In this document: piece after piece, positions 1 through 64,000 of the stretch | Numbering within the stretch: the first letter of the stretch is position 1 | How the letters are laid out: every line of letters starts with the position of its first letter | The notes under the pieces: model-generated | The model's database searches: none | The model's input: the letters and a program-made list of their open reading frames with translations, nothing else | What the model was told of the DNA's origin: nothing | Made by a program: the position numbers and the translations under genes | IMG/VR virus record: IMGVR_UViG_3300026512_000002 | Span: 62,001-126,000 of that record | Length of the DNA stretch: 64,000 nt | DNA from: a virus | Strand: one strand, 5' to 3'

Positions 1-459
1 CAATTCATCTGTTTCATTAAAAAAGGTATCATCGTAAACTAATTTCTTGATTTCTAATAGATAAGTATTTATCATACTCAATAATCCATATATATCCTGT
101 TGTGTTGAACGCATGTTTTGGTCATCAATATCAACCCAGTAGTCAACCAAACTAGTATTAGGTATTGGATCACCGTTTTCATCAACCCAACCAACACTAC
201 TGGCTTCATCAGGATCCATATCAACAGGATCAACACATGTTTTATTATCATCAGTATTAGTGTTATCATTGTCAGCGTTTTTAGTAATATCTGGTAAATT
301 AATAATGCTAGTAGCACCATTTGAATTATTATGAGATATTTCTTCAATAATTCTCATTCTTTCAATAGTTGTTAGATTGGCTTTATCAAATTGTTCTGAT
401 AGTCTACTATCATCAATAATACCGTTTATCGTAAACATATCTTCATATATGTTGCTCAT
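1..459 (-). CDS. Hypothetical protein, partial (C-terminus beyond window)
   Basis: The reading frame is open from an ATG at 459 to the left edge of the window, giving 153 codons with no stop, so the C-terminus lies outside. GGAG sits just upstream of the ATG. The protein begins MSNIYEDMFTINGIIDDSR and is acidic, with an Asp/Asn-rich stretch (about residues 60-90) followed by a possible helical segment. I recognise no domain. Other minus-strand genes nearby are virion-like, so a structural role is possible but only inferred. Confidence 0.7.
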   Translation of the reverse strand, partial: MSNIYEDMFTINGIIDDSRLSEQFDKANLTTIERMRIIEEISHNNSNGATSIINLPDITKNADNDNTNTDDNKTCVDPVDMDPDEASSVGWVDENGDPIPNTSLVDYWVDIDDQNMRSTQQDIYGLLSMINTYLLEIKKLVYDDTFFNETDEL

Positions 460-620
460 ATTATGACTCCACTTGTACTGAAATTAATGTTGGTTAAAAA
501 AATATGTAAACTGAAATATCTTTTAGTAACATATTAATGTAGTGTTTATGGCTACTTGTTAATTTAATCTAAGAGGATTGAATAAGTAGGTGAAAGTAAT
601 GGTTAGTAAATTTGAGACAT

Positions 621-658
621 GTATTAATATATATATATATATATATATATATTAATAC
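621..658. repeat. (TA)n perfect palindrome
   Basis: A 38-base perfect palindrome with GTATTAAT arms around a TA dinucleotide run. It lies in the divergent intergenic region between the partial minus-strand gene and the plus-strand gene at 683. It could be an easily melted promoter region, a cruciform, or simple slippage. Confidence 0.6.
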
Positions 659-682
659 ACTTATTCAGTTAAAGGAGTTAAA

Positions 683-1078
683 ATGAAGAAAAGTGAAACA
701 GTAAAAACAAGTGTAGATGATCTACGTTTTATCAGATTAAACCTCAGTATTGATATTTTAGATAAAGATATTGATAGAGTTAATCTTGAAGTTGTATCAA
801 AAACTATTAACGATTTAAAAAGTTTTATTAATAAATATGACAATATTGTAACGTTTAGTAAAAGAAATAGTTATAATATCAAGGTAAATGATCCATATAT
901 TACGGATGCTATTGATGTAAAGATATATCATACACTTAAATTGCTTGAGATAAATACATCTGAAAAAGATATATCTAAAGCTGTTAAGTTATTAATTGCT
1001 AAATATGTTAAACGTATGAAATTTTTGCAAAAAGATGTGGGAATAACTACAGATGAGTATGAGATATTAGGTAGATAA
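683..1078 (+). CDS. Hypothetical protein, 131 aa
   Basis: Starts at an ATG preceded by AAAGGAG. It is a Lys/Ile/Asp-rich soluble protein with predicted helical character and no signal peptide or recognisable motif. It is the first plus-strand gene after a divergent AT-rich region and is followed by a 12-bp hairpin, so it is probably monocistronic. No function is proposed. Confidence 0.7.
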   Translation: MKKSETVKTSVDDLRFIRLNLSIDILDKDIDRVNLEVVSKTINDLKSFINKYDNIVTFSKRNSYNIKVNDPYITDAIDVKIYHTLKLLEINTSEKDISKAVKLLIAKYVKRMKFLQKDVGITTDEYEILGR

Positions 1079-1083
1079 ACGTT

Positions 1084-1120
1084 GATTATGTGTGGGGATT
1101 ATATGTTTCCACACATAATC
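1084..1120 (+). terminator. 12-bp hairpin after 131-aa gene
   Basis: GATTATGTGTGG (1084-1095) pairs with CCACACATAATC (1109-1120) around a 13-base loop. It starts just after the stop codon of the preceding gene. There is no downstream T run, so it may protect the 3' end rather than terminate by itself. Confidence 0.5.
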
Positions 1121-1164
1121 ACATTGATTAATTATAATAGTTAAAAGAACTTTAGAATAGAAAG

Positions 1165-1332
1165 ATTATCGAGAAATTAGCCCACCAATTAGAAATACAA
1201 TATAATAAAGGCAAATATTCATATTGTAATAATACTGATAATAGTGATGTTGAATTAGTTGTCATATCATCTGAGTGGAGCGGTTATGTGTATATGATCG
1301 ATAATATAAAATTAGTATGGGAGATAGTATGA
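1165..1332 (+). pseudogene. ORF without a usable start codon, translationally linked to next gene
   Basis: This frame reads IIEKLAHQLEIQYNKGK and onward for 55 codons to a TGA that overlaps the next gene's ATG as ATGA, a normal coupling arrangement in phages. No ATG, GTG or TTG lies in frame after the upstream TAG; the only option is ATT at 1165. It is either a gene truncated at its 5' end or one using a rare start. The peptide ends LVVISSEWSGYVYMIDN..LVWEIV and looks genuinely coding. Confidence 0.4.
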
Positions 1333-1538
1333 ATAAAATTGATTTTAGAAAAAAATCACAATATATTGGTAATATGTATATATGGATAGGTAAACATCTT
1401 GTCCGATATGGTGTAAATGGAACATCTTTTCACGATTCTATATCTAGAGATGAGTTTTCAAATGAAGACATTATGTATATGATTTATAAAAAAATTAATA
1501 ATGATCATAAGACAATTGTTTTTGAAAATAAATTTTAA
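1329..1538 (+). CDS. Hypothetical small protein, 69 aa
   Basis: The chosen ATG at 1329 follows GGGAGA by six bases; an earlier in-frame ATG at 1317 has no ribosome site. The product begins MNKIDFRKKSQYIGNMYIWIG and has no recognised domain. It overlaps the start-less upstream frame by four bases and is followed 18 bases later by another small gene, so these form a short operon. Confidence 0.6.
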   Translation: MNKIDFRKKSQYIGNMYIWIGKHLVRYGVNGTSFHDSISRDEFSNEDIMYMIYKKINNDHKTIVFENKF

Positions 1539-1555
1539 TTTAACGGAGAAATAAA

Positions 1556-1981
1556 ATGAGCAGATATTATAACGGAGATATAAGTGGTAAGTTTATGTTT
1601 GGAATTCAAGATTCTGATGCCGCAGATCAATTTGGAGTAGAAGGTGTGAGACCAAATATATTAGAATATTATTACGATATTGATGATTTACCAAAAGTAG
1701 AAAAAAGATTAGATGAGCTTAATAATATATTAAAAGGTGATGGTAATAAAGTTGAAGATTATATAAATAAAAAAAGAGTAAATGAGCTTAATGATATATT
1801 AAAAGGTGGTGATAATAGAATAAATAATTCATATACCACTACTGATATAGCATCTGCTCTTAATATGAGCGAGAAACATGTTAATGAGCTTTTGTTATAT
1901 ATTGCTGATAAAAGATTGGGAAAAGAAATATATGATGCTCTTATTGAGCTTAAACAATGTTATTTTGAAGCGGAATTATAA
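1556..1981 (+). CDS. Hypothetical protein with internal duplication, 141 aa
   Basis: The ATG follows ACGGAGAAATAAA. Residues about 44-85 contain two related copies of the segment (V/D)NELN(N/D)ILKG(G/D). The C-terminal part contains TTTDIASALNMSEKHVNELLLY, which resembles a helix-turn-helix, so DNA binding is possible but not established. It is the last gene of a small plus-strand operon starting near 1165. Confidence 0.65.
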   Translation: MSRYYNGDISGKFMFGIQDSDAADQFGVEGVRPNILEYYYDIDDLPKVEKRLDELNNILKGDGNKVEDYINKKRVNELNDILKGGDNRINNSYTTTDIASALNMSEKHVNELLLYIADKRLGKEIYDALIELKQCYFEAEL

Positions 1982-2071
1982 TTAAGTAGAAGTGTGGTTA
2001 ACATACTTCTACTTTTTACAGTATATCATTATATGTTAAACATGTATAAGAGATATTACATTGGAGGAAAA

Positions 2072-2728
2072 ATGAATAAATATGAAATGATTAAAGAAGG
2101 TAATTATTTTAGAATCAAAGCACTTAAAAACTTTGGCGATGTCAAAAAAGGAGACATCGGAGGACTTATTGAAAAAGAAGAAAATTTAGCCCAAAAAAAT
2201 AACTGTTGGGTTTATAATAATGCTAAAATTTATGGCAATGCTAAAATTTATGGTAATGCTAGAATTTATGATAATGCTAAAATTTGTCGTAACGCTAGAA
2301 TTCATGACAATGTCATAATTTATGACGATGTTAAAATTTATGGTAATGCTGAAATTTATGGTAATGCTGAGCTTTCTGGTAACGCTAGAATTTCCGGCAC
2401 TGTCGAAGTTTACGGCAATGCTAGAATTTTTGGCAATGCTGACGTTTACGGCAATGCTAGAATTTCCGGCAATGCTAGAATTTACGGCCATGTTAAAATT
2501 AATAACACGACCAAGATTTCCGGAAAAACAAAAGTTAAAAGTAATAAAGATTTTTGCACCTTTGGTGGTTTTGGGTGCAATGGTGGATTTATAACTTTTC
2601 AAGATAAAAACAAAGTAGCTTACGGTTCTTTTTACGGTACGATTTCCGAGTTTTGGGAAAAATATCAAAAAGAAGATTGTGGTTGTAAAAGAGCTATGGC
2701 TATTTTAGAAATATTAAAAAAAGGTTAA
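2072..2728 (+). CDS. Left-handed beta-helix repeat protein
   Basis: The start at 2072 follows TTGGAGGAAAA; an earlier in-frame ATG at 1994 has no such site. After about 45 residues the protein becomes a run of hexapeptide-like repeats of the form NA(K/R)IYG, (about residues 48-155). This is the periodicity of left-handed beta-helix folds and of phage or prophage proteins with NARIYGNA repeats. A Gly/Cys-rich C-terminal segment follows (about 160-218). The repeats are too regular to be chance, but their ligand or enzymatic role is unknown. Terminated by the hairpin at 2761. Confidence 0.8.
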   Translation: MNKYEMIKEGNYFRIKALKNFGDVKKGDIGGLIEKEENLAQKNNCWVYNNAKIYGNAKIYGNARIYDNAKICRNARIHDNVIIYDDVKIYGNAEIYGNAELSGNARISGTVEVYGNARIFGNADVYGNARISGNARIYGHVKINNTTKISGKTKVKSNKDFCTFGGFGCNGGFITFQDKNKVAYGSFYGTISEFWEKYQKEDCGCKRAMAILEILKKG

Positions 2729-2760
2729 TGTAGGATGAAATCCAAATTTTAATATTTCTA

Positions 2761-2797
2761 AATAGGGTATGATAAGTCATACCCTATTTTTTTTTCA
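2761..2797. terminator. Bidirectional intrinsic terminator
   Basis: AATAGGGTATGA pairs with TCATACCCTATT around a four-base loop, followed by a T run on the plus strand and preceded by A residues. It separates the convergent genes ending at 2728 (+) and 2801 (-) and can serve both. Confidence 0.85.
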
Positions 2798-2800
2798 TAA

Positions 2801-5707
2801 TTATACAACAACACCATCTATAGTAATAGTTATTTTGTCACATATACTATTAACATCACCAATATTACTATAGTTAACCCATGTATTGAAATCGGTACTA
2901 ATATTAATATTGAATCTATCATCGTTAAATTTTCTATAAGTTAATGATAACAATTTATCTTTCAAATCATTTAATATATTTGTGGTATTGTCGTTTAAAT
3001 TTTTATTTGGAATATCAACTCTATCAAAACCTCTGTTGATAAAGTATGTTTTAAGTTCATTATATCTCATATTTTTAATAATATTATATTCGTTATACAA
3101 TATGCTTATGATTAAAAATTTAAGCTGTATATCTCTATCATATACATAATCCTCAAGGTCATTATAATCATTTCTAAGATTATCCAATACAGTTTCATCA
3201 ACAAGCTTTTCTTCTGCTATAATATTTGTCATAGCCGATTTCTCACTATCTATTGAATCGGATAATGCTATAGCGTTGAAAACCCCCATATTGGTATACA
3301 TATCTACTTTGTCATTAACATATATATCTGTTATAACATCATCATAAATATCTTTATATGTGTAACCATTCAACTTATCACCATAATCCATAAATAATGT
3401 AATTAGTTGATCACCGCTCATATCTGTAATTTTATTATTTATATATTCGTCTAATTTATTAGCAATTGTTTTAATATATGCTTCATCATAAATAGCGTTA
3501 GCTGGTACTCCAAAATTAGTTTCTACATATTTTTTTAAATTAGCTATCATATTAACATTTTGGAGAGCATTATCATATATGTATGATAAGATATTATCTC
3601 TAAAATATTTTTTAATACGTGTTTTTAAAACATTTGTATCATACACATCATATCTATTATCACTCACTCTATCCATTAAGATAGTTTCTAATACCGGAAT
3701 AGGATCTAAACTAACATGTTCTTTTTCACGTATAATGTTATCCAACTTATCATATGTGAATATAGCTGGTTTAATTATATTACCAGCGTTATCTCGTTTA
3801 TAGTCTTTAACTAAGATATATTTAAAAACATTTAATGATGTTACATTGAACACGCTAAGTATTCTAGTAATAACGTCTGTTGTACCTCTTGTTTTAATTA
3901 AAAATTGTAAGTTTCGTATTATATCAATTTGATATATTTTAGGAATATTGTTGAATGTTGTTATCCCATGTGAATACAAAATATTTTTTAAATCACGCTC
4001 TGTCATAAATTCAGCTTTATATTCAAACTTATTATCCAAATCAATATATTTTAAAATAGCTGATATGATAATCAGATAGTTTACTAGGTCATCATAGTTA
4101 CTGTACATTTCGAATGCTTTATCATACATGGTTGTCATAAAATATCGCATTGTTTGATAGTAGGCTGTTAGAAATCTATTTAATTCAGCACTGTTGAGAA
4201 TGCTATTATCATAATGAACAATATATTTATCAGAATATGTTCTAAGTTTAGTTAGTTCGGCACCTCTCAACCACATCATTTTATAATACTCATTAGTTTC
4301 TCTATATATATTATATTTGTTTTCTTTAAACATTATAACTTTACTGTTTATTTTGAAACCATTTAAAATAGACTTATGTGTTAGCTCATCTAATGAACAA
4401 TAATTTATCAACTCGATGTCACCAGTTAGTATGGAATGACCAACTAACATGTAATTATATTTGAATGAAATATGATCAAATGTTGTTAAAATATTACCAC
4501 AGTTGTGACAAACATATTCTTTCACACCTAAATTATTATACTCTTCAACATACGGTGTGAAACATTTATCACAAACAGTATCTAGTTTATATGCTTTTAT
4601 ATTGTCGTAAGTAGAAATATTTCCCGAAACATAATATAGTTCCAGTGTCGAACGATCATAAGCTAGTTGAATAGTATTATTATTTTTATATATTTCACAT
4701 TTAATTTTACCATCATCGTATGTTTCATAAATAGCTTCATACTCATTAATGATAATATTTCTATAATAATCTTTTAATGTTACATTATTAGAAATATCTA
4801 ATATTATTTCATGTGATTTGTAGTATGGTGTATTATCAGCTATAATACTAGTATATGGTTTAATATAATTATAATTAATAGTTGGTTCTAATGTAGCTTC
4901 ATACTTATCAATTAACGTATAATTAACACCATCATATTTAAACACTCTAGTATCAGACATTTTTAAATCATACAATGTTTGTAAAGGAACATAGTCAAAC
5001 ATTCCTATATTTGCTTCTTTATAATATAATGCAGTAGCAACATCATATATTTCCAAATATACTGTATCTATAGAAGCGGTATATATTTCATAACCATTAC
5101 GTATAACATAATCAGTATACAATAGATCATTAGTGGTGTGGTTAAAAATCGCATCACATGTAGCTTTGTTATATTTATTATAAGTGTCAATTTTATAAAT
5201 ATCGTCATATGTCAATGATTCAGCATATGTTGCAACTCTATATATACCACCACTAGTTCTTTTAATATATATGTACTCGTATTCACTAGCAACATATTTG
5301 TCTATAGGTTTATAATAACCATTTTCTTTTACATATATTTTATCAGAATAAATTGTAGTATTATTCAAATATGTTTCGGAAGAAATTCTATTAAACCAAT
5401 CAGCAACATATCGTACACCAGCGTAACCATTTCTTTCATCATCATTCAGTTTTATAAAAACATTATTAGGATCATTGACATATAAACTATATCCATCAAT
5501 AATTGCTCTATTACTATATTTGATTTTATCAACATCGCTCATAATAAAACCGTCACCCAATACAGCAATATAATGTGATGCTCTAATATTAGACTCTTTA
5601 GTTTCAGCTAACATAGCTTTTTTTTCATTTTTTATGAGAATTGTTTTAGAAAAATTTATCAGATCTCTAAAAATTGATAAACCTTTTTCATACTTACGGT
5701 TATCCAT
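2801..5707 (-). CDS. Putative baseplate/tail structural protein, 968 aa
   Basis: A long Tyr/Asn/Asp-rich protein typical of jumbo-phage virion components. Residues about 370-405 hold a Cys4 zinc ribbon (CDKC then CHNC). Near residue 610 is the motif LIKTRGTTDVITRILSVF, which resembles the K(N/T)RGT..a...LL segment of phage baseplate and tail-P2-I-like proteins. That is the basis for the call; overall similarity was not tested. The ribosome site upstream of the ATG is weak. It stands alone on the minus strand with a convergent terminator downstream. Confidence 0.55.
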   Translation of the reverse strand: MDNRKYEKGLSIFRDLINFSKTILIKNEKKAMLAETKESNIRASHYIAVLGDGFIMSDVDKIKYSNRAIIDGYSLYVNDPNNVFIKLNDDERNGYAGVRYVADWFNRISSETYLNNTTIYSDKIYVKENGYYKPIDKYVASEYEYIYIKRTSGGIYRVATYAESLTYDDIYKIDTYNKYNKATCDAIFNHTTNDLLYTDYVIRNGYEIYTASIDTVYLEIYDVATALYYKEANIGMFDYVPLQTLYDLKMSDTRVFKYDGVNYTLIDKYEATLEPTINYNYIKPYTSIIADNTPYYKSHEIILDISNNVTLKDYYRNIIINEYEAIYETYDDGKIKCEIYKNNNTIQLAYDRSTLELYYVSGNISTYDNIKAYKLDTVCDKCFTPYVEEYNNLGVKEYVCHNCGNILTTFDHISFKYNYMLVGHSILTGDIELINYCSLDELTHKSILNGFKINSKVIMFKENKYNIYRETNEYYKMMWLRGAELTKLRTYSDKYIVHYDNSILNSAELNRFLTAYYQTMRYFMTTMYDKAFEMYSNYDDLVNYLIIISAILKYIDLDNKFEYKAEFMTERDLKNILYSHGITTFNNIPKIYQIDIIRNLQFLIKTRGTTDVITRILSVFNVTSLNVFKYILVKDYKRDNAGNIIKPAIFTYDKLDNIIREKEHVSLDPIPVLETILMDRVSDNRYDVYDTNVLKTRIKKYFRDNILSYIYDNALQNVNMIANLKKYVETNFGVPANAIYDEAYIKTIANKLDEYINNKITDMSGDQLITLFMDYGDKLNGYTYKDIYDDVITDIYVNDKVDMYTNMGVFNAIALSDSIDSEKSAMTNIIAEEKLVDETVLDNLRNDYNDLEDYVYDRDIQLKFLIISILYNEYNIIKNMRYNELKTYFINRGFDRVDIPNKNLNDNTTNILNDLKDKLLSLTYRKFNDDRFNINISTDFNTWVNYSNIGDVNSICDKITITIDGVVV

Positions 5708-5796
5708 ATATTGTACCTACACATCTTTTATAAAAAAAAATTAATAATAATTACATATTTCATTAATCAATTGTTAAAATTTATAAAATTAAGTAA

Positions 5797-5826
5797 AAAA
5801 AAGGAACACATATTATATTCCTTTTT
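5797..5826 (-). terminator. Intrinsic terminator
   Basis: AAAAAGGAA and TTCCTTTTT flank an 11-base loop. It lies immediately downstream of the minus-strand gene 5834-6058 and is followed by T residues on that strand. Confidence 0.7.
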
Positions 5827-5833
5827 AAAATTG

Positions 5834-6058
5834 CTATAAATCTATAATTTTACAATCATCAATTCTCAATCTATTAGCTTTCATTAGTGTTTTAACAAAT
5901 AATTCATATTTATCAACACTTTTTAACATCTCTTTACCATATTCACTTTGTGGTAATAAATCAATTATACCACATCGAGTAGAAGATATAGTATAATCTG
6001 TAGGCACTGTACACTTGAACACTTTACCATCCATTTGTAATATTTCAATTTTTTTCAT
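5834..6058 (-). CDS. Hypothetical small protein, 74 aa
   Basis: Begins MKKIEILQMDGKVFKCTVP with a strong TAGGAGGTT ribosome site. It is a mixed alpha/beta small protein with no recognised motif. Its own terminator follows, so it is a single-gene transcription unit divergent from the repeat-protein genes at 6316 onward. Confidence 0.7.
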   Translation of the reverse strand: MKKIEILQMDGKVFKCTVPTDYTISSTRCGIIDLLPQSEYGKEMLKSVDKYELFVKTLMKANRLRIDDCKIIDL

Positions 6059-6223
6059 AGAACCTCCTATATAATTATAAATAATAGTTATAATATGTAT
6101 AACTTGTGCTCATAATACTCTATAAATTAATATGTAGACAAAATTTGGTTAACTTTATATCACTATTGATAATTTAATAAATATTTCTTTTTATTTAATC
6201 AATAAACTTATTAAACATTTATA

Positions 6224-6319
6224 ATCGTTTGTTAAAAATTAAAAAAAAAGTTAAATATATATTATACGTGTATATAGCAATATCGCTATACTTTAATTAT
6301 TCCGTAGGAGGAAATATGA
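6224..6319 (+). repeat. 96-bp leader repeat, copy 1
   Basis: This segment is identical to 7046-7141. It covers an A-rich stretch, the TATATATTA motif, a GCAATATCGC inverted element, the GTAGGAGGAAAT ribosome site and the start codon itself. Two different proteins are thus expressed from the same leader, pointing to recent duplication of an expression cassette. Confidence 0.9.
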
Positions 6320-6912
6320 ATAAAACAGAAATATTAGTAAATGCATGTGAGAATGGTTTAAATGATTATTTTCAAAGTGGATTTAATAAAGTAGATCTAG
6401 AAAAAGTGAAAAAAATAACAGTGTATAATAACACTGATTTTAGTAATCTAAAATGGTTAGTTGAAAAAATGAAGCTAACATTAAGCATACAATATAAAAG
6501 CTCCAATGGTTTTTGGGAGAAGTGGGAGTATGAAAATGGATTGGAAACTTATTATGAAAGCTCCAATGGTTTTTGGGAGAAGTGGGAGTATGAAAATGGA
6601 CTGAAAACTTATCATGAAGACTCTGATGGTTATTGGGAAAAGACGGAGTATGAAAATGGGTTGAAAACATATTTTAAAAACTCCAATGGTTTTTGGAAGA
6701 AGTGGGAGTATGATGAGAACGGACTGAAAGCTTATCATGAAAATTCTGATGGTTTTTGGGAGAAGTGGGAGTATGATGAGAACGGGTTAATGACACATTA
6801 TGAAAACTCTGAAAATGAAAAAAGAAAGTGGGGGTATGATGAAAATGGCGAATTAATATATTTCGCCAATTTCGCTAAAAGAAATATTAAAATAGATGTA
6901 GAATATAAATAA
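6316..6912 (+). CDS. Tandem-repeat protein (WEKWEY repeats), 198 aa
   Basis: The ATG at 6316 follows GTAGGAGGAAAT; the frame upstream to 6229 is leader sequence. After about 60 unrelated residues come six repeats of roughly 20-22 residues with the core SNGFWEKWEYENGLKTYYE, some extended to YDENGL. The first repeats are nearly identical at DNA level, so recent expansion is likely. The pattern resembles MORN/YwqK-like short aromatic repeats seen in bacterial and phage proteins; function is unknown. Confidence 0.75.
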   Translation: MNKTEILVNACENGLNDYFQSGFNKVDLEKVKKITVYNNTDFSNLKWLVEKMKLTLSIQYKSSNGFWEKWEYENGLETYYESSNGFWEKWEYENGLKTYHEDSDGYWEKTEYENGLKTYFKNSNGFWKKWEYDENGLKAYHENSDGFWEKWEYDENGLMTHYENSENEKRKWGYDENGELIYFANFAKRNIKIDVEYK

Positions 6913-6925
6913 TAAAGGAGGAATT

Positions 6926-6973
6926 ATGAACATAGTCAAAACGCCCGAAGTTAAAGGGCTCACTAATCAATAA
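6926..6973 (+). pseudogene. Truncated copy of the 3' end of the 7138 gene
   Basis: A 15-codon frame MNIVKTPEVKGLTNQ with its own AAAGGAGGAATT site matches residues near the C-terminus of the gene ending at 7782. Compared with that copy it lacks the 29 bases after CTAATCAA, a deletion between short TCAA repeats, which creates an early stop. It is a remnant of a duplicated cassette and is followed by the same terminator. Confidence 0.7.
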
Positions 6974-6989
6974 GCGTTTCTAAATATCA

Positions 6990-7026
6990 GGGCAACGTTC
7001 TGTTGCCCGTCCCTCCCCTTTTTTTT
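6990..7026 (+). terminator. Intrinsic terminator, copy 1
   Basis: GGGCAAC, a five-base loop and GTTGCCC, followed by a C/T-rich stretch ending in eight T. The same hairpin and flanks recur at 7789-7829. Confidence 0.9.
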
Positions 7027-7045
7027 CTTTCTACATATATAATAT

Positions 7046-7141
7046 ATCGTTTGTTAAAAATTAAAAAAAAAGTTAAATATATATTATACGTGTATATAGC
7101 AATATCGCTATACTTTAATTATTCCGTAGGAGGAAATATGA
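7046..7141 (+). repeat. 96-bp leader repeat, copy 2
   Basis: Perfect copy of 6224-6319, ending in the start codon of the gene at 7138. It carries the putative promoter and ribosome site shared by both genes. Confidence 0.9.
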
Positions 7142-7782
7142 GAGATCAAATTATTGAATTATTAAGAAATGTAAAATGGCAACGTAGGCAGGATTATGAA
7201 CGCCTATTAAAATTAAAAAAAGAATACATTGATGATCAGATATATGATCATCAATGTCGTATAGAGAAAACTGAAAAAGATATCGTGCCATCATACGATA
7301 TCAATGATTACAAAATCACTAAATATAAAGATGAGTATGATGGCGGATACAGAAGTATATATGTGTCTAAAACATATATATACTTTCAACATGTTAAGTC
7401 GGGAAAAAGATTTTGTACCGACACAACATACGGTGAGGACTATGCTAGAAAGCATGCCAAGGACATAGTCCAAGGACATCTAAATTTTCGAAAAACTCAA
7501 GATTTGGAAGATCTTGAGTTTATTAAAAAATGGAAAGAACGAATACCTATATTATCAAAAGTATATTATTATGTATATGGTGCTAATATAGATCGTGCTA
7601 AAAATATAGAAATATATTTTCATAACATAGCAATATCTATCACACGAAATTGTTATGATTATGAATATATTTTAGAAATAGAAAATGTCGAAAAAATGAA
7701 CATAGTCAAAGCGCCCGAAGTTAAAGGGCTCACTAATCAAGAAGCATTTCAAATAATTAGTGTTTTCAATAAGCGTTTCTAA
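7138..7782 (+). CDS. Hypothetical protein with hairpin-rich coding sequence, 214 aa
   Basis: Starts MRDQIIELLRNVKWQRRQ at the end of the 96-bp leader repeat, after GTAGGAGGAAAT. The N-terminus (to about residue 50) looks like a charged helix; no family is recognised. The coding DNA is unusual: CATTGATGATCA/TGATCATCAATG (12 bp), GATATCGT/ACGATATC, GTATATAT/ATATATAC, GGACTATG/CATAGTCC and CTCAAGAT/ATCTTGAG all form short-loop hairpins within the gene. Its 3' end and terminator are duplicated in truncated form at 6926. It precedes two more genes of the same hairpin-rich type. Confidence 0.7.
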   Translation: MRDQIIELLRNVKWQRRQDYERLLKLKKEYIDDQIYDHQCRIEKTEKDIVPSYDINDYKITKYKDEYDGGYRSIYVSKTYIYFQHVKSGKRFCTDTTYGEDYARKHAKDIVQGHLNFRKTQDLEDLEFIKKWKERIPILSKVYYYVYGANIDRAKNIEIYFHNIAISITRNCYDYEYILEIENVEKMNIVKAPEVKGLTNQEAFQIISVFNKRF

Positions 7783-7788
7783 ATATCA

Positions 7789-7829
7789 GGGCAACGTTCT
7801 GTTGCCCGTCCCTCCCCTTTTTTTTTTCT
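7789..7829 (+). terminator. Intrinsic terminator, copy 2
   Basis: GGGCAAC/GTTGCCC hairpin followed by a long T run, identical in stem to the terminator at 6990. Confidence 0.9.
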
Positions 7830-7906
7830 TTCTACATATATAATATATCGTTATGAAGATTTATTTAAATATATATTATATATATAATATCTTTATAGGA
7901 GGAAAT

Positions 7907-8389
7907 ATGAAAAAAGATATTAAAATATCCTCCTGGGAGGATATTAAACAAAAAAGATCCATAAGGAACGTTCTTATGGATCTTTTAAAAAAAATAGAAG
8001 GACGGGCGTATCCTTCTATTTACCAATCATTTACCAGTTTTACTCAATGGTCAGATTTCGAAGACTATTGTGAAACTAGTAGAATTATCGTCCTATGGGA
8101 CGATAATAAAGATTGGTATTTGCTTTTAGGGATTAGTGGTCGTTCCTTAGAAGTGATTGATTTAGCCTCATTACGAGGTTTAAGTCATATTAATATGGAA
8201 GAACTTTTAAAAAAGTTCTTTTTAATATTAAAAGACCATAATATTGAAAAAATTTTAATGGATATGAGGGAAACCACCTCATATAAATTCATTAAGATTT
8301 TTGATAATAATATTTGGAAAATTATTAAAGACCAATCATATGATTGGGAAGGTGAAATTTTCCATGATATTATTATCAGAAAAAGATAA
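7907..8389 (+). CDS. Hypothetical protein with hairpin-saturated coding sequence, 160 aa
   Basis: The ATG at 7907 follows TATAGGAGGAAAT; an in-frame ATG at 7853 lacks a site. The product begins MKKDIKISSWEDIKQKRS and is not recognised; its C-terminal half has a faint GNAT-like look, which is speculation. The gene is a chain of hairpins: AATATCCTCC/GGAGGATATT, AAAAGATCCATAAG/CTTATGGATCTTTT (14 bp), AAATAGAAGGA/TCCTTCTATTT (11 bp), ATTATCGTCC/GGACGATAAT (10 bp), ATATGAGG/CCTCATAT and a 16-base palindrome at 8332. The stop codon lies inside a 12-bp hairpin. Confidence 0.7.
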   Translation: MKKDIKISSWEDIKQKRSIRNVLMDLLKKIEGRAYPSIYQSFTSFTQWSDFEDYCETSRIIVLWDDNKDWYLLLGISGRSLEVIDLASLRGLSHINMEELLKKFFLILKDHNIEKILMDMRETTSYKFIKIFDNNIWKIIKDQSYDWEGEIFHDIIIRKR

Positions 8390-8407
8390 ACGCCCTTATC
8401 TTTTTCT
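8378..8407 (+). terminator. Stop-codon-spanning 12-bp hairpin
   Basis: AGAAAAAGATAA pairs with TTATCTTTTTCT around ACGCCC. The 5' arm contains the stop codon of the preceding gene. It ends in a T-rich arm rather than a separate T tract. Confidence 0.6.
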
Positions 8408-8415
8408 GTGTTCCC

Positions 8416-8499
8416 AAAAAAAAAGGCAGCTATTCATATTCATATTCATATTATTATTTTTTAGTGATCTTTTTTAATATCGCTGCCTTTTTTTTTTAT
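8416..8499 (+). terminator. Long-loop terminator with ATTCAT repeats
   Basis: An A run plus GGCAGC (8425-8430) pairs with GCTGCC (8482-8487) followed by a T run. The intervening 51 bases are AT-only-like and include three copies of TATTCA. It lies between the gene ending at 8389 and the large structured RNA region. Confidence 0.65.
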
Positions 8500-8584
8500 A
8501 TACTACATATATAATATATATTTATATATATAGTATATACGCATACTATGTATATATATTATGCGTATATATATATACATATAT

Positions 8585-9062
8585 AAGTTGGCATATAAGA
8601 GATATCTCACCCTAGATGGGTAGCTAACAAGTATATGTATAAATTTTAAGTAGAGGACTAGTGGGCATTGCCAAAGGGCGTGATGCATTATAAGCATTAA
8701 GACTACAAATACTACTACTTAACGTCACCTTAACGTTACTAGGGAGACTAAAGCAAAAAAGAGTCTATAAATATATTCACCGTCTAGAGGGAGACGTAAA
8801 AATATCATAACTAGGAAAATTGGTCACCGTGGAGAGCGTAGTTGACAATTTCCTATGTTCCCTGATTAGGAGTACACTATTATCCTATAATAAAGAATAG
8901 TGAAAGGCGTTAGAAGGAGTAAGTAACGCTGAAGTCGAAACAATCTTTATACTGGAGGAGTATAAGTTATAGTAGGCGCAATCCATGATAGTTTCATCAT
9001 GGCGGTATATAGGTCAACATATATATCGATATAATGTAAATCTGAGACTAATATAGGAGGTT
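8585..9062 (+). ncRNA. Large structured RNA candidate (leader of the 802-aa gene or stand-alone)
   Basis: About 480 bases without a plausible ORF but full of helices: CGTCT/AGACG (8781-8796), a long bulged helix 8812-8826/8842-8855, CACTATT/AATAGTG (8875-8902), GGCGTTA/TAACGCT (8906-8930), TTATACT-GGAGG-AGTATAA (8947-8965) and CCATGAT/ATCATGG (8983-9002). Composition is less AT-rich than ordinary intergenic DNA here. It runs up to the ribosome site of the gene at 9065. It has the size and density of the large ornate phage RNAs (GOLLD and ROOL classes), but membership in either is not established. Confidence 0.6.
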
Positions 9063-9064
9063 AT

Positions 9065-11473
9065 ATGTCCAGGTTTATGAGAAAAAAACAAGAGATCGAG
9101 TATGAAATCGCAGCGTACACTAGCGATGGAATGCTCGATCTCAATGACGCTATGCAAGTATCTCAATGTCGAGATAGTATAGTGTCTGTTAGAGAGAATC
9201 TTAAAAGATCCAAAGTATTTTGGGGAGAGGCTCTCTTAACACAGTTTCTAGATGCTGTGTCTAAAAAAACATCTAAATCGTTCTTTAGTGTATTCACATT
9301 AGAGAGCGAGGTCCCCTTACTAAAAGACATGTTAGGGTGGCCAGTGAACTATGCTGAAGTAGTTCACTATGCGGAAGTGAGGTGGAATTCGCAGTTAGTA
9401 ACACCTTCGAAGAGAAGATTTTATCCGAAGGATGCTGCTAATTATTACTACGATTTTGCAAATCTTAGTGATAAACCTTATTCAATAAATTTCTTAGCTA
9501 AAGACATTAGTAAGGTTAAGAATTTATTGAACATCTGGGCCGAAAACCATGGCCGGACTGCTACTATGGTAGATGTAGCAGAATTCTTTACTTTTGTACG
9601 GAGTAGAGAAATGGTAAGTAAAAGAGCTATGAAAAAACTCTTTTACTTTAAGGTTGTCCAAACCTTAAAATTGGACAATAGACTTTTAGAAAGCGAATTT
9701 AAGTTAGGAAATAAATTTGCTGTATACGAGTCTACTAAATTTGATCTTCGATTACTATTCACCACTTTTGGTGGTGATGTAGGAATGGTAAAAGATGCAT
9801 TAGCATATGTCCACAAGCTAATGCGTGATTATAATGTAGAAAGTTATAATTACGGAGAACAAATTTGGGGACTATTTTCGCATGTAGATTGGTATTATTA
9901 TACCGTGATACTGCGAAATCGTCCAACAACAAATGTGGACGGACTATGTACAACCCTTTATAAACTTAGAGACGCCTCTAGTAGGATCGAAAAGTTTAAA
10001 AAGGAAATAGTTAAATTCATTAGAATTCCTGAATTTTCGAATTTAGAAGATGATTTTAACTGTTATTATTTCCAAGACAGATATTTGTCTCGGAAATATG
10101 TGAACATAGTTCAAAAAAAGATAGCAGAAACAAACTCATTGTTACCCGCAGTGAAAGTTTTTGCTAATCTTGATATACCTAGATCTGAATTCTCCAATTC
10201 AGTATATGGGTATATAAAATTCCTAAGTAAAAAGAGTATATCAGAAAAAGCAACTACGATATACTCAAATTACTTAGGTAGAAGACCTAGTGTCGATCTC
10301 GGCAAAGGTATGGAGCATGGTTATAATTATATGGCCAAAAGTTCTATCCTGAGAAAGATCTTAGGCATGATAGATAATAAAGCCGCTTGGAAGGTTTTTA
10401 CATCTATTATAAAGTCCTTTAGGAAAGCTAACCCCGGCACAGTTGTCGAGGAACATGCTATTTTAGGGGCGCTTAGTATAGCTGATATTTTTGGTACTGC
10501 TTGGAAAAGCACCTTACCAAAAACAGCTAACGAAAATGGAAAACTTGTAATAGAACAACCTTCTATTACTTGGTTGAACAATTTCGGGTTGCAGTATAAT
10601 GGAACTGCAACTGCTGAGGAAAAAGTCCTTATGAGTAATATCTTGAAAAAGAGAAAAACTTATAAGGCTTCTGGAAACAATATTTCAATATTGGAGAGTG
10701 ACCTAGAGTTCTTCTCAAAAATACTGGAAAGGAGTTTCAAGAATAAAAAACTTATAATATCCAAATTAGGAAATAATCCTAAATTAAAGGATATTGTAAG
10801 TATACTTGATGCCGTTTTATATCCGGGATTAAGTATTGAAGTTGGCTATTGGGCTAGCCAATTTTCATTATCTGTAGATGATGCAGAATATTTGCAAAAA
10901 TTTATGGATACAAATGATTACTTTAAAAACTATGAAGACTTGTCTATAAAGACTAGTAATAATAGTTATAAAGTATCAAAGAGCGGCTATAGTATAGTCC
11001 GTCTCTTAGCCCACGACACAGAAGGTGCTGTATTGGGTAAACACACCGGTTGTTGTCAACACCTGCAAGGTGCAGCTGATAGTTCTGTTAGATATGGCTA
11101 CAAACAATCTAACAGCTTCTTCTTTAAGGTTTTAAATAAATCTAATGAAGTTGTGGCTATAAGTTGGGCCTGGGTGGATAGTAAAAGTAATCTTGTTTTC
11201 GACAATGTAGAACGAAAACATGGAAGTGATGTAGCTAATATCATTGATATAGTTGCAGAATATGCTTTCACTTTTGCTGGAAGATTTAATTCTGTCCAAA
11301 TAGGTCTTGGATTTGGGGGTTATATCTTCGATGGCTTGAATGAAAAGTTCGCACCGGTACTATCATCGGATATGGGAACTTTTCTTATTGGCAATCCTTA
11401 TACGGATGCTGCTAATAGTAGAGTATATTTGGTCCCTCCAAGGGGAGCCTTATATGCTAAAGCCATCATATAA
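9065..11473 (+). CDS. 802-aa protein of unknown function, hairpin-saturated gene
   Basis: Starts MSRFMRKKQEIEYEIAAYTS after ATAGGAGGTTAT. The first about 600 residues are helical with no recognised domain. The C-terminal 170 residues contain LGKHTGCCQHL (near residue 657), then FFFKVLNKSNEVVAISWAWVD and VFDNVE, a beta-strand pattern reminiscent of acyltransferase-like (GNAT) folds with an added Cys pair; this is inference. The coding DNA is a nearly unbroken series of RNA hairpins from end to end, for example 9343-9368, 9616-9648, 10222-10278 (two nested helices), 10547-10569, 10750-10801 and 11085-11115. Base composition is visibly richer in G and C than most neighbours. Confidence 0.75.
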   Translation: MSRFMRKKQEIEYEIAAYTSDGMLDLNDAMQVSQCRDSIVSVRENLKRSKVFWGEALLTQFLDAVSKKTSKSFFSVFTLESEVPLLKDMLGWPVNYAEVVHYAEVRWNSQLVTPSKRRFYPKDAANYYYDFANLSDKPYSINFLAKDISKVKNLLNIWAENHGRTATMVDVAEFFTFVRSREMVSKRAMKKLFYFKVVQTLKLDNRLLESEFKLGNKFAVYESTKFDLRLLFTTFGGDVGMVKDALAYVHKLMRDYNVESYNYGEQIWGLFSHVDWYYYTVILRNRPTTNVDGLCTTLYKLRDASSRIEKFKKEIVKFIRIPEFSNLEDDFNCYYFQDRYLSRKYVNIVQKKIAETNSLLPAVKVFANLDIPRSEFSNSVYGYIKFLSKKSISEKATTIYSNYLGRRPSVDLGKGMEHGYNYMAKSSILRKILGMIDNKAAWKVFTSIIKSFRKANPGTVVEEHAILGALSIADIFGTAWKSTLPKTANENGKLVIEQPSITWLNNFGLQYNGTATAEEKVLMSNILKKRKTYKASGNNISILESDLEFFSKILERSFKNKKLIISKLGNNPKLKDIVSILDAVLYPGLSIEVGYWASQFSLSVDDAEYLQKFMDTNDYFKNYEDLSIKTSNNSYKVSKSGYSIVRLLAHDTEGAVLGKHTGCCQHLQGAADSSVRYGYKQSNSFFFKVLNKSNEVVAISWAWVDSKSNLVFDNVERKHGSDVANIIDIVAEYAFTFAGRFNSVQIGLGFGGYIFDGLNEKFAPVLSSDMGTFLIGNPYTDAANSRVYLVPPRGALYAKAII

Positions 11474-11475
11474 AA

Positions 11476-11509
11476 AAAAAGAAAGGGTGAAAACCCTTTC
11501 TTTTTTTTA
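11476..11509 (+). terminator. Intrinsic terminator
   Basis: GAAAGGGT/ACCCTTTC around GAAA, followed by eight or more T residues, directly after the 802-aa gene. The A run upstream lets it work toward the minus strand as well. Confidence 0.9.
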
Positions 11510-11552
11510 TATATAATTGTAACAATTTTACCAACCTACTATAATCATATAC

Positions 11553-12731
11553 TTATAATATGATCAGTTGAAACTGTATATCTACTATATCACCCGACAT
11601 TAAATCAACCCCAGTTATATAATCAGCATTAAAGAATAATACACAATCACTAGAACCCAATACTGTTATATATTTAAAATTACAATCATTTATGACAGTA
11701 TATGTTTTACTTATCTCTATTTTGTTAGATGATAAATTAACCTGTCGAGCACCTTCACTTAAATCAGTTGATGATAAATGAGTGAGATTGTTGGTAGCAA
11801 TAGACCATGGATCGTTGACTGCTTTAGTAGGAATATCACTATGCAATGCTATTGGCATATAATTAACAGTATCGTGTAAATACATTTCCGTATTTTTATC
11901 AGTATTGGTATTATCTTGAAATCTACTAAATGTGATCGTAGTACCATCAGTTTTAATAACATTTTGATCATTGTTAACCATCATTGCTGCATATAACATG
12001 TTTAAGAAATTAATACTAAAACCAGTGTTTTCGTCTTGATAATTCAAGGTGTATTCGACAACTAGTTTGTCTGAAATATTAAATGTTATTGGTGCTGGCA
12101 ATATGTCTCTAGCAACAATTACTCGTTCACCAGTATCCTCTAAAGTAGATGTACCACTATTATATAATTCAACAATATATGTTAAACCGACTTCTTTAAC
12201 ATCAATTGGTCCACCAGTATTGTTTATAAATTCTGTACTAAAACTAAATTTACTAACACCGTTAACTGAATCATATTCGGGATCATTTTTAGTATCATTA
12301 TTTTTAATAACAAGGGGATCGTTAATTTGTTGATCTAAATCAAAATCATGTACATTGAAAACCCTGTTACCAGAACCTATTACAATACCAGTATTTATAT
12401 CTTTAGATGCTGTAGTGTCAAAAATTTTACTGTTAACATAATAATTTTGATAGTCACGTACTGCCCTATCAACACCATCTAGAGTTGTTACCTTATATGT
12501 ACCATTAGTGTCATTCATAAATATAGAATATAAATATGTTAACATATTTGATGTGAATGTTCTAAATGGTTTAGTAACAACATTTTTAATATTATCATTC
12601 TTATCTTTTAATGTAAAAGTTATTGTAGATTTACCCATTTGGGTTTTACTGTTCTTATGTGTTTTCACATTACCGTATTTATCGGTATGTCTCATATTGA
12701 AGACAACTCTCATATCATGTGCATCTAACAT
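11553..12731 (-). CDS. Putative tail-fibre/baseplate-associated protein, 392 aa
   Basis: Begins MLDAHDMRVVFNMRHTDKYG after an AGGTGGTGAT site. It has the same overall plan as the proteins at 23211 and 23743: an N-terminal strand motif (hDhRvVF..R), a Leu-rich segment fixing 'mLTYLysi', then a long beta-rich region with the IVIGSGN and NTGGPIDVKEVGLTYIV motifs found in virion proteins that decorate tails. First of a row of minus-strand tail genes running up to 28173. The call is based on composition, motifs and position. Confidence 0.55.
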   Translation of the reverse strand: MLDAHDMRVVFNMRHTDKYGNVKTHKNSKTQMGKSTITFTLKDKNDNIKNVVTKPFRTFTSNMLTYLYSIFMNDTNGTYKVTTLDGVDRAVRDYQNYYVNSKIFDTTASKDINTGIVIGSGNRVFNVHDFDLDQQINDPLVIKNNDTKNDPEYDSVNGVSKFSFSTEFINNTGGPIDVKEVGLTYIVELYNSGTSTLEDTGERVIVARDILPAPITFNISDKLVVEYTLNYQDENTGFSINFLNMLYAAMMVNNDQNVIKTDGTTITFSRFQDNTNTDKNTEMYLHDTVNYMPIALHSDIPTKAVNDPWSIATNNLTHLSSTDLSEGARQVNLSSNKIEISKTYTVINDCNFKYITVLGSSDCVLFFNADYITGVDLMSGDIVDIQFQLIIL

Positions 12732-12767
12732 ATCACCACCTATATAATTTTTTTTTCAATTTACCAT

Positions 12768-12789
12768 ATTATTATTATTATTATTATTA
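12768..12789. repeat. (ATT)n microsatellite
   Basis: Seven consecutive ATT units that run into the stop codon of the minus-strand gene 12787-15153. Likely polymerase slippage in AT-rich DNA. Confidence 0.7.
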
Positions 12790-15153
12790 TGAACTGACCA
12801 CAATATCAATTTTCATACCCCTATTACTACTATTGGTTATTTTAACAGTGGTTGGACTCACAACAGCTCTAATATTTTGATCATTATTAATAATGGTTAG
12901 TTCATCAGCAGCATCTACTGTAAATAAAATGTTTTTAAACTCAGGAACAGTTGTAGTTGCTTTAAGTTTAATTGAATAACCTATTTTTTTATCACCAGGA
13001 TAATCTTTAATAGCTGAAATGAGACCATAGTTACCACTCTGTATAGGTGTTGTGGTTAGTGTAGCACCAGTACTATCATTAGCAATGTTTTGGGTATTTA
13101 TTGATGATATGTCAGGATATGGTTTAAATATAATTTTGAATGCATCTGAATTATATTTTTCAGCAAATACTGGGCTACCGTACTCAGTTTCACCATTACT
13201 ATTTATCTCAGCTATAATATTGTCCACTGTAGTAGATGTATCAGTATCATAGTTTACAGTATTAGTCATGAAGCTGTTGGAATTAATAGTCAGTTTATAC
13301 GAATCCCCCGAACTACCACTTCCTAATGAAACTATTTTAATACAATCATTGTTAATTAATCGATCGTGTAAAATATTTTTATCTAGATCTATATATGTGT
13401 CAAAAGGTGCTGGAAAAGAGGATAGGTTATTATTTAAAAACAATATCTGTCCAACACCATCGCCTAAGATAAAATTTGAATCTATATGTGTGATATCGTT
13501 AACATTAGTAAAATCTATGAAATTTGTTGAACTATAGTATGTGACCCAATCGGTATCTACTATGGTACTATATGTTGGTATAATATCACTATTAGTTGTC
13601 AATAGAATACTTGATACATTGCTAGACCATATATCTTTTTCTGGTATCAAACCATTGCCGTCACCATCAACAACTCTATCATTGTATGTATCATCATTGT
13701 GAACTACAACTTTAGTAATATATCCAGTATCTTTCAAATGCATGAATTCATAAACAATATCAGTATTATTAACATATGCGTTAATTTTATACTTAGTAGT
13801 TGATGTAGCACTACTGATACTATCAGATATTTTTGTATACGGCACAATATCTATTACATTAGCAGCACTATCAATTCTTATTACACGATAATTACTATAA
13901 TAATGGTCTAGTATTCCAATATATATGGAACCATTATGTTCTATAGCTTCAATGATAGCATAATCTGTAGAACCTAGTGGTACAAAAACTTTAGTATCAT
14001 CATTATACAGAACACATAATGTTCTACCATTATTAAAAAGCTTTTTATTTCCACAAATACTAATATTGGTTTTCCATAAGTATTCTGTTGTCATAGTAAA
14101 TAATTCTACTAACGTATTATTAAGCATATCGTATCTATATGTGTGACCATGGTTATTTCCATCCATAACGGTTACATATGTTTCGTTTTCTAACAAATAT
14201 AATCCTGTGACTAATCTGTTTTTTATAGCATCTTGTAACATATTAATATTTATTTTGGTATCTGTACTAAGATCATATAATACTGTCTCTGATAGTTTGA
14301 CACCGCCGGAATTGTATGATCTACTTATAATAGCTTGATTAGTTTTCTCACAATAATCAACCATTATTCTAAATCTGTATTCAATATAACTGCCACCACC
14401 TTTACCGTATTCAACATATGCCGGTTTTGTAGTAAATAAATCCATATTAAAAATATTTTTTAATATTTGATCAACAATAGGACCATTATTAATATTTGCA
14501 CGATCATATACCCGGAACACTATTGAATCAGAAATTAACACATTAGTAGTATAATCATCTATTCCAGTCACATATACATAGTTTTTTGCATCAGATATAT
14601 CAATATACGCACCAGTTGTGTGATACAATTGTGGTAAGCTATCGCTATTAATAATATTACACGATCCATCATCAATACACTCACTATATCTTATATCCAT
14701 ATTATATGAATCTATGTAATTGAAAGCAACTGAGGTGGTATTAGCAACATCGTAGTTAAGATGAGTATGTTTACTATCTCTCAGCGTCTCATATGTTGGC
14801 TTAAATGTCCTACCTTCAATCATACCGTTACCGGCAATAGTTCCATCTGAATGAATACCTAAATTTATTTTATCTCTACTAATATGTTCATACAATGTAA
14901 CATGCTTAGGTATTTCGCCTAATGAATGACTTGTCTCTAAAACATTATTAGCTTCAACTATTAGATTACTTATCCTTTCAGTATTCATATTTGTTGATGT
15001 GCTTATAGTTGTAGGGTCAACACCCCCAGCTGTTACACCATCACCTATATAAATTTTTTTAGTATCAATAGTATAATATAACTCACCTTCATCTAACATA
15101 GTCGTCAGCCTATCAGCATTTAAACCTCTTTTAACCAAAACCTTAATACTCAT
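12787..15153 (-). CDS. Tail-fibre-like protein, 788 aa
   Basis: The N-terminus carries the motif MLDEGELYYTIDTKKIYIGDG (about residues 18-38), the L..GElaY.tDtkklyvGdG signature of phage tail fibres, tropism determinants and hyaluronidase-like spikes. The remainder is beta-rich, Thr/Asn/Asp-rich and without obvious catalytic residues, as expected of a fibre. The ATG follows GAGGTTAAATA. It is packed tightly with the 1338-aa gene upstream (18 bp gap), so the two are probably cotranscribed. Confidence 0.75.
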   Translation of the reverse strand: MSIKVLVKRGLNADRLTTMLDEGELYYTIDTKKIYIGDGVTAGGVDPTTISTSTNMNTERISNLIVEANNVLETSHSLGEIPKHVTLYEHISRDKINLGIHSDGTIAGNGMIEGRTFKPTYETLRDSKHTHLNYDVANTTSVAFNYIDSYNMDIRYSECIDDGSCNIINSDSLPQLYHTTGAYIDISDAKNYVYVTGIDDYTTNVLISDSIVFRVYDRANINNGPIVDQILKNIFNMDLFTTKPAYVEYGKGGGSYIEYRFRIMVDYCEKTNQAIISRSYNSGGVKLSETVLYDLSTDTKININMLQDAIKNRLVTGLYLLENETYVTVMDGNNHGHTYRYDMLNNTLVELFTMTTEYLWKTNISICGNKKLFNNGRTLCVLYNDDTKVFVPLGSTDYAIIEAIEHNGSIYIGILDHYYSNYRVIRIDSAANVIDIVPYTKISDSISSATSTTKYKINAYVNNTDIVYEFMHLKDTGYITKVVVHNDDTYNDRVVDGDGNGLIPEKDIWSSNVSSILLTTNSDIIPTYSTIVDTDWVTYYSSTNFIDFTNVNDITHIDSNFILGDGVGQILFLNNNLSSFPAPFDTYIDLDKNILHDRLINNDCIKIVSLGSGSSGDSYKLTINSNSFMTNTVNYDTDTSTTVDNIIAEINSNGETEYGSPVFAEKYNSDAFKIIFKPYPDISSINTQNIANDSTGATLTTTPIQSGNYGLISAIKDYPGDKKIGYSIKLKATTTVPEFKNILFTVDAADELTIINNDQNIRAVVSPTTVKITNSSNRGMKIDIVVSS

Positions 15154-15171
15154 TATTTAACCTCATAAAAA

Positions 15172-18100
15172 TTAATCTGTTGTTTCACTATTCAAATCAA
15201 GTGTCATATCATCACCATCATCTGTTGTTTCGTAATTCATATCTAATGCAGCAACAGGTGGGGTATAGGATATATGTGTAGTTGTAATAGCTGTATACAT
15301 ATTAGCACTAGATATTGGGCTCATCATAGGTGTATTATCTATACCAGCTCTAACAGTTGTCATCATATTAGATGTTGTATTTATATTACCATTAAACAAC
15401 GTTAATTTGACACTAGTTCCCATATTTATCATATTATTACCAGCAGCATCTATTTCAACAACTTCACCTATATTAACATATGTTGACAACCCCATAGTTA
15501 TATCGATAGCATCTACTACAGTATTAAATACATCAACAGTTGTTTCTAATGCAATGTTTTCGCTTCTAATATCAAACTCCACATCACATATAATACTTTC
15601 ATAGAAATTAGTAACATTGACATCACATGATACATATTCTGGTATATTCATAGGCAATGATAAAGTATGTGGTGATACAACTATACCATTATCACCCACA
15701 TCAGGGTTTTCTATAACAGCAATATAATCATCCATAGGTGTGGTTATAGTTAACGCATCCTTATCAAACAGTATATTCCAACCATTATCACACATATTAT
15801 ATAACATATCTTGTGTTGGGGATATTAGCTCGCAACCTCTTAAATCTATTATAGTATCCTTATTAAACCTATCTACAATATCTGAACTTAAAACTTCAGA
15901 TATCAATGTATTTCTAGCATCAAAATATTCAAAATGATCAGGGTTGAAAAATATATCAATGTCAGCAATACTTGTTATACCACTATTAGAAACATCTAAA
16001 TATTGTAAATTATTACAATATACATTGGTGTCTGCAACTAAACTAGATAAAGTGGTTTTATTAAAGCTTAATCTATGCAACATGTTGTTATATATAACAA
16101 CTGTAGGATTTAAATTTATATTATTATCTAAATACAGTTCTTGTAGTAATGGAAAATGCTGCATGAATATGGTTGTTGTAAAATTATTGTTTTTTAAACT
16201 CAACACGTTTAATTCATGGATATGCAGGTCTTTCCTAATTGTTGTATTTATAGGCGTGAATGTGCTATCTGTTAAATTATTACCGTCTGCTAATAATTTT
16301 TTAAGACCATGTATATGTAGCAATCTGGATAACCACATAACATTTGTTCTAGAAACATCTAGTTCAACTATATTATTATTTTTTTCTAACTCTATAAACT
16401 CATCAGTATTATTACCAAGGCCATATGAACTATCTGACACGTCTAAATATTTTAGATTGACCAATCTTGTAAAATCATATGTTGTGAAATTATTACCACC
16501 TACATATAAACCAACAAGTCTTTTATTATATTTAATAAAACTTAAGTCATCAATAGAATTATTACCTAAATTTAATATAGTTAATAAACTAAGTTGTTTC
16601 CAACTATTGTTTACAACAGTGATATTTTGATTCACAATGTGTATACTTTTTAAATTATAGCATTTATCAATACCTGTTAAATCACTAATTGGTTGATAAG
16701 TATAGTCTTCAGAAATATCTATATTGGTTAGATCATTAACATTGTCATATATTAACTTATCATTATTTTTAGTTATTTGCTCATAATCATCATATTTAAA
16801 GAACCTATGACTATAAACAAATAAACCTATATTTGTTATAGGAAGATGTGTATCATCTACGATATTTCTATTATATAACGATACAATGTTTTTATTAATA
16901 CCTTCACGGAGATATTTATCCTGAAACACTATACATGTATCATCAAAAATAACATCTACACCATTATATAGATATATTGCGCGTATATTAGCTATTGATT
17001 GCACGCTTAATGGGTTATTAGTCAAATCTATCGTAACTCTTTTATCGCTACTAGTAATAACATAATTGAATCCACCATATTGAGGTGGATAATCTGTAAC
17101 AGAGTTGTTAATGTAATATGGTCGAATATTCCAATTAGTTGAAAAATCCGATATTTCGTTATTCTTAAACTGTATATATGTATCATCATCATAAGCATAT
17201 AATTTAGTAATATCTAATTCTAATGAATTAATATTTTTTATCCTATAATCATTTAAATCTAAACCATATATTGCTATGATATCATTTAATTTTTCAAAAT
17301 CAACATTGTTAGAATATATACTAATATTGGTACCATAAAAGGTATTCATAAGTCTATTAACACTTGACCTAAACCTTATACACTTACTATTAAATTGATT
17401 TAAAATATACATATAGTCATTATTGATAGGTATGAATTTAAATTCATTAAAACCACCATTACTAGCTATATAGTTATATATGTCACCGAATACATTTAAA
17501 TGCTCCCTATAATCATCTAAATACTTATATAAAATATTCGTATATTCACCTATATCAACTATAGTGTATTTGGAAGATGTTATGATATCATTATATCGTT
17601 TATCAGAATACTCTGATAAAAATACATCGGAATACGATACAACTTTTTCCAAATTTATATTATCTAAATAATTACCTTCAAAACTATTATCAGGATCAGC
17701 ATTTTGTTTAGACTCAATATATGCCTCATTATGGTTAAATATATTAAATACTTGAACCCTAGAGAATTTATCGATATTTTTTATATAGATTAAATTATCT
17801 TTTATTATATCGATATCCTTACTAGGATGTAACATACCGTCTATATATACCATAAAGTTTTTATTACCGACTGGTACTGGGGTATGTAATATAAAAAACC
17901 CATAGTTATTAAAAACACTATCCATATAATCAGTATTACTATTGTTTCGATCATATACCTCTATCGATGAATAAGGTGTCTTTATTTTAGAATAGTTATG
18001 TATATCAGCATGATTTATATTAGCATTAAATCTACAATTACCAATACGTATAACTGAAACGACATCATCAGTTTTAAGAATAATGTTATTATTAAAAATT

Positions 18101-19188
18101 ATATTATTCTTATTATCAATTTGATATTCTAGATCTTTAGCAAGTAGCTCTCCATTCAAATATATTTTGAAATTATCATTATAGTTAGCAGCCACTGGTT
18201 TTGTATCACATATATTTATGATTTTACCACTAATTCGTGGACTATTGATACCATTAACACCATTGGTTAGCATATAATCTGTTAGCACAATATCGTTACG
18301 ATACGCACTATTTGTATTGATGATATGTATAGGTATACCATCAGTAATATTGTTGTTTTCTGTTTCAACAGTTATTTTAACTTTTGAATATTTAGCCAAC
18401 CTTCTATAATACTCGTTCATTATAGAAGTCATTTTAGCCTGTTTATCTCTAATGGTGGCAACATTGTCACCAGTATTGATATGTGTTAATACAAAATCAT
18501 CTCTTAAAAAATATAGTATTTTATGAAATATGTCATGTTTTATTTCAAATGACTCTAAATTGTAGTTATATGGGCTACTTGATAAAATTTCTGATAGTAT
18601 CCTAAAAGCATCCTTATCAGTATGGTTAAGATATTTTATATTATAATCAGAACCTTTTGTTAACTCCATAAAATCACTGTCATTTTCAATATACAACTTG
18701 ATATCATCCAATGATGCTATTTTAAAAGAATAATTTAATACATTATTATCTAGCATGTTATCATAGTCAAAAATGTCTATAATTAACTCACCTTTATTAT
18801 CGTTATCTGGTACAAATACAATATCCTCAATGTCTTGGGGTTGGTTTAACAGAATGACATCTATAGTAACTGACTGAGTACCTTCATGTTTGATTGAAAT
18901 ATATTGAAAACTATTGCTATTAACAATAGAGATATTATTAGATTGAACTAATAATCCATTTACAAAAATTAATAAACTATGTTGATTAGTATCTATTATT
19001 CCGAAATCCGATATATTTATTATTAATCTAGTAGAATCATATGTGATCAAGTTTCCCGAACCATCATATTCTAGATCAGATGGTGTTTGTGGTATAACAT
19101 TTTTAAATGTTTTATTGTATAAAATATAATTTTCGGATTTCAGAAAATTTTTATAATTTTTAATAAAATTAGTATACGAATTTATCAC
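15172..19188 (-). CDS. Virion protein with leucine-rich repeats, 1338 aa
   Basis: Uses a GTG start at 19188 after AAGGTGGTGTT. Residues about 1-800 are beta-rich and Asn/Tyr-rich like other tail proteins. Residues about 830-1120 form a leucine-rich-repeat array with phrases such as LTILNLGNNSIDDLSFI, LKYLDVSDSSYGLGNN and IVELDVSRTNV. The C-terminal 200 residues are Thr/Met/Asp-rich and end in two DLN(S/Y)ETTD-like motifs. LRR arrays are common in adhesins, so receptor binding or host contact is a reasonable inference. Sits between a fibre gene and two smaller virion-like genes. Confidence 0.7.
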   Translation of the reverse strand: MINSYTNFIKNYKNFLKSENYILYNKTFKNVIPQTPSDLEYDGSGNLITYDSTRLIINISDFGIIDTNQHSLLIFVNGLLVQSNNISIVNSNSFQYISIKHEGTQSVTIDVILLNQPQDIEDIVFVPDNDNKGELIIDIFDYDNMLDNNVLNYSFKIASLDDIKLYIENDSDFMELTKGSDYNIKYLNHTDKDAFRILSEILSSSPYNYNLESFEIKHDIFHKILYFLRDDFVLTHINTGDNVATIRDKQAKMTSIMNEYYRRLAKYSKVKITVETENNNITDGIPIHIINTNSAYRNDIVLTDYMLTNGVNGINSPRISGKIINICDTKPVAANYNDNFKIYLNGELLAKDLEYQIDNKNNIIFNNNIILKTDDVVSVIRIGNCRFNANINHADIHNYSKIKTPYSSIEVYDRNNSNTDYMDSVFNNYGFFILHTPVPVGNKNFMVYIDGMLHPSKDIDIIKDNLIYIKNIDKFSRVQVFNIFNHNEAYIESKQNADPDNSFEGNYLDNINLEKVVSYSDVFLSEYSDKRYNDIITSSKYTIVDIGEYTNILYKYLDDYREHLNVFGDIYNYIASNGGFNEFKFIPINNDYMYILNQFNSKCIRFRSSVNRLMNTFYGTNISIYSNNVDFEKLNDIIAIYGLDLNDYRIKNINSLELDITKLYAYDDDTYIQFKNNEISDFSTNWNIRPYYINNSVTDYPPQYGGFNYVITSSDKRVTIDLTNNPLSVQSIANIRAIYLYNGVDVIFDDTCIVFQDKYLREGINKNIVSLYNRNIVDDTHLPITNIGLFVYSHRFFKYDDYEQITKNNDKLIYDNVNDLTNIDISEDYTYQPISDLTGIDKCYNLKSIHIVNQNITVVNNSWKQLSLLTILNLGNNSIDDLSFIKYNKRLVGLYVGGNNFTTYDFTRLVNLKYLDVSDSSYGLGNNTDEFIELEKNNNIVELDVSRTNVMWLSRLLHIHGLKKLLADGNNLTDSTFTPINTTIRKDLHIHELNVLSLKNNNFTTTIFMQHFPLLQELYLDNNINLNPTVVIYNNMLHRLSFNKTTLSSLVADTNVYCNNLQYLDVSNSGITSIADIDIFFNPDHFEYFDARNTLISEVLSSDIVDRFNKDTIIDLRGCELISPTQDMLYNMCDNGWNILFDKDALTITTPMDDYIAVIENPDVGDNGIVVSPHTLSLPMNIPEYVSCDVNVTNFYESIICDVEFDIRSENIALETTVDVFNTVVDAIDITMGLSTYVNIGEVVEIDAAGNNMINMGTSVKLTLFNGNINTTSNMMTTVRAGIDNTPMMSPISSANMYTAITTTHISYTPPVAALDMNYETTDDGDDMTLDLNSETTD

Positions 19189-19210
19189 AACACCACCTTA
19201 TACATATATA

Positions 19211-20155
19211 TTATATTAAAACTGAAGCTAATTTATTATAAACATCAAACATTAGTTCACCTAAAACATTTTCATAACCTCTATTAAGATTCGATCCTAT
19301 AACTGAAGTTGCTATGTTTCCCCATAAGTATACAGGGTGTTCCGATGCAAAATATCCCATAGAACCATATAATAGAACCCAGTTACTATTAAAAGTATTA
19401 AAAGTGGCCTTACTGACAACAGAATCTAGTTCACTAATCTTTTTAAAAAAAACAGTAGTATCAGCATAAACATCGTCAGATATATCAAAAACATCACCCA
19501 TTCTTGATTCAACAATCTTAGTTGGGACTATTTTATTAACATTACTGAAAATCATACTATTTAATCTATCACCAGCAGGTTTTTCTATTAAATTAATATA
19601 ATAAAACTTCATGGCCATAAACATGATTTTAGCATATAATTCAGGGTAATGTGCTGTTGAAAATATTTTGTTCATAACTTTTGAAAAAAGTTTACCATAT
19701 GCCATAGATGTTAAGTTATGTAACGTTGCATTGTTTATTATACTATCATATTTAAAAAATGTTCCATGTAATATATATCCAAATTGTAATAAACTAAATA
19801 TAGTTCTTTCGCTACCACCTAATTCTCCAGCAGCATTTAATCTAATTGATGATGTTATCGATAGATTAACAAAAGATCTTATATTATCATTATAAGCTTT
19901 CATAAAACCTGGCATATATGAAGTTATGTTTGTAGATTTAGTAAAAATAGGTACAACATCACCAGACATAACAGCTGATATTACCGGTACTGTCATACTA
20001 TACTTATATTTACGTTTAAACATATCTAACATAAAACCGATTCTCTCAATATCAATCTTAACAGCTTCTATATTTAATTGAGATAATTCAGCAGTTATTT
20101 TAGTTAGTTTACTTTTATCTATACTTACAGTATTACTTATTGATTTAAACCCCAT
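19211..20155 (-). CDS. Hypothetical, virion-associated by context, 314 aa
   Basis: Begins MGFKSISNTVSIDKSKLTKIT. Predicted mostly helical with hydrophobic patches around residues 50-75 and 120-140 but no clear transmembrane topology. The start overlaps the end of the upstream 127-aa gene by 11 bases, so the pair is coupled. No family recognised. Confidence 0.65.
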   Translation of the reverse strand: MGFKSISNTVSIDKSKLTKITAELSQLNIEAVKIDIERIGFMLDMFKRKYKYSMTVPVISAVMSGDVVPIFTKSTNITSYMPGFMKAYNDNIRSFVNLSITSSIRLNAAGELGGSERTIFSLLQFGYILHGTFFKYDSIINNATLHNLTSMAYGKLFSKVMNKIFSTAHYPELYAKIMFMAMKFYYINLIEKPAGDRLNSMIFSNVNKIVPTKIVESRMGDVFDISDDVYADTTVFFKKISELDSVVSKATFNTFNSNWVLLYGSMGYFASEHPVYLWGNIATSVIGSNLNRGYENVLGELMFDVYNKLASVLI

Positions 20156-20528
20156 CTACTTTACCCCCTATTTTGTTATCAATATTTTTTGATTTTTTCA
20201 ACAAAGAACTCATATTAATAATAGTATTTTTAACCCCCTTAACACTAGCTAATGATGATAAACCAACAACTAGTTCCAAACTGAGGGGTTTTTTAATAAC
20301 AGCAACCAATATAAGTACGGTTGTTATTATAAATATTATATTTGCTACAGATAGTACTTTTTCAACTATACTTTTATTAACCTCTGGTATAGTTGTTGCA
20401 AACATAATTGACATAAATATCACATAGTTCATATCAAGCATATTGGGTCGTAACTTAAAAAGTACAACTAGTAATATGAAACCTATAAGTTCCCGTACAA
20501 GTTTAACATTGTTCAATTTTTTAAACAT
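20145..20528 (-). CDS. Small membrane protein, 127 aa
   Basis: The start at 20528 (MFKKLNNVKLVRE) is chosen because GTGAGG lies eight bases upstream; the longer ATG at 20540 overlaps that site. At least three hydrophobic segments are visible (about residues 14-28, 33-47 and 60-80), then a short segment rich in Ser/Leu and a basic tail. It could be a holin-like or assembly-associated membrane protein, but that is inference only. Confidence 0.65.
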   Translation of the reverse strand: MFKKLNNVKLVRELIGFILLVVLFKLRPNMLDMNYVIFMSIMFATTIPEVNKSIVEKVLSVANIIFIITTVLILVAVIKKPLSLELVVGLSSLASVKGVKNTIINMSSLLKKSKNIDNKIGGKVDGV

Positions 20529-20662
20529 AATGAACCTCACTAAAAAAATATTATTTAATATATTGTTTGATGTTAGTATAATGTCATATAGTAAGCATGA
20601 TTAAATATTGTATGATTATTTTTTTTTATATGAATAAGCTTAATAATTTATATCTTTAATAA

Positions 20663-20690
20663 AAAAGGGGATATTAATCCCCTTGTATTT
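20663..20690 (-). terminator. Intrinsic terminator
   Basis: AAGGGGAT/ATCCCCTT with a short loop and a T run on the minus strand, immediately downstream of the RecA-like gene at 20700. Confidence 0.85.
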
Positions 20691-20699
20691 CTAAATTAT

Positions 20700-21878
20700 T
20701 TATGCAAATAATTTAGGAAAATTGATTTTAAGAATTTTTTCCTTATCACTATCTGTGATACTTCCTTCAATTCTCAATTCTGGTGGTAGAGCTAATTTAA
20801 CTTTTTCCCAAGCTAATACTCTACCAATATTGTCTTTAAATTCATTATTTTCAGTATATAGTTTACGATATGTTTTAGAATTAAACTTTATAGTGTCAAA
20901 TCCTTTTACATATTGATAAGCTCCACCACCTCCTATTAGTTTAGAATCTCTAAGCATTTGTAAATCTGTCATAGGAACATCAAAACCATTATATTGATCA
21001 AATACCACATTAATTTTATTACCACCAGCATTAGATCTACTTTTAATAATCTTAACTTCATTCATAAAACCATTAATACCATTCTTTTCAGGTGTTAATG
21101 TTGCTTTAGCAGTTAGCATTAAAATAGTGTCACTAAATTGCAACTGACCTTTACCACCTGGTACATTTATTTTATTGCTTAAATGTTTTAATAATGATGA
21201 TGGTGGTATATTAGTAGTAGATATGTTGTCACGTAAATGGTTGATACCGATACCAGTTATATTAGCAGCAAACATTGGATCCAATAACTCTTCAAACATT
21301 CTATTTTGTTCAGCAGCATTACGACCACCTTGCATTTGACCACTCATTTCATCATCATCAGCAATTTTTTTAGACTTCATGGTTATTAACGAATCTATAA
21401 GTACTGGTGTTGGTACAACAATTTTTTTACCGTCCTCCCAAGGTGAATTAATAGTATATTCTTTTTTATTGGCATGTATTTCTGTTTTTAAGTTTTTCAT
21501 ATCAGTGAAAAACTTTTCTCTATTAAGATCATCATTTAAATAAATATAATATTCTCTTATATCAGAAGGTATAAAATTTATAAGTCTTTCAAAGTTACCA
21601 CCTTTTTCAAAATCATAATGGTATGCAACAGTTTCAACAGCACTTAATATACTTTTAACCATATGAATACCCAATGTTGTTTTACCAGAGCCTGATTTAC
21701 CTAATAATAGAATAAACTTACCTAATGTAAAACCTGTTTTAATTTTAAAAGTTTCCTTGTTAAAAGAACCGTTTAGATAATCAATAACTAACCCTGTTTC
21801 AAAATTATCAATATCTTTTACATGACCTTTTGCAATTTGTGTTTGACCATATTTTGCTAACCTATCTCTTAATCCCAT
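20700..21878 (-). CDS. RecA/UvsX-like ATPase
   Basis: A 392-residue RecA-fold protein. Walker A is GKSGSGKTT (about residues 58-66), a Walker B-like strand VLIDSL is near residue 158, and a later strand ending in NHLRDN resembles the L1/L2 region. Length and motif order fit phage strand-exchange proteins of the UvsX type, though a related KaiC/DnaB-like ATPase cannot be excluded. It probably acts in phage recombination or recombination-dependent replication. It is on the same strand as tail genes but ends in its own terminator, so regulation may differ. Confidence 0.75.
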   Translation of the reverse strand: MGLRDRLAKYGQTQIAKGHVKDIDNFETGLVIDYLNGSFNKETFKIKTGFTLGKFILLLGKSGSGKTTLGIHMVKSILSAVETVAYHYDFEKGGNFERLINFIPSDIREYYIYLNDDLNREKFFTDMKNLKTEIHANKKEYTINSPWEDGKKIVVPTPVLIDSLITMKSKKIADDDEMSGQMQGGRNAAEQNRMFEELLDPMFAANITGIGINHLRDNISTTNIPPSSLLKHLSNKINVPGGKGQLQFSDTILMLTAKATLTPEKNGINGFMNEVKIIKSRSNAGGNKINVVFDQYNGFDVPMTDLQMLRDSKLIGGGGAYQYVKGFDTIKFNSKTYRKLYTENNEFKDNIGRVLAWEKVKLALPPELRIEGSITDSDKEKILKINFPKLFA

Positions 21879-21923
21879 AATTTCTCCTTAAAAATTAATT
21901 AATGTTACGTACTAATTAAACAA

Positions 21924-22946
21924 TCATTTTTTCAAATTAATAGATTTACCACATTTTGTGACAATTATATTAATTTCACTATTAATTATATAATTACTTA
22001 TAAAAAAGTTGTTAATATAAGCATTGTTCGTTGCATCAATCTTAATAACAACTTTACAATCATTTTTAACACCTATCATATTAACAGGTATTAAAACATG
22101 GCTCTTATTGAATATAAAATTATCAGACAATATAGTAGAAGTATTATTATTCACGATATTTGTTAACCTGCTATCTGTTGATAAATATTCATCACCTAAT
22201 ATACAACTATCATAATATAATCCTATCATATCATAGTTTCCCACCTTATCAAAACACATATTGTGTTCCAATAATACATTATCAACAACATATTTTAATG
22301 TAATAACATTGTCTATAATTTCGATATTATTAATCTTAGTTAAATTTTGTATTAATGATTGTTTAAATTTTAAAATATCTATATCTGATAAAATATAAGC
22401 ATCTCTACCATCTTTAAATATTTTTTGATAACTTGATAGTTTTTTCCCATCTATTAGTTTGATAATAATCTTACCATCATCAACAATAATACTATTTTTC
22501 ATAAATACGATTTTTTGTACAAATATTCTATTTGGTTCTTTATTTTTTTCAAAATCATTGATACTTATACCATTAGGTAGTATAGTCAGTATGCTTTTCA
22601 TAAATTTTAAAGCTTTTTTTATGTCAGCAATATTTTCTAATTGATTTAAAGTAGATGTAGCTTGTTGGGCTACAATTTCTGTTATTGGATTGGTTGATTC
22701 TAAACTACCAAGTTTAGACAATTTTTTTAAAATTGTCTTACTACAAGCTTTATTTTTAGAAAGAATCATGTTTATATCGTTATCATTAAGCTTAAATAAA
22801 ACATTAGATGATTCAGCATTTATCAAATTGCTGGAAGCTATATCGCTAATAGTATTAGTAGCATATTCACCATTATCCAATACGGTTGTTAAATACTCAT
22901 ACATTTCTTTTTTAGTAGTTATAGTAGATATGTTTTCTAAAACCAT
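21924..22946 (-). CDS. Hypothetical protein, 340 aa
   Basis: Begins MVLENISTITTKKEMYEYLTT. The N-terminal half is helical and contains LFKLNDNDINMILSKNKACSKTILKKLSKL, resembling a helical repeat; the C-terminal half is beta-rich. No catalytic motif seen. Its start overlaps the end of the small ribbon-helix-helix gene upstream by ten bases, and the RecA-like gene follows, suggesting a recombination or regulatory operon. Confidence 0.65.
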   Translation of the reverse strand: MVLENISTITTKKEMYEYLTTVLDNGEYATNTISDIASSNLINAESSNVLFKLNDNDINMILSKNKACSKTILKKLSKLGSLESTNPITEIVAQQATSTLNQLENIADIKKALKFMKSILTILPNGISINDFEKNKEPNRIFVQKIVFMKNSIIVDDGKIIIKLIDGKKLSSYQKIFKDGRDAYILSDIDILKFKQSLIQNLTKINNIEIIDNVITLKYVVDNVLLEHNMCFDKVGNYDMIGLYYDSCILGDEYLSTDSRLTNIVNNNTSTILSDNFIFNKSHVLIPVNMIGVKNDCKVVIKIDATNNAYINNFFISNYIINSEINIIVTKCGKSINLKK

Positions 22947-23116
22947 TTATTACCCTCCAAGTATTTTTTACTATAATTTTCCATAAATTCTCTTAAAACG
23001 ATACTAGCATTAGTATCCTGAATAGCTACAGCCATTTTAAAATTTCTTTTCAATTCTTTAGAAACTTTGAAAACAAATATAACTGGTTCATCATCAAATA
23101 TTTTTTTAGCTGACAT
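22937..23116 (-). CDS. Ribbon-helix-helix-like small protein, 59 aa
   Basis: A short gene with a strong TGGAGGTG ribosome site six bases before its ATG. The product starts MSAKKIFDDEPVIFVFKVSK and continues with a strand-helix-helix pattern (VSKELKRNFKMAVAIQDT then SIVLREFMENYSKKY) typical of CopG/Arc-type DNA-binding dimers. It heads the operon with the 340-aa protein and the RecA-like ATPase and may autoregulate it; that is inference. Confidence 0.7.
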   Translation of the reverse strand: MSAKKIFDDEPVIFVFKVSKELKRNFKMAVAIQDTNASIVLREFMENYSKKYLEGNKWF

Positions 23117-23210
23117 AACACCTCCATAAATACATACATATCATATGTATATACCTATCATATATTATATTTTAGCCCATGTCAAGTTTTTTTTTATTAT
23201 TTATTTAAGA

Positions 23211-23732
23211 TTATCTTCTAATAGCTGTAGTTAAAACATATGCTCCTGTAAAAGAACCACCAGCAGCTATCATTATATTGCAATTTAAGATAGAGAATAG
23301 TTTATGAGATGTTGGATTAGTAATATCGTCACCTGTTATTAATCCAAATGTTTTATAGTTCAATGAATCCGGTCCCGTGTTATTGATTACAAAACTATAT
23401 CTTGCACCATATGTTATATCGCCCATACCCATATACGTTATATTTGTATAAGGTATTCTTTCTACATTATCTGATTGATTTATAAAATCAGTAATAGTTA
23501 TTGATTTATCTTTATCAACTTCACTATCACTTAAAATTATACCAACAATTTTATTAGATTCAGCAGGTGTGTTTATGGCACCCATCACATTGTAAGTTAA
23601 TATATTAGTAGCTTTATTAGTTAACATGTTACTTTCATTCACACTATCAACAATATTGCCATGATTATCATATACATTACCTATTAGACGATTTTTAAAT
23701 ACTAACCTAATATCATGTTTATTATTATTCAT
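23211..23732 (-). CDS. Putative tail/baseplate decoration protein, 173 aa
   Basis: The ATG at 23732 is used because GAGG lies upstream; the longer start at 23750 overlaps the previous gene. It begins MNNNKHDIRLVFKNRLIGNV and shares the HD(I/M)R(L/V)VF..R opening and the 'NMLTNKATNILTYNVMG' leucine pattern with the protein at 11553. The middle and C-terminus (VGIILSDSEV, AGGSFTGAYVLTTAIRR) are beta-rich. These proteins look like paralogous tail attachments. Confidence 0.55.
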   Translation of the reverse strand: MNNNKHDIRLVFKNRLIGNVYDNHGNIVDSVNESNMLTNKATNILTYNVMGAINTPAESNKIVGIILSDSEVDKDKSITITDFINQSDNVERIPYTNITYMGMGDITYGARYSFVINNTGPDSLNYKTFGLITGDDITNPTSHKLFSILNCNIMIAAGGSFTGAYVLTTAIRR

Positions 23733-23742
23733 ATAGACCTCA

Positions 23743-24225
23743 TTAAACAACTGTATTTATAATAGCATTACCATACAATACCCCGCTAGGCGCTATAATC
23801 AATTTAGGGGTTTCAATGTTTCTAGAAAACACATACCCTGTTTCACTTCTATCATTACAGTCAGTAGGATTATCAATACCACCACTAATAAGTGCAAATT
23901 CACCTAGTACGACATTTGAAGTTGTTGTGTTCTCATAAACATATTCCACATACACTTTGTTGTCGATAACATAATAGCTAGATGATACATCTATACGTGC
24001 AATTTCAGTCGAACATATTGTTTCGATATTGGGATTCGGAGAGTTGTCATTGCTGGAGCCTAGTGCAACATATTTTATAGGACCATAAATACCTGAAGTA
24101 TTTTGTTCTAATCTATGCAAATAATGTGCTGCTGCAAAATTCATAACTAAATTAGGTTTATTAAATTCTTTAAAAACTAAATTATTGTCAGCATCTAGTA
24201 TTATGGTATTCCAATTTACATTCAT
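23743..24225 (-). CDS. Putative tail-fibre-associated protein, 160 aa
   Basis: Contains IKYVALGSSNDNSPNPN then STEIARIDV (about residues 47-80), the 'alGsg...p......E..R' pattern of many small phage tail-fibre proteins, and a C-terminal SGVLYGNAIINTVV strand. The ATG follows AAGGAATAATT. It lies between the large fibre at 24259 and the related protein at 23211, so the three are probably expressed and assembled together. Confidence 0.6.
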   Translation of the reverse strand: MNVNWNTIILDADNNLVFKEFNKPNLVMNFAAAHYLHRLEQNTSGIYGPIKYVALGSSNDNSPNPNIETICSTEIARIDVSSSYYVIDNKVYVEYVYENTTTSNVVLGEFALISGGIDNPTDCNDRSETGYVFSRNIETPKLIIAPSGVLYGNAIINTVV

Positions 24226-24258
24226 AATTATTCCTTTTAATATCTATTATTATATTAG

Positions 24259-27200
24259 TTATCTTATATCTGTTAACATGATAGGTGTTTGTGAAAAAAT
24301 TTCATTCCTATATGCTTTAACTTTGTTAAATAATGGCGGTATTTCGATAAACTCGCCTTCATCTATAAGTGATAGTAATCTGCTAGTATTCACAATATCA
24401 GTTTTGTCTTTAGTATAATATAGTGTACTCGAACCATTTCTACCATTATTATCCATATAATATATTGTGTTAGGTGACCAACTATCATATCTACTATTAT
24501 CTAGATGAATTTTTTTAGATTTAAGTCTTATTACAAAATCAGTACCTTCAACATGATCCACTAATCCAATATTATGTTCAGGATCAAAATCAACAGTGTT
24601 ATAAAATAAACTGGTATATAATTCACCATCTAACCATGGTATATTGCACTCAGTATTTTCTGATCTATCATATGGTATAGTAGTCATAGCTTTAGACATA
24701 CCTTTAGAATAAACCATCATTTCACCAGCTAAATTGGCCCATGTTTTATAAACACCGAAACCTTTAATTAAATTTATATCAATTTCTTTATAAAACATAC
24801 TATGTGTAGTTACTTGTAAATTACTACTATCGATTTGTTCAAGATATCCTTCAATCATATCTTCAGGAATCAATGGAACAGCGTTTAATTGTTCGCTTAT
24901 AACACAGTTTCTTTTATCATCAATAATCATAAAATCATTATCAGTAATTTTAAAATTAGTACCATCATGTTTGATATTTAATAATAATATACTGTTTAAA
25001 GATACTGATGGATCGTTATGTTTCATATAAATATATAGATCGCTATAATTATCGTTACCAGTTCTATTATAATTAGAAAAATTTATAAAACCTATTCTAT
25101 TCATATTCTTAGCAGATGAATTGAATGTATCGAAATCACTATGGTAATTGGTATTATATTCACTAGTATAATTAAACATATCAAATCCACCATCTGTAAT
25201 ACTATGTTTAAATTTATATAGCGACCATTGTATGTCTACTAAATCAGTAATATATCCATATCTTCGTAGATCTGCCTTAAGATATGGGCATAGTGGTAAA
25301 TTAAAATCAATAAGATTGCTCATATTTCTAACTGGTAGAGTATTGTGTTTATATCTATAAGTATAAGATGCATTATATTTAATTGGTAATAATATATTAT
25401 CTATGGTTAGACCAGGTATGATTGGAACATCATATTTGCGAATAGCACCATGATACATGATTGTGCTTGGGTTCAACGTATCGTATATATTAAATGTCAT
25501 CAAATATGTATTTGTAGCAGTTGGATTATCATTATAATTAGTATATAATCTAATATCTGGGTTAAATGGAACTATTAAGTATAATTGAGCACCATCAATA
25601 TATGTTACCGCACCACTGTCACAATCAGACAAGTAGACGTTTTCGGAAATATAGTAATTGTGATAATCTTTATTAAATATATAGTTACCTAGGTTATTAT
25701 TATCATTATTGTCACAAATAACACATAATGACATAGCTGTATTATAAGAAGTATTAGAACTATGATGATATATTCTTGGATTAGCATATGATATTTCTAA
25801 AATATTTTCATCATTGTTGTTAATATATATGGCTTTAAAATCATTATTATCAATACTAGGATCAGCACAACCGGTTTTATTATAAACATCAGCTGTTATT
25901 TTATCAGCAACGTGATCTAAATCAGCATCTATGGAGCTTAAATCTACTTCTATTATGTGTGGGTCATTGTTACCGTGATATATGAATAAATCAATATGAA
26001 CACCACTTATAAATACTCCAGCATTTGTTAAAGATGTTGGTATTTCACCATTACTGAATAATTTAATAGAATTATGATATTCGGTATCATAAGAAGTGTT
26101 GTCAGCGACCATGCTTAACATATAACCATGTCTCATAATATCCCAATTAAAATGTCTTATAATATCACCGTTAGGTTGATTATACTCACAACTTGATATA
26201 TTATTAGTTATAACAACATTATCTGTTTCAAAATTTTCCGAAACATTTAATTCGTTTTTAGTGTTCAATATGAATCTATCATCAGGATAATTAATGATGG
26301 TACTGCTACCAACTACTCTTAAACCATCAACTGGATCGCTTGCTAATATGTTTAAAGCAACACTAGTTTTGTATTCTCCTAATAACATACCATATTTAAC
26401 CTTAACGTAACTACTTAGAAAATATGTATCTGTGAGTTGATAAAGTTTAGTAGAATAATTACTTGTTGTAGTATCGAATAATCCACCAATATCATCGTAT
26501 GAATTAACATTCAATGTTTTACTTACACTATCGATTGAAAAAATAACAATTTTGTTACTTAAATCAGAAAGCGTCTTATTATTAATATTGGTATTATGAA
26601 AAATTCGTCTATATTCTATATCACTAACATTTGATATGTCTCCATGTGTTGTTGTGATGGCAGCATATTTATTATTACCAACATATAGTAAATCAGATAT
26701 TGGTAGAATATCTGTATTTAGCACTTGTTCTTGATCTGTTATCACAATATCATTAGTATTATCAATATACATTACTGTGAATGAAGTATGATTGTTATAG
26801 TAATTTTTACTATTCACATCATCATTATAATTTGTTCTATGCTCTTCCGTAGATACAACTATTATTGGATCATCATTATCAGTATTTATCGTATATTTTC
26901 TCAAACCAGTAAATTTTTTATCGTTATAGTAATCATTATTTGTATAATTTACTGCTGTTGTTAAAAGTGTCTTATGTTTTAAAAGACCTATACTATTAGA
27001 TGGGGTGTTGTAATCAATGTTGCTTAAATTGATAACCTTTAAAATGTTATCATAAGTCCTACCTTTTACATCATCGAGATATTGTGGTATAAAATCGTAG
27101 AAAACAATAAACCCATTATCATATTTTAATATTTTAACATTACGTATAGATAAAGCTTGAAATTGTTGAATGTTATTAGGTGCAGATGTATCAGTAAATG

Positions 27201-28173
27201 AAAATTCTCTTTTAACAATACTGATTGGTTGCCTATAACTATAATTGGGATCTATAGTATTGTTTTTTATATCATACAATCTAACAATGAATGTTAATGA
27301 TACTAAATCGACATAAGCGATTAACATATATTTACCATCATCCGTAAAATAAATGTCATGTGAATCAGTTATAACAGCATTTTCATTTTCAAATAAATCT
27401 TTAATATTATCAAATAGATTATTTTGTTTAACAATACTAATATCTCCAGTAGAGGTTGTTTTTAATTTAATATAGTCACCAACACCTATACCATTTACCT
27501 GTGGTATTTTAATAGTATATTCATTATCTAGAATTTCTTTGATCATATTATTATCAATATATGATGTGATTTCACTTTTTTTAATATAATTATTTAAAAT
27601 ACTATCTATTTCCAATTTAGTATAAGTTTGTAAAGAAACATCACTAATACTGTTGGCTAATTCGGATTTAATAATATCAACTTCTTCTTTTGTATAATAG
27701 TTTTCTAAATCATTAAATGTTATAAAATTAGCATTAGGGTTTATGAGTACTTGAATTTTTGAGGAATCACCATTTAATATAAGTATATTGAATTTAATAA
27801 CAAAGCTTTTAGAAGCACCTTCTGCTATATAGTCAGGTTTATATGATTCTGGAAATTCTGCAGCGGCAATCATTACATCACCAGGTACACTTTCTCTATG
27901 AGCAAGTATTCCTATTTCTCTTAAAGTAAAACCGTTTCCACTTAAATCTAAAACAGAAACATCTATATTAGCAACAATTTCAATTATATTATCATTGATA
28001 GTTACACTAGTGGTATTGGTTCGATATATTTCATTATTGAGCATATTGGATGCTGGAGTTGGTGGAATACTACTGTCACCAATAACCATTTTATCTATAA
28101 TTATTTTTTCTGAAGTTATGGTATTGGCTATCAATACTCTACCATCATTTGTTAAAAATCCAGAAAACCCCAT
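24259..28173 (-). CDS. Large tail fibre protein, 1304 aa
   Basis: The N-terminal about 150 residues match the phage tail-collar fibre layout: MGFSGFLTNDGRVLIANT, a MVIGDSSIPPTP segment, NNEIYRTNTTSV and FTLREIGILAHRESVPGDVMIAAAEFPE. A linker YYTKEEVDIIKSE near residue 172 is the usual fibre coiled-coil entry. The remaining 1100 residues are beta-rich and Tyr/Asn/Asp-rich, a probable shaft and receptor-binding region with WDIMRHGYML-type aromatic segments but no evident enzyme site. CGGAGGTATAA precedes the ATG. First gene of the 23211-28173 fibre operon. Confidence 0.85.
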   Translation of the reverse strand: MGFSGFLTNDGRVLIANTITSEKIIIDKMVIGDSSIPPTPASNMLNNEIYRTNTTSVTINDNIIEIVANIDVSVLDLSGNGFTLREIGILAHRESVPGDVMIAAAEFPESYKPDYIAEGASKSFVIKFNILILNGDSSKIQVLINPNANFITFNDLENYYTKEEVDIIKSELANSISDVSLQTYTKLEIDSILNNYIKKSEITSYIDNNMIKEILDNEYTIKIPQVNGIGVGDYIKLKTTSTGDISIVKQNNLFDNIKDLFENENAVITDSHDIYFTDDGKYMLIAYVDLVSLTFIVRLYDIKNNTIDPNYSYRQPISIVKREFSFTDTSAPNNIQQFQALSIRNVKILKYDNGFIVFYDFIPQYLDDVKGRTYDNILKVINLSNIDYNTPSNSIGLLKHKTLLTTAVNYTNNDYYNDKKFTGLRKYTINTDNDDPIIVVSTEEHRTNYNDDVNSKNYYNNHTSFTVMYIDNTNDIVITDQEQVLNTDILPISDLLYVGNNKYAAITTTHGDISNVSDIEYRRIFHNTNINNKTLSDLSNKIVIFSIDSVSKTLNVNSYDDIGGLFDTTTSNYSTKLYQLTDTYFLSSYVKVKYGMLLGEYKTSVALNILASDPVDGLRVVGSSTIINYPDDRFILNTKNELNVSENFETDNVVITNNISSCEYNQPNGDIIRHFNWDIMRHGYMLSMVADNTSYDTEYHNSIKLFSNGEIPTSLTNAGVFISGVHIDLFIYHGNNDPHIIEVDLSSIDADLDHVADKITADVYNKTGCADPSIDNNDFKAIYINNNDENILEISYANPRIYHHSSNTSYNTAMSLCVICDNNDNNNLGNYIFNKDYHNYYISENVYLSDCDSGAVTYIDGAQLYLIVPFNPDIRLYTNYNDNPTATNTYLMTFNIYDTLNPSTIMYHGAIRKYDVPIIPGLTIDNILLPIKYNASYTYRYKHNTLPVRNMSNLIDFNLPLCPYLKADLRRYGYITDLVDIQWSLYKFKHSITDGGFDMFNYTSEYNTNYHSDFDTFNSSAKNMNRIGFINFSNYNRTGNDNYSDLYIYMKHNDPSVSLNSILLLNIKHDGTNFKITDNDFMIIDDKRNCVISEQLNAVPLIPEDMIEGYLEQIDSSNLQVTTHSMFYKEIDINLIKGFGVYKTWANLAGEMMVYSKGMSKAMTTIPYDRSENTECNIPWLDGELYTSLFYNTVDFDPEHNIGLVDHVEGTDFVIRLKSKKIHLDNSRYDSWSPNTIYYMDNNGRNGSSTLYYTKDKTDIVNTSRLLSLIDEGEFIEIPPLFNKVKAYRNEIFSQTPIMLTDIR

Positions 28174-28268
28174 TTATACCTCCGAAAAAAAATATTGTTA
28201 TTATACATATGTTGAATAGCGTTATCAAGTCAAAACAATCTATTAATAATTTTAAATGAGGTGATGTT

Positions 28269-28535
28269 GTGAATGATTTGTTATGGTGTGTTATAGAAAT
28301 TAATGGGTTCGATGGTATGGTTAGAAGGTATTATAGACAGAAATCTAAAGATAAATATAAAATACCTGGACAATCAAAATGGTATTTTGATAATGAATAT
28401 GATGCTAAAACAGCACTAAGTCTACTAAACATGAAAGATTTAAATAAAAATTATGCTAAATCTTTCAATAATTTTATTGTTGAAAAGTCCGTATATAAGA
28501 TAAGTGGTGGTGATTTACACGAATATTTATTATAA
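28269..28535 (+). CDS. Hypothetical small protein, 88 aa
   Basis: GTG start at 28269 after TGAGGTGATGTT. The product starts MNDLLWCVIEINGFDGMVRRYYRQKSK and has a basic middle and an acidic end; no domain recognised. Divergent from the large fibre gene and followed by an EGF-like lipoprotein gene with its own leader. Confidence 0.6.
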   Translation: MNDLLWCVIEINGFDGMVRRYYRQKSKDKYKIPGQSKWYFDNEYDAKTALSLLNMKDLNKNYAKSFNNFIVEKSVYKISGGDLHEYLL

Positions 28536-28594
28536 TTTTAAATATATATTACAATAATAGATGTTTATTATTAATTAATTTTTTAGGAGGAAAT

Positions 28595-29593
28595 ATGAAA
28601 ACATTATTTAATTTATTATTGGTAGTATCATTATTTATTATTAGTTGTGGTGAGAGCGTTACAACAACTGATAATAACCATCAAGCTGAACCACAAGAAA
28701 ACAATGTCTGTGTAGAGGGAGATTGTGGAGGACATGGTGTATGTTATATTGAAAATACTAAACCAATATGTGTCTGTGATGAAGGATATGTATTTTTTAA
28801 AGGGTATTGTGTAGAACATAAAGAACCTTCAACATGTGATAACATACAATGTGATGAAGGTTCATATTGCGTAGATCTAGGGTCAACATATACTTGTGAA
28901 TGCAAGGTTGGTTATCATTCTGATGATAATAATGTTTGCGTAAAAAACGCAACATGTTTAGATACAACATGTGATGTTAATAAACATTGTATAGTTGTTG
29001 ATTATGAAAACACTAAATGTGTATGTGATAATAGTTATGTAGAACACGATGGAGAATGTATATCTGTGAACAATGATCCATGTGTAAACAACCCATGTAT
29101 AGAAGATAACACTATATGTAGTAGAATTGATGAATATAGATATAATTGCGATTGTGCACAGGGTTATGAAAAAGATCTAAATAATAATTGTGTGGAAATA
29201 TGTGAACCATACATAAATGAATGGTCACCTGATAGAATTGGAAATATAGTATCTATTAAATATATACACAATATCATATGTAGTGAAAGATATACTGTTG
29301 TAAAAGAATTTGATATTAGTAATAGCGATAATGTTTTTATTAGCGACCAGATCTCTATAAACATATATACTAGTACTAGCAATATAACTGATCAACAGTA
29401 TTTAGATACATATATTTTAGTAACTTTAGATGGTATACCAGAACCTATACGAGTTCAAAGCGATTATCCAGGCAATATAAATTTTCATTTTGACAATCCT
29501 GATAATAGACCTATTGTTAAAATAGAATGGTATATTATTAATATTGTTAATAGGCCCGTATCATTTAGTTTGGGAATCTGTTTAGTCGACTAA
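28595..29593 (+). CDS. EGF-like-module lipoprotein, 332 aa
   Basis: Residues 1-18 are a lipoprotein signal with lipobox FIISC (lipidated Cys18). Residues about 36-200 hold four Cys6 modules of EGF type, with C.....GVC, CVCDEGYVF, CECKVGYHS and CDCAQGYEK phrases. The C-terminal 130 residues are a beta-rich domain with two Cys. The protein is predicted to be exported and anchored in an envelope, exposing the EGF repeats. EGF arrays are common in animals and in some predatory or complex bacteria and rare in phages, so it may derive from the host and alter the infected-cell surface. The start follows TTAGGAGGAAAT; a GGGGG hairpin terminates. Confidence 0.8.
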   Translation: MKTLFNLLLVVSLFIISCGESVTTTDNNHQAEPQENNVCVEGDCGGHGVCYIENTKPICVCDEGYVFFKGYCVEHKEPSTCDNIQCDEGSYCVDLGSTYTCECKVGYHSDDNNVCVKNATCLDTTCDVNKHCIVVDYENTKCVCDNSYVEHDGECISVNNDPCVNNPCIEDNTICSRIDEYRYNCDCAQGYEKDLNNNCVEICEPYINEWSPDRIGNIVSIKYIHNIICSERYTVVKEFDISNSDNVFISDQISINIYTSTSNITDQQYLDTYILVTLDGIPEPIRVQSDYPGNINFHFDNPDNRPIVKIEWYIINIVNRPVSFSLGICLVD

Positions 29594-29597
29594 CGCT

Positions 29598-29636
29598 ATT
29601 GGGGGTAATTCCCCCTTTTCTCTATTTTTTTAAAAT
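29598..29636 (+). terminator. Intrinsic terminator
   Basis: TGGGGG and CCCCC around TAATT, followed by a T-rich run, just after the EGF-like gene. Confidence 0.8.
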
Positions 29637-29667
29637 ACAATATTATAAACAAGTATATATTATATAT

Positions 29668-29697
29668 TTGACAACAACTATACATATATTGTATAGT
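29668..29697 (+). promoter_or_regulatory. Sigma70-like promoter for ssb
   Basis: TTGACA (29668-29673), an 18-base spacer and TATAGT (29692-29697) lie 28 bases before the ssb start codon. A TATATATTA motif is just upstream. Suggests host-polymerase (early) transcription; AT richness makes chance matches common, so confidence is moderate. Confidence 0.5.
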
Positions 29698-29724
29698 ATA
29701 TTTCAACTATTTAAGGAGACCATT

Positions 29725-30231
29725 ATGGCAAGTGTTAACAAAGTAATTTTAATTGGAAGAGTAGGGAAGTATCCGGAAACCAAATTTGTAGGTAACGGAG
29801 AAGTTACCAATTTTTCACTAGCAACTAGTGAATATTTCACAAAAGATGGAGAACGTCATGAAAGAACAGAATGGCATAATATAATAATATGGAACAATAT
29901 GTCTAAAATGTATGCTCCTATGATACAAAAAGGAGCATTGGTGTATGTTGAAGGTAAACTTAAAACTGATAAATGGGTAGATGATACTGGTGTTAATAAA
30001 TATAAAACTAGTATCGTAGCCAATACATTGAGGTTGCTTGGAAGTAAACCTAATAATAGTGGTGGATATGCTCATCCACAAGATCAGTATAACAATAGTG
30101 CTGGTTCTGATAATGTGGATACTGATGATAAAAAAACTTTTAGCTATAAAACATACGGTAGTAACGCAACATCACCTACTAATCCAACACCTAATACACA
30201 GACATTATTAGAAGAGGATATCCCATACTAA
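29725..30231 (+). CDS. ssb: Single-stranded DNA-binding protein
   Basis: Start MASVNKVILIGRVGKYPETKF after AAGGAGACCATT; the longer frame from 29599 is leader. The bacterial SSB OB-fold is complete: GRVGKYPE, NFSLATSEYF, ERTEWHNIIIWN and GALVYVEGKLKTDKWVD (to about residue 105). A flexible Asn/Ser/Thr linker leads to the acidic tip LLEEDIPY, the element that recruits partner proteins. It protects ssDNA during phage replication and recombination. The coding DNA has several good hairpins (TTCACTAG/CTAGTGAA at 29814, ATGCTCC/GGAGCAT at 29912). Confidence 0.95.
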   Translation: MASVNKVILIGRVGKYPETKFVGNGEVTNFSLATSEYFTKDGERHERTEWHNIIIWNNMSKMYAPMIQKGALVYVEGKLKTDKWVDDTGVNKYKTSIVANTLRLLGSKPNNSGGYAHPQDQYNNSAGSDNVDTDDKKTFSYKTYGSNATSPTNPTPNTQTLLEEDIPY

Positions 30232-30245
30232 TATATTAACTGGTA

Positions 30246-30289
30246 AAATAGGCAATATTGATATATATTCATCAATATTGCCTATCTTA
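30246..30289 (+). terminator. Intrinsic terminator of ssb
   Basis: ATAGGCAATATTGAT pairs with ATCAATATTGCCTAT, a 15-bp stem, just after ssb. Confidence 0.8.
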
Positions 30290-30392
30290 AAGGAGGTCAT
30301 CACGGCAGCAATACTATGTGATGATTATTTATTTGTTTAATAAAAAATATAAATATACTATAAATTACTATAGTATGATATGTGAGGTAATT

Positions 30393-31040
30393 ATGAAAAA
30401 ATTGATAACGATTCATATTGGATTAATATTAATATTATTTATAGCACTATCCTGTGCCGGAGTATTAAATAACACCTATCAATATAAGAAGAAAAAACAT
30501 GTATATAAATATAAGATACATATTGCGCTTATATATAATATATATGAAAAAGCTGTGGTTAAAAAAATTAAACAGCGTATAATGAATAAAATAGCTGAAA
30601 AACGTAAGAAAATATTGAAAAAAATAAAATTAGATTTTTCGGTATTTTCAAAAAAAAATCGAAAAATTGTGAATGCTATATGTGCGCATGAAAGTAATGG
30701 TATACCTACGGCTATAGGTGATAGATTTAGTAAAAATAACTATTCTGTGGGATTATGTCAGATAAGATTGAAAACTGCTAAAGCTATTGTTAGCAAATTA
30801 CCTAAAAATAACATTTTAAGAATAAAATATGGTAAAGGTAATTTGAATGATATTAAGAAAATGTTATTAAATCCAATATATAATAAGTATATAGCTAATG
30901 TAATAGTATCTAAACTATATCGTTATCATAAAAATTGGAAACAAACAATAATATCATACAATACCGGTAGATGGGCTCGTAAAAAAATACGAGAAACTAA
31001 AGGTGTAATATATTTTAAAAATATTAGTAGGCATCTTTAA
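30393..31040 (+). CDS. Lytic transglycosylase (SLT-like) lipoprotein
   Basis: Start at 30393 (MKKLITIHIGLILILFIALSC) after GTGAGGTAATT; the frame upstream is leader. Residues 1-20 are a lipoprotein signal ending in the lipobox ALSC. After a basic linker, the C-terminal domain has ICAHESNG with the catalytic Glu near residue 99, then YSVGLCQIRLKTAK (the G..Q motif) and ISYNTGRW, as in family-1 soluble lytic transglycosylases. It should cleave peptidoglycan glycan strands in the periplasm or at the membrane, for lysis or wall remodelling. A lipid anchor on a phage lysis enzyme is noteworthy. Confidence 0.85.
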   Translation: MKKLITIHIGLILILFIALSCAGVLNNTYQYKKKKHVYKYKIHIALIYNIYEKAVVKKIKQRIMNKIAEKRKKILKKIKLDFSVFSKKNRKIVNAICAHESNGIPTAIGDRFSKNNYSVGLCQIRLKTAKAIVSKLPKNNILRIKYGKGNLNDIKKMLLNPIYNKYIANVIVSKLYRYHKNWKQTIISYNTGRWARKKIRETKGVIYFKNISRHL

Positions 31041-31043
31041 TTA

Positions 31044-31078
31044 AAAAAAAAGACTTGTAAATCAAGTCTTTTTTTTTA
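31044..31078. terminator. Bidirectional intrinsic terminator
   Basis: AAAAAAAGACTTG/CAAGTCTTTTTTT around a five-base loop. Sits between convergent genes ending at 31040 (+) and 31076 (-). Confidence 0.9.
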
Positions 31079-31990
31079 ATTCTTTTTATTAGCAGACAAC
31101 TCTTCCCATTTTGGGAAATTTGATTTATTATCGACAGCTAATGAGTTTAAATCATTTGATAGTTTATTCAGATATCTACTAGTCGCAACCATTTTATTTA
31201 AGTTAGATATTTTAACATATCCGTCTAAAACATTTTTAATTTGTTGAGCTTCTGGTGTTGATAGTTTAATATCGGAAATACGTGTGGATCTAATATTATT
31301 ATCACCACCAACTTGTTGACTAGCTCCAATAGATTTGTCTATAGTTTTTTTAGCTGCTCTAATTTCTGTTGTTTTTTGATCAGCATATTGGCGTAAAGTT
31401 GATATATCAGCTTTCATTATTCTCATGCGCTGAATGTTCATACTTCTATTATACAGTGTTTTAATCTTAGGTAATAATGTTGAAATTAAGCTAATATTAA
31501 ACACTTCTGTACTTTTGACCTCAGCTTTATCATTTTTACTCAATTTGAGACCCTCAGACACATTTTCATACATTTTATCAATACCTATGCCTTTAGACAG
31601 TGCTAGATCAAAAAGACTTAAAGCATCAAGTGATTCTATAAACACTGTTATATTAGCTTTTACATTATTTTTAATCAGATTATCTATATCACTTTCGTTA
31701 ATACTTTTATATATGTTATCATATACAATACTTTTAAGTGGATCTATAACAATATAGTCTTCAGACAATGTTTTTTCAATATTATCGCTAATTATTAAGC
31801 CAATATTTTCGGATATATCTTCCAACATTTTTTCATCTGAAAATGATTTAGATAAATTTTCATCTAACAGTTGCATTAAAATAGAATCCATAATGGGTGA
31901 CAGTTCTTCATTAAATGGTATATTTAAATCATTACGAACACCATTAAAGAATTTAAAAAAGTTATCATGTGCTAATTGGTAATTATTCAT
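31076..31990 (-). CDS. Hypothetical, probable virion protein, 304 aa
   Basis: Begins MNNYQLAHDNFFKFFNGVRND after AGAGGAATAAA. Mostly helical, with coiled-coil-like heptads around residues 180-230. Last of a three-gene minus-strand operon (31076-34796) with 20-30 bp gaps. No family recognised; virion or head-assembly role inferred from neighbours. Confidence 0.65.
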   Translation of the reverse strand: MNNYQLAHDNFFKFFNGVRNDLNIPFNEELSPIMDSILMQLLDENLSKSFSDEKMLEDISENIGLIISDNIEKTLSEDYIVIDPLKSIVYDNIYKSINESDIDNLIKNNVKANITVFIESLDALSLFDLALSKGIGIDKMYENVSEGLKLSKNDKAEVKSTEVFNISLISTLLPKIKTLYNRSMNIQRMRIMKADISTLRQYADQKTTEIRAAKKTIDKSIGASQQVGGDNNIRSTRISDIKLSTPEAQQIKNVLDGYVKISNLNKMVATSRYLNKLSNDLNSLAVDNKSNFPKWEELSANKKN

Positions 31991-32009
31991 TTTATTCCTC
32001 TAAAAAAAA

Positions 32010-32783
32010 TTATAAACTTCTTATATTAGTGCGGTTCTCGTTCAAAAAATATGTCTCAAACGGTCTTTTTAGTTTTAAATTAACATGTGTTACAATATTT
32101 TTAGCATCTTGTATAAAAGATATTGATTGTTTAATAACAGGTTTATTATTCGACTTAAGTATAGCAAATATTATTCCTACAAAACCAACACTAATACCTA
32201 ACACTCTAGCTAATGCTCCAAATTTTTTAACATCATCACTATCATATGTGTTTCCCATAATACTAGCAAAAGCTCCGGTTACAACGCTAACTCCAGTAGC
32301 TTTAAGAATATTCTCAATAGAAAATCCGGTGGTTGATAAATCTATTCTCAAATATTTATCAATTTTGGTTATTTCATACAACAATGCTTTTCTATCATAT
32401 TCTGTTGACATTGCATCGAACTTAGTTTTTATTTTATAAAAAAGCTTACCTATTCTTGGATCAACACTTTTTTTTTTAAAGAATGGTAACCTCATATCAT
32501 TAAATGTTAATTCATTTAAAATTTCCGGATCATTATACATATCCTTAGTTATATATAGTTCTTTTAAAATATCACCACATCCCTCTAGACCTAAACTTGT
32601 AGTGTTTTTAGAAACTTCTGATATTAGAAACATTAATTCATTTTCACTAATAGGTTCGCTTTTATCGATATAATCAGGGGTCAACGATGCTATTTTACCA
32701 TATATATAAGTAGACATTGGTTCATCCAAACCTTCATTTTTTTTTAAAAAATTTTCATACACGATTTCAAAATTTGTAAACAT
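32010..32783 (-). CDS. Hypothetical protein with membrane segments, 257 aa
   Basis: Begins MFTNFEIVYENFLKKNEGLDE. Residues about 165-215 contain two hydrophobic stretches (ILKATGVSVVTGAFASIMG and VLGISVGFVGIIFAIL), a helical hairpin that could insert in a membrane. The N-terminal 150 residues are soluble and charged. TAGGAGAATAGT precedes the start. Middle gene of the 31076-34796 operon. Confidence 0.65.
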   Translation of the reverse strand: MFTNFEIVYENFLKKNEGLDEPMSTYIYGKIASLTPDYIDKSEPISENELMFLISEVSKNTTSLGLEGCGDILKELYITKDMYNDPEILNELTFNDMRLPFFKKKSVDPRIGKLFYKIKTKFDAMSTEYDRKALLYEITKIDKYLRIDLSTTGFSIENILKATGVSVVTGAFASIMGNTYDSDDVKKFGALARVLGISVGFVGIIFAILKSNNKPVIKQSISFIQDAKNIVTHVNLKLKRPFETYFLNENRTNIRSL

Positions 32784-32813
32784 ACTATTCTCCTATAACA
32801 TATTAATGTTATG

Positions 32814-34796
32814 TTAAGCATCCATCTCATCATGGTACATTTTTTCAAACATATTAAACATATTTTCATCATAATATATTATGATATAATAGTTCATATT
32901 ATATATAGTATTTGTAATAGATAATATGTATGTATACCAGTTAAAGTCAAAATCAGCTATATTTATCTCATTAGTTCTATTGTATAGTTTAACTGTCATA
33001 AGTTCATTTATATCATTACCTTTAGTTAAAAAATAATTTATCACATTTTTTTTAGTAACAGGTATTTCGTTACTCAGATCAAGTGTATCTATCAAAGTAT
33101 TTATTTCAGTAGTAAAGGCATTATGATAGAAGACGCGTCTACCACTATCTATAAAATCCGGTAAACCTATAAAGGATGTATCCAAACCGATCATACCTAT
33201 GTCATCACCTAACATATCTATTGTAGAATATATTGACTTTAAATCCAATTTATCAACATGTTTATTATTTTTATGAGCATCCAATACCTTTTTAATAACA
33301 GCATCTAGTTCATTATCACCAATACTCAATATTCTAAATCTCAATGGATCATTTGCTTTAATACTATTTTCTAAACTCGTAACATCTATATACATAATAT
33401 CGTTGCTAAAAGTAGGTGATAATAAATGTAATTTATTATCATTCTGAGCATCGCTAATAGCAATATCTCTTTCTATTCGTAATTCATAATCTCTATTCCT
33501 ATCGATAGCATAATCATATATATCGGGATCTGATAATTCTAACCTTTCAGTATTATCAAAAATAATCAGTCTTTTATATTTATCATCATATTTGTTATAA
33601 ACACTTAATGCATCTAAATCAATTAAATAACCGGCAACGTTTCTATCATCAACTGATCCAATATCGGATAAGTGTTCATTTATAATATCTTTAACATTAT
33701 CCATAAAATTATTAAATGTTGAATAGTCTATAGCTTTTCTTAAATCACCCAACATGAACGAATAGTCAGATTCATTCATAAATGCTGTAAGCTTATCAAA
33801 CAATGATTTATATCTAGGATCAGATATTAATTCAAATAAATCATAATCAATATCATTATGTTCCGGATGCTCAACATTATAATCACTAACATTTATAAAT
33901 ATATTTTCTATCAAATCTTTAATTTTAACAACATCATATTTGGTATGATCTTTATTATTCATAAGTTTAATAAATAATGCTAATTGCTTATATTTTTTTA
34001 TTAAAAAGGAATCGTTGGAAACAGATAACCTAAATGATGTTGGTACAAATAACTCAGTATCTAGATGCATATTTATTAGGTTATCACCAATTCTAGCTCT
34101 ATTTGTACCAGATGAATTAAAAGTTGGTTTACCACTAAACTTAGCCATGATATCACTAGCTACTGTTAACACAACATTTGTCTTACCGGTACTCGTGTTT
34201 AATTTTCTACTAAACATAACATCATTATTTCGATAAGTATTTAGATAATTAACAACAGTATTCACATTAGCCATATCCCTTATATTCCAATTATGTAAAC
34301 CCATTATTTTGTCAACTATTATATTGGGAACAGGTATACCGATATAGGGTGTATTTCCTGCTTGACTACTTAATATAAAAGGCCCTGTAAAATTAATTTT
34401 ATTAGTCAAATAATTAACAACATCATACATTTTAAGAGTTGTATCGACTTTTATTAAAATATCGAAAGTAACTTTAACCCTACTAAAATACGATTCAAGA
34501 ACCAATCCATTATCATAATCCTTGCTAACAACTACAGATGGTTTGATAAACTCGTGTTGTTCTAACATTAAATCATCTATATCATATTTAGGTTTAAATG
34601 AAATTGCTGGTAACTTATATTTTATAATTTTACCATTGTTTCTATTATATCTACTTACTGCTGTCAATCTAGTGTCCACATAAATGTGTTCAAAATAATC
34701 TTTAGGCATAACACCTTCGAAAAATCTCATAACATTAGCAGTTACACTACCTATAACATTACTTATAGTTGTGATAGGGCTTGTTTTAAGTTCCAT
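32814..34796 (-). CDS. Hypothetical structural-type protein, 660 aa
   Basis: Begins MELKTSPITTISNVIGSVTANVM. A beta-rich, Asp/Asn-rich protein with segments (YFSRVKVTFDILIKVDTTLKMYDVVNYL) common in baseplate or tail proteins, but not assignable. No clear ribosome site at the ATG. First gene of the operon; the divergent RNA-polymerase gene starts 130 bp away. Confidence 0.55.
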   Translation of the reverse strand: MELKTSPITTISNVIGSVTANVMRFFEGVMPKDYFEHIYVDTRLTAVSRYNRNNGKIIKYKLPAISFKPKYDIDDLMLEQHEFIKPSVVVSKDYDNGLVLESYFSRVKVTFDILIKVDTTLKMYDVVNYLTNKINFTGPFILSSQAGNTPYIGIPVPNIIVDKIMGLHNWNIRDMANVNTVVNYLNTYRNNDVMFSRKLNTSTGKTNVVLTVASDIMAKFSGKPTFNSSGTNRARIGDNLINMHLDTELFVPTSFRLSVSNDSFLIKKYKQLALFIKLMNNKDHTKYDVVKIKDLIENIFINVSDYNVEHPEHNDIDYDLFELISDPRYKSLFDKLTAFMNESDYSFMLGDLRKAIDYSTFNNFMDNVKDIINEHLSDIGSVDDRNVAGYLIDLDALSVYNKYDDKYKRLIIFDNTERLELSDPDIYDYAIDRNRDYELRIERDIAISDAQNDNKLHLLSPTFSNDIMYIDVTSLENSIKANDPLRFRILSIGDNELDAVIKKVLDAHKNNKHVDKLDLKSIYSTIDMLGDDIGMIGLDTSFIGLPDFIDSGRRVFYHNAFTTEINTLIDTLDLSNEIPVTKKNVINYFLTKGNDINELMTVKLYNRTNEINIADFDFNWYTYILSITNTIYNMNYYIIIYYDENMFNMFEKMYHDEMDA

Positions 34797-34874
34797 TATA
34801 TTACCATTATAAAGTGTTTATTAATATGTTTACTTTTATAATATATGGTTAGTTATATAATTTAATAATGTTTC

Positions 34875-34904
34875 TTGACACAACTTGTTAATATATGGTA
34901 TTCT
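34875..34904 (+). promoter_or_regulatory. Sigma70-like promoter for the beta' piece
   Basis: TTGACA (34875-34880), 18-base spacer with TTAATATATGG, TATTCT (34899-34904), 25 bases before the ATG at 34930. The -10 is imperfect. Confidence 0.4.
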
Positions 34905-34929
34905 TTTACGTATTTTATAAGGGGTTGTT

Positions 34930-36258
34930 ATGGGTAAACAAATAGTATTCGCAAATATGCTCAAGAAAGAGATGAATGGTGCGAAAGTTATCAGATCTCC
35001 AAAAATGATTGATGACAAAGGCAATTTTACAGATGATGGTATATTTAGCAGATCTATTTTTGGAACATTGCATAAATCATCATATTCATGTAAATGTGGT
35101 GAAATTACTGGTAAGTTCATGGAGGGTATAGTATGTGATAAATGTAAAACAAAAGTAATAGATGAAACACACTACGGTAAAACTGGTTGGATTTCATTAG
35201 ATGATTATAGGATCATACATCCAGTTTTATATAATTTTATAGCTAAGATTGCACCTATAGAGAAAATTATAAGTAAAAATAATGTGAAGAAAATTAAATA
35301 TAGTGGTATTGGTTTAGATCAATTTAGATTAAACTTTAAAAAGATATTAGATTTTTATTATAATAAAAATAAAAATAAAAAAAGAAAAAAAATAGATAAA
35401 CATTATAAGATCATTATAGATAATATGGATAAAATTTTTATAGACAAAATATTTATAATGGATATATCATTACGTATAGCTGTGATAAAAAACAATATGT
35501 TAAAATATGATGATATAAATATAATGTATAATAATATATTGCGTTCATTAAAAGACATAGATAAACCTGGTGTTATAGATGATGTTAAGAAGAACTTAAT
35601 ATTTGATGTCCAAATGATATATAATAACATCTACAAATATGTCGTGAAAGCTATATCCGGTAAAAGTGGTATGACCAGAAAATTTTTATTGGGAGCTAGA
35701 ACAAATTTTTCATCTAGATCTATAATTGTTCCAGGATTACCAGATCATAAAATTGATGAAGCCCATATACCATATATAACTTTTCTAGAATTATTTAGAT
35801 ATCATATAATACATCTACTTGTTAAAGAATTAGGATATGACCATATGGAAGCTCAAAAAAGAATATGGAAAGCTATGTTGGTGTTTGATGAAAAATTGTA
35901 TAATTTAGCAACTAAAAAATTGATAGTTGATAGAAATACTATGATAATTCTAAATAGAAATCCAACAATAGCTGTAGGAAGTATTATGGGATTAAGAATA
36001 GGTAAAGTTAAAAAAGATATAAAAGATTATACCACTAGTATACATAATAACATTTTGCCAGTATTAGCAGCAGATTATGATGGAGATGTTTTAAATATAA
36101 TACTTATGATAGATGATAAGTTTGGTGATTGGCTAACTCCTTTAAAACCTAGTAATTTAATAATAGATGTTAAAACTGGTCATTTTAATAGTTCATTTTC
36201 ATTAAAACATGATAGTATTACTGGTTTATACACTTATCTAAATCAAGAACACGCGTAA
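34930..36258 (+). CDS. RNA polymerase beta' subunit, N-terminal piece
   Basis: 442 residues matching the first third of bacterial beta'. DDGIFSRSIFG (about 35-45) precedes a zinc ribbon with Cys54, Cys56, Cys69 and Cys72 in the native CxC-CxxC spacing. RTNFSSRSIIVPG lies near 257 and LNRNPTIAVGSIM near 345. The metal-binding loop reads AADYDGD (Asp382, 384, 386), i.e. NADFDGD with N to A and F to Y. The protein stops soon after, at the GLYTYL equivalent of GLY.(L/M)T, so bridge helix and trigger loop must be in another polypeptide not in this window. This is the split architecture of jumbo-phage polymerases. Confidence 0.92.
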   Translation: MGKQIVFANMLKKEMNGAKVIRSPKMIDDKGNFTDDGIFSRSIFGTLHKSSYSCKCGEITGKFMEGIVCDKCKTKVIDETHYGKTGWISLDDYRIIHPVLYNFIAKIAPIEKIISKNNVKKIKYSGIGLDQFRLNFKKILDFYYNKNKNKKRKKIDKHYKIIIDNMDKIFIDKIFIMDISLRIAVIKNNMLKYDDINIMYNNILRSLKDIDKPGVIDDVKKNLIFDVQMIYNNIYKYVVKAISGKSGMTRKFLLGARTNFSSRSIIVPGLPDHKIDEAHIPYITFLELFRYHIIHLLVKELGYDHMEAQKRIWKAMLVFDEKLYNLATKKLIVDRNTMIILNRNPTIAVGSIMGLRIGKVKKDIKDYTTSIHNNILPVLAADYDGDVLNIILMIDDKFGDWLTPLKPSNLIIDVKTGHFNSSFSLKHDSITGLYTYLNQEHA

Positions 36259-36349
36259 TTATAAATTAAAAAAAAAACTATTGAAAAAAAAATATTATAA
36301 AAACTTGCAATCATACCAATTAATATGATAATATGTCTATAATCACCTC

Positions 36350-36865
36350 GATTATTATATAGTCGAGATAAAAAGGAAGCTTAGATATATACGGTTTTCT
36401 TGATGAAACAATCTTTACCGATAAAGATTGTGTGTTAGTTTCTAAGGGTTTGTATAAGCTTCAACCTGCTAGCATAATCAAGGTATGCATGAGAGCTATT
36501 GGGCACATATATAACATAGCACTATTATGTGTCACGCTCATATCCCGTCCTGTTCTATTATAGAAGATGTGGTGATATTGTTCATAGTGTGATTATATGA
36601 ACATACTTTAAAGGCAGACCTTGCAGTATATTAATATCACACACATTCCCTCGATTAGGGGGATGTGCTATACTCAGATTTTAAACTTTAATAAAATACA
36701 TTAATATTTATAAGATTAAGCCTGTAAGGCTTAGTATTATAAATATGGGTGTGTGGTAATAAAGTAGTGGAAATGTAAATGTTGGTAGCCCGGCTTCTTA
36801 AAAAGCAAGGGCTTGAAACATTGGAATGAGAACGGATACTGATTAAATCCAACATATATTTCAAT
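36350..36865 (+). ncRNA. Large structured RNA candidate
   Basis: The 739 bases between the beta' piece and the SbcD-like gene hold no plausible ORF but about 500 bases of dense pairing: CTCGA/TCGAG, GAAGCTTA/TAAGCTTC (36376-36383/36455-36462) enclosing ACAATCTTT/AAAGATTGT (36408-36431), ATGAG/CTCAT enclosing CACATA/TATGTG, a bulged helix near 36568-36579/36633-36643 enclosing GTTCATA/TATGAAC, CCCT/AGGG near 36650, TAAGCCT/AGGCTTA (36717-36733), and ATGTTGG/CCAACAT closing a domain from about 36777 to 36857. Size and organisation suggest a large ornate RNA. It is not recognisably RNase P RNA, tmRNA or a group I intron. Confidence 0.6.
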
Positions 36866-36924
36866 AATATATTAACATTGTAACATATACTATTATATGG
36901 TATAAAAAAAAAATAAAATTTATA

Positions 36925-36953
36925 TTGACGAAACTAAATCAGAACCGTATAAT
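36925..36953 (+). promoter_or_regulatory. Sigma70-type promoter before the SbcD-like gene
   Basis: TTGACG, a 17-base spacer and a perfect TATAAT, 44 bases upstream of the start codon at 36998. This is the best match to the bacterial housekeeping promoter that I found and implies use of host polymerase. Confidence 0.65.
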
Positions 36954-36997
36954 TGGTTTGTTTAAAATGTATACTTTAACATTAAAAAGGAGATATT

Positions 36998-38074
36998 ATG
37001 CTAAACATATTAAATATTGGCGATATACACTTTGGTAATAATGATAGTACATTATTATACAATGAATTGAAAAAATATTTTATAAATAAAATAGATTCAT
37101 TTGATAATAAAATAGATTTAATAGTCATTAATGGTGATTTAACTCATAAGAAATTATCATTTAATGATAAAACATCTACACTTGTTTTAAAATTTATACA
37201 GAAAATAGCCCAACACAAAGATATAAAAATAAGAGTAGTACAAGGGACATTCTCACATGATGCTAATCAATTAGATAATTTATGTGTTATCGAACACCCA
37301 GATTTAAAAGTTCATAAAACAGTAACTGCTGAATATATTAATGGTTACAAAATATTGTTTATACCTGAAGAATATCCCAAAAATAAAGATGAGTACTATC
37401 AAGAATTTTTCAATATCAATGAAGATGATAAATATGACTTAGTATTTATGCATGGTACATTTAAAAAAGTATCATTTTTAAATCAAGTAATATTATCTGA
37501 AAAGAATATTAATTCGGCACCTATATTTGATGAAGAACCTATGATGAACATTGTGAAAGGGCCTATTATATGTGGACATATACATGTTTATAAAAATTTT
37601 AAAAATAAGATATATTATGCTGGTTCATATACTAGAACCAATTTTGGAGAAGAAGATCCCAAAGGTTATTTGCATATAGAGTACGATATTGATGGTACTG
37701 GTAATTATATTGTCGATAGAGTTATAAATAAAGATGCTCCAAAATATACTAGTATAGATGTATCTAAAATAAAACACTTAACTGCTGAAAAAATATCTAA
37801 AGTAATTGATGAATTTAGCGATAATGGTAAAAATAAAATAAGAATCACTAATGTTGATAGAAATAGTGTTGTATATCAAGTTGTTTCTAAAACAGGTAAT
37901 GCTAAAATAAAAACAATTAAAGATACTAGTGAAATTACTAAGGACGATACATATGATTTTGTATTTGAAGATAATCAAGAATTACCAAATGAGTTATCTA
38001 AATATATAGAGATAAAGTATGGATTAAATATCACCCCTGGTGAAATTGCGAATATTATAAGTTCTGTTGAATAA
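36998..38074 (+). CDS. SbcD/Mre11-like nuclease subunit
   Basis: 358 residues with calcineurin-type phosphoesterase motifs in order: GDIHFG (about 8-13), INGDLTHKK (near 47), QGTFSHD where most family members have GNHD (near 84), FMHGTF (near 150) and ICGHIHVYKNF (near 190). In phages this protein pairs with an SbcC/Rad50 ATPase (gp46/gp47 type) to process DNA ends. No such partner is in the window. AAAAGGAGATATT precedes the start; a promoter lies upstream. It leads an operon with the helicase. Confidence 0.85.
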   Translation: MLNILNIGDIHFGNNDSTLLYNELKKYFINKIDSFDNKIDLIVINGDLTHKKLSFNDKTSTLVLKFIQKIAQHKDIKIRVVQGTFSHDANQLDNLCVIEHPDLKVHKTVTAEYINGYKILFIPEEYPKNKDEYYQEFFNINEDDKYDLVFMHGTFKKVSFLNQVILSEKNINSAPIFDEEPMMNIVKGPIICGHIHVYKNFKNKIYYAGSYTRTNFGEEDPKGYLHIEYDIDGTGNYIVDRVINKDAPKYTSIDVSKIKHLTAEKISKVIDEFSDNGKNKIRITNVDRNSVVYQVVSKTGNAKIKTIKDTSEITKDDTYDFVFEDNQELPNELSKYIEIKYGLNITPGEIANIISSVE

Positions 38075-38089
38075 TAGTGAGGATATTAT

Positions 38090-38311
38090 ATGGAGTATAT
38101 AAATATAGAAAAAGGTGTTAAAATTAATAGGTTGACATTAACTGGTAACAAAGAAGTTCGTAAAATAGGAGGTTATGATAATATATTTGTAGAAGCAATA
38201 TGTGAATGTGGTACTATTAAATATTATCGATTAAGTTTAATAAAAAAAGGAAGAATAAAATCATGTGGTTGTTTAAATAAAGAGCGACAACAAGAAAAGA
38301 AAATTTTTTAA
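38090..38311 (+). CDS. Small CxCG...SCGC zinc-binding-type protein, 73 aa
   Basis: Contains AICECGTIKYYRLSLIKKG then KSCGC, the 'C.CG......L..G..kSCGC' module found at the N-terminus of many phage AP2/HNH homing proteins and as a free small protein. It probably binds zinc and DNA. Here it stands without a nuclease domain, either a minimal form or a remnant. Placed between the SbcD-like nuclease and the helicase with short gaps. Confidence 0.7.
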   Translation: MEYINIEKGVKINRLTLTGNKEVRKIGGYDNIFVEAICECGTIKYYRLSLIKKGRIKSCGCLNKERQQEKKIF

Positions 38312-38338
38312 TAATTTATAATATCTTGGAGATATTCT

Positions 38339-39937
38339 ATGGGCAATTTAAATGAAAAAAAATATAATTTCAAAATAAATAATAATATGTATGATAAGTT
38401 TATAGCATGTTATTTTACAGATAATAAATATGTTAGTACAGCATTAAAAATTAAAATAGGAACATTTATAAATTTATTAAATCAAGATGTTATTATAGAT
38501 ATTAATATTATAACCAAAATAGACATATTAAAAACATTTTACGAATATTTTCAAAAATATAAAGATACTGAGTTTGATAATTATTTATCATTATTTGATA
38601 AATCTGGTATTAATAATAAGATATATGATATATTAAATAATATTGAGCGTACTATAACGTTGAGTAGAGACGATATTATTATGATCGATGATTATATAAA
38701 TATGAGATTAAAATGGACAATGATATATGATAGTTCTGATGAATTATTTGATTTGATAACTAAGTTTAGAGCTGGTAACTTTATATCCATGCGAGGTATT
38801 GTTGACGACTTTGGCGACATACTAGGTTCCATTTACACCAAATATAATAAAGTTAAAAACACTATAGATAATAGAACCGAAACATTGATTATATCAGAGG
38901 AAACATTAGGATCTGAAATACGCGATATATATGATGAGTTAACAGATGATAGAAATATGATAAAAACTGGTATAACTGCTCTTAACGCAATGCTAGGTGG
39001 GGGATGGTATGTTGGTAGAACATATTTAATGTTAGCATTACCCAATAATTGGAAGTCTGGGTTTTTATTAAATAGTATGATTTGGGCGTTAAAATATAAC
39101 CAACATATAAAACCTAAAGATCCTACGAAAACTATGGTTGCCTTATATATCTCATTAGAAAATGGTAGAGCTGAAACAGTTGAAAGGGTCTTTAATTATA
39201 GTAGCACTAACAGTGTACGTAAAACAGCTTTTGTAGATTTCACAGATAACATATCAGAAAGTTTAGATCTAAAAAATAGTAAAATAAAATTAGCTATAAA
39301 ATATTCAGAATCAAGAACTATGTCTACTAATGATATTGAAGATGTTATATTGGAGCTCGGTAATAATGGATATGAAGTTGTAGTTGTTGCAGTAGATTAT
39401 ATTTTAAGAGCATTGCCTAATGATAAACGATTAGCTAGCACAGGTAGTCCGTATGATGTATTAGGTATAATAGGTACTGAACTTAATAATCTATCTAAAC
39501 GGTTGATGGTGCCTATTATAACTGCATCACAGCTTAATAGAAATGGTGAATTAGCTATTGAAGAAGGTGTGAAAAAAAATAAAGTTGGACTTGTAGAATT
39601 ATTAGGTAGATCATATGTTGGTGATTCTAAAAAACTGTTAGATGACTTTGATGATGTTTATATAATCCAACCAGAATCTAATCCAATTGACATATCTACT
39701 AAATATCTTGGTATTAAACATGCTAAGGGTCGTGGTAGAAGAAGTGACAATGCTGTTCCAGTATTCTATGTTCCATTCGATGGTAATAAATTTAGATTAC
39801 AGGAAGATGTTGAAGATGTTGAAAAATATGGTGCTACTCATGCTAAATCAATTGTGTCTATTATCGATCATCTTGGATTGAATGATGAAGAAGATAAACC
39901 AACAAGTAGTAATTTAGATGATATATTCAGTAGATAA
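38339..39937 (+). CDS. DnaB-like replicative helicase
   Basis: 532 residues. The N-terminal half is helical. The RecA-like motor starts at TGITALNAMLGGGWYVGRTYLMLALP (about 210-235); the P-loop reads ALPNNWKSGF, keeping Lys-Ser but with Trp in place of the usual Gly before Lys. Motif H1a-like YISLENGRAETVERVF follows, then the strand VVVVAVDYI (Walker B) near 350, PIITASQLNRNG near 395 and the terminal arginine-rich KHAKGRGRR near 465. It should unwind DNA ahead of the phage fork with the primase at 57977. A terminator follows. Confidence 0.85.
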   Translation: MGNLNEKKYNFKINNNMYDKFIACYFTDNKYVSTALKIKIGTFINLLNQDVIIDINIITKIDILKTFYEYFQKYKDTEFDNYLSLFDKSGINNKIYDILNNIERTITLSRDDIIMIDDYINMRLKWTMIYDSSDELFDLITKFRAGNFISMRGIVDDFGDILGSIYTKYNKVKNTIDNRTETLIISEETLGSEIRDIYDELTDDRNMIKTGITALNAMLGGGWYVGRTYLMLALPNNWKSGFLLNSMIWALKYNQHIKPKDPTKTMVALYISLENGRAETVERVFNYSSTNSVRKTAFVDFTDNISESLDLKNSKIKLAIKYSESRTMSTNDIEDVILELGNNGYEVVVVAVDYILRALPNDKRLASTGSPYDVLGIIGTELNNLSKRLMVPIITASQLNRNGELAIEEGVKKNKVGLVELLGRSYVGDSKKLLDDFDDVYIIQPESNPIDISTKYLGIKHAKGRGRRSDNAVPVFYVPFDGNKFRLQEDVEDVEKYGATHAKSIVSIIDHLGLNDEEDKPTSSNLDDIFSR

Positions 39938-39948
39938 GTTTTAACATA

Positions 39949-39981
39949 TGAGGGATCGATATATTAGATCCCTTTTTTTTA
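39949..39981 (+). terminator. Intrinsic terminator after helicase
   Basis: AGGGATC/GATCCCT around a nine-base loop followed by eight T. Confidence 0.9.
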
Positions 39982-39999
39982 CAAATAACTGTATTAGAA

Positions 40000-40044
40000 A
40001 AAAAAAGAGTTTGTAAACAATATTTGTTTTTACAAACTCTTTTT
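40000..40044. terminator. Bidirectional terminator
   Basis: AAAAAGAGTTTGTAAA pairs with TTTACAAACTCTTTTT. Placed at the 3' end of the minus-strand repeat gene at 40048. Confidence 0.85.
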
Positions 40045-40047
40045 TGA

Positions 40048-40584
40048 TTAGTAGATTTTACTTTTTTTAAGCTCAATAATTTTTTTAATAATATTTTTTT
40101 TTATTCCATATCTGTTCCAATAATCTCTAATCAAATTAGTTGTGGTTAACAACTTTATTTGATTATTATCAGATAAGAAACATTTACTAATATATTTTTC
40201 TACTAACTTTGGTGTAGTTAGTAATTTTTGCTCAGCCTCATCCGATAGGGTATGTACTTCCGAATATTTTATTATTAGTTCCTGTGTAGTTAGTAGTTTT
40301 ATTTGATTTTCATCTGATAAAGGATACCAGATGATATACTTTTCTACTAACTCTGGTGTAGTTAGTAGTTTCTGTTCAGCTTCCTCTGACAAGCTATATC
40401 TTTTAATATATTTTTCTACTAACTTTGGTGTAGTTAGTAGTTTCTGTTCAGCCTCATCTGATAATGCATATCTTTCGATATACTTTGAGACCAATGTTGT
40501 TGTTAATAATAATTTTAACTGGTCTCTTTCTAATAGTTCATGTTTGTAGATACATTCTTTTTCGATTTTTTTTAAGTTGTTCAT
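40048..40584 (-). CDS. 24-residue-repeat protein, 178 aa
   Basis: About six copies of a 24-residue unit with core (E/N)(A/Q)(E/I)(Q/K)LLTTPKLVEKYI.(R/K)Y.LSD, followed by a capping segment IIKKIIELKK. It is the same repeat as in the three plus-strand genes 42196-46300, placed in the opposite orientation. The units look alpha-helical and should build a solenoid. Function is not known. TTGGAGGAAAT precedes the start. Confidence 0.8.
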   Translation of the reverse strand: MNNLKKIEKECIYKHELLERDQLKLLLTTTLVSKYIERYALSDEAEQKLLTTPKLVEKYIKRYSLSEEAEQKLLTTPELVEKYIIWYPLSDENQIKLLTTQELIIKYSEVHTLSDEAEQKLLTTPKLVEKYISKCFLSDNNQIKLLTTTNLIRDYWNRYGIKKNIIKKIIELKKSKIY

Positions 40585-41001
40585 ATTTCCTCCAATGAAA
40601 AAATTATATGGTTACCAAAGGTATTTATAAATATAAATATAAATACGGCTACCATGTATGCTGTAATTAGCATACATCGTTATAATATATATTTCAAAAT
40701 TATTTTACTTTTTTTATAAAGACATATTTATTAAAAAAAAGAAAGTGAAAAAAATACTGAACAAATAGGGTGAAACAATAAAGAGTTTATGAATGGAACT
40801 GACAAATATTATTAAATCTGTTGTATTGTTAAAAAATATTATTGGAATAAAAGTTGATAAGGAGCATATAAAAGATTAAATAGTATTAACAAGTGTCAAA
40901 AGTTAAAGTAGTTTCAATTATATATTACAATGTTGACTTGGGTTATAATAATATGATAGGAGGATAATATATATGTTCGGATTAATTTTAATGGAGGTGA
41001 T
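40585..41001. other. Intergenic region with leader hairpins
   Basis: About 400 bases without a convincing gene. Near 40636-40665 AAATA-rich arms pair, and ATGTATGCT/AGCATACAT (40656-40679 area) forms a nine-bp hairpin; both would be in the 5' leader of the minus-strand gene at 40584. A 28-codon plus-strand frame at 40793 has no ribosome site and may be decayed sequence. A TATATATTA motif at about 40919 precedes the disrupted gene at 41002. Confidence 0.4.
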
Positions 41002-41258
41002 ATGAAAGATTTAAAATCAAAAATTAGAAACCTAATTAATACTAAGGGTCTAAGGAACAATATGATACTACAACAATTAATGTTACTATATCATATGAAA
41101 ATAGTAAAATTTTCAAAAAATTTGTTATAACATCTATTACTAAAGATATTATTAATAAAATCTATGAGTATATAAATGTAGAAAGTGATGGTGGTCAATA
41201 TCATTATGATGTTGAGATTGTTAGAATGACAGTATTTGAGATAACATCTAAACTGTAA
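41002..41258 (+). pseudogene. Frameshifted small gene
   Basis: An ATG with a TGGAGGTGAT site opens MKDLKSKIRNLINTKG, but continuation switches frame near 41045-41055 to KEQYDTTTINVTISYENSK and on to VRMTVFEITSKL with a stop at 41258. The first frame alone stops after 42 residues. The total is about 85 residues if one shift is corrected. Either a decayed gene, a sequencing error or a programmed shift; the HNH relic nearby favours decay. Confidence 0.5.
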
Positions 41259-41288
41259 ATGATATGTATTAAGTTAATGGAGAATAAT

Positions 41289-41468
41289 ATGGATAAAAAA
41301 GTAAATATGTATGTTGATAATTTAGTAGAATCATTGTGGTATTTTAATTATAACCATAATATTAGTGGATCTATAACATTTTCAGATAAATGTAAATATG
41401 TTGGTAAATTGAATAAAAGAAATGTTGATAGTAGAAAACATGAAATATTTAAAATGAAAAGGAGATGA
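41289..41468 (+). CDS. Hypothetical small protein, 59 aa
   Basis: The ATG at 41289 follows AATGGAGAATAAT; an in-frame ATG at 41259 has no site. The product begins MDKKVNMYVDNLVESLWYF and ends in a basic tail KMKRR. No domain recognised. Overlaps or abuts the next gene, indicating coupling. Confidence 0.5.
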   Translation: MDKKVNMYVDNLVESLWYFNYNHNISGSITFSDKCKYVGKLNKRNVDSRKHEIFKMKRR

Positions 41469-41470
41469 TT

Positions 41471-41818
41471 ATGATGGCAATTGGATGTAGAAAAAAGGTT
41501 GATATAAGTGATAAGGAAAAAAGAGTGTTCTTAACAGTAGATTTATATCTCAGTGAATTTGTAACAGCTTCATTAGTTAACTGGAAATATGTTGGTATAA
41601 ATGATATAAATGAACACCTGTTTACGGATAATATAGATATATTGCGACTAGTAAACATAGAACATGATAATGTGAAAAATGAGACAACATATGAGTTTTT
41701 AATAAATAATGTTGACCCTGAACAAAGAAAAAAAAATGTATTATCAGTAGCATTAGTTCATATGATAAATAGAACTATTGGTGATATAGATATTTTGATA
41801 CCTCAGAAATATTATTAA
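41471..41818 (+). CDS. Hypothetical protein, 115 aa
   Basis: Start chosen at 41471, six bases after AAGGAG; ATGs at 41465 and 41474 are in the same frame. The product (MMAIGCRKKVDISDKEKRVF) has alternating strands and helices and no recognised motif. Lies in an accessory stretch between the two halves of the repeat-protein family. Confidence 0.6.
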   Translation: MMAIGCRKKVDISDKEKRVFLTVDLYLSEFVTASLVNWKYVGINDINEHLFTDNIDILRLVNIEHDNVKNETTYEFLINNVDPEQRKKNVLSVALVHMINRTIGDIDILIPQKYY

Positions 41819-41845
41819 AAAAGTATATGTAAAGGAGAGTAAAAT

Positions 41846-42096
41846 ATGAATATGTATAAAGTAAAAAAAGTTAAAAATGATGAGAAAAAAAAATATTTAT
41901 TTGTAAGATCCCTTACAAATAATCAAAAAAACGAGAAGTATTTGAAAAACAAAAAGGGATTTGTGTTCATTGTAACAATCATTTTGAATTAAATGAAATG
42001 GGTGTTGATTATATGACACCGTGGAATTAAGGTGGTAAAAATATTACAGATAATTGTCAAATGCTATGTAATAGAATGAATATAATATATAGGTAA
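41846..42096 (+). pseudogene. Decayed HNH endonuclease
   Basis: A start with AAAGGAGAGT opens MNMYKVKKVKNDEKKK, then the frame shifts near 41930 into REVFEKQKGICVHCNNHFEL and continues GVDYMTPWN, an in-frame TAA, GGKNITDNCQMLCNRMN. This is the standard HNH layout (CxxC, DH.iPws.GG....N.q.LC..CN) but with His to Tyr at the catalytic position, a stop codon and the last Cys changed to Met. Clearly an inactive homing-type nuclease. Confidence 0.8.
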
Positions 42097-42195
42097 ATAA
42101 GAACATTTGTCTTACAATTATTGTAAAACAAATGTTCAACATCCTATGAAATGAAAGAGATCTTATTAAAAAAAACATTTATTATTGGAGGAAAT

Positions 42196-42684
42196 ATGAG
42201 CGAGTGTAATGAAATGGAAAAAATGGTAGTAGAAACGAGTATCGTTAATAAAGATGATTTAGTAGATGAATTGTCTAGTGAAGACCAATTAAAACTATTA
42301 ACTACTCCAAAATTGGTAATGGAATATATTGATAAGTATTATTTATCAGATGAAGCAGAATTGGAGTTGTTAACTACATCGGAACTAGTGATGAAATATA
42401 TTCAGAAACATAGTTTGTCGGATGAAATGGAGCTTAAACTATTAACTACATCGGAACTAGTGATGAAATATATTCAGAAACATTATTTATCAGAGGAAGC
42501 TGAGTTGAAACTACTGATTACACCAGAATTACTAACGGCATATATTGATAAATATAATTTATCAAGTGAGAATCAATTAAAACTATTAACTACATCAGAG
42601 TTAGTGGAGCAGTATATACATAAATATTATATGGATAGAGGTACTGTTAAAAAGATTATTGAACTTAGGAAAAATCTTAGTTAA
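42196..42684 (+). CDS. 24-residue-repeat protein, 162 aa
   Basis: Starts MSECNEMEKMVVETSIVNKDD after ATTGGAGGAAAT; the frame from 42151 is leader. Contains five to six 24-residue repeats (SDEAELELLTTSELVMKYIQKH.L) and the C-cap YYMDRGTVKKIIELRKNLS. The leader AAAAACATTTATTATTGG just before the ribosome site is repeated exactly before the next gene. Pairs with the other repeat proteins; function unknown. Confidence 0.8.
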   Translation: MSECNEMEKMVVETSIVNKDDLVDELSSEDQLKLLTTPKLVMEYIDKYYLSDEAELELLTTSELVMKYIQKHSLSDEMELKLLTTSELVMKYIQKHYLSEEAELKLLITPELLTAYIDKYNLSSENQLKLLTTSELVEQYIHKYYMDRGTVKKIIELRKNLS

Positions 42685-42711
42685 AAAAAAACATTTATTA
42701 TTGGAGGAAAT

Positions 42712-43908
42712 ATGAGTAAATGGGATAGAATAGAAGAAATTGCTAATAAGATAAAATATATTGTTAAACATAATTTATCAAAGGAAGACGAGTTGGAAAT
42801 GTTAACTACTCCTGAAATATTAACATTATATATTAGTAAGCATAGGCTATCTAATGAGGGAGAGTTGAAATTATTAATTACTCCTGAACTTTTAGAAATA
42901 TATATTAGTAAATATAGACTATCTAATGAGGGAGAGTTGAAATTATTGATTACTTCTGAACTTTTAGAACCATATATTAGTAAATATAGTTTATCAGATG
43001 AAAATCAATTGAAATTATTAACCACACCAGAGTTAGTAGTTTTATATATTAACAAATATTATTTATCAGAAAAAAATCAATTGAAATTATTAACCACTCC
43101 TGAATTAATAGAGTTGTATATTCGTAAGCATAGTTTATCAGATGAAAATCAATTGAAATTATTAACCACTCCTGAATTAGTAGAGATATATATTAATAAA
43201 TATTATTTATCAGATGAAAATCAATTGAAATTATTAATCACTCCTGAATTAGTGGAAACCTATATTGATACACATTATTTATCCAATGAGGGGGAGTTAA
43301 AGCTTTTGACTACTACTTGGTTAATTAAAGAATATATTATTAGATATAATTTATCAGAAAAAGGGCAATTAAATCTATTAACTACTCCTGAGCTAATTAA
43401 ACTATATATCAATGAATGTCATTTATCAGAGAAAGGAGAGTTGGAATTACTAACTACTTCTAAGTTAGTAAAATGCTATATTAGTAAACATTACTTGTCA
43501 AATAAAGGGGAATTGGAACTATTATCTACTCTTGAGCTAATTAAACTATATATCAGTAGACATTATTTATGTGACGAGGGAGAATTAAAATTGTTGACTA
43601 CTCCTGAATTAATAAAGTTATATATTGATAGATATGATTTATCGGGTAAGAACCAATTGAAATTGTTAACCACTCCTGAATTAGTAGAGTTATATATAAC
43701 TAAATATAGGTTATCAGAAAAAAATCAATTGAAATTATTAATCACTTCTGAATTAGTAGAGTTATATATAACTAAACATTATTTATCAAATGAAAATCAA
43801 TTGAAATTATTAACCACTCCTGAATTAGTAGAGTTATATATTCGTAGATATGTTATGGATACAAATATTATTAAAGCAATCATTAAACTTAGGAGAAATC
43901 ATGAGTAA
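42712..43908 (+). CDS. 24-residue-repeat protein, 398 aa
   Basis: A short N-terminus MSKWDRIEEIANKIKYIVKH leads into about fifteen 24-residue repeats with consensus LSDENQLKLLTTPELVELYI.KY and ends in VMDTNIIKAIIKLRRNHE, the shared C-cap. The leader and ribosome site duplicate those of the upstream gene. The last codons overlap the start of the 799-aa paralogue. Confidence 0.85.
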   Translation: MSKWDRIEEIANKIKYIVKHNLSKEDELEMLTTPEILTLYISKHRLSNEGELKLLITPELLEIYISKYRLSNEGELKLLITSELLEPYISKYSLSDENQLKLLTTPELVVLYINKYYLSEKNQLKLLTTPELIELYIRKHSLSDENQLKLLTTPELVEIYINKYYLSDENQLKLLITPELVETYIDTHYLSNEGELKLLTTTWLIKEYIIRYNLSEKGQLNLLTTPELIKLYINECHLSEKGELELLTTSKLVKCYISKHYLSNKGELELLSTLELIKLYISRHYLCDEGELKLLTTPELIKLYIDRYDLSGKNQLKLLTTPELVELYITKYRLSEKNQLKLLITSELVELYITKHYLSNENQLKLLTTPELVELYIRRYVMDTNIIKAIIKLRRNHE

Positions 43909-46300
43909 ATGGGATAAAATAGAAGAAATTGTTAATCATAAGTTATCAGAAAAAAAACAATTAGAATTATTAACTACTTCTGAATTGGTAGAAACATATA
44001 TTGGTAAATATCAGTTATCAGAAAAAAATCAATCGAAATTACTAACTACTTCTGAGTTAGTAAAACTATATATAAATAAATATAATTTATCTGATGATGG
44101 GGAATTGAAACTTTTAACTACTCCTGAATTAATAAAATTATATATTAGTAAATATATTTTATCAGATAAAGGAGAATTGGAATTATTAACTACCCCTGAG
44201 TTAGTAATTTCATATATTAATAAATATGTTTTATCAGATAGAGGAGAATTGAAATTTTTAACTACTCTTGAATTAGTAGAAACATATATTCGTAAACATA
44301 GTTTATCAAAAGAGGGAGAGTTAGAATTACTAACTACTCCTGAGTTAGTAAAACTATATATAAATAAATATAATTTATTTGATAAGGGAGAGTTAAAGTT
44401 TCTAACTACTCCTGAGTTAGTAAAACTATATATAAATAAATATAATTTATTTGATAAGGGAGAGTTAAAGTTTCTGACTACTCCTGAGTTGGTAGAATTG
44501 TATATTTGTAAACATAGATTATCTGATGAAGGAGAATTAAAACTTTTAACTACCCCTAAGCTGATAAAACTATATATTGATAAACATTATTTATCATATA
44601 AAGGAGAATTAAAACTTTTAACTACCCCTAAGCTGATAAAACTATATATTGATAAACATTATTTATCATATAAAGGAGAATTAGAATTGTTAACTACTCC
44701 TGAGTTAGTAAAGTTGTATATTAGTAAATATGGTTTATCAGATAAAGGTGAATTGGAACTTCTGACCAATCTTGAGTTAGTAGAGTTATATATTAATAAA
44801 TATTATTTATCAGATGAAAATCAATTGAAATTATTAACTACTCCTGAACTGGTTAATATATATATTAGTAAACATAGGTTATCAGGAAAAGGAGAGTTGA
44901 AATTATTAACTACTACTGAATTGGTTGGAAAATATATTAGTAAGTATAGTTTGTCAGAAAAAGGAGAGTTGGTATTATTAACTACTACTGAGTTAATAAA
45001 ATTATATATTGACAAATATTATTTATCAGATAAAAATCAATTGAGGTTAATAATTGCTCCTGAATTAGTAAAAATATATATCAATGAACATTATTTGTCA
45101 AATGAAAACCAATTGATTTTATTAACTACTTCTGAGTTAGTAAATATGTATATTGATAAATATAGATTATCAGAGGAGGGAGAGTTAAAACTTTTGACTA
45201 CTCCGGAATTGATTAAAAAATATATTAGTAAACATTACTTATCAGATAAAGGAGAATTAGAATTATTAACTACTCATGAGTTGATCGAGCTATATGCTCG
45301 TAAACATAAATTATCTGATGAAGGAGAATTGAAACTTTTAACTACTCCTAAGCTGGTAAAATCATATATTGATGAACATCACCTATCAGATAAAGGAGAA
45401 TTAGAATTATTAACTACTCCTGAGTTGATCGAATTATATATTAGTAAATATACTTTATCAAATGATGGGGAATTGAAACTTTTAACTACTTCTAAGTTGA
45501 TAGAGTTATATACTCGCCAACATAGATTGTTTGATAAAAATCAATTAAAACTATTAACTACACCGGAATTAGTGATGAAATATATTCAAAAACATAACCT
45601 GTCAAATGAAGTAGAATTAGAACTACTAACCACACCGGAGCTAATAATAGAGTATATAAAGAGACATAGTTTATCAAATGAAGGTGAGTTAAAACTATTA
45701 ACTACACCAGAGTTAATAATAAAATATGTTCAGAAACATAACCTGTCAAATGAAATAGAGTTGGCATTATTAACCACGCCTGAGTTCGTAATAAAATATA
45801 TTCAAACACATAGTTTATCGGATGAAGCAGAATTAGAACTACTAACCACACCGGAAATGATAATGGAATATATCAAGAAGTATAACCTGTCGGATGAAGC
45901 AGAATTAGAACTACTAACCACACCGGAACTAATAATGGAATATGTTCAGAAACATAACCTGTCGGATGAAGCAGAATTAGAACTACTAACCACATCGGAA
46001 ATGATAATGGAATATATCAAGAAGTATAACCTGTCGGATGAAGCAGAATTAGAACTACTAACCACACCGGAGCTAATAATGGAATATGTTCAGAAACATA
46101 ACCTGTCGGATGAAGCAGAATTAGAATTATTAACCACACCGGAATTAGTGAAGCGATATATTAACACACATTCTTTATCAAGTGAAAATCAATTAAAACT
46201 ATTAACTACACCCAAGTTGGTAAAACAGTACATGTCTAAATATGATATGGATAGAGATACTGTTAAAAAGATTATTGAATTTAGGGAAAATCTTAGTTAG
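43901..46300 (+). CDS. Giant 24-residue-repeat protein, 799 aa
   Basis: Starts MSKWDKIEEIVNHKLSEK at 43901 after CTTAGGAGAAATC, overlapping the previous gene by eight bases. It has roughly 32 repeats of 24 residues and the C-cap MDRDTVKKIIEFRENLS. Neighbouring units are sometimes near-identical in DNA (44345-44488; 44545-44690; a 144-bp double unit repeated at 45832-46120), showing recent expansion. The first 27 or so units use GEL(K/E)LLTTPEL; the last use DEAELELLTTPE, like the gene at 42196, so the gene may be a fusion of two repeat lineages. Confidence 0.85.
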   Translation: MSKWDKIEEIVNHKLSEKKQLELLTTSELVETYIGKYQLSEKNQSKLLTTSELVKLYINKYNLSDDGELKLLTTPELIKLYISKYILSDKGELELLTTPELVISYINKYVLSDRGELKFLTTLELVETYIRKHSLSKEGELELLTTPELVKLYINKYNLFDKGELKFLTTPELVKLYINKYNLFDKGELKFLTTPELVELYICKHRLSDEGELKLLTTPKLIKLYIDKHYLSYKGELKLLTTPKLIKLYIDKHYLSYKGELELLTTPELVKLYISKYGLSDKGELELLTNLELVELYINKYYLSDENQLKLLTTPELVNIYISKHRLSGKGELKLLTTTELVGKYISKYSLSEKGELVLLTTTELIKLYIDKYYLSDKNQLRLIIAPELVKIYINEHYLSNENQLILLTTSELVNMYIDKYRLSEEGELKLLTTPELIKKYISKHYLSDKGELELLTTHELIELYARKHKLSDEGELKLLTTPKLVKSYIDEHHLSDKGELELLTTPELIELYISKYTLSNDGELKLLTTSKLIELYTRQHRLFDKNQLKLLTTPELVMKYIQKHNLSNEVELELLTTPELIIEYIKRHSLSNEGELKLLTTPELIIKYVQKHNLSNEIELALLTTPEFVIKYIQTHSLSDEAELELLTTPEMIMEYIKKYNLSDEAELELLTTPELIMEYVQKHNLSDEAELELLTTSEMIMEYIKKYNLSDEAELELLTTPELIMEYVQKHNLSDEAELELLTTPELVKRYINTHSLSSENQLKLLTTPKLVKQYMSKYDMDRDTVKKIIEFRENLS

Positions 46301-46368
46301 AAATCATTATTTAGATACATTGATTATTATAATATACTCTATTAATAGAATATATTTAAGGAGATGTT

Positions 46369-46764
46369 ATGTCAAAACTAATTGAAAATTCAACATATAT
46401 GGTCAATAATTGCAACAGTATGAAATATATTGCATTGACTCATTCATATGCTGATCAAATATTTAGGGATGATAATGATATTATTAAAACTATTGTAACC
46501 ATTACACTTCCTGGAGTTGAAAAAAGTGACATAGGTATTGTTTATGATAGTGAGTTGCGTGAAATAAATATCATGTTTAAAGTAACATTTAATTTACCTA
46601 GAGATTCCAATAATGATTTGAATATGTCAGAACAAACAATTGGAGTTACTATGCCAGAGGGTTATGATCCTGAAACAATTATAGCTATAATAAAAAATGG
46701 TATGTTGTATCTACACATTTCTCCTGTGATAGAAAAACTTAATAATATAAAAATTAATTTTTAA
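46369..46764 (+). CDS. Hsp20/alpha-crystallin-like protein
   Basis: 131 residues with the alpha-crystallin pattern: ITLPGVEKSDIGIVYDSELREINI (about 43-66), then MPEGYDPETIIAIIKNGMLYLHI (about 100-122), equivalent to the .P.gvd...i.A.y.nGvL.i.iP of small heat-shock proteins. The sequence is divergent and lacks the terminal IxI as a clear motif. It may act as a holdase chaperone during virion assembly. AAGGAGATGTT precedes the start. Confidence 0.7.
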   Translation: MSKLIENSTYMVNNCNSMKYIALTHSYADQIFRDDNDIIKTIVTITLPGVEKSDIGIVYDSELREINIMFKVTFNLPRDSNNDLNMSEQTIGVTMPEGYDPETIIAIIKNGMLYLHISPVIEKLNNIKINF

Positions 46765-46934
46765 TTTTAAATATAAGTTGTGTTATTTTAAAATATTTTA
46801 TTTATTTTTTAATGTTTGATGAATATTATTAAAATCGTAATACTATAACATATACTTATATATTATAGTATTGAGTCATAATAATGTGACTCGTAGTGCC
46901 AGCTATTCTGGTTAATTTTATTTTGGAGGTCATT

Positions 46935-47156
46935 ATGGCTAAAAAAATAAATTATCATTCTTTTATTAAGATGGTTGAGAAAAACCATCTTGTAGAAGAA
47001 TGGTTCGCGACTGGTGTCGCAATTGCTTGTACTGAAAAATGTGCAAGTAATTGCGACATAGCCAATGTGGGGAGGTATGTTAATTGTGCCGCCCCATGGC
47101 GTGCCGGTCGCGAATTTATTGAAAAGAAATTAGGGGTGATCGTAATAGACGATTAA
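46935..47156 (+). CDS. Cys-rich small protein, hairpin-saturated gene, 73 aa
   Basis: Start MAKKINYHSFIKMVEKNH after TTGGAGGTCATT. The protein has Cys residues in ACTEKCASNCD and VNCAAPW; no family recognised. The whole gene folds: AAGATGGTT/AACCATCTT, GTCGCAATT with CTTG pairing to CAAG and AATTGCGAC, GCCA+TGGGG with CCCCA+TGGC, and GAAAAGAAATTAGGG with the 3' sequence CCCTAGTTTCTTTTC, which includes the stop region. The 5' leader also folds (GAGTCA/TGACTC). Composition is richer in G and C than neighbours. Confidence 0.65.
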   Translation: MAKKINYHSFIKMVEKNHLVEEWFATGVAIACTEKCASNCDIANVGRYVNCAAPWRAGREFIEKKLGVIVIDD

Positions 47157-47290
47157 CCCTAGTTTCTTTTCCTGGTAGTCGACAGCTACCATGAGTCAAA
47201 AAATGATGTCACGCTCAACCCGGAGCGGAAAAGAGATAGGGTATACAACCACACTATGTGGTTGGAAAGAAACCATTAGGTTTCTTTTTT
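47155..47290 (+). ncRNA. Structured 3' region with switch-like alternative pairing and terminator
   Basis: The element CCCTAGTTTCTTTTCC (about 47157-47172) can pair upstream with GAAAAGAAATTAGGG inside the gene or downstream with GGAAAAGAGATAGGG. Inside the second fold are GGTAG/CTACC and GCTC/GAGC hairpins, making a multi-branch RNA of about 85 bases. Then CAACCACA/TGTGGTTG and the terminator AAAGAAACC-ATTA-GGTTTCTTT plus T run (47266-47292) follow. It may be a processed small RNA or a regulatory 3' UTR. Confidence 0.5.
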
Positions 47291-47391
47291 TTTAATTTAA
47301 TAAATAATTTGGATATATATTAATACCATAATAACATATATAGTTATTATAATGTCTATCTTGTTTCGATCTATGTTTATATGGAGGTTTT

Positions 47392-47805
47392 GTGCAAACT
47401 AGTGTATATCAAAAAAAATTAAAATGTTTAACATATGATATTTTAGAAATTGGATTTTGCGATTATGGTTATCCAACACCTGAGATACTTAAGACATATA
47501 ATTGGGAAAATGCTATTGATGATAAATTTGAGGTTATAATGAATCATGTATTTAGCAAGTATGATGATTATGGTAAGCAATTATTATGGAGGGATGGTTT
47601 ACTGGATACCATACTTATATTGTATCCATCAGATATATTGTTTATGGCTAAAGCTATTGTAAATATAATATTGGATAATTCAATGGAATTATTAAAGGTT
47701 TATAAATATTTCTTTTCAATCCTTATTAATGAATCGAACAACAATACTGTTCCGGTAGCTAAAATGTTTAGTAAAATCGAAACTATGCTTCAGGATGCTA
47801 TGTGA
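47392..47805 (+). CDS. Hypothetical protein, 137 aa
   Basis: GTG start at 47392 after TGGAGGTTTT. The product begins MQTSVYQKKLKCLTYDILEIGF and is helical with aromatic residues; no motif recognised. A TATATATTAATAC motif precedes it by about 80 bases. It is a single gene ending before a 200-bp gap that holds a bidirectional terminator. Confidence 0.6.
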   Translation: MQTSVYQKKLKCLTYDILEIGFCDYGYPTPEILKTYNWENAIDDKFEVIMNHVFSKYDDYGKQLLWRDGLLDTILILYPSDILFMAKAIVNIILDNSMELLKVYKYFFSILINESNNNTVPVAKMFSKIETMLQDAM

Positions 47806-47945
47806 TTGTCATAGGAGTATTAACAATAATGGAGGAACATAGAAAATTATAATATTTTATGTTAAATTAAAATATTATAATTGAAAAAGATATATGTATA
47901 TAGTAGATTAAATTTGTTTATATCTATATCTTTTTTTTTCAATAT

Positions 47946-47984
47946 TAAAAAAGTGGTATGATTTAAAATCATACCACTTATAAA
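47946..47984. terminator. Bidirectional terminator
   Basis: AAGTGGTATGATTT and AAATCATACCACTT form a long stem with a minimal loop, flanked by A and T residues, between convergent genes. Confidence 0.75.
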
Positions 47985-48016
47985 ATTATTACACTATATG
48001 TTTATATTGTTAATAA

Positions 48017-48796
48017 TTATGTCCATATAATATCACTTGATCTATCAATACCACTACAACCTAAATCGGCAACTAAATTGAATGTAGCAACCACACTATG
48101 GTTTAATCTAAGTTTAACCAAACCTGTAGCATCTGATAATAATACAGCTTTTTGATTAGATGTGATAGCATCAAGTACTTCGCCAACAACTACTGCCATA
48201 GCACTATCTAATGCTGTTGGTACACCACCAGATAACATGGTTACTGTAACTTTTTCTTCTTTCATAATATTGGCACCTGTACCATCAACAAGCTGAAGTT
48301 CAATGAAAATGTCATTTCCAGCACTAGTTGTTAGATCTACAGGTGTTCCTTGCATAACACAAACTGCTGGTTTTTCTGATACTAATTCAAAGGTTTTAAT
48401 AGGTTCAGTATAGTCTATTACAATAGCACCTATTTTTAAAACTAAGTCAGATCCTGCAGCATTATCAACCATAACACTTATTTTAAAAAAATCAATTTCG
48501 CTACTATTAACAACTTGAAATTCATTAACATTAGGTTTATTAGTTGTTAACATAGCTCCTGTGAATGTCATAACTTCTGAATAAACAAATTCCATATCTT
48601 TATTGTAAAACATATATGTTAATACAATATTTTCAGCATTATCAATAGTACCATCTACTGTGATCTCATTTCTAATACTATAATCGGATGATCTTCCACT
48701 TGTTGCAAAAACTCTACTTGCGTATGTTGTAGAACCATTACTGTTGGTACCAACTTTAACACCTTCTATCAATGTAACATCTGCTAATTTAATCAT
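48017..48796 (-). CDS. Putative virion/tail protein, 259 aa
   Basis: The ATG at 48796 (MIKLADVTLIEGVKVGTNSNG) follows AGGAGATTTAATT. Beta-rich with Ig-like phrases such as VTVTMLSGGVPTALDSAMAV and LVKLRLNHSVVATFNLVADLG near the C-terminus, resembling Big/Ig-like domains often appended to tail proteins. Last gene of the minus-strand operon 48017-50721. Confidence 0.6.
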   Translation of the reverse strand: MIKLADVTLIEGVKVGTNSNGSTTYASRVFATSGRSSDYSIRNEITVDGTIDNAENIVLTYMFYNKDMEFVYSEVMTFTGAMLTTNKPNVNEFQVVNSSEIDFFKISVMVDNAAGSDLVLKIGAIVIDYTEPIKTFELVSEKPAVCVMQGTPVDLTTSAGNDIFIELQLVDGTGANIMKEEKVTVTMLSGGVPTALDSAMAVVVGEVLDAITSNQKAVLLSDATGLVKLRLNHSVVATFNLVADLGCSGIDRSSDIIWT

Positions 48797-48850
48797 AATT
48801 AAATCTCCTAAAAAAAACAATTTATTAATGTAATGTTATAAAAATATATC

Positions 48851-49231
48851 CTACCACTCTTCATCTACTACGAGTAGTATATTAATCATACTAGGTTCCA
48901 CTGGGTCCATTTTAATAACTGTTACTGTATCAACCTTATCTATAAGCTCTTTATGTGTTAACTCAATATGTTGTTTGAAAACACCGTTAATAGCTGGTAA
49001 TGTTATTGTTTTACTATACAGGATACTGCCTATATCATTATTATAACACATTAAGATAATATTTATATCGTTAACGCCATCACTTTCAACTTTACCAATA
49101 AGTGTAACATTGTAATTACTATTAGGGGTATCTGTTATGTTTTTAGCGCCACCATATATTTTAACATTTTCATTACCAGCGGGAATAGTTGTGTTGTTCA
49201 CTATGATGTGTTCTTTTGTAAACCGTCTCAC
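48851..49231 (-). CDS. Small virion-like protein, 126 aa
   Basis: Begins MRRFTKEHIIVNNTTIPAGN. Short beta-rich protein related in length and opening to the next gene (MRSFRKVKV...TTSGNGANI), so the two look like paralogues. ATG/stop overlap with the upstream gene indicates coupling. Confidence 0.6.
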   Translation of the reverse strand: MRRFTKEHIIVNNTTIPAGNENVKIYGGAKNITDTPNSNYNVTLIGKVESDGVNDINIILMCYNNDIGSILYSKTITLPAINGVFKQHIELTHKELIDKVDTVTVIKMDPVEPSMINILLVVDEEW

Positions 49232-49653
49232 TAATACCTCCTACATAAGAAAAATTCACTATTACCACTTAATTCATGATCATATGATGTATTAGCAACA
49301 GCCATAATAGATAAACTATAACCACTAGCAGTTGTTGGTAATGTTATTTTATATGATATATTATCATATAAAAAGCTATCATCTATATCAAATACCTTAA
49401 TTAAAGTTTCATTATTTATTTCACTAGTGATAATTTCTTCAACATGTGTGATTAGACCGATAATATTATGAGTGGTGAATATTTCTATTTTAACACCAGT
49501 TGGTATTATGTCAGATGTATTTATAATAATTTTAATTTGAGTAGTACTGTCTTGTCTACCATCAATAATGTTATCTGAATATGTTATATTAGCACCATTA
49601 CCACTAGTTGTAACCTGTTCTTGTAAAACTTTTACTTTTCTAAAACTTCTCAT
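49231..49653 (-). CDS. Small virion-like protein, 140 aa
   Basis: Begins MRSFRKVKVLQEQVTTSGNG; beta-rich, probably a paralogue of the 126-aa protein immediately downstream. Its start overlaps the end of the 200-aa gene. No specific family recognised. Confidence 0.6.
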   Translation of the reverse strand: MRSFRKVKVLQEQVTTSGNGANITYSDNIIDGRQDSTTQIKIIINTSDIIPTGVKIEIFTTHNIIGLITHVEEIITSEINNETLIKVFDIDDSFLYDNISYKITLPTTASGYSLSIMAVANTSYDHELSGNSEFFLCRRY

Positions 49654-50252
49654 TTTAATTCCTTATGTGTTATTATTGAAAAATTTTCTACTTTTGATAT
49701 AAGTTTATTGAATTTAGCAACCATATCTTTTGTTATAGCCGGTCTATACATGGATATTAGTGACATAATGTCTCCAAAAAACATGTCTTTAGAAATATTG
49801 AAATCATCAACATCATATAATTGGTGTATTGTGGTTGTTAGAGGAACAATACCAACTAAATTATTAATATGCAAACCTATAACCTCAGCAGCTATAGTAT
49901 ATGTTGAAAATTTATTTTTATTTATCATATTATTTATAATCACTATTTTAACTATATCATACAATGTGAATGGGTAGTGGTGCATCTCAACAGCAACGTT
50001 AGTTTCATCACCACCCATGTTTGGTAACACAGCACATGTTGTCAGCCCAACAGTTTCTTTTAAATACCTTATATATGCTGTATATTTTTTAGATGTCCGA
50101 ACCATTTTTTCAACAGCTTTAATAACAGTATGTAGTTTTTTTTCATTTGTTATATTTGTCATATAATAACTCAATACATTGTTATTATCAGTATTTATCA
50201 ATACAGTATTATTGGCTACATTAAGAGATGTTATATTATCTTTATTACCCAT
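49650..50252 (-). CDS. HH(Y/H)PFTL(Y/F)DIV-family protein, 200 aa
   Basis: Contains VEMHHYPFTLYDIVKIVII (near 88-107) and VIGLHINNLVGIVPLTTTIHQLYDVDDFNI (near 125-155). The same two motifs occur in the plus-strand protein at 61761, so they are diverged paralogues. The HH...H pattern and 'LVGIVPL..T.H' recall HNH-type nuclease cores, but this is inference; a structural role is equally possible given its operon. Overlaps the next gene by four bases. Confidence 0.65.
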   Translation of the reverse strand: MGNKDNITSLNVANNTVLINTDNNNVLSYYMTNITNEKKLHTVIKAVEKMVRTSKKYTAYIRYLKETVGLTTCAVLPNMGGDETNVAVEMHHYPFTLYDIVKIVIINNMINKNKFSTYTIAAEVIGLHINNLVGIVPLTTTIHQLYDVDDFNISKDMFFGDIMSLISMYRPAITKDMVAKFNKLISKVENFSIITHKELK

Positions 50253-50253
50253 A

Positions 50254-50721
50254 TTACAACTCTTTAATTAAATTAAGTATTTTTACATCAACTTGGTTAT
50301 TGGAATTATAATATATATTTGTTGGATATTTAACTATATCTACTAATTCGTTATCTATATCGTAATCATGTTCAGACTCTTTAATTGTGTGTAGATTTTG
50401 TAAGTTGTTTTTAATATCTTTCACAATATTTGAAATATTTTCTTCTAAATTACTTTTTAACTCAATTATCATAGACTCATTAATACTACTAGGCACTTCT
50501 TTTAGACGCTCTGATAATATTCTTTTATTTTCCTCAGATGATAAGATATCGTTTACGATATTTATAGTATGCATATTTGTACCGATAACATTTTCGGTAA
50601 CAATATTTGGCATCACATCTATGTCTACATTGCTTTTAAAATCAGCATCGATCACAGTTATAACAAAATCATTATTAGTGTTAATATTTATACTTTCTTC
50701 AATTATTTTAAAAAAATCCAT
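50254..50721 (-). CDS. Hypothetical protein, 155 aa
   Basis: Begins MDFFKIIEESININTNNDFVITV. Central residues 75-110 are charged helical, likely a coiled coil. First gene of the 48017-50721 operon, preceded by a leader with a short peptide ORF and attenuator-like fold. Role unknown. Confidence 0.6.
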   Translation of the reverse strand: MDFFKIIEESININTNNDFVITVIDADFKSNVDIDVMPNIVTENVIGTNMHTINIVNDILSSEENKRILSERLKEVPSSINESMIIELKSNLEENISNIVKDIKNNLQNLHTIKESEHDYDIDNELVDIVKYPTNIYYNSNNQVDVKILNLIKEL

Positions 50722-50739
50722 AATACCTACCTATTAAAT

Positions 50740-50880
50740 AAAAAAAAAGAGGGGTGTGAATGATTGGTCTGGATAACGCTCGTTATCAATACATGGTAAC
50801 GAGCGTTTTTTTTTTGGGATTAAATTATAACATTATATATCCCAAACATCACCAGACCAGTCATTCATAATGACCCCTCC
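50740..50880 (-). promoter_or_regulatory. Attenuator-like leader fold
   Basis: Read on the minus strand, the leader-peptide region (50852-50866, plus its ribosome site at 50873-50879) pairs with 50758-50772 and 50749-50755. This gives about 22 bp closed stem followed at once by a T run (A run 50740-50748 on plus). Inside lie AACGCTCGTTA/TAACGAGCGTT (50775-50785/50797-50807) and TTTGGGAT/ATCCCAAA-type hairpins. Formation would hide the ribosome site and terminate transcription; translation of the peptide would open it. The inner 11-bp hairpin also has a T run on the plus strand and could terminate plus transcription. Confidence 0.55.
50833..50868 (-). CDS. Leader peptide, 11 aa
   Basis: MNDWSGDVWDI, read from an ATG with AAAGGAGGGG six to eight bases upstream. 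Two Trp codons occur in eleven. It lies entirely in the 5' arm and loop of the attenuator-like fold before the 50721 gene, typical of regulatory leader peptides, though no direct evidence of translation exists. Confidence 0.5.
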   Translation of the reverse strand: MNDWSGDVWDI

Positions 50881-50887
50881 TTTTAAA

Positions 50888-50945
50888 TAGAACATGTGTC
50901 CTCCTGTGTCTTTATAAGACACCTTACAGGAAGAAACATGTTACA
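50888..50945 (-). promoter_or_regulatory. Stacked leader hairpin
   Basis: AACATGT/ACATGTT, CCTGT/ACAGG and GTGTCTT/AAGACAC stack into one long hairpin at the 5' end of the minus-strand leader. It could act as a stability element or as the sensing domain upstream of the leader peptide. Confidence 0.5.
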
Positions 50946-51041
50946 ACTATATAATATATGCTCGTATTAACAATATATACTATTTAATATATTGTTAACA
51001 TATGGTTGTTAACAACCAATTAAACATACTAAGGACATATT

Positions 51042-51941
51042 ATGGATATTTTAGAAATAAATTCTATTGATGATTTAGAAATAGTTTTAGAAAACATTGA
51101 CGATAATGTTGTAAATATATCTGAACGAGATTTAAATTCTGAGATATTATCTGTCATATCTAAAGATCCCGACACTGTATCGGAAAAATTACTAGTAAAG
51201 CATAATGGTGACATGGTAGGTGTCGGTGTGTTAAAAGAAATTGTTGAATATAACAATATATCTGAGGAAACTATATTGGATCCAGATAATCGGATAACAG
51301 TGGGTGATAATATTGCAGTTTATCAAATAACTAATTCTGTAAATTATATAACAGAGAACCTTAATGGTGACGATGAAGCTCTAACATATTTTTTAGAAAA
51401 TATTAATATAAATACACATATTGTAGAAGATTTAGATATATTTGAAGAATTTAAATTATTAAAAAAAATAAGCGAAAGCGTGCATAATACACAATATAAT
51501 AGTAATTATTTAATGGTATTGCGTTTAGACAACAGTTTAGAACGAAAACCAATTATACATCAACCAATATTAAGTTACAATGATGGTGTTATACTATCTA
51601 TTTCAGAAACACTGTTAGATGTTGTTGGTGAAATGTTTGAGAAGACACATAGTTTAACAGAAGTTAGTATGTATAAGATACCTATATCTGAAAATGAAAA
51701 GGAATTTGTGTTAAAAAATAAAGATAGTGTAAAATTAATTAATATATTAGAAAATATTGAATATTTAAAAAATAACAATAATCTAGAATTAATAAAAATG
51801 AATTTATATGAATATTTTTTCAGTACTAATAATGATAATATTTTATACGGACTAGAATTAAACGAATCATATAAACCATATAAATTTATAAATGTTGATA
51901 ATGTGTATATACCTACACTATTGGAGGTTATTGATGAGTAA
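51042..51941 (+). CDS. Hypothetical protein, 299 aa
   Basis: Begins MDILEINSIDDLEIVLENID after ACTAAGGACATATT. Acidic, alpha/beta, with no recognised catalytic motif. It overlaps the start of the beta-C-like gene by eight bases, so the two are coupled and may interact, for example as an accessory polypeptide of the phage transcription machinery. That link is inference. Confidence 0.6.
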   Translation: MDILEINSIDDLEIVLENIDDNVVNISERDLNSEILSVISKDPDTVSEKLLVKHNGDMVGVGVLKEIVEYNNISEETILDPDNRITVGDNIAVYQITNSVNYITENLNGDDEALTYFLENININTHIVEDLDIFEEFKLLKKISESVHNTQYNSNYLMVLRLDNSLERKPIIHQPILSYNDGVILSISETLLDVVGEMFEKTHSLTEVSMYKIPISENEKEFVLKNKDSVKLINILENIEYLKNNNNLELIKMNLYEYFFSTNNDNILYGLELNESYKPYKFINVDNVYIPTLLEVIDE

Positions 51942-52662
51942 AAAAAGAAACGATATAGAAAAAATGATAATAACAACATTAAATATGTTAGATAAAAGTG
52001 GATCTAATGGTGAAAAGTATAAAAAATTGTTTAAAAATATGACAGATACACAATTTAGTAAATGGGTTATGGATGAATCGGAGAACCTATATTTAGAATT
52101 GATTCCTATGAAAACCGAACCAACATTGATGGAAATAGAGAAGGCTGCTAAATATATAAATGTTCCGCTTATGGAGAATGTTTATGTTAAACATACTTTA
52201 CCGGATGGGAAATCTGTTAAATTAAAACATAAGGCACCTGTTGGATATTTACATTTAAAAAAATTACAACAAATGATTACTAAAAAAAGTTCATATGCGA
52301 CATCAATAGATGATCGTAGTATGAAATTTAATCAGGCAACTGGTTCAGATAGTGCTGCTAGGTTAACAGAACCAGAGATATTTTCTATTATAGCTAGAGG
52401 TGCAAACAATGTATTACGTGAATTAATGGGGCCTAGATCTGATAACAGTAATAAACAAGAGTTTTATAAACACATTACAGCTGATGGTTATGTTAATCTA
52501 AGTCAAATTGAAAATAAAGTGGAAAATCATGCCACATTGTCAGTTACAAGTGTTTATTTATTGGGTATGGGTATCAATAATGACTTGTTAGCTCCAGGTT
52601 ATTTAATAACAACTAAAGAAGCTAGGGAAAAGAAGAAGTTTATGAATTATATTGCCGATTGA
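51934..52662 (+). CDS. RNA polymerase beta C-terminal-like protein, 242 aa
   Basis: Start MSKKRNDIEKMIITTLNMLD after TTGGAGGTTATTG. Residues about 70-170 follow the C-terminal clamp segment of bacterial beta: APVGYLHLKKLQQMITKKSSYATS (compare [23 protein letters not shown]), then RLTEPEIFSIIARGANNVLRELMGPRSDN (compare [29 protein letters not shown]). The larger beta piece at 55705 already contains this region, so this is an extra copy. It may be an alternative clamp subunit or part of a second phage polymerase. Confidence 0.7.
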   Translation: MSKKRNDIEKMIITTLNMLDKSGSNGEKYKKLFKNMTDTQFSKWVMDESENLYLELIPMKTEPTLMEIEKAAKYINVPLMENVYVKHTLPDGKSVKLKHKAPVGYLHLKKLQQMITKKSSYATSIDDRSMKFNQATGSDSAARLTEPEIFSIIARGANNVLRELMGPRSDNSNKQEFYKHITADGYVNLSQIENKVENHATLSVTSVYLLGMGINNDLLAPGYLITTKEAREKKKFMNYIAD

Positions 52663-52693
52663 TATAGTATACGACTTAGTTTAATTGATAAAA

Positions 52694-52730
52694 AAAAGAA
52701 TGGGAATAGTTGTAACAACTGCTTCCCTTT
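52694..52730 (-). terminator. Intrinsic terminator (minus strand)
   Basis: GGGAA plus AGTTG pair with CAACT plus TTCCC, and on the minus strand the stem is followed by a T run. Terminates the structured unit containing the gene at 52856. Confidence 0.75.
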
Positions 52731-52855
52731 ACAATATCCATTACAACAAAACAGATACGGTATCAGCTATTCTTTATAGCTCCTTTGTGGTGTTACCACT
52801 AACGCCTATTACTGCGAATCCCTATTAGTTGCCGGAATTAAGCGTTTATCAATCA

Positions 52856-53221
52856 TTACATGTTGTTGATTGATTTTGTTCCACCTAATGATATGAACAT
52901 TGGGGTATTTAACCCGTCATCACTATCAGTACCCTGGAAAGGGTTGACAATGACTTCCTGTTCATTCACAATGTAAACAACACCTTTTTTCAAAGGTAGT
53001 AAATGGGCTTGTACGTTTCCATTTACTATGCCGAATGAAAATTCGGCTGTTGATATCATTGTGATATCATCAGGCGCTACTACATAGTTGCCTGGCTGAA
53101 GATGAAATCTTCTAGCACTCGCAATTATTATTGCGGCAACTACATGTAGTAGGCATTCCTCATTACTCATGAGGTGCCTTAAGTTCATATTCCTAGTTTT
53201 CATATTCATTGCGTAACACAC
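52856..53221 (-). CDS. Hypothetical protein, hairpin-saturated gene, 121 aa
   Basis: MCYAMNMKTRNMNLRHLMSN; several ATGs lie close together and no strong ribosome site decides between them. The product has a beta-rich middle (FHLQPGNYVVAPDDITMIS) and is not recognised. The DNA is hairpin after hairpin: GTAAATGG/CCATTTAC, GCCGAAT-GAAA-ATTCGGC, GATATCA/TGATATC, GAAGAT/ATCTTC, ACCTTT/AAAGGT, AGGCA+CCTCA/TGAGG+TGCCT. A structured leader and 3' region flank it, ending in the terminator near 52700. Confidence 0.6.
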   Translation of the reverse strand: MCYAMNMKTRNMNLRHLMSNEECLLHVVAAIIIASARRFHLQPGNYVVAPDDITMISTAEFSFGIVNGNVQAHLLPLKKGVVYIVNEQEVIVNPFQGTDSDDGLNTPMFISLGGTKSINNM

Positions 53222-53224
53222 AAC

Positions 53225-53465
53225 TCATAATCCAACCTTCTATCCGAACTTAGCGTAAATCACTCCCCAATGGAACTATTACGTCTACCCAGCATTAAGT
53301 TTTACATCTATGCTGGCTTTAGATAGATGTTTGTAGTTGTAAATTAACATGATCGTTGACTATCATGCTCAAACATTTACGGATCATATAAAACGATCAC
53401 CTCGTATATATGTCCTACTACAACACCTTAATATATGTTTAAATATAGCTATTATGCTATCATGT
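53225..53465 (-). ncRNA. Structured leader of the 52856 gene
   Basis: About 240 bases with ACATCTAT/ATAGATGT, CATGAT/ATCATG, and a CCAGCAT/ATGCTGG helix that competes with the first because it shares bases. The arrangement permits two folds, as in riboswitch-type leaders. No ligand class is recognised. Confidence 0.45.
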
Positions 53466-53466
53466 G

Positions 53467-53526
53467 AGAAAAAAAAATAATCGAAATATGAAACATGTGG
53501 TAAACATATTTCGATTATTTTTTAAA
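53467..53526. terminator. Bidirectional terminator
   Basis: AAATAATCGAAATATG pairs with CATATTTCGATTATTT, flanked by A and T runs. It separates the ArdA-type operon from the structured unit. Confidence 0.85.
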
Positions 53527-53553
53527 AAGCTAAATTGATAACTATTTCACATA

Positions 53554-54102
53554 TTAATATTCTATTTCATATGGAATAGTCGTTTCCAACTCTTGTCGTA
53601 ATAAAGTTTTATCTATATCAGCTGGAACTTGAGATATTACATCTAATATAATATTTTCTCTAATATTATCTACGATTTCATAGAAATTAACATATTTCTC
53701 ATCATACTTATCTATTATGTATTCTGTTCCATTAACAATGATTCTACATCGTAATAGTGTGTCCCACAATATATGATTAATTACCTGACGTATATTTTCT
53801 AAATCTACATCAGATCCCCATTGTTTTATTATATCATCAAGTAATACTATAACTATTACAAAATCACCTTGGCTATATCCCCTAGATTCAACTTTCACCC
53901 ATTTCTTTCCACTAGTTTTAATCTCAGATAATGTGTCTACATCTGTTGCTATATTACCATAATCAGTATATATTAACACATTATTATTATCTTGTGCTTT
54001 TTTAAAATTATCATGAAAGTTAATTTGAGACAGATAGGTGTCAAAACATATATCTACTTCAACATTTACACCACTTGAACTACAATCAAAATTATTTCTC
54101 AT
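53554..54102 (-). CDS. Hypothetical protein of anti-restriction operon, 182 aa
   Basis: Begins MRNNFDCSSSGVNVEVDICF after GGAGGTAAA. Acidic and Ile-rich with no recognised motif. It is the last gene of the operon led by the zinc-ribbon and ArdA-like genes. Anti-defence operons often collect such acidic DNA-mimic-type proteins, so a related role is possible. Confidence 0.6.
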   Translation of the reverse strand: MRNNFDCSSSGVNVEVDICFDTYLSQINFHDNFKKAQDNNNVLIYTDYGNIATDVDTLSEIKTSGKKWVKVESRGYSQGDFVIVIVLLDDIIKQWGSDVDLENIRQVINHILWDTLLRCRIIVNGTEYIIDKYDEKYVNFYEIVDNIRENIILDVISQVPADIDKTLLRQELETTIPYEIEY

Positions 54103-54118
54103 TTTACCTCCAAACTGG

Positions 54119-54535
54119 TCAAGCTACATCGTAGCTACATATTAATTCGACTATACAACCATACTTGGTTTGATGATTTGTTATTTTATAATATATTTCT
54201 GCCAAAGCATATATTCTTGCAATTTCATATTCCGGAATATTAAGCTTGTTTTGTATTAATTTTTCTTCAAACAATGTAGCATCTAATAACTTATCATCAT
54301 ACCCATTGTTTTCTAAAAGTAGAGATATCGTATCTCTTATTTGATTTTCAATATAAGTGTCTAAACTTTCATTATCAACAGTATCAATTTCTAGTTCCGG
54401 ATCGAAATGGTCTATATTAGCATATTTCATTAAAGTATCTGTTACTACTGTTTTTACAGTACCATACTTATTATTACCATAAGTGTTTTTAATATCATTT
54501 AATATTGAATCATCAATATCGATTAAAATTTTCAT
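54119..54535 (-). CDS. Hypothetical protein of anti-restriction operon, 138 aa
   Basis: The ATG at 54535 (MKILIDIDDSILNDIKNTYG) follows TAAGGAGAATATT; the longer frame is leader. Strongly acidic with an early strand-helix unit and an internal LLENNGYDDKLLD segment. No family recognised. Confidence 0.6.
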   Translation of the reverse strand: MKILIDIDDSILNDIKNTYGNNKYGTVKTVVTDTLMKYANIDHFDPELEIDTVDNESLDTYIENQIRDTISLLLENNGYDDKLLDATLFEEKLIQNKLNIPEYEIARIYALAEIYYKITNHQTKYGCIVELICSYDVA

Positions 54536-54555
54536 AATATTCTCCTTAAACATTA

Positions 54556-54602
54556 GTCAATATTGATGAACATTATCATATATGTTGATAATGTTCATCA
54601 AT
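54556..54602 (-). terminator. 16-bp hairpin between operon genes
   Basis: TTGATGAACATTATCA pairs with TGATAATGTTCATCAA. No strong T run on the minus strand, so it may stabilise the upstream mRNA or reduce read-through. Confidence 0.6.
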
Positions 54603-54612
54603 TTTATTAGTT

Positions 54613-55149
54613 TTAGTCAAAAATATAATACTTTCCATGCATTGTATCATATTCTGTAAATGCTTCCTGTTTAAATAAGTCATACTCTATAGTAATGTAT
54701 CGTGTATTAAAAATATTATTATTAAACTTTTCTCCATAATACTCATCTAGATAGTCTTGAACATAATTATCGATATCTATGTCTAATATAGGGTATATAT
54801 CATCATAATGAGAACTAGCATATTCTGCATCGTATCCTTGCTGTAACAGTATTTCAAATGATATTTGTTCACATTCCTCCATATTAACATATTCCATTAC
54901 AATATCCCAATTCATACCACTTTCTGAATATAATTCTGATGGTATACCTTCAATATCTGTAATCATTATTTCTTCTCTTGGTGAGCATAATGGTGACTTT
55001 TTATCTGCTTCTTTAAAATGATTTCTTACATATTCTAAAAATTCACTACCATCTACAAAATTTGTCAAGTCTACCCAATGTCCAAATTCAAATTGAGTGC
55101 CATTGTTATAGCTTGCATAATCTGTTAAAAATACTCTATAATCCATCAT
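54613..55149 (-). CDS. ArdA-like anti-restriction protein
   Basis: 178 acidic residues opening MMDYRVFLTDYASYNNGTQFEFGHWVDLTNF, close to the ArdA pattern Y...Y..YNNG...G.W.dL. Then PREEIMITDIEGIP (compare El...D.EgiP) and SESGMNWDIVMEYVN follow, with a long acidic C-terminal half. ArdA proteins mimic DNA and block type I restriction-modification enzymes. The ATG overlaps the upstream stop as ATGA. Expected to act early to protect incoming phage DNA. Confidence 0.75.
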   Translation of the reverse strand: MMDYRVFLTDYASYNNGTQFEFGHWVDLTNFVDGSEFLEYVRNHFKEADKKSPLCSPREEIMITDIEGIPSELYSESGMNWDIVMEYVNMEECEQISFEILLQQGYDAEYASSHYDDIYPILDIDIDNYVQDYLDEYYGEKFNNNIFNTRYITIEYDLFKQEAFTEYDTMHGKYYIFD

Positions 55150-55520
55150 TCGACAACCTCCTTTTTTTCTATTTGACTAAAACACTTTGAATTACAATTC
55201 AAACACCTATACTTACCACACCCACCATCAATGTATTCTAATAATTCAAATTCTTCAAATTTATGTCGTGGCATATCAGCTGACATTTCCTCAGTGTTAC
55301 CACAGTTAGGGCATTGAATATATTGAGCATATTCAATTGAATCATAATATTTTTCTTCTACGATATCGGTATCTCCTTCATGTTTTCGTATTTCAATACG
55401 TAGTTTCTTAATAAAATCTTCTATTTCATCACCATTTAGTGGTTCGCAATACTTATCACTTGAACCACTATTACGATAATTTACAATGAGTTTAGATAAC
55501 AGTTCTAAATCAATTTTCAT
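55146..55520 (-). CDS. Zinc-ribbon protein, 124 aa
   Basis: Begins MKIDLELLSKLIVNYRNSGS after TAGGAGGAAAA. Four Cys form a zinc ribbon: QCPNCGNT (about 76-83) and YRCLNCNSK (about 108-116). Leads the ArdA-type operon; its leader folds into two hairpins. Could be a regulator or a nucleic-acid-binding anti-defence factor. Confidence 0.65.
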   Translation of the reverse strand: MKIDLELLSKLIVNYRNSGSSDKYCEPLNGDEIEDFIKKLRIEIRKHEGDTDIVEEKYYDSIEYAQYIQCPNCGNTEEMSADMPRHKFEEFELLEYIDGGCGKYRCLNCNSKCFSQIEKKEVVE

Positions 55521-55537
55521 TTTTCCTCCTAATTATC

Positions 55538-55612
55538 TCTACACGCCAACATGTAATTGGTGTGTAGAGATAGGTTTAAAGTTTTTTAAATATTAAATAC
55601 ATGATGTCACGT
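55538..55612 (-). promoter_or_regulatory. Structured leader of the ArdA-type operon
   Basis: CTCTACACGCCAA pairs with TTGGTGTGTAGAG (13 bp with one wobble), and ATTAAATAC/GTATTTAAT forms a second hairpin upstream. Both are in the 5' leader of the minus-strand operon. Confidence 0.5.
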
Positions 55613-55649
55613 ATTTAATATGTGTTTAATATGTAAGTTAGTTTTTTAA

Positions 55650-55669
55650 TTGACAACCCACCCTATAAT
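55650..55669 (+). promoter_or_regulatory. Possible promoter for the beta piece
   Basis: TATAAT at 55664-55669 with TTGACA only eight bases upstream, too close for a standard sigma70 pair. The position fits a transcript starting near 55675 and supports the downstream start codon at 55705. Confidence 0.3.
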
Positions 55670-55704
55670 ATATTATGATTGAACCATATATTTTGGAGGA
55701 TTAT

Positions 55705-57681
55705 ATGGAACATAATAAACACGACATATTGTCAGAAGTTTTACTTATGCCTGGAGCTAATATGGTTGAACCTGGTAGGGCATCTATGTTTGGTAACCAC
55801 ATTACGCAAATAGTACCATTATTGGAACCAGAAAGACCTATGGTATATTCTGGTTTTGAAAATCAAATCGGGGAACATTCATTAGCTTATAAAAAAGCTG
55901 ATGGGAATTACGAAATAGTGTCTATTATTGAAAAAAATAAATATAATAAACTTGTGGTATTAAAAAATATTGAAACTGATGTATATGATATTATTAAAAT
56001 TAGCAAATATAATCATGTCACAGAAAACTATGGTTATATCATAAATGATATATTTTCTGATAAAAAAGAAGGTGATGTATTGAAAAAAGATGATATATTA
56101 TATAGATCAAATTCATATGATAATGATATGAATTTAAGATATGGTTCAAATTTACGTGTCATTCTAGCATCTGTAGATAATATGACATATGAAGATCCAA
56201 TAATAGTAAGTGAGTCAGCAGCTACAAAGAAATTAGTCACTATGGATATAACAACTACAAAAATAAGTGTTAATGATAATGACATTTTAATGAACATATA
56301 TGGTGATTTTAAAAATAAAACATATAAAACATTTCCAGATGTTGGTGAAAATGTAAACTCTAGAGTTTTAGCAGCTAGAAGAAGGATTAACTCAAATACA
56401 GTTTTATTTAATTTAAAAGATGAAATGTTGACAGGTATTGATAGTATTATTACAGATGACGATGTTTTTTATTCAGGTGTTAATGATGATACTGTTGTTG
56501 TGGACATAGATATTTTTAGTAATAAAAATGTTGAAGACTTATCAAAATATGAGTATAATGGACAAATTGTAAAATATTTAAAAAATAACACCAGATATTA
56601 TAATGCTATTAAAATGGTGTTGGGTAATATTGTCAATAAACCATTATCCGAATATTCCTCTGAATTGGAATATGAGTACTATAATGCTATATCCATAATA
56701 GATACTAATATTAAATGGCGTGATGAAAATGTGTTTGATAATATGATTATAAAAATAACAACAGCTAGTAGAAATACTTTAAATGTTGGTGGCAAAATAT
56801 GTGGTAGATATGCTAATAAAGGTGTTACTGCAACAGTTAGAAAAGATAGCGATATGCCTAAGACTAAAGAAGGATATATTATAGATGCTATAATTAGCCC
56901 ACAGAGCGCTATTAACCGAACTAATCCAATGATGATGATGGAGTTGGAAATAACTATGATAGCTCAGAGAATAGTGGAGTTTATGGCTAATAAGATAAGT
57001 ACTGATTTTCAAGCTGTGAAAAAAGTTTATTTTAAATTTCTAGAATTAGTTAATGAAAATGATTTTAAACTTGTTAAAGAATATTATGACAAAATACCAT
57101 CATCTAAAAAAAGAGATTTTTTCCTAGAAATCATAAGAGATGGTATAGAAATAAGACAGGCTCCTTTTTTTAATAATATAACTAAAGATGTGTTGTTTAA
57201 AATATATGATGTTCTTGGCAACATGATGAAATTGGAAAAAGATGTATATGGTAAATGGATTATTCCAAAGTACGAAATAGTTGGTATGGAAGAAAAATAT
57301 GTTATGGGTTATATGTATATTTTTAGATTGAAACATTATGGTTTTTCTAAATATTCTGTTAGAGCTACTGGTGGTGTTAATGTATATAATATTCCTGATA
57401 AAAATAAACTGTTTAAAAATAAAGGAGCTATGTTTTCCAATATATCAGTTAGATCTGGTGAAATGGAATTCCATAATTTAAGACTAACTAAAGATAATGA
57501 TGAATTAAATAGGTTTGTTAATACTTATTCATCTAATGGTACCATACGTAAACAGTCTATTATTGATATTATAAACAATGGGTTCATGGACAAATTACCT
57601 TACACAAAATCTAAATCAACTATGATTAAAGTATTGGAGCAATATTTGCTAACAATAGGTTTAGAAATAGTTGACGATTAA
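55705..57681 (+). CDS. RNA polymerase beta subunit, C-terminal piece
   Basis: 658 residues; the start at 55705 follows TTGGAGGATTAT, while the ATG at 55675 lacks a site. Residues follow beta: VLLMPGANMVEP..... (compare RALMGANMQRQ), PMVYSGFE, NLRVILASVDNMTYEDPIIVSE (compare [22 protein letters not shown]), GGKICGRYANKGVTATV (compare GDKMAGRHGNKGVISKI), SAINRTNPMMMMELE, and near the end YVMGYMYIFRLKH and RSGEMEFHNL. It contributes the second catalytic half of the phage polymerase; the beta N-terminal piece is not in the window. Confidence 0.92.
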   Translation: MEHNKHDILSEVLLMPGANMVEPGRASMFGNHITQIVPLLEPERPMVYSGFENQIGEHSLAYKKADGNYEIVSIIEKNKYNKLVVLKNIETDVYDIIKISKYNHVTENYGYIINDIFSDKKEGDVLKKDDILYRSNSYDNDMNLRYGSNLRVILASVDNMTYEDPIIVSESAATKKLVTMDITTTKISVNDNDILMNIYGDFKNKTYKTFPDVGENVNSRVLAARRRINSNTVLFNLKDEMLTGIDSIITDDDVFYSGVNDDTVVVDIDIFSNKNVEDLSKYEYNGQIVKYLKNNTRYYNAIKMVLGNIVNKPLSEYSSELEYEYYNAISIIDTNIKWRDENVFDNMIIKITTASRNTLNVGGKICGRYANKGVTATVRKDSDMPKTKEGYIIDAIISPQSAINRTNPMMMMELEITMIAQRIVEFMANKISTDFQAVKKVYFKFLELVNENDFKLVKEYYDKIPSSKKRDFFLEIIRDGIEIRQAPFFNNITKDVLFKIYDVLGNMMKLEKDVYGKWIIPKYEIVGMEEKYVMGYMYIFRLKHYGFSKYSVRATGGVNVYNIPDKNKLFKNKGAMFSNISVRSGEMEFHNLRLTKDNDELNRFVNTYSSNGTIRKQSIIDIINNGFMDKLPYTKSKSTMIKVLEQYLLTIGLEIVDD

Positions 57682-57752
57682 AAAACGAAATAAATAACAA
57701 ATGCATATTATAATACTATAATGATACATGTTTCATATAATGGAGGTTAAAT

Positions 57753-57980
57753 ATGAAAAAAATGACAAAACGTGAAAAAATTAGTTTAGGTGAACTTGAA
57801 ACACTTTTTTCAGACAATAAAATTGTTAAAAATTCTTTTATATCTGATATTGATAAATATAAGTTTATCGCAGTTACAATCAATGGTGATTATGAATTTA
57901 TCGATAATATATCAGGCGTGGATACAACAAATGTGTCTGTATTTAAAACTAAGAATATTAGACGTAGGTTTATGAAATGA
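57753..57980 (+). CDS. Hypothetical small protein, 75 aa
   Basis: MKKMTKREKISLGELETLFS after TGGAGGTTAAAT. Basic, no known motif. Its stop overlaps the primase start (ATGA), so the two are translationally coupled; a role with the primase is plausible. Confidence 0.65.
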   Translation: MKKMTKREKISLGELETLFSDNKIVKNSFISDIDKYKFIAVTINGDYEFIDNISGVDTTNVSVFKTKNIRRRFMK

Positions 57981-59011
57981 CAAACGATATGGATTTATAT
58001 GTTATTTTGAGAAATAATTTACATCTCGTGCGTTTAACAAATGATAGTTCTGAAATTATAATACGTTGCCCTATATGTGGTGATTCTAAAAATCAAAACC
58101 ATGCACATTTTTACATTATGAATAAATATCCATTCTACTATAATTGTAAGAAATGTGAAAGTTCAGGAATATTTACATCAGATCTACTACAATCTGTAAA
58201 TGTCTATGATCCAAATATGGCATTATATATCAATAAATCTAAAATGGATTATATAGATAAATATGGGTTGAGTTCAATACGACATCTTAAAAAATTTAAA
58301 AAAGTAACAGTACCTACTAAATATAGTAGAACTCCTAATAATTTAAATAAAATAGAATATCTTAAAAATCGTTTAAATGTAGATGAAATTACTACTGAAA
58401 TGTTGGTTAAGTTTAAAATAATAATTGATTTTAAGGAATTTTATAAAATTAATAAACTTGGTAAAATAAGAGGTGAGAATAGAAATAGTTTAACAAATAA
58501 GGAAATTTTAAATTATCGTAAGTATGATAGATCTCATATAGGATTTCTATCAACAGATTCAACACATGTTATATTTAGAAATATAGATAAATATGGTAAA
58601 AGATATGATACATTTAGAGTGATTAAAAATGATAAAATTGCTGCTAAAAAATATTACACTATTAAAAATACTATAGACATGAGAAGATTGGACTTGGTAG
58701 TCAATATATGTGAAGGCGTGTTTGATGCTATTGGTATATATAGGAATGTGTATAATAATAATATTTCTGATAATGTTGTGATATTGGCAGTTAATGGTAA
58801 GGATTATACAAGTGTGATAAAAGAGTATATTAAAAAAGGTTTTATCGATGCTACTTTTAATATATATTCAGATAGCGAAGTTGGTCTTGATGTATATAGG
58901 AAAATGTTGTATAAATTACCGTTTAATAGTATACCTGTTATTTATAATAAAAAAGGTGATGATTTTGGTGTTAACGATGTTGAAATTATGAACACTGTGG
59001 CTACAATATGA
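57977..59011 (+). CDS. DNA primase (zinc finger plus TOPRIM)
   Basis: 344 residues. N-terminal CHC2-type zinc finger: CPICGDSKNQNHAHFYIM then YYNCKKCESSG (about 29-65). The TOPRIM core has NICEGVFDAIGIYRN with the catalytic Glu near 246, VILAVNGKDYTS, and NIYSDSEVGLDVYRK near 297. It would make RNA primers at the fork opened by the helicase at 38339. Length is short for a bacterial primase and usual for a phage one. Confidence 0.88.
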   Translation: MTNDMDLYVILRNNLHLVRLTNDSSEIIIRCPICGDSKNQNHAHFYIMNKYPFYYNCKKCESSGIFTSDLLQSVNVYDPNMALYINKSKMDYIDKYGLSSIRHLKKFKKVTVPTKYSRTPNNLNKIEYLKNRLNVDEITTEMLVKFKIIIDFKEFYKINKLGKIRGENRNSLTNKEILNYRKYDRSHIGFLSTDSTHVIFRNIDKYGKRYDTFRVIKNDKIAAKKYYTIKNTIDMRRLDLVVNICEGVFDAIGIYRNVYNNNISDNVVILAVNGKDYTSVIKEYIKKGFIDATFNIYSDSEVGLDVYRKMLYKLPFNSIPVIYNKKGDDFGVNDVEIMNTVATI

Positions 59012-59062
59012 ATGTAAAAATTGTGATATAACATATAAATAATACTTAAAAGGAGGTGTGTC

Positions 59063-59623
59063 ATGGACATGAATAGATATGCTATGAAAATAATAAAAGA
59101 ACTGGACAATGGCCAGGATTTTGGATTAAAAAAAGCTGTATCAGATGCATATATGTATTTAATCGAATTCCTATCTGATAACCCAAGAGGTTCTAATAAA
59201 ATTAAATTGCATAATCCGGGTATAGCAATATCATTTATTATGGAAAAATTATCATTTTTTCATAGTGGTTTGGTTGATGATTATAGTTGGAGACCAAATG
59301 CTAATGAAAGAGGTAAACAAACTGCTATGGCCACAGGTAGAAACGATAGGTTTATAGATACAACGGTTATGGTTTTAACAGTCAATGATGTTCAAATTAA
59401 ACCGTGGATTCAGAAAAATAATACAAACATAGATGCTAGTAAAAGTACCGATATAGCATTGGCTGTTAGAGATATTAATAGGACTTTATCGTTTGAAACG
59501 GCTTGGAAAAATTATTTAAAAGATAAATCCATTAACTCTTTTAAAAATTATATTGCGAAAACATATGGAGTGTATAATTTATATGATACTAACCAATATG
59601 GTAATAATACTTTTAGAAGATAA
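59063..59623 (+). CDS. Hypothetical protein of replication cluster, 186 aa
   Basis: MDMNRYAMKIIKELDNGQDF after AAGGAGGTGTGTC. No recognised domain; mid-region ATGRNDRFIDTTVMVLTVNDVQ. Lies between primase and RNase H, so a replication-linked role is possible. Confidence 0.6.
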   Translation: MDMNRYAMKIIKELDNGQDFGLKKAVSDAYMYLIEFLSDNPRGSNKIKLHNPGIAISFIMEKLSFFHSGLVDDYSWRPNANERGKQTAMATGRNDRFIDTTVMVLTVNDVQIKPWIQKNNTNIDASKSTDIALAVRDINRTLSFETAWKNYLKDKSINSFKNYIAKTYGVYNLYDTNQYGNNTFRR

Positions 59624-59714
59624 GTAAGTATAAATACAGATGTCGCATACACTATTTACGTGTATGCGACATTTTGTGATGGTGAAAAAATGGTTGATGA
59701 TAAAAGGAGGTTAT

Positions 59715-60200
59715 ATGTTATATTATTTGTTTACAGATGGTTCTAGTAAAAAACATTTAAATGAATCTAAAAAGTTTTATGGTGGAGCAGCATATGTTTT
59801 AACTAATGATGATTTTAAGGTGTTGCGAAGCTCTGCTACTAATTCCAAAGACACTACTAATAATAAAATGGAACTAACAGCGTTCATATATGGTATCATT
59901 GATAATAAAGACATTTTCAAGGAAAATGATAATATAACAATAGTCAGTGATTCCAAATATTTAGTAGATGGTGCTACTAGATGGATGTACAATTGGATTG
60001 ATAGTAATTGGACTAAAGCAAATGGAAAAACAGTTAGTAATTTAGAATTATGGAAGTTAATACATAAAATTGTTTCTAAATACAGTATCGAATTTATTTG
60101 GATAAAAGCTCATACTAAATCTATTGATATGTATAGTAAAATGAATGCTATAGTAGATGAAATGGCTGGATATGCAATGAGGCGTGTTTATAATAAATGA
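59715..60200 (+). CDS. rnhA: Ribonuclease HI
   Basis: Start MLYYLFTDGSSKKHLNESKK after AAAAGGAGGTTAT; the upstream frame is leader. The four acidic active-site positions are present: TDGSS (Asp8), KMELTA (Glu near 53), VSDSKYLVDGATRW (Asp near 79) and a C-terminal VDEMA. WIKAHT supplies the His loop. It removes RNA from RNA-DNA hybrids, such as primers. Confidence 0.92.
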   Translation: MLYYLFTDGSSKKHLNESKKFYGGAAYVLTNDDFKVLRSSATNSKDTTNNKMELTAFIYGIIDNKDIFKENDNITIVSDSKYLVDGATRWMYNWIDSNWTKANGKTVSNLELWKLIHKIVSKYSIEFIWIKAHTKSIDMYSKMNAIVDEMAGYAMRRVYNK

Positions 60201-60208
60201 GGTGAGTG

Positions 60209-60970
60209 ATGGCTAGATTATGTTCCAAGCACATATACCAATCACCGGATATTATATATTTGAAAAATACCAATATTATCGAATATGATATGAAAGATGC
60301 AGGGCTATCTATAATAAAAGAATTTAAATTATTAGATACGGTAACTATAAATTATTTGGATAACCTTAACAAAACTGATAAATTGGTTGCTATTGGTCGC
60401 AAATATATAGGTAATAAAACTTTTTCTAAAAAACATGTTATAGGGTTTAGCAAAGCTAGATGTTTGTTTGTAGATAATAATAGCATTAAAGATTACGAAA
60501 TATTGTCAATTAAAAAGGATGCTATATTTGTAATAAATAAAGTTGCTGATGATTTAAAAATAGGTAAGAATATACTATTTGTTTCTAAACATATATACAC
60601 ATCATATATGAAATTATTTAATTTAGAGATATATTATAATTCTGTAGACGATACTATAGATATAAAAGGTATTGGTAATAACATATATCTCCATAAAAAT
60701 AGTTTTATTGAACTAATTAAAGATTTTATGAGAATGAAGGAAAATAATAATGGTAGTATTAATCACATGTACGATATATTTAAACACATTGTTGTAAAAT
60801 ATAAAAGTATGCGATATACCGTATCATATTATAGGGAATTTAATAATTTATCACTATATAAGCTTAATATTGGTAACAGTTACTATATTAAGGACATAGG
60901 CGATAAAAATATAATAGATATATCATATAATTTAAGATTGTTGTTTGAAATAATGCGTATTATGTTATAA
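60209..60970 (+). CDS. Hypothetical protein, possible divergent polymerase-type fold, 253 aa
   Basis: Start at 60209 (MARLCSKHIYQSPDIIY) five bases after GAGGTG. Phrases NIIEYDMKDAGLSIIKEFKLL (near 25) and YEILSIKKDAIFVIN (near 96) have the layout of a family I recall from other phages; the spaced YD and KKDAIF elements loosely recall polymerase motifs A and C. No claim of activity is made. It follows RNase H in the replication cluster. Confidence 0.55.
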   Translation: MARLCSKHIYQSPDIIYLKNTNIIEYDMKDAGLSIIKEFKLLDTVTINYLDNLNKTDKLVAIGRKYIGNKTFSKKHVIGFSKARCLFVDNNSIKDYEILSIKKDAIFVINKVADDLKIGKNILFVSKHIYTSYMKLFNLEIYYNSVDDTIDIKGIGNNIYLHKNSFIELIKDFMRMKENNNGSINHMYDIFKHIVVKYKSMRYTVSYYREFNNLSLYKLNIGNSYYIKDIGDKNIIDISYNLRLLFEIMRIML

Positions 60971-61046
60971 TCTTAAAAATATTTCAAATATATATTAGTA
61001 CAATGTCACAATGTTGTGATGTATTAATATATTATTTGGAGGAAAT

Positions 61047-61703
61047 ATGAAGAATTTTTCAATTATGATTGGTGATAATATTATGAAAACAATTCAACAA
61101 GGATTGAATATGTTGAATATCAATACCATTACTAATAAAATCGATGATCTGAATACAGATGTCGAGGATTTATTAATAGCTTCAGAAAACATGTTTAAAA
61201 CACATGTTATATCTCAAGCTGCAGTTCGAGTCAAACAAGGTTATATGCTCGTAACTTTGTTTGAAAATGGTAAAGTAGATATTCACATCAATAATATTGA
61301 GGAAGTGGATATGGATTTATTAAAATTAATGGTTTTTGAAACTATTGATTTTAGTAATTTTAAAATTGCTAAAACAGATGCAAAATTAATAGGTTTAATT
61401 AAACCTATTAATGTAAAAAAAGTTGTAGGCGGCGGATATGTCGTTGTTGACAACGAACATGTGTATTTGATCAATAAAAATGATCAAATATTAAAATTTA
61501 AAAAAAACAATATAAAGACAAAAGGAGGTGTTATATATAAACACAACCGAAGAGGTCGAAAGTTTGACGCCTCTGTATCTTTGTATAAAGATGATGATAA
61601 TCAAATATATCTTGAACTATATTCGAAAGTTCAAGATATATTTAATGTTCTTTCAGAGTTAAAAAGTGATGTTTATTGCGGATTATTAGCAATGAACATT
61701 TAA
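61047..61703 (+). CDS. Hypothetical protein, hairpin-saturated gene, 218 aa
   Basis: MKNFSIMIGDNIMKTIQQGL after TTGGAGGAAAT. Not recognised; middle region VGGGYVVVDNEHVYLINK. Coding DNA is packed with perfect stems: TCAAACAAGGTTA/TAACTTTGTTTGA (61231-61264, 13 bp), a 28-base perfect palindrome at 61385-61412, AAATATATCTTGAACT/AGTTCAAGATATATTT (61603-61643, 16 bp) and others. Ends in a 14-bp terminator. It belongs to the hairpin-rich gene set though it lies in the replication cluster. Confidence 0.7.
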   Translation: MKNFSIMIGDNIMKTIQQGLNMLNINTITNKIDDLNTDVEDLLIASENMFKTHVISQAAVRVKQGYMLVTLFENGKVDIHINNIEEVDMDLLKLMVFETIDFSNFKIAKTDAKLIGLIKPINVKKVVGGGYVVVDNEHVYLINKNDQILKFKKNNIKTKGGVIYKHNRRGRKFDASVSLYKDDDNQIYLELYSKVQDIFNVLSELKSDVYCGLLAMNI

Positions 61704-61706
61704 TAT

Positions 61707-61751
61707 AAGCAGTGGTAGATTATATACTATCTACCACTGCTTTTTTTTTTT
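61707..61751 (+). terminator. Strong intrinsic terminator
   Basis: AAGCAGTGGTAGAT pairs with ATCTACCACTGCTT around TATATACT and is followed by a ten-T run. The run abuts the ribosome site of the next gene. Confidence 0.9.
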
Positions 61752-61760
61752 GGAGGATTC

Positions 61761-62435
61761 ATGAGTGAACATATATTAAAAGTAGAAAAAGATTTAGCAA
61801 AATTGAGTATGTTGACGTCAATAAGCGTCCCTAAAGATAAGATTTTTTTTATAAAAGATGTTGAAAATATCATACGTAGATCTATGGAATATAAAGATTT
61901 TATAAAATATTTAAAATTTGAACGAAATTTGACTAAATGTGGTTTTTTAAATATTGATAATAGTATTAAGAAGTTACGTAAAATATCCATAGAATATCAT
62001 CATCATCCATTCACATTATTTGATATTGTTCAATTGGTGTTAGAGCGTGAGATTGAGAACAATCCTGGTTCTACGGCTTTCAACGAATATTATTTAGCCA
62101 ATGATGTTATGGAGTTACATGCTAGTAATATGGTTGGTATGGTACCGTTGACAAAAACAATACACCAAGCATTTCATGCTGGAATGATAACTATTCCAAA
62201 ATCCGAAGTTTATGGAGATGTTGACGCGTTTTATAACAAGTACCATAGATTCATGGATGATGTTTTATCAAATAAATATGCGTTTTATAACAGTACTGAT
62301 AATATGAGCATATTTGATTTTGAAAACAACAGAACAGTATTAACAGTTAATAAACAAATTATTGAAACTGTTGGAACATTACCAATAAATAAAATATCTA
62401 GTATTGATAATAACAATATTGAATTTTTAGAATAG
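61761..62435 (+). CDS. HHHPFTLFDIV-family protein, 224 aa
   Basis: MSEHILKVEKDLAKLSMLTS after TTGGAGGATTC. Contains IEYHHHPFTLFDIVQLVLE (near 76-94) and VMELHASNMVGMVPLTKTIHQAFHAG (near 115-142), shared with the minus-strand protein at 49650. The His residues (HHH, LH, HQAFH) are arranged as in HNH-type metal sites, so a nuclease fold is a fair but untested idea. It begins right after a strong terminator. Confidence 0.65.
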   Translation: MSEHILKVEKDLAKLSMLTSISVPKDKIFFIKDVENIIRRSMEYKDFIKYLKFERNLTKCGFLNIDNSIKKLRKISIEYHHHPFTLFDIVQLVLEREIENNPGSTAFNEYYLANDVMELHASNMVGMVPLTKTIHQAFHAGMITIPKSEVYGDVDAFYNKYHRFMDDVLSNKYAFYNSTDNMSIFDFENNRTVLTVNKQIIETVGTLPINKISSIDNNNIEFLE

Positions 62436-62445
62436 GAGAGCAATT

Positions 62446-62949
62446 ATGTTAAATGAATTTATTTTTACCACTGTTATGGTTGGTATAATAGCAGTTGTGT
62501 CTATTATATTCAATGTGCTGTATGAGATTAATAAGCGTAAAATATTAAAAAATTTTGGAGATGTTTTAAAACATTTGGATAATCTTAATAAAACTATTTT
62601 TTTTTCTGATACTAAGCATAATCTTTTAAATACTTTAGATAAACTTATCATGGATAGTGTATCATATGAACTTAAACAGCTTAAATATATTAACACTGGT
62701 AAGTATTATAGTAGTGAAGATTTGGTAGAATTATCACACGTAATATTCAATAGAGTGGATATGTATATGACTGATGATTTTTTAAAAATATGCTATGTTA
62801 TTATTAATGAAAATAGTTTTAACGATTATTTGGTTCGAAGAATATATCTTATATTACTAGATGTTATAAGGGAACTTAATAAAAAAAGTAGAGGTGGTGC
62901 TTTAGACAACACTGTTGGTGTTCCAAATGTCTCACAAGTTGACGGTTAA
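62446..62949 (+). CDS. Membrane-anchored hypothetical protein, 167 aa
   Basis: MLNEFIFTTVMVGIIAVVSI after TAGGAGAGCAATT. Residues 5-25 form one transmembrane helix; the rest is a charged soluble domain, ending in a Gly/Asn tail. Topology suggests an N-terminal anchor with the domain on either side. Function unknown; convergent with the next minus gene one base away. Confidence 0.65.
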   Translation: MLNEFIFTTVMVGIIAVVSIIFNVLYEINKRKILKNFGDVLKHLDNLNKTIFFSDTKHNLLNTLDKLIMDSVSYELKQLKYINTGKYYSSEDLVELSHVIFNRVDMYMTDDFLKICYVIINENSFNDYLVRRIYLILLDVIRELNKKSRGGALDNTVGVPNVSQVDG

Positions 62950-62950
62950 A

Positions 62951-63517
62951 TTATTTAAGTTTTCCTAATACTATTTTATGAAACCTTATTTCTTCTTTTT
63001 CAGATAGTTCATGTATATCAACTATGTTTTCATGTAACATTTGATTTCTAACTATACTTCTAAATGTATAATTTTCCATATTATCACTTGTTCTTTCTCT
63101 AAGAGCTTGTAGTTTTTCATTAACTTCTGGTTCGTTTATAAATGTTTCATCTAAACTTTCTTTATAGATACCTTTTTTTTCAGATGGTGATTGATATTCG
63201 TATTCAACCCCTTTAAGCAATTCAGACATTTGTTTTCCTGTCAACTTTGATTTAAGTTCACCAAAACTGTTCACCTCAACATCGAATTTTTTTTTAGCTA
63301 ATGCATACAATACTTTGTGATATTTATCGATGTTAGTAGGTTCTTTAGCTTTTTTAAAAGTTTCCAAAACGGATACATTTTCCGATATTTGTACATGTTC
63401 ATTTTCAATGGTTTCATATATACGATACAATGTGTTTTCATATATAGTATTTTGTAAAAATTCTAATTCTTCTTTTACTTCATCTAATTCTTTATAAAGT
63501 TTGTCTATCATATTCAT
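62951..63517 (-). CDS. Coiled-coil protein, 188 aa
   Basis: MNMIDKLYKELDEVKEELEF; residues 1-35 are a clear coiled coil and later segments (KLQALRERTSDN) are also helical. Rich in Glu and Lys. Probable head/scaffold or assembly factor by resemblance in composition only. Downstream of the gene at 63529 with a short gap. Confidence 0.6.
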   Translation of the reverse strand: MNMIDKLYKELDEVKEELEFLQNTIYENTLYRIYETIENEHVQISENVSVLETFKKAKEPTNIDKYHKVLYALAKKKFDVEVNSFGELKSKLTGKQMSELLKGVEYEYQSPSEKKGIYKESLDETFINEPEVNEKLQALRERTSDNMENYTFRSIVRNQMLHENIVDIHELSEKEEIRFHKIVLGKLK

Positions 63518-63528
63518 GATTACTCCTA

Positions 63529-64000
63529 TTAATTATTTGTATGAAAAATTCTTTTTCTATGTGCTGATTTCCAGTAATTCTTTTTCCAATACTCTACTAT
63601 ATCTCTTCGTTTTTCAGCCATACCTTCAAATTGACTTAGATTAAGTTCTAATGAACCAAAAGCTGTTGTTATATTTTCATACTGTTTTCGTATATTATAA
63701 ATAGCATCTTTAACATCAACTAATGCTAATTCCTTAAACTCATCTTCCATATTTGTAGGTATAGTGTAAAATGTGTCTGGGTGTATAGTATGGAATGTCA
63801 CTTGCATTATATTACCAACATATGTTTTACGTGGATATATACGTAATATGTTTGGTCGTATAAATTCACTTGTAATTGGAGTTGTCATACCAGATGTTAT
63901 ATTATTTCTCAATTGTCGATTAACAACAGCACCGTCAAAAGCTAGACCTGGATAAAATTCCGAATTATCATGTGACATTACAAGTCTTCTAAGTGATAAT
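63529..64000 (-). CDS. Hypothetical virion protein, possibly partial at 5' end
   Basis: From the ATG at 63978 the product is MSHDNSEFYPGLAFDGAVVN, but no clear ribosome site precedes it and the frame stays open (LSLRRLV) to the window edge, so the true start may be outside. Contains IYPRKTYVGNIMQVTFHT and a helical C-terminal FEGMAEKRRDIVEYWKKN. Unrecognised; structural by neighbourhood. Confidence 0.55.
   Translation of the reverse strand, partial: LSLRRLVMSHDNSEFYPGLAFDGAVVNRQLRNNITSGMTTPITSEFIRPNILRIYPRKTYVGNIMQVTFHTIHPDTFYTIPTNMEDEFKELALVDVKDAIYNIRKQYENITTAFGSLELNLSQFEGMAEKRRDIVEYWKKNYWKSAHRKRIFHTNN

Follow-up and report, generated by a model that had tools for sequence, protein, structure and literature searches.

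Genes coded as near-continuous mRNA hairpins in an AR9/PBS1-like jumbo phage

Introduction

In bacteria and the DNA viruses that infect them, mRNA structure generally counts as a weak and diffuse bias or as a matter of local regulatory elements. The 5' stem-loop stabilisers of bacteria belong to the terminal hairpins that guard mRNA against exonucleases, and the large, highly folded phage RNAs ROOL and GOLLD, both in Rfam, are non-coding. The local folding biases known to us are weak and genome-wide. In animal cells, GORS reduces RNA sensing (PMC3950689). Here we describe six genes of an AR9/PBS1-like jumbo phage (dsDNA, 228 kb) in which the coding sequence itself is folded almost throughout; a search of the open-access literature found no description of a phage gene class of this kind.

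Materials and methods

The source is IMG/VR record IMGVR_UViG_3300026512_000002 (227,696 bp). The window is the whole 64,000-nt stretch that was analysed, corresponding to record positions 62,001-126,000; coordinates are window positions unless marked 'genome', which denotes the whole record. The folding score is the mean local folding energy in 60-nt windows, compared with 30 synonymous-codon shuffles per gene for 64 window genes. Inverted repeats were counted if perfect, at least 8 bp long and with a loop of at most 20, with the expectation taken from 200 shuffles. In the permutation test, real codon changes between diverged homologues were compared with the same changes placed at random. 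The early-promoter consensus used for comparison was taken from PMC5312081.

Results and discussion

Six genes with extreme folding

The hairpin genes, their attached structured segments and one further outlier are as follows.

7138-7782, plus strand: hairpin gene, 214 amino acids, no family match; z -7.6 (synonymous shuffles), 7 perfect inverted repeats against 1.0 expected
7907-8389, plus strand: hairpin gene, 160 amino acids, predicted GNAT-like fold; z -7.4; paired with the CCQH gene in other phages
8560-9064, plus strand: structured non-coding leader of gene 9065, 505 nt; z -2.7 against dinucleotide shuffles
9065-11473, plus strand: hairpin gene, 802 amino acids, with a long N-terminal region and a C-terminal CCQH domain of predicted GNAT-like structure; z -14.2
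46935-47156, plus strand: hairpin gene, 73 amino acids, the most stable of all; z -4.3 (codon shuffles) and -7.0 (dinucleotide shuffles), transcript z -14.9
47157-47292, plus strand: structured 3' trailer and terminator of gene 46935
52856-53221, minus strand: hairpin gene, 121 amino acids, cassette payload; z -6.4
61047-61703, plus strand: hairpin gene, 218 amino acids, no family match; z -8.8, longest perfect stem 16 bp
40048-40584, minus strand: seventh gene with a folding excess, encoding a short tandem-repeat protein related to 42151-46300 (blastp); z -6.4

The six genes that the earlier note had singled out as near-continuous RNA hairpin occupy ranks 1-6 among the 64 window genes, lying -3.7 to -6.3 kcal/mol per 60-nt window from their synonymous-codon shuffles (z -4.3 to -14.2). 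Dinucleotide shuffles (z -6.5 to -12.7) and shuffles within 25-codon blocks (z -4.1 to -12.3) concur, and the claim is confirmed under all three shuffle types. Apart from these genes and 40048-40584, whose excess is probably a by-product of its repeats and a separate case, every window gene lies less than 2 kcal/mol from its shuffles. The RNA polymerase gene and the other control genes have no hairpin excess, which bears out the impression that such neighbours lack the trait. A scan of the whole record (222 ORFs, 227,696 bp) returned the same six outliers together with genome 28913-29179, the sister of the 52856 cassette.

Perfect inverted repeats number 7, 6, 11, 2 and 5 in the five hairpin genes other than 46935, against 1.0, 1.1, 1.1, 0.1 and 0.8 expected; none of the 200 shuffles attains these counts, and the longest repeats are 10-16 bp. 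Gene 46935 has a single perfect repeat at these thresholds but contains long imperfect nested stems, and its transcript folds at -196.8 kcal/mol, compared with -105.6 for shuffles. The repeats do reach stop codons, as had been noticed by eye: the stops lie within stems in 7907 (a 13-bp stem) and 9065, and that of 52856 falls in a stem's loop. The near-continuous local hairpins are produced by the choice of codons and, less strongly, by that of amino acids. The window has no Rfam match above the gathering score, with chance matches only at a relaxed threshold, and a known RNA family or intron was rejected; likewise, no Rfam family scored above chance in the leader 8560-9064.

Start regions, promoters and terminators

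Each of the six genes has its own terminator, several begin with a 5' hairpin, and their ribosome sites are strong, as the earlier note had it for all but 52856. Three have an AR9-type early promoter upstream.

7075-7087, plus strand: AR9-type early promoter AAATATATATTAT of gene 7138, exact consensus match
7867-7879, plus strand: AR9-type early promoter of gene 7907
60986-60998, plus strand: AR9-type early promoter of gene 61047, one mismatch

The motif was not found upstream of 9065, 46935 or 52856. In the related Microcystis phage Ma-LMM01 the published early class (gp054-063) consists mostly of ordinary genes, and the hairpin genes gp064-067 lie just upstream of it, outside the class. The suggestion that hairpin messages are delivered early is partly supported, by the promoters of three genes but not by the Microcystis phage, and early expression was rejected as a general link. 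Host-takeover genes in general were also rejected as the hairpin class: the first 30 kb of SPO1, takeover module included, is without hairpin genes.

Translation control, in which hairpins would slow ribosomes or silence the message until it is unfolded, was another proposal, and the stems do cross reading frames and some stop codons. In the form of start-site hiding it finds no support, as pairing of the Shine-Dalgarno and start region is 0.64 in hairpin genes and 0.67 in control genes, and sequestration was rejected on this ground. Given also the strong ribosome sites and the ability of elongating ribosomes to unwind such stems, we regard translation control as improbable.

Shared modules around different proteins

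Two hairpin genes are bounded by sequence modules that recur elsewhere in the record.

7046-7141, plus strand: 5' module with promoter, 5' hairpin, RBS and ATG; 100% identical to 6224-6319
7696-7880, plus strand: 3' module with CDS end, terminator and next promoter; 76% identical to 6926-7088
53164-53463, minus strand: 5' RNA module with leader, start codon and first ~19 codons; genome 28671-28970 is an identical 300-nt copy
52690-52846, minus strand: 3' RNA module that includes the terminator; 88% identity with genome 29217-29373

Gene 52856 is a cassette: its sister copy has the identical 300-nt 5' module and the 88% identical 3' module around a different protein, and because the same modules bear different payloads the structured RNA seems to act as a chassis. 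The copy at 6224-6319 precedes a different, non-hairpin repeat gene. Microcystis phages also carry repeated modules; no match was found for the RNA modules in phages (blastn) or for the 3' RNA module in IMG/VR (exact search).

These modules raise the reading that the function lies in the folded RNA itself, as a chassis or ribonucleoprotein packaged, delivered or localised with the message, the protein being its payload. The second shared 5' module (6224/7046), the modules of the Microcystis phages and the long structured leaders agree with it. Against it, no stem or motif is common to all hairpin genes, particular stems appear not to be kept in the coding parts, Rfam offers no match, and the shared ends may be simple duplication; we consider it unlikely. 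The same holds for its fuller form, a doubtful one, in which a modular gene class of structured 5' and 3' modules with hairpin-coded, exchangeable payloads would have passed between unrelated phages along with the CCQH/GNAT-like pair, the folded message acting as a particle with a function of its own (protected, packaged or delivered) beyond that of a template.

The CCQH/GNAT-like pair and recurrence of the trait

No accepted match to the hairpin-gene proteins was obtained in Pfam, NCBIfam, PADLOC or PHROGs, and no PADLOC profile for known anti-phage or counter-defence systems matched. The 7907 protein is predicted to adopt a GNAT fold (AF2 pLDDT 86; Foldseek probability 1.00; best TM score 0.61, to RimI). 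The CCQH domain comprises residues ~636-800 of the 802-residue protein and is GNAT-like, with a structure predicted at moderate confidence. Homologues of 7907 adjoin the CCQH gene in four other loci (L027, L035, L069 and L034), and the view that the hairpin-coded proteins are unrelated needs correcting in function, as 7907 and 9065 recur as a conserved pair. In L027 a hairpin gene adjoining the CCQH gene belongs to the MYG1 exonuclease family. Peptide patterns revealed no direct relatives in IMG/VR of the whole 802-residue protein, the primase or the helicase.

The hairpin trait recurs in MaMV-DC/DH01, L027, L035, L036, L038, L028 and L043, compared with a base rate of 1/116 genes on other viral contigs and 0/84 bacterial genes. 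Copies of the CCQH family in phages and prophages (Microcystis phages, Bacteroidota prophages and IMG/VR contigs; GC 31-62%) are laden with hairpins, whereas its long cellular copies are not. The refuting condition set by the earlier note, homologues that keep the proteins but lose the stems, was put to the test: phage homologues retain the hairpins and cellular ones lack them. The trait turns up in unrelated phages alongside a single gene family whose cellular copies are without it.

Apparent selection on the message as RNA

It is pairing of the mRNA strand that is favoured, rather than pairing within the DNA. The folding excess is larger in the sense than in the antisense strand in all six window hairpin genes, in 29/33 other phage hairpin genes and in 31/60 controls. 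Interruptions in Watson-Crick stems are G.U in 16 cases and A.C in 2 in the six genes, against 88 and 75 in other genes. Fold strength is retained across divergence: two Bacteroidota prophage homologues, 41% diverged, gave z -8.4/-7.8 in the permutation test and two Microcystis-phage island genes -6.4/-5.3 and -8.3/-3.4, with 18/18 hairpin comparisons negative and the control at -1.0/-0.3. Covariation is weak per pair, with 24 compensatory pairs against 15.6 expected (counted in both directions) and 0.40 against 0.39 kept. With little covariation at 9-20% divergence, a specific conserved fold is disfavoured; fold strength persists while individual stems are replaced. Substitutions in stems between DC and DH01 (41/240 against ~69 expected) were counted in one direction only and are not relied on, the permutation test taking their place.

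A mutational artefact, in which genes under little constraint would have their inverted repeats made ever more perfect by template switching at the hairpins, would account for perfect repeats with short loops in accessory, fast-evolving genes under weak per-pair constraint, and some of the G.U excess could result from strand-biased deamination of cytosine. It leaves the strand asymmetry and the retention of fold strength beyond permuted changes unaccounted for, and hairpins in which one arm has at least 2 changes and the other has none are not in excess (9 against 10.4). Asymmetry and arm counts led us to reject DNA-level causes (cruciforms, template switching), and the artefact, already disfavoured, is very improbable. 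Strand asymmetry, retained fold strength and the lack of a template-switching signature together favour selection acting on the mRNA as RNA; with the recurrence in unrelated phages, they support the proposal that message folding itself is selected, as it appears to be.

A likely function in message protection

Nuclease resistance is the most likely function of the hairpin genes, and we put the probability at about even that bulk structure is selected over the whole transcript to this end. Leader, coding sequence and trailer would all be folded, so that ribonucleases specific for single strands would act poorly on the message; candidates are RNase Y/E/J of the host or nucleases that infection or defence switches on. 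No one stem would be essential, the requirement being that little RNA is left single-stranded. Accessory phage proteins would in this way have small, self-contained messages with long lifetimes, in which the structured RNA may also serve as chassis for exchangeable payloads. We count in favour the individual terminators, the 5' hairpins, start regions paired no more than in controls, the payload exchange and the MYG1-family neighbour in L027; the mostly ordinary early class of Ma-LMM01 and the weak per-pair covariation count against. Protection does not follow automatically, as hairpins can also give rise to sites for RNase III.

Alternatively, the hairpins may shield the message from defences that target or sense RNA (type III/VI CRISPR, antisense RNA, RNA-sensing abortive systems), or block R-loops or factor-dependent termination. 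The bulk structure is gene-limited, phage-specific and strand-specific, which counts in its favour, and GORS, which lowers RNA sensing in animal cells, is an analogy (PMC3950689). Essential genes should then be protected too, yet only accessory genes carry hairpins. Microcystis phages show hairpins although cyanobacteria are not known to have Rho, which speaks against the termination part. We judge this alternative to have a small chance of being right.

Protected or not, certain genes of an AR9-like jumbo phage, of cyanobacterial phages and of Bacteroidota prophages have whole messages constructed as folded RNA, and their cellular homologues do not. They offer a natural, directly testable system for the benefit of bulk mRNA structure to a gene, and the codon-shuffle folding score can serve as a scan for accessory phage genes of unknown function.

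Comparison with known systems

AR9/PBS1 jumbo phages share a related RNA polymerase (35% identity) and the early promoter motif, but none of the 189 ORFs of AR9 is a hairpin gene, and a general trait of AR9-like phages was rejected. GNAT acetyltransferases share the predicted fold of the 7907 protein and the CCQH domain; unlike them, both lie outside Pfam and NCBIfam, and the acyl-CoA-binding R/QxxGxG/A loop (canonical RxxGxG) was not seen by eye in their alignments. As with bacterial 5' stem-loop stabilisers, several hairpin-gene transcripts begin and end with hairpins, but here structure fills the entire coding sequence too. ROOL and GOLLD are likewise long, highly folded phage RNAs, whereas the hairpin genes are coding and match no Rfam family. 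Synonymous codon choice shapes local folding here as it does across life (PMC7063772), but in a few extreme genes among normal neighbours. Closest is GORS, in which coding-sequence structure is likewise pervasive beyond shuffled controls, confined to some viruses and a bulk property, not one element. GORS is genome-wide in positive-strand RNA viruses, whereas here it is individual mRNAs of dsDNA phages, from a few genes in each genome (few of 222 ORFs in this record), that are folded; the excess over dinucleotide shuffles is ~56-106% (60-nt windows) against 9-11% for native MNV and HCV (300-nt fragments), figures that are not strictly comparable (PMC3950689). The hairpin genes thereby extend a GORS-like phenomenon from RNA viruses to the mRNAs of DNA phages.

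Hairpin genes of the window

The viral record is assigned by sequence to the AR9/PBS1-like jumbo phages; its RNA polymerase beta fragments are 35% identical to PBS1 and sites matching the AR9 early promoter without mismatch occur in it (consensus AAATATATATTAT; PMC5312081). Six of its genes are treated here as hairpin genes, i.e. coding sequences with predicted near-continuous RNA hairpins exceeding those of synonymous-codon shuffles:

7138-7782, gene 7138
7907-8389, gene 7907 (160-aa protein)
9065-11473, gene 9065 (802-aa protein; CCQH gene)
46935-47156, gene 46935
52856-53221, minus strand, gene 52856
61047-61703, gene 61047

All folding was predicted computationally, each gene being scored by its mean local folding energy in 60-nt windows against shuffles preserving protein and codon usage. 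The six genes, which an earlier note had singled out by eye as exceptionally folded, occupy ranks 1–6 among the 64 genes of the window (z −4.3 to −14.2), with predicted energies 3.7–6.3 kcal/mol per window below their own shuffles; taken singly, the short genes 46935 and 52856 have modest z-scores. Dinucleotide shuffles, a check proposed in the note, and shuffles inside 25-codon blocks agree with the codon shuffles, and local composition is therefore ruled out as the source of the excess. The same genes are again the outliers in the whole 227,696-bp record, with ORFs outside the window called mechanically. Five of them have a 5- to 20-fold excess of perfect inverted repeats 8 bp or longer, an excess absent from eight control genes; in the sixth, 46935, the stems are long, nested and imperfect, and the transcript of this gene has a predicted fold of −196.8 kcal/mol versus −105.6 kcal/mol in shuffles. 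The other genes of the window lack the trait, as the note had judged by eye for some of them, with 40048-40584 alone differing by more than 2 kcal/mol per window; this short tandem-repeat gene, kin of 42151-46300, was left out of the set. In the sequence, each of the six can be read to end in a separate terminator. Other repeats and palindromes are

40048-40584, minus strand, and 42151-46300, plus strand, tandem-repeat protein family with LLTTPKLVEKYI units (about 4 kb, both strands)
8511-8585, intergenic, long AT-rich palindrome upstream of gene 9065 with a minus-strand early-promoter match inside
L019:2368-2696 (genome piece), tandem repeats where the viral record ends, possibly the reason for the assembly stop

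Proteins and cassettes

The proteins had looked unrelated to the author of the note. Four have no recognisable relatives in family searches, but 7907 and 9065 are assigned to a conserved gene pair, since 7907 homologues directly adjoin the CCQH gene in four loci (L027, L035, L069 and L034); the order there is CCQH–partner, versus partner–CCQH in the window. The C-terminal domain of 9065 carries an invariant T.CCQH..GA motif, is absent from Pfam and NCBIfam and has a GNAT-like predicted fold (moderate confidence); the model of 7907 is confidently GNAT-like. The sole phage database match of 9065 is Microcystis phage MaMV-DC/DH01. Searching DNA with a degenerate form of the motif and filtering the hits with a three-sequence HMM recovered about 28 homologues from IMG/VR contigs, prophages and bacterial genomes. 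The domain also occurs in bacterial proteins of 1000–1700 aa (L081, L111, L054, L074, L130 and L149), with no Pfam match in those scanned.

Several cassettes share their RNA ends:

genome 28671-29373 (L011:8671-9373), sister of the 52856 cassette
6224-6319 and 7046-7141, 96-nt promoter/leader/start, 100% identical, the latter belonging to gene 7138
repeat gene at 6319 (to 6912), with WEKWGYENG-type repeats, found too at genome 876-1946
L021:1367-1627, 3555-3756 and 5407-5640, with L152 equivalents, Microcystis phage repeated module (MCPYxTY...HINLDGHRWYVVP tail), fused to the CCQH protein once and otherwise a separate small ORF

The 52856 transcript and its sister are identical over the first 300 nt, to about the 19th codon, and 88% identical over the last 157 nt; the sister's body differs, encoding an 88-aa protein with two CPxC motifs (CPVC and CPSC). 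The 3' ends of gene 7138 and the repeat gene at 6319 are related, and repeated modules occur within the hairpin islands of Microcystis phages. Identical or related ends around different bodies thus indicate that payloads are swapped between common RNA ends.

Recurrence in other phages

Homologues that keep the protein and lose the stems would have spoken against the note. Phage copies of the CCQH gene keep their hairpins; the cellular ones (rumen Alphaproteobacteria, Clostridia, Obscuribacterales and others; many are 1000–1700 aa long) have an excess of only −0.6 to +0.1 kcal/mol per window.

Codon-shuffle folding excess of CCQH genes (kcal/mol per window; z)
L035: −5.55; −18
L036: −4.85; −14
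L038: −4.26; −11
MaMV-DC: −3.99; −10
L027: −2.8; −9
L043, Pseudarcicella prophage: −2.46; −7
L028, Flectobacillus prophage contig: −2.14; −8

GC content spans 31–62%, so the trait is not an AT-rich artefact. In the CCQH domain tree most hairpin copies fall in a single group of long-branched phage proteins and others among cellular ones, the label requiring at least 2–4 changes. Neighbours of the CCQH gene are also hairpin genes in several phages: in MaMV-DH01 the run spans L152 7881-20596, with the flanking ligase and chitinase genes unaffected, and L036, L038 and L028 likewise have hairpin neighbours. The base rate is 1/116 genes on other viral contigs and 0/84 on bacterial contigs; AR9 has none in 189 ORFs of 80 aa or more. 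Adjoining the CCQH gene of L027 is

L027:113-1000, phage MYG1 exonuclease family copy (PF03690), strongly hairpin-laden

Selection on RNA structure

The note's proposal of selection on mRNA folding is supported by strand asymmetry and, for the CCQH gene and phage islands covered by the evolutionary tests, by fold strength kept beyond permuted changes. In 6/6 hairpin genes of the window and 29/33 of other phages the mRNA strand has a greater stability excess than the complementary strand; ordinary genes have the mRNA strand ahead in 31/60 (mean difference 0.02). Watson–Crick stems are equal in energy on either strand, and the asymmetry arises because of G.U pairs and loops. Stem interruptions number 16 G.U and 2 A.C in the six genes, and 88 and 75 in the phage's other genes. 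Such asymmetry is not expected from DNA palindromes, which were rejected as the origin. A mutational bias between the strands could imitate some of this asymmetry, but not the retention of folding beyond permuted codon changes. In this permutation, real codon replacements between homologous hairpin genes were reassigned randomly among identical codons; the real sequence folds better in 18/18 comparisons. The effect is strong in long genes: two prophage homologues with 41% divergence give z −8.4 and −7.8, and Microcystis-phage islands give −6.4, −5.3, −8.3 and −3.4. A control gene gives −1.0 and −0.3. The compensatory changes sought by the note number 24 pairs versus 15.6 expected, and stem retention is 0.40 versus 0.39; individual stems are scarcely conserved, and in some examples one phage's hairpin is exchanged for a different one at the equivalent position in another. 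Template switching was rejected, as its expected trace, a surplus of hairpins changed in one arm only, is missing. The amount of structure is kept, not one particular fold.

Possible function

Pervasive structure is thus strand-specifically selected in certain, mostly accessory, phage messages. Of the roles that had been suggested, silencing at initiation is disfavoured, since in the predicted folds start regions are no more paired than in ordinary genes. Early delivery fits the early promoters of three window hairpin genes, but the hairpin genes of Ma-LMM01 (gp064-067) lie outside its published early set (gp054-063; PMC5780444), and what the hairpin genes share is not early timing. Protection is the most economical reading: judging by the predicted folds, scant single-stranded RNA together with hairpins at the 5' end and at the terminator would probably let the message resist single-strand-specific ribonucleases. 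The MYG1-family hairpin gene beside the CCQH gene hints, as a single case, at a link to RNA turnover.

Comparison with known systems

In agreement with the note, no report of a phage gene class of hairpin-built messages was found in the open-access literature. The closest analogue is GORS, a bulk, virus-specific property of positive-strand RNA viruses tied to evading RNA sensing (PMC3950689). Both are bulk properties and both exceed shuffled controls; the hairpin genes are nevertheless not a case of GORS, since the structure lies in single mRNAs of dsDNA phages and appears far stronger per window.

Follow-up and report, generated by a model that had tools for sequence, protein, structure and literature searches.

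Hairpin-tiled genes in an AR9-like jumbo phage: a small set of messages predicted to fold from end to end

In an AR9-like jumbo phage, hairpin tiling is confined to a small set of genes, in which it exceeds what is expected from shuffled codons. The tiled genes can be described as carrying a second code over the protein code, which would make the mRNA fold locally and end to end as a chain of hairpins. The window, the whole stretch of 64,000 nucleotides that was analysed, comprises positions 62001-126000 of a virus record of 227,696 bp. The phage is AT-rich (27% GC) and is taken to be AR9-like because the RNA polymerase beta fragment that it encodes (55675-57681) is 35% identical to that of the Bacillus phages PBS1 and AR9; close relatives of it were not found. 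In a case that we consider nearly, though not quite, evenly balanced, selected and mostly early genes of dsDNA phages have their whole message folded via synonymous and permissive amino-acid choices, which would shield or move it before takeover, and such messages are partly modular cassettes with constant RNA ends.

Table 1. Positions of the features and of the blocks found by the two scans (in the window unless marked genome)
Feature	Position	Strand	Remark
Early promoter-like site (AR9 type), 214-aa gene	7074..7088	+	PWM score 19.0 of 19.5
214-aa hairpin-tiled ORF	7138..7782	+	no family match
Terminator-like hairpin GGGCAAC/GTTGCCC, then C/T run	7789..7828	+	sequence inspection
Early promoter-like site (AR9 type), 160-aa gene	7866..7880	+	PWM score 19.0
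160-aa hairpin-tiled ORF	7907..8389	+	homologue in contig G001
Stop-codon-spanning 13-bp stem, 160-aa gene	8377-8389/8396-8408	+	
Long terminator-like inverted repeat after 160-aa gene, then T run	arms 8416-8433, 8479-8496	+	
Untranslated leader before 802-aa ORF, about 480 nt	8585..9064	+	MFE z −0.8
802-aa hairpin-tiled ORF	9065..11473	+	strongest case in genome
Terminator hairpin AAAGAAAGGG/CCCTTTCTTTTTTT directly 3' of 802-aa stop codon	11474..11508	+	sequence inspection
178-aa tandem-repeat ORF, hairpin within repeat unit	40048..40584	-	stem z 9.7; dMFE −9.6
Early promoter-like site, 178-aa ORF	40695	-	score 18.1
Weaker early promoter-like site ACTTATATATTAT-6N-G, before 73-aa ORF	46853..46867	+	score 9.4
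73-aa hairpin-tiled ORF	46935..47156	+	MFE z −7.3; dMFE −26.8 kcal/120 nt
Cassette-like unit, 3' end with terminator	52690..52846	-	blastn 88% over 158 nt to genome 29217-29373
104-aa hairpin-tiled ORF, cassette-like unit	52856..53170	-	MFE z −6.8; −8.7 vs dinucleotide shuffles
Cassette-like unit, 5' end (RNA domain)	53164..53463	-	blastn 99.7% over 300 nt to genome 28671-28970
Early promoter-like site AAATATATATTAG-6N-G, 218-aa gene	60985..60999	+	score 13.2
218-aa hairpin-tiled ORF	61047..61703	+	MFE z −7.9; stems up to 16 bp; no family match
Stem-scan outliers	9065-11473; 40048-40584(-); 61047-61703; 214-aa and 160-aa genes; genome 14220-14924		
Extra blocks, sliding-window folding	genome 19100-20100; genome 28400-29600; 46400-47050; 52400-53400		

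The original prediction was that the 214-aa and 160-aa genes are made of long perfect stems. This is upheld by codon shuffles, in which the protein and the codon usage are kept (500 per gene for stem counts): each gene has six perfect stems of at least 8 bp as against a mean of 1.0, and for either gene 0 of 500 shuffles reach the total, so that the excess over shuffled codons on which the prediction had been staked is there. The computed folding energies (MFE) agree with this, with z = −11.8 for the 160-aa and −6.4 for the 214-aa gene relative to codon shuffles, compared with −1.6, 0.0, and −0.9 for three control genes (RNA polymerase beta and the genes at 57977 and 2801, respectively). In the 160-aa gene the stems have 9, 14, 11, 10, 9, and 8 bp. 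Those of 14 bp (7952-7965/7973-7986), 11 bp (7992-8002/8011-8021), and 10 bp (8084-8093/8098-8107) lie exactly where they had been described; the stem at 7924-7945, given as 10 bp, is present with 9 perfect bp and reaches 10 only with a loop of 2 nt; and two more, of 9 bp at 8199-8220 and of 8 bp at 8262-8284, had not been listed. The stem spanning the stop codon, given as 12 bp, is 1 bp longer (Table 1), as is the CATTGATGATCA stem of the 214-aa gene (13 bp, 7226-7257), and where four further stems of 8 bp had been described in the latter gene there are stems of 8, 10, 8, 11, and 8 bp. The 214-aa protein is without match in Pfam, PHROG, NCBIfam, and PADLOC. For the 160-aa protein AlphaFold gave a pLDDT of 43, which is too low to use, and PDB sequence searches gave no match.

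The adjoining 802-aa gene was absent from the original prediction. It has 10 perfect stems of at least 8 bp in the stem scan, an MFE z of −20.7 relative to codon shuffles and a predicted energy of −31 kcal per 100 nt at 35% GC, and is predicted to fold into local hairpins strung along the whole reading frame. The untranslated leader in front of it has no Rfam match and does not fold above shuffles. The unit is without a strong early promoter-like site. At 8524(-), within an AT palindrome before the leader, there is a full early-promoter match that is directed into the 160-aa gene; it may have arisen along with the palindrome or may serve as an antisense promoter.

Across the 179 ORFs of the whole record the stem scan gave a median stem z of −0.04 with about six outliers, and sliding-window folding against dinucleotide shuffles recovered the same blocks together with some extra ones (Table 1). 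When the folding energies are put on one scale, as the difference from codon shuffles in kcal per 120 nt, the tiled genes have values between −9 and −27, and 9 of 198 ORFs in the AR9-like phage are beyond the cut-off of −6 compared with 0 of 375 in AR9, phiR1-37, and LPJP1. Within the window, Rfam covariance models gave no match at the gathering threshold, be it to a group I intron or to another structured RNA, and the matches obtained at permissive E-values were all of low complexity or terminator-like; PADLOC models gave no match to known anti-phage defence proteins. The tiled 178-aa ORF and an 816-aa one (43850-46300, plus strand) are built of the same repeat LSDEAEQKLLTTPELVEKYI, the regions 6229-6912 and L002:1-1950 encode tandem-repeat proteins (YENGLKTYHENSDGFWEKW repeats) with up to 86% DNA identity, and a beta-solenoid/hexapeptide-repeat protein (PF18836, PF00132) is encoded at 1994-2728.

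Two other phages have homologous genes that are tiled as well. In the Microcystis phage MaMV-DC this is ORF68L, to which the 802-aa protein is 28% identical in its C-terminal part (E 3e-10) and which is tiled at 50% GC (z −10.7 relative to codon shuffles); of the 69 ORFs of MaMV-DC that were scanned, 66L, 70L, and 68L show the most structure. It should be noted that between ORF68L and its counterpart in DH01 the changed pairs are preserved in 4 cases and broken in 10, and that no covariation supporting the stems was found in the ORF66L/68L homologues. MaMV-DC has three copies (L015:5230-5400, 7109-7276, 9241-9467) of a 171-nt repeat with a 49-aa product (HINLDGHRWYVVPDGD...), which is also present, unannotated, in LMM01 and DL01/DL02.

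The other phage, contig G001 (127,910 bp; about 45% GC near the locus), was found by a contig-wide search; it is unrelated to the AR9-like phage and encodes a split multi-subunit RNA polymerase. A 604-aa protein encoded there (L031) is homologous to the C-terminal region of the 802-aa protein, and the end of its gene overlaps a gene for a 134-aa homologue of the 160-aa protein (L031:2969-3370; 26% identity, BLASTP E 4e-16). Both genes are tiled (z −7.6 and −4.7, respectively) and rank among the five ORFs with the most structure out of 127, the others encoding a lysozyme-like (SLT) protein, MYG1, and an IscB-like protein. Since the tiled ORFs of G001 encode such diverse proteins, the property that they share is the message and not one protein. 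The contig ends overlap (L034:1-112 and L040:11799-11910), so that the record is probably circular and the tiled lysozyme-like, MYG1, 604-aa, and 134-aa genes are contiguous. The tiled IscB-like RRXRR/HNH gene (L037:3871-5202, minus strand) has a hairpin-rich region upstream, possibly an omega RNA. A 34% match of the 160-aa protein in L012, covering the start of an untiled 202-aa ORF that is immediately upstream of a probable capsid gene, was rejected as a chance coiled-coil-like segment, and the 214-aa, 802-aa, and RNA polymerase proteins gave no relatives as single queries in viral contigs. For A5, there were weak matches in 4 of 292 cyanobacterial genomes, none of which showed a CCQH core in a quick motif search.

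The recurrence spans phages of very different base composition and suggests a role for the shape of the message as such. It could also be that the tiled genes were imported from a wholly tiled donor lineage and are now decaying in these phages. They are indeed scattered accessory genes, and the 160/802 pair is common to two distant phages. However, a donor was searched for and not found, and in both phages the tiled genes match the composition of their surroundings (27–39% GC here, 42–56% in G001) with perfect stems intact, which indicates that the stems were kept during amelioration. Moreover, the five chromosomal cyanobacterial IscB genes are all untiled, which rules out IscB as a generally tiled gene and shows that tiling belongs to the phage context rather than to the IscB protein. 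An import of this kind is therefore given very little credence.

In 11 of the 12 genes tested it is the coding strand that has the larger folding excess. The z of the difference between the strands is −1.1 to −6.4 in the phage's own genes (6 of 6 coding-biased, with −6.4 for the 73-aa ORF) and −2.3 to −3.3 in G001 (5 of 5), and only MaMV ORF68L has no sense bias (+0.8). A cause at the DNA level would be strand-blind, and the coding-strand bias thus points to RNA. This has to be weighed against the strongest rival explanation, which is that the palindromes were made by mutation and not by selection, through a switch of template between arms that are nearly palindromic or through short palindromes being inserted, so that imperfect repeats in tolerant genes would become perfect stems. 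Many stems are perfect Watson-Crick, as such mutation would leave them, GU pairs are fewer than in shuffles (87/810 vs 114/704 in the 802-aa gene), and in the 160-aa gene a 9-bp stem lies wholly, and the 14-bp stem by half, in a segment that is missing from the G001 homologue. In the ORF66L terminators of MaMV-like phages the loop is inverted from one phage to another (GGGGCCCAAGCAGGGCCCC vs GGGGCCCTGCTTGGGTCCC; AAGCA/TGCTT), a sign of inversion between hairpin arms. GU versus AC mismatches inside the long stems are too few to favour either view, and the codon-phase classes of the stems differ only weakly from shuffles. However, mutation of this type, besides being blind to the strand, explains neither the restriction to few genes nor the recurrence in distant homologues in which the protein is conserved; the remaining stems of the 160-aa gene fall where the protein aligns and is conserved; and the genome has no further copies of the stem sequences, since blastn with the tiled genes found only their own inverted arms and no palindrome at other loci. 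We therefore consider a mutational origin unlikely.

In AR9 the early promoters have the consensus AAATATATATTAT-(6N)-G, and early transcription is independent of protein synthesis (PMC5312081). A position weight matrix (PWM) was built only from the 31 annotated AR9 early promoters, with a maximum score of 19.5. Judged by this matrix most tiled units sit behind sequences like the AR9 early (virion RNA polymerase) promoters and apparently are early genes. Strong matches stand directly before tiled genes at 7074, 7866, 40695(-), and genome 13746, lower ones at 60985 and genome 19337, and the sites before the two cassette units and before 46935 are weaker. A score of at least 12 within 650 nt upstream is reached in 7 of 12 tiled units as against 3.7% of ORFs, and a cruder gene-based test at a score of 13 gave a Fisher p of 0.003. 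The G at +1, 6 nt past the motif, is found at 40695(-), 60985, 46853, genome 19337, and the cassette units, and an A at 7074, 7866, and genome 13746. Some of the matches are duplicates of one another, namely 6252/7074, which lie in an identical segment of 96 bp, and those of the two cassette units, and behind the best-scoring (perfect) site, 50321(-), lies a gene without tiling. Tiling is absent from the early genes of AR9 itself (median −0.21 vs −0.75 for the remaining AR9 genes), which means that early transcription by the virion RNA polymerase does not by itself demand tiling. Nor does the link to early genes extend to LMM01, whose early genes, gp054-gp063, are not homologues of the tiled genes of MaMV (PMC5780444). 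In G001 there are three copies of the 11-mer ACCTATATTAC, of which one precedes the lysozyme-like gene and another lies in the overlapping contig end before MYG1, a placement that as a promoter parallel is suggestive only.

Early ORFs without assigned function could encode toxic or regulatory takeover proteins, and the stems could serve to throttle or time their translation or to hide internal starts. The last had been part of the original prediction, according to which GGAGG-like sequences buried in stems would hide internal ribosome sites. This fits the CCTCC/GGAGG stem at 7924-7945, the one buried pair of this kind close to where the 160-aa gene begins, but leaves the tiling of whole genes unexplained, and most stems of the tiled genes are without GGAGG. 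For control of initiation a single hairpin at the start is needed rather than a tiling of 0.5–2.4 kb, and start regions are not consistently paired: from −18 to +6 the unpaired probability is 0.24–0.54 as compared to 0.22–0.45 in gene bodies, so that these regions are neither uniformly exposed nor uniformly hidden. The tiled lysozyme-like, MYG1, and IscB-like genes of G001 have no common need for throttling either. Translation control is thus a distinctly unlikely reason for the tiling.

Two units resemble a gene cassette in a constant RNA frame. The unit at 53463-52690(-) and that at genome 28671-29373 (L003:8671-9373) have near-identical ends around unrelated tiled ORFs of 104 and 71 codons, the identity being lost a few bases past the start codon and regained shortly past the stop. 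In the 3' domain, 3 of the changed pairs are compensatory and 4 are one-sided and compatible, compared with 2 that are broken. Such constant ends around different ORFs, and the large untranslated leaders, are what one would expect if the RNA itself were the functional product (a scaffold, a packaged RNA, or a ribozyme-like element) with the ORF riding along. Yet the folding of the shared ends is only slightly better than that of shuffles (z −2.1 to −2.8), whereas the exchanged ORFs are extreme (about −9), there is no Rfam match, and the ORFs are conserved as proteins and have ribosome-binding sites. A functional RNA of this kind is accordingly very unlikely.

Our best guess, although a tentative one that leans somewhat to the doubtful side, is that the tiled genes give rise to armoured or compacted early mRNAs whose fold is under selection; the function is one that we infer. 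Such selection could come from the fact that these messages would be the first to be made by the injected polymerase, when the nucleases and defences of the host are still intact, and in relatives that form vesicles or a nucleus early messages would also be made away from the ribosomes. A chain of hairpins would offer few single-stranded sites to endoribonucleases or RNA-targeting defences and would be unable to invade the template as an R-loop, and the compact message could therefore be longer-lived and exportable. On this view, the two units in which the tiled ORFs are exchanged between constant 5' and 3' ends would be such messages in the form of cassettes. If this is real, there is a layer of regulation or protection that is invisible to gene finders and protein searches, takeover genes can be recognised by their RNA rather than by their protein, and the survival of early phage messages in a hostile cell becomes open to a direct test. 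The codon-shuffle scan can be applied to any phage genome. To our knowledge, such structuring is undescribed for dsDNA phages, and in the open-access full texts searched there was no description of gene-confined, end-to-end mRNA structuring via codon choice in these phages.

There are, however, known systems with which the tiled genes can be compared. The PcfJ-like proteins (PF14284) come in via MaMV-DC ORF68L, which resembles CL131 gp131, a protein with a sub-threshold PcfJ match (E 0.003), but the 802-aa protein has no PcfJ match in the Pfam search. GOLLD, ROOL, and HEARO/OMEGA RNAs are likewise long structured phage transcripts, sometimes beside or around genes; the tiled genes differ from them in that they have no Rfam match and in that the structure is mainly within the ORF. 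Palindromes within reading frames are also known from the Rickettsia palindromic elements and other palindromic ORF insertions, whereas the phage stems differ in sequence, form no repeated family and tile whole genes. With the early units of AR9/PBS1 the tiled ones share the upstream AAATATATATTAT motif and a related split RNA polymerase, but not the hairpins. Closest in the nature of the folding are GORS of positive-strand RNA viruses and the genomes of ssRNA phages, in which pairing in coding regions is pervasive and goes beyond that of shuffled sequence; on a GORS-type folding-energy measure the tiled genes have z values of −6.4 to −20.7. There, however, the RNA is the genome, while here it is a dsDNA phage in which about 9 of 198 ORFs are concerned, each with its own promoter and terminator and with untiled genes alongside.

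Follow-up and report, generated by a model that had tools for sequence, protein, structure and literature searches.

Why would a DNA phage keep the coding RNA of a protein gene folded over its entire length? The question is raised by an 802-amino-acid ORF in the window analysed here, a stretch of 64,000 nucleotides that corresponds to positions 62001-126000 of a 227,696-base phage record (IMGVR_UViG_3300026512_000002). The phage carries genes for a phage-type multi-subunit RNA polymerase. The original prediction, made from the letters alone, held that the gene is folded end to end into nested helices, and that protein and RNA are both under selection. The features of the locus are the following, in window coordinates.

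7003..7782, plus strand: upstream gene with a likely start at 7138, of no family, with folded mRNA (z -7.6; shuffle folding, family search)
7853..8389, plus strand: partner gene with a likely start at 7907, encoding a small GNAT-like protein (homology, shuffle folding)
8416..8497, no strand assigned: terminator-like inverted repeat AAAAAAAAAGGCAGC ... GCTGCCTTTTTTTTTT between the unit and the upstream gene (sequence, fold)
8498..8583, plus strand: AT-rich, promoter-like stretch with a long palindrome and a putative promoter role (sequence, fold)
8584..9064, plus strand: noncoding 5' leader of 481 nt with many predicted hairpins (fold, Rfam search)
9055..9060, plus strand: Shine-Dalgarno sequence AGGAGG (sequence, context)
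9065..11473, plus strand: the 802-amino-acid ORF, its coding RNA forming local hairpins over the full length (ORF list, shuffle folding, stem counts)
10910..11449, plus strand: C-terminal CCQH domain, residues 616-795, with a predicted GNAT-like fold, common to all homologues (profile, alignment, model)
11045..11062, plus strand: TGCCQH motif, residues 661-666 (alignment)
11474..11514, plus strand: intrinsic-terminator-like hairpin AAAGAAAGGGT GAAA ACCCTTTCTTT that closes the unit (sequence, fold)

Folding was compared, in windows of 150 nt moved in steps of 75 nt, with shuffles that permute synonymous codons and keep the protein, the codon usage and the base composition. All 31 windows of 9065-11473 lie below the shuffle mean (z -1.3 to -7.0), so that folding over the whole length, as predicted, is borne out. 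The mean energy is -40.6 kcal/mol, compared to -26.7 kcal/mol in the synonymous shuffles (z -17, and z -19 in a second run), and the 802-codon ORF lies 13.6 kcal/mol per 150 nt below them; excess stability along the gene is thus strong. Perfect Watson-Crick stems of at least 8 bp within 150 nt occur 18 times in the ORF, a number that synonymous versions do not match (20 shuffles, mean 5.8, maximum 9). For the gene as a whole, the minimum free energy is -796, compared to -520 in shuffles (sd 12), and 69% of the bases are paired in the predicted fold. The nine arm pairs quoted in the prediction were all found in place, and all recur in this fold. Pairing is predominantly local, with a median span of 27 nt (38 nt in shuffles), and only 3% of the pairs span more than 150 nt (17% in shuffles). 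The gene is therefore folded end to end, but a chain of local hairpins describes it better than nested helices. The sense strand is clearly more folded than the antisense strand (-13.6 versus about -9.5). The start region is also folded (z -6), and is less open than the gene body. The permutation of synonymous codons rules out an artefact of composition or codon use, and the same shuffles, together with the unfolded long homologues described below, rule out that the amino acid sequence drives the folding.

The folding is exceptional in its surroundings. A composition-regression scan of the whole record detects a few folded islands, against a background that is otherwise ordinary (median window z -0.3). 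The largest island, at about 7150-11500 of the window, comprises the 802-amino-acid gene and the two genes upstream of it. As only about 5% of the 205 ORFs of at least 75 amino acids pass a comparable folding cut, a genome-wide property of this phage is ruled out. A general feature of large phages is ruled out as well, since none of 78 genes of T4, phiKZ and AR9 falls below -5.1 kcal/150 nt, compared to -13.6 for the window gene and -19.6 (z -11) for the partner gene at 7853-8389. In the window phage, GC3 is 0.27 in folded genes versus 0.19. Folded genes have fewer G-U pairs than their shuffles. Of 13 folded genes compared, 10 have a start region whose openness equals or exceeds the body mean, and most have a Shine-Dalgarno sequence; translation is therefore expected.

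Besides the 802-amino-acid gene, the partner gene and several others of this phage are folded. The phage also has a structured RNA frame in two copies, at 52690-53465 of the window (minus strand) and at L003 9170-9870 (G000 28670-29370). The copies are 99.6% identical over 249 nt on the 5' side and 88% identical over 158 nt on the 3' side. The ORFs that they enclose, of 121 and 88 amino acids, are alike only over the first 19 residues and otherwise unrelated, and both are strongly folded (z -10 to -11). The frame has no match to an Rfam family, and a search of other viral contigs for a DNA motif specific to it was negative.

At the CCQH locus, the overall stability of the leader is not unusual (z -1.3). 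The search of leader and gene against Rfam returned nothing at the gathering threshold, the sub-threshold matches being AT-rich repeats and the terminator. A Group I or Group II intron, or another catalogued structured RNA in leader or gene, was dismissed for want of a match at curated thresholds. The partner gene is homologous to a small gene that adjoins the CCQH gene in L013 and L025, and a stretch similar to its protein is fused C-terminally in L017 and L032, with a weak GNAT match in L032. Neighbourhood and fusion together suggest that the CCQH protein and its small GNAT-like partner probably work together. Further upstream, an identical 96-nt stretch occurs at 6224-6319 and 7046-7141 of the window, preceding two adjacent genes. 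A related stretch also precedes the gene at 7907, and the arrangement reads as a duplicated promoter or leader region.

The protein itself is new. It has no Pfam match above cut-off, no PHROG and no meaningful PDB sequence match. In a direct search, the only named relatives were proteins of MaMV-group cyanophages, over the C-terminus. The full-length protein found no match among viral contigs, and only profiles of the C-terminal domain gathered relatives, from viral and bacterial contigs. A plasmid search was negative, and a search with the polymerase gene found no sister phage that would supply a close relative of the window gene for covariation. The CCQH domains have a TxCCQ(H) motif and a W / FDN / E pattern in common. 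Across 11 aligned domains, T, C, C and Q of the motif are invariant, and the final H is missing only in L017. Structure prediction was poor for the full-length protein (pLDDT 43), with a badly modelled N-terminus, and usable for the C-terminal domain alone, for which the model, of moderate quality, has a GNAT fold (within the modelled piece, residues 20-120 reach a pLDDT of about 85). The PDB structural matches listed for this model are overwhelmingly GNATs (best E 2e-5, TM 0.3-0.5), and a BFVD search returned several PcfJ-named phage proteins (E 4e-4 to 9e-4). We therefore describe the C-terminus as a domain of predicted GNAT fold that is PcfJ-like and carries a TxCCQH motif. The likeness to GNAT acetyltransferases lies in the predicted fold, and a GNAT Pfam match is absent from the window protein. 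Likewise, PcfJ-like proteins (PF14284) are similar in their GNAT-type fold and by name among the structural matches, but the PcfJ Pfam profile matches neither the window protein, nor other CCQH members, nor anything in the whole record, and the TxCCQH motif is the CCQH family's own. Aphanizomenon phage CL131 gp131, which has a middle region in common with the MaMV protein, shows a weak PcfJ match near its C-terminus, below the cut-off. As among the polyvalent proteins encoded by phages and conjugative elements (PMC5512222), long multi-domain forms exist in the CCQH family, some with a GNAT-like domain; the folded CCQH forms are stand-alone proteins of about 600-800 amino acids.

The distinction between stand-alone and longer forms matters for the folding. 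The coding mRNA is strongly folded in nine of ten distinct stand-alone homologues, the window gene included. In kcal/150 nt below shuffles, the values are -18.2 for L025, -17.5 for L016, -13.6 for the window gene, -10.8 for MaMV-DH01, -9.9 for L028, -8.9 for L019, -8.1 for L013, -7.0 for L023 (identical to the Pseudarcicella contig L053 and counted once) and -6.8 for L018. The tenth, L054, is weakly folded (-3.1). All 11 longer homologues, of about 860-1960 amino acids, some cut by contig ends, and from phage as well as bacterial contigs, are unfolded (-1.0 to -2.2; Mann-Whitney p 1e-4 for short versus long, not corrected for ancestry). In a weakly supported domain tree, in which the window protein sits on a very long branch, the short forms do not form one clade; well-supported branches force at least two changes, and three to four are usual in bootstraps, a result that is indicative. 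Folding is thus a property of the CCQH family in its stand-alone form, and it recurs across unrelated phages. The short forms are phage accessory genes and the long forms are mostly found on bacterial contigs, so that length as a predictor of folding may be a proxy for the carrier.

The family members differ in detail. In L016 and L023, the folded CCQH gene lies amid ordinary neighbours. In the MaMV group, several genes that adjoin the CCQH gene or lie close to it, and that belong to no known family, are folded too (L014 17672-25302; also in L018, L020 and L029). One of them, L014:24964-25302, gave the impression of an ADP-ribosyltransferase-like protein, a candidate dropped for lack of a Pfam match. 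The start region is folded also in L016 and MaMV, and in MaMV it is less open than the body. In several members, the antisense strand is nearly as folded as the sense strand. L016 has a closed, GC-rich structured leader at 3351-3465, which ends just ahead of an open ribosome-binding site. In L013, a gene for a MYG1-type exonuclease (PF03690) at 113-1000 lies beside the CCQH gene and has folded mRNA (z -6.8), which is a lead only as regards shielding from RNases. Microcystis phage LMM01 (L041) has no annotated CCQH gene, and positions 49798-50094 of its record match the final 95 residues of the MaMV protein. The gene that adjoins this stretch, MAP_065, is strongly folded (-10.0).

Selection could be followed among close relatives of the homologous cyanophage gene (as distinct from the window gene) in MaMV, L018, L019 and L028, with a nucleotide identity of about 0.87. 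The dN/dS among them is 0.23-0.35, which shows purifying selection on the protein. Re-dealing the codon changes between two relatives to positions that share the source codon makes the fold decay, whereas the real sequences retain it in all 12 ordered comparisons (z -1.3 to -8.9), which are not independent. With re-dealing confined to blocks of 80 codons, the fold is still better kept in 12 of 12 comparisons, and within blocks of 40 codons in 11 of 12. The covariation suggested as a check on the original prediction is weak at the level of pairs: strong pair covariation was sought and not found, about half of the one-sided changes keep the pair and two-sided changes are few. Derived mismatches favour G-U over A-C (190:156, p 0.08, and 188:150, p 0.04, in counts that are not independent), which points only modestly to the sense RNA. 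Taken together, the dN/dS, the folding of nine of the ten stand-alone members and the twelve fold-keeping comparisons support the predicted dual selection on protein and RNA. In view of the weak covariation, selection appears to act on foldedness in general rather than on one fixed architecture.

What could foldedness be good for? We tentatively favour, at somewhat less than an even chance, that the transcript of the 802-amino-acid gene is an armoured mRNA shielded from ribonucleases, a mechanism that we infer from the pattern of folding. The gene product would be an accessory phage protein, helical at the N-terminus and with a PcfJ-like domain of GNAT fold, and a small GNAT-like protein would be its probable partner. 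The transcript of the gene is probably monocistronic and about 2.9 kb long, beginning at the promoter-like stretch ahead of 8584 and ending at the terminator near 11512. Selection would favour short, stable hairpins of local span all along the coding region, with the ribosome-binding region left comparatively open in most homologues. The benefit would be shielding from single-strand-specific ribonucleases; the candidates are decay enzymes of the host, anti-phage defences that cut RNA, and an RNase of the phage itself that is active at the time. The outcome would be an mRNA that lives long or withstands defences, and that encodes a takeover or counter-defence protein. Hairpins that are short, dense and replaceable, and that have no strong fixed architecture, are better explained by protection than by a specific RNA machine. 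Several observations count against the proposal, namely the weak folding of L054 (-3.1), the confinement of folding to few genes per phage, the leader that is not unusually stable, and the difference in carriers between short forms (phages) and long forms (mostly bacterial contigs).

The main rival is slowed translation, which we regard as unlikely. The hairpins would hold back ribosomes or initiation, either to keep a potentially toxic or assembly-sensitive protein low or to pace its folding. In the window gene, the start is folded and more closed than the body, which speaks for slow initiation as much as for protection. Folded starts in the window gene, L016 and MaMV, of which the first and last are less open than the body, run against the usual trend in dsDNA phages, which normally reduce structure near the start codon (PMC3072339). 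However, a throttle would need structure at the start and not 2.4 kb of hairpins, hairpins with a span of about 27 nt are of the sort that ribosomes unwind, and 10 of 13 folded genes have a start no less open than the body. It is rather less likely that the RNA itself is functional or a packaged body, be it as a dual-function mRNA or as cargo of a large GOLLD/ROOL-like frame, compacted to fit or to spare the frame. The twofold occurrence of one frame with different folded ORFs inside, the other folded ORF units of the phage and the 481-nt leader of the CCQH gene would agree with this, as would the known organisation of GOLLD and ROOL, large structured phage RNAs in which conserved parts surround a variable linker within a cage (PMC12286853). 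On the other side, the CCQH gene lacks a frame 3' of it, neither conserved architecture nor strong covariation is seen, and there is no Rfam match and no frame motif in the other viral contigs searched. A broader version, doubtful to a slightly greater degree, is that some phage protein-gene transcripts are dual molecules, both translatable mRNA and compact RNA body, some of them exchangeable cargo in frames or delivered RNA; the two-copy frame would be one form and the long CCQH mRNA another.

The remaining explanations place the cause in the DNA. Folding could be the by-product of template switching during replication, which makes or re-perfects short palindromes. The hairpins are short in span and rich in Watson-Crick pairs (also in the L016 sequence), several members fold almost as strongly on the antisense strand, and correction of one arm by the other could mimic maintenance of the fold. 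This origin nevertheless seems improbable, a shade more so than dual molecules, because few genes are affected while ordinary neighbours are replicated in the same genomes, because the longer homologues lack the folding, and because the sense strand of the window phage is clearly more folded and the changes lean to G-U. By far the least probable is a function of the DNA or of single-stranded DNA along the gene, such as an origin, a packaging signal or cruciforms. The antisense strand folds well too, but folding tracks the gene boundaries and the CCQH family, the window phage has a sense bias, and there is no fixed motif. Still, the modest strand asymmetry and the scarcity of G-U pairs relative to shuffles keep a cause at the DNA level in play, and to that extent weigh against an armoured mRNA.

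The closest parallel is found in RNA virus genomes with ordered structure, in which coding RNA is also folded throughout, with many local stem-loops and selection on foldedness. There, whole genomes are concerned, whereas here it is single transcripts of dsDNA phages and one stand-alone gene family. The window gene thus resembles GORS on a single mRNA, but is not a member, as it belongs to a dsDNA phage with about 5% of its ORFs folded. The frame at 52690-53465 has the same layout as GOLLD and ROOL, conserved parts around a variable middle. It differs in that it has no covariance-model match and that its middle is a strongly folded ORF; the CCQH gene is without a comparable 3' part. In searches of open-access literature, we found no report of whole-length ordered RNA structure as a property of particular DNA phage genes. 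What the analysis adds to the original prediction is the family-level property of the stand-alone form, its recurrence across unrelated phages, and foldedness as the apparent target of selection. A family that is folded in unrelated phages and not in its longer homologues offers a natural comparison for the function of folded coding regions, with nuclease resistance, translation control and a role of the RNA as the candidate uses. If the mRNA is indeed armoured, RNA decay or RNA-cutting defence would exert pressure on specific phage transcripts, and the folded genes would illustrate how long-lived mRNAs are designed in nature.

Further folded units were noted in the window phage. At 46858-47320 of the window, a stand-alone unit has an 86-amino-acid ORF within near-continuous helices (ORF z -12) and a 3' noncoding part that is also folded (z -7). 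Another folded unit (z -11), from L002 19350-20000 to about G000 20160, consists of a hairpin-rich leader, an ORF of 130 amino acids and a terminator. Folded RNAs without a convincing ORF lie between genes at 36330-36700 of the window (z -3.4; no Rfam match at the gathering threshold) and at L002 13770-14090 (z -5.1). The gene at 61047-61703 of the window, for a protein of 218 amino acids and no family, has a folded mRNA (z -12, -15.2 kcal/150 nt). Finally, the mRNA for a protein of repeated LSDEAEQKLLTTPKLVEKYI-like units, encoded at 40048-40584 (minus strand), is folded as well (z -6).

Follow-up and report, generated by a model that had tools for sequence, protein, structure and literature searches.

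What occupies the long spacer between an RNA polymerase fragment gene and a nuclease gene in this viral record? The window, meaning the whole 64,000-nucleotide stretch of DNA that was analysed, covers positions 62001-126000 of a 227,696-base IMG/VR record, and a first-pass annotation had described the spacer as the seat of a structured RNA of around 500 bases. The spacer and the genes that flank it are defined as follows.

34930-36258, + strand: beta' fragment of a phage multisubunit RNA polymerase, 442 aa, uninterrupted ORF (PF00623, E 8.4e-8)
36259-36997: spacer between the beta' fragment gene and the SbcD-like nuclease gene
36998-38074, + strand: SbcD-like metallophosphoesterase gene, 358 aa (PF00149, E 7.5e-6)

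The beta' fragment shares 33.3% identity with phiR1-37 g274 (RpoC, N-terminus) and 34.4% with Goe21 rpoC_2, while the SbcD-like protein is 37% identical to the AR9 metallophosphatase/SbcD-like protein. These identities point to an AR9/PBS1-like jumbo phage (228 kb), a distant relative of AR9, PBS1 and phiR1-37. According to the annotation of six AR9-like relatives (AR9, Goe21, BpSp, LPJP1, phiR1-37 and MarsHill), the next gene follows the beta' gene after about 10-80 bases, and the long spacer is therefore peculiar to the source phage among those. It holds no + strand ORF of at least 60 aa. No close relatives of the source phage were found among viral contigs via the nuclease and beta' proteins, and blastn against named phages returned no match for the window spacer or for the spacers of five loci introduced below (L017, L005, L064, L013 and L002). 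In AR9 itself, the beta' gene g270 (L072, 2411-4588) is split and contains the HNH endonuclease gene g271; the window homologue is continuous.

Examination of the window with cmscan at the gathering threshold revealed no Rfam family. A covariance search of the spacer, which the first-pass annotation had proposed as a check, yielded one significant match at a relaxed threshold, and this match spans a complete model.

36527-36641, + strand: EGFOA-like core, spanning all 108 positions of the Rfam model (RF02955, 35.7 bits, gathering threshold 37.7)

The match has an E-value of 1.1e-4 in 851 bases, with the runner-up Rfam family at E 0.14, and of 6.8e-6 in the 227,696-base record, where it is the sole RF02955 match with E <= 0.001. 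Its score nevertheless lies 2 bits under the gathering cut-off and outside formal membership, and we therefore speak of an EGFOA-like RNA, or a divergent member, rather than a formal Rfam member. Other loci with clear architecture also score under this cut-off (L028, 37.0 bits; L061, 36.9 bits; L062, 34.6 bits). Among 14 control genomes, an RF02955 match occurred in 0 in the record search, in 1 with the first 31 loci described below, in 1 with the next 8 loci and in 3 in the named-relative search at E <= 10, with no control ever above the cut-off. At E <= 10, no EGFOA match was obtained in eight named phages related, in full or in part, to the source phage.

EGFOA was reportedly among the 224 candidate structured RNAs described by Weinberg et al. 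in 2017. Our literature search on EGFOA and RF02955 found no function for the class. Since EGFOA is already in Rfam, the window RNA would add a divergent member to a class that is known but uncharacterised, and we put the probability that the spacer carries such a divergent member of this class of phage noncoding RNA at about 0.85.

To place the window RNA among its relatives, patterns derived from conserved letters were used, which detected 31, 7 and 16 loci in viral contigs and 1 in bacterial genome contigs, amounting to 39 different loci that were fetched (L002-L032 and L057-L064). Because the patterns were built from letters common to the Rfam consensus and the window, the shared letters themselves prove nothing; the RF02955 model does not depend on this sampling. 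RF02955 scored above the cut-off in 7 of the first 31 loci and 1 of the next 8. Fifteen metagenomic loci were kept by RF02955 score or by eye, before counting (L002, L005, L012, L013, L017, L020, L022, L023, L027, L028, L058, L061, L062, L063 and L064), and together with the window they form set A1. Two of them with weak Rfam scores, L012 (12.4 bits) and L027 (15.4 bits), were retained by eye because of their resemblance to L023, while L016 (12.9 bits) was dropped by eye and L018 because it nearly duplicates L002; all 24 discarded loci were scored to serve as a negative control. Set A3 and the covariance model R1 were both made from 14 relatives without the window, L058 being excluded owing to a long insert.

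The EGFOA class is present in many otherwise unrelated bacterial viruses. A beta' homologue was found in the 15 other EGFOA records only as the bacterial-size gene of G039, so that carriage of the class is not tied to phage RNA polymerases. The sole bacterial-genome match (L064, 854-2017) adjoins a tubulin/FtsZ-family gene and a transposase-like gene, neighbours which suggest that a phage contig may have been binned with Selenomonas, and in 189 genomes from the family of the matching bin RF02955 was found only in that bin itself.

The core comprises the following elements, several of which overlap.

36545-36552, + strand: conserved CCGUCCUR motif, CCGUCCUG in the window (CCGUCCU in 16/16 members of A1; part of the search patterns)
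36550-36553, + strand: pseudoknot strand CUGU, partner 36614-36617 (covariation tests)
36553-36565, + strand: P1 hairpin (constrained fold)
36566-36579, + strand: P2 outer stem, 5' strand, partner ~36633-36646 (constrained fold, pair probabilities)
36580-36602, + strand: P3 hairpin GUUCAUA/UAUGAAC (pair probabilities 0.78-0.92)
36603-36629, + strand: P4, AUACU/AGUAU around the 17-nt loop UUAAAGGCAGACCUUGC at 36608-36624 (5/5 pairs form)
36614-36617, + strand: pseudoknot strand GCAG inside the P4 loop (covariation tests)
36633-36646, + strand: P2 outer stem, 3' strand (constrained fold, pair probabilities)

When conserved single strands were held open, the folds revealed a plan common to most members, with P1 after CCGUCCUR and an outer P2 around P3 and P4, which is less regular in L002, L017, L022 and L063. 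The bulged long-range helix near 36570/36638 in the first-pass annotation corresponds to this P2 (36573-36579 with 36633-36639, probability ~0.5-0.7). P4 is a stem of up to 5 bp that closes a fixed 17-nt loop, KUAAAGNYAGACCnnGn, and a pseudoknot, CURn/nYAG, links this loop to the conserved motif. Across the 16 members, P4 pairing is found in 71/80 cells (0/20,000 permutations of the 3' arms as high) and pseudoknot pairing in 59/64 cells (0/20,000 permutations as high), and the 11 group representatives give 49/55 (0/20,000) and 42/44 (12/20,000), respectively; relatedness remains in these permutation tests, and the figures are therefore not probabilities. At the third pseudoknot pair, 11 members have G-C and 5 have A-U, giving pairing in 16/16; the two strands are self-complementary (CUAG/CUAG) in L002 and L017. 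On A3, the covariation score reached 0.724, compared with 0.208 when shuffled and at most 0.112 when slid. Moreover, the three inner P4 pairs are present in 14/15 kept loci versus 2/24 dropped pattern matches (L018 and L060), L018 being the near duplicate mentioned above. These comparisons show that P4 and the pseudoknot have been kept through compensatory changes in 16 diverse members, and the window retains both: its P4 arms and its pseudoknot form although the patterns demanded neither. The refuting condition of the first-pass annotation, related phages with no conserved pairing in this spacer, gave a mixed outcome: the six AR9-like relatives have no such spacer, whereas unrelated phages do retain the pairing.

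R1, to which the window did not contribute, matches 36545-36629 with 32.9 bits (E 6.4e-7), while the second-best place in the window has an E of 0.21; it also finds L058, likewise held out, at E 4.6e-5. A partial P4-loop match, AAAGCUAGACCUGGA at 63938-63952 (11.1 bits, E 0.21), lies opposite an ORF and is probably due to chance. Both CCGUCCUG and UAAAGGCAGACC are present in the window, against CCGUCCUR and GUAAAGNYAGACCUGG in the class, their letters being partly in the search pattern, and the window loop deviates from the usual EGFOA letters in having UUAAAG for GUAAAG and UUG for UGG. A CCCAG-like motif shortly 5' of CCGUCC is absent in the window and also in several relatives (e.g., L013 and L022), and we do not count it as essential to EGFOA membership. 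Overall, the window RNA resembles RF02955 in its full-length match, in CCGUCCU and UAAAGNYAGACC and in the order of P1, P2, P3 and P4; it differs in being a member with AT-rich stems in a jumbo phage that encodes a multisubunit RNA polymerase of its own, and the pseudoknot described here is absent from the nested structure line of the Rfam model.

How far the RNA extends beyond this core is a separate question, for which the predicted elements on either side are listed first.

36347-36367, + strand: hairpin CUCGAUUAUUAUAUAGUCGAG, no T run after it (fold)
36376-36462, + strand: 5' domain, GAAGCUUA/UAAGCUUC arms around the hairpin at 36408-36431 (piece z -1.35)
36641-36668, + strand: downstream hairpin ACACAUUCCCU/GGGGGAUGUGC (piece 36640-36672, z -4.67)
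36686-36764, + strand: long hairpin rich in AT, may belong to the RNA (z -6.02 for 36673-36780)
36775-36860, + strand: 3' domain, AUGUUGG/CCAACAU arms, possibly part of the RNA (z -2.55)

The region 36340-36870 has a fold energy of -152.2 kcal/mol (z -5.73, 0/100 shuffles as low). Among 128 control 300-nt stretches of the window, the mean z was -1.52 (sd 2.38), with several at -8 to -11, and this strong background folding of the AT-rich window makes fold energy alone weak evidence. The structured RNA of ~500 bases claimed earlier therefore stands for its central 115 nt, where the EGFOA match and the covarying pairing exceed chance, whereas the rest folds well but with an energy that is unexceptional in the window. 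The letters of the arms proposed in the 5' domain are present (GAAGCTTA at 36376-36383 and TAAGCTTC at 36455-36462), but their helix has a probability of ~0.02 and enforcing it costs ~3 kcal/mol; the small hairpin described inside them, ACAATCTTTA/TAAAGATTGT at 36408-36431, does form (pair probabilities 0.76-1.0), albeit with 10 bp and not 9.

In the relatives, the 150 nt after the core fold with z < -2 in 10/16 members (mean z -2.83), compared with 5/16 (mean -1.28) for the segment just upstream. A hairpin with a G-rich 3' arm lies 3' of the core in 13/16 members versus 5.9 (maximum 10) in shuffles, its window counterpart being the one at 36641-36668. For L028, L013 and L061, hairpins flanking the core show 9 pairs changed on both sides versus 3.4 in shuffles, with the structure taken from the same three sequences, and this covariation indicates an RNA longer than the Rfam model, at least in that group. 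Beyond the core, these three loci are the only ones for which conservation is shown. The long AT-rich hairpin at 36686-36764 showed no conservation elsewhere in the comparisons made, and 36673-36860 may or may not be part of the window RNA. A word search outside the core of the 16 members returned nothing but AT-rich words that scarcely exceeded the shuffles. A universal long-range closing helix (e.g., GGUAGAC/GUCUACC in L017, by eye) was tried and rejected, its mean z over the 16 members being -0.22, not above chance.

The transcription and the mode of action of the RNA were approached through its promoters and neighbours.

36305-36332, + strand: candidate sigma70-like promoter, weak, TTGCAA-N16-GATAAT (CCGUCC ~206 nt after the implied start)
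36925-36953, + strand: promoter of the SbcD-like gene, TTGACG-N17-TATAAT (11/12)

The second of these bears out the earlier statement that the downstream neighbour has its own promoter. Candidates of the first kind number 10 versus 6.5 (sd 2.5) in shuffles, and the site at 36305-36332 is not significant by itself. L017 and L022 carry a perfect TTGACA-N17-TATAAT, from which transcripts would begin 241 and 193 nt ahead of the core, respectively, in a scan made without a shuffled control. No terminator-like site was found in 36200-37050. For AR9, a published account gives the promoter rules as AAATATATATTAT-6N-G (early) and AACA-6N-TA/G (late) (PMC5312081); no clear AR9-type early promoter lies at the RNA, the letters at 36286-36298 carrying 2 mismatches, and a search for recurrent words ahead of 33 genes, aimed at phage promoters, met sequences too AT-rich for a usable motif. 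Elsewhere in the window, exact copies of the early core AAATATATATTAT occur at 6253, 7075 and 7867 (+ strand) and at 8511, 40682 and 50308 (- strand), and matches with at most 2 mismatches number 128 against 84 expected, an excess from which the source phage may be taken to keep AR9-type early promoters. Another word, AACATATA, is over-represented in the window (40 versus 21.6, 0/100 shuffles as high), with copies at, among others, 36851, 36882, 46847 and 47333, some directly following the RNA and some preceding other spacers.

In the relatives, the core lies in long gaps with few or no ORFs, beside genes for terminase, DNA polymerase, endolysin, DNA methyltransferase/RNA ligase or tubulin, and the first downstream ORF (at least 95 aa) is on the opposite strand in 6/14. 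These ORF-poor gaps, varied neighbours and opposed downstream ORFs favour a trans-acting phage RNA over a leader, and we regard action in trans as probable. The RNA would be transcribed with the beta' gene and/or from the weak promoter near 36305-36332, would fold into a compact multi-branched body of ~200-500 nt and would act in trans during infection, perhaps after release from the end of a transcription unit. Our best guess at its role, to which we give rather low odds, is that the conserved loop and pseudoknot offer a binding surface by which the RNA serves as a scaffold or decoy for a host protein or ribosome-related component, the partner itself being a guess.

Four other explanations were weighed. 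The RNA could act in cis within the 3' UTR of the beta' mRNA, serving its stability or processing. An upstream ORF of at least 95 aa is co-directional in 12/12 of the relatives that have one (15 examined) and in the window, which fits a 3'-UTR role too, and from the beta' stop to the next gene there is no terminator-like site and only a weak promoter for the RNA itself. However, the upstream genes vary (endolysin-like in L005 and L020, a DNA methyltransferase in L027 and no PHROGs match in L028, L013 and L061), the perfect promoters of L017 and L022 would start transcripts at the distances from the core given above, and a simple UTR would not normally be expected to contain so large a conserved fold, so that we consider this reading unlikely. 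It is very unlikely that the RNA serves the SbcD-like nuclease gene as a 5' leader, whether riboswitch or attenuator: it does lie upstream of that gene on the same strand, and an exonuclease/metallophosphoesterase-like gene also adjoins the element in L062, yet the nuclease promoter is situated downstream of the RNA, the L062 neighbour is on the opposite strand, and opposed downstream ORFs recur among the relatives. This L062 neighbour (3155-4138) is of the same kind as that of the window and occurs in 1/15 relatives, which may be chance.

An AT-rich, low-complexity spacer that folds by chance, with a false-positive EGFOA match, would agree with the score below the gathering threshold, with the background z of the window (-1.52, sd 2.38) and with the lack of the spacer in six AR9-like relatives. 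Set against this are the E-value in the record (6.8e-6), P4 arms and a pseudoknot that form without any demand from the patterns, and the rarity of the inner P4 pairs among dropped matches (2/24), which leave it highly improbable. Least credible of all is an intron or intron remnant, suggested by the split AR9 homologue, whose intron carries an HNH gene, since the window beta' ORF is continuous and its alignment with Goe21, where the gene is uninterrupted, runs to residue 434 of 442, Rfam gave no group I/II intron match in 36200-37050 even at E 10, and the spacer lacks any + strand ORF of at least 60 aa.

The divergent EGFOA-like RNA can also be compared with other large phage RNAs. ROOL and GOLLD are described as large ornate phage RNAs that form cages and are often found near tRNA islands (PMC12286853). 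They resemble the RNA described here as large structured phage RNAs whose function is unknown, and differ in their frequent location by tRNA islands as given there, for ARAGORN found no tRNA in the window or in the 16 EGFOA loci; nor was there a ROOL or GOLLD Rfam match in the window or spacer. Within the excerpted text of a jumbo phage review from 2026, the expression of non-coding RNAs by phiKZ is the sole such mention (PMC13282480). EGFOA might be the conserved heart of a further large ornate phage RNA class, with CURn/nYAG, self-complementary in L002 and L017, as an intermolecular contact that joins copies into a particle, a reading we hold to be quite doubtful. If it were true, the Rfam model would capture no more than the interior of an RNA 200-500 nt long, whose site of synthesis in this jumbo phage would adjoin the gene for one of its own RNA polymerase subunits.

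Within the window, spacer 8389-9065 is likewise folded and of similar length but has no EGFOA or other near-cut-off Rfam match. The earlier view that the spacer RNA differs from the RNA at 8585 was confirmed, with RF02955 reaching 35.7 bits at the core and giving no EGFOA match in 8380-9080. An AT-rich palindrome at ~8522-8584 dominates the weak Rfam matches of that spacer. A further spacer, 47160-47295, follows the ORF 46896-47156 and shows very strong folding (z -11.3 on the + strand for the 300 nt starting at 47001); it ends with a terminator-like hairpin, AAAGAAACC-ATTA-GGTTTCTTT, and a T run, making it a candidate small RNA, and Rfam gave no convincing match for it. The 11-mer TGTCACGCTCA occurs exactly at 36530-36540 and 47207-47217, both in folded spacers, and a search of all 227,696 bases of the record located its first 10 letters at no other place.

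Since no similar spacer was found in the named phage records searched at the DNA level, a cultured host system must first be found. EGFOA has been an orphan RNA class, and it is now seen in a 228-kb AR9-like phage and in about a dozen diverse phage loci. Our analysis adds a covarying pseudoknot and, from one group of three, evidence of further conserved hairpins outside the Rfam model, which together give a better defined molecule. If this RNA is trans-acting, it would represent another case, comparable to ROOL and GOLLD, in which phages devote hundreds of bases to a single folded RNA.
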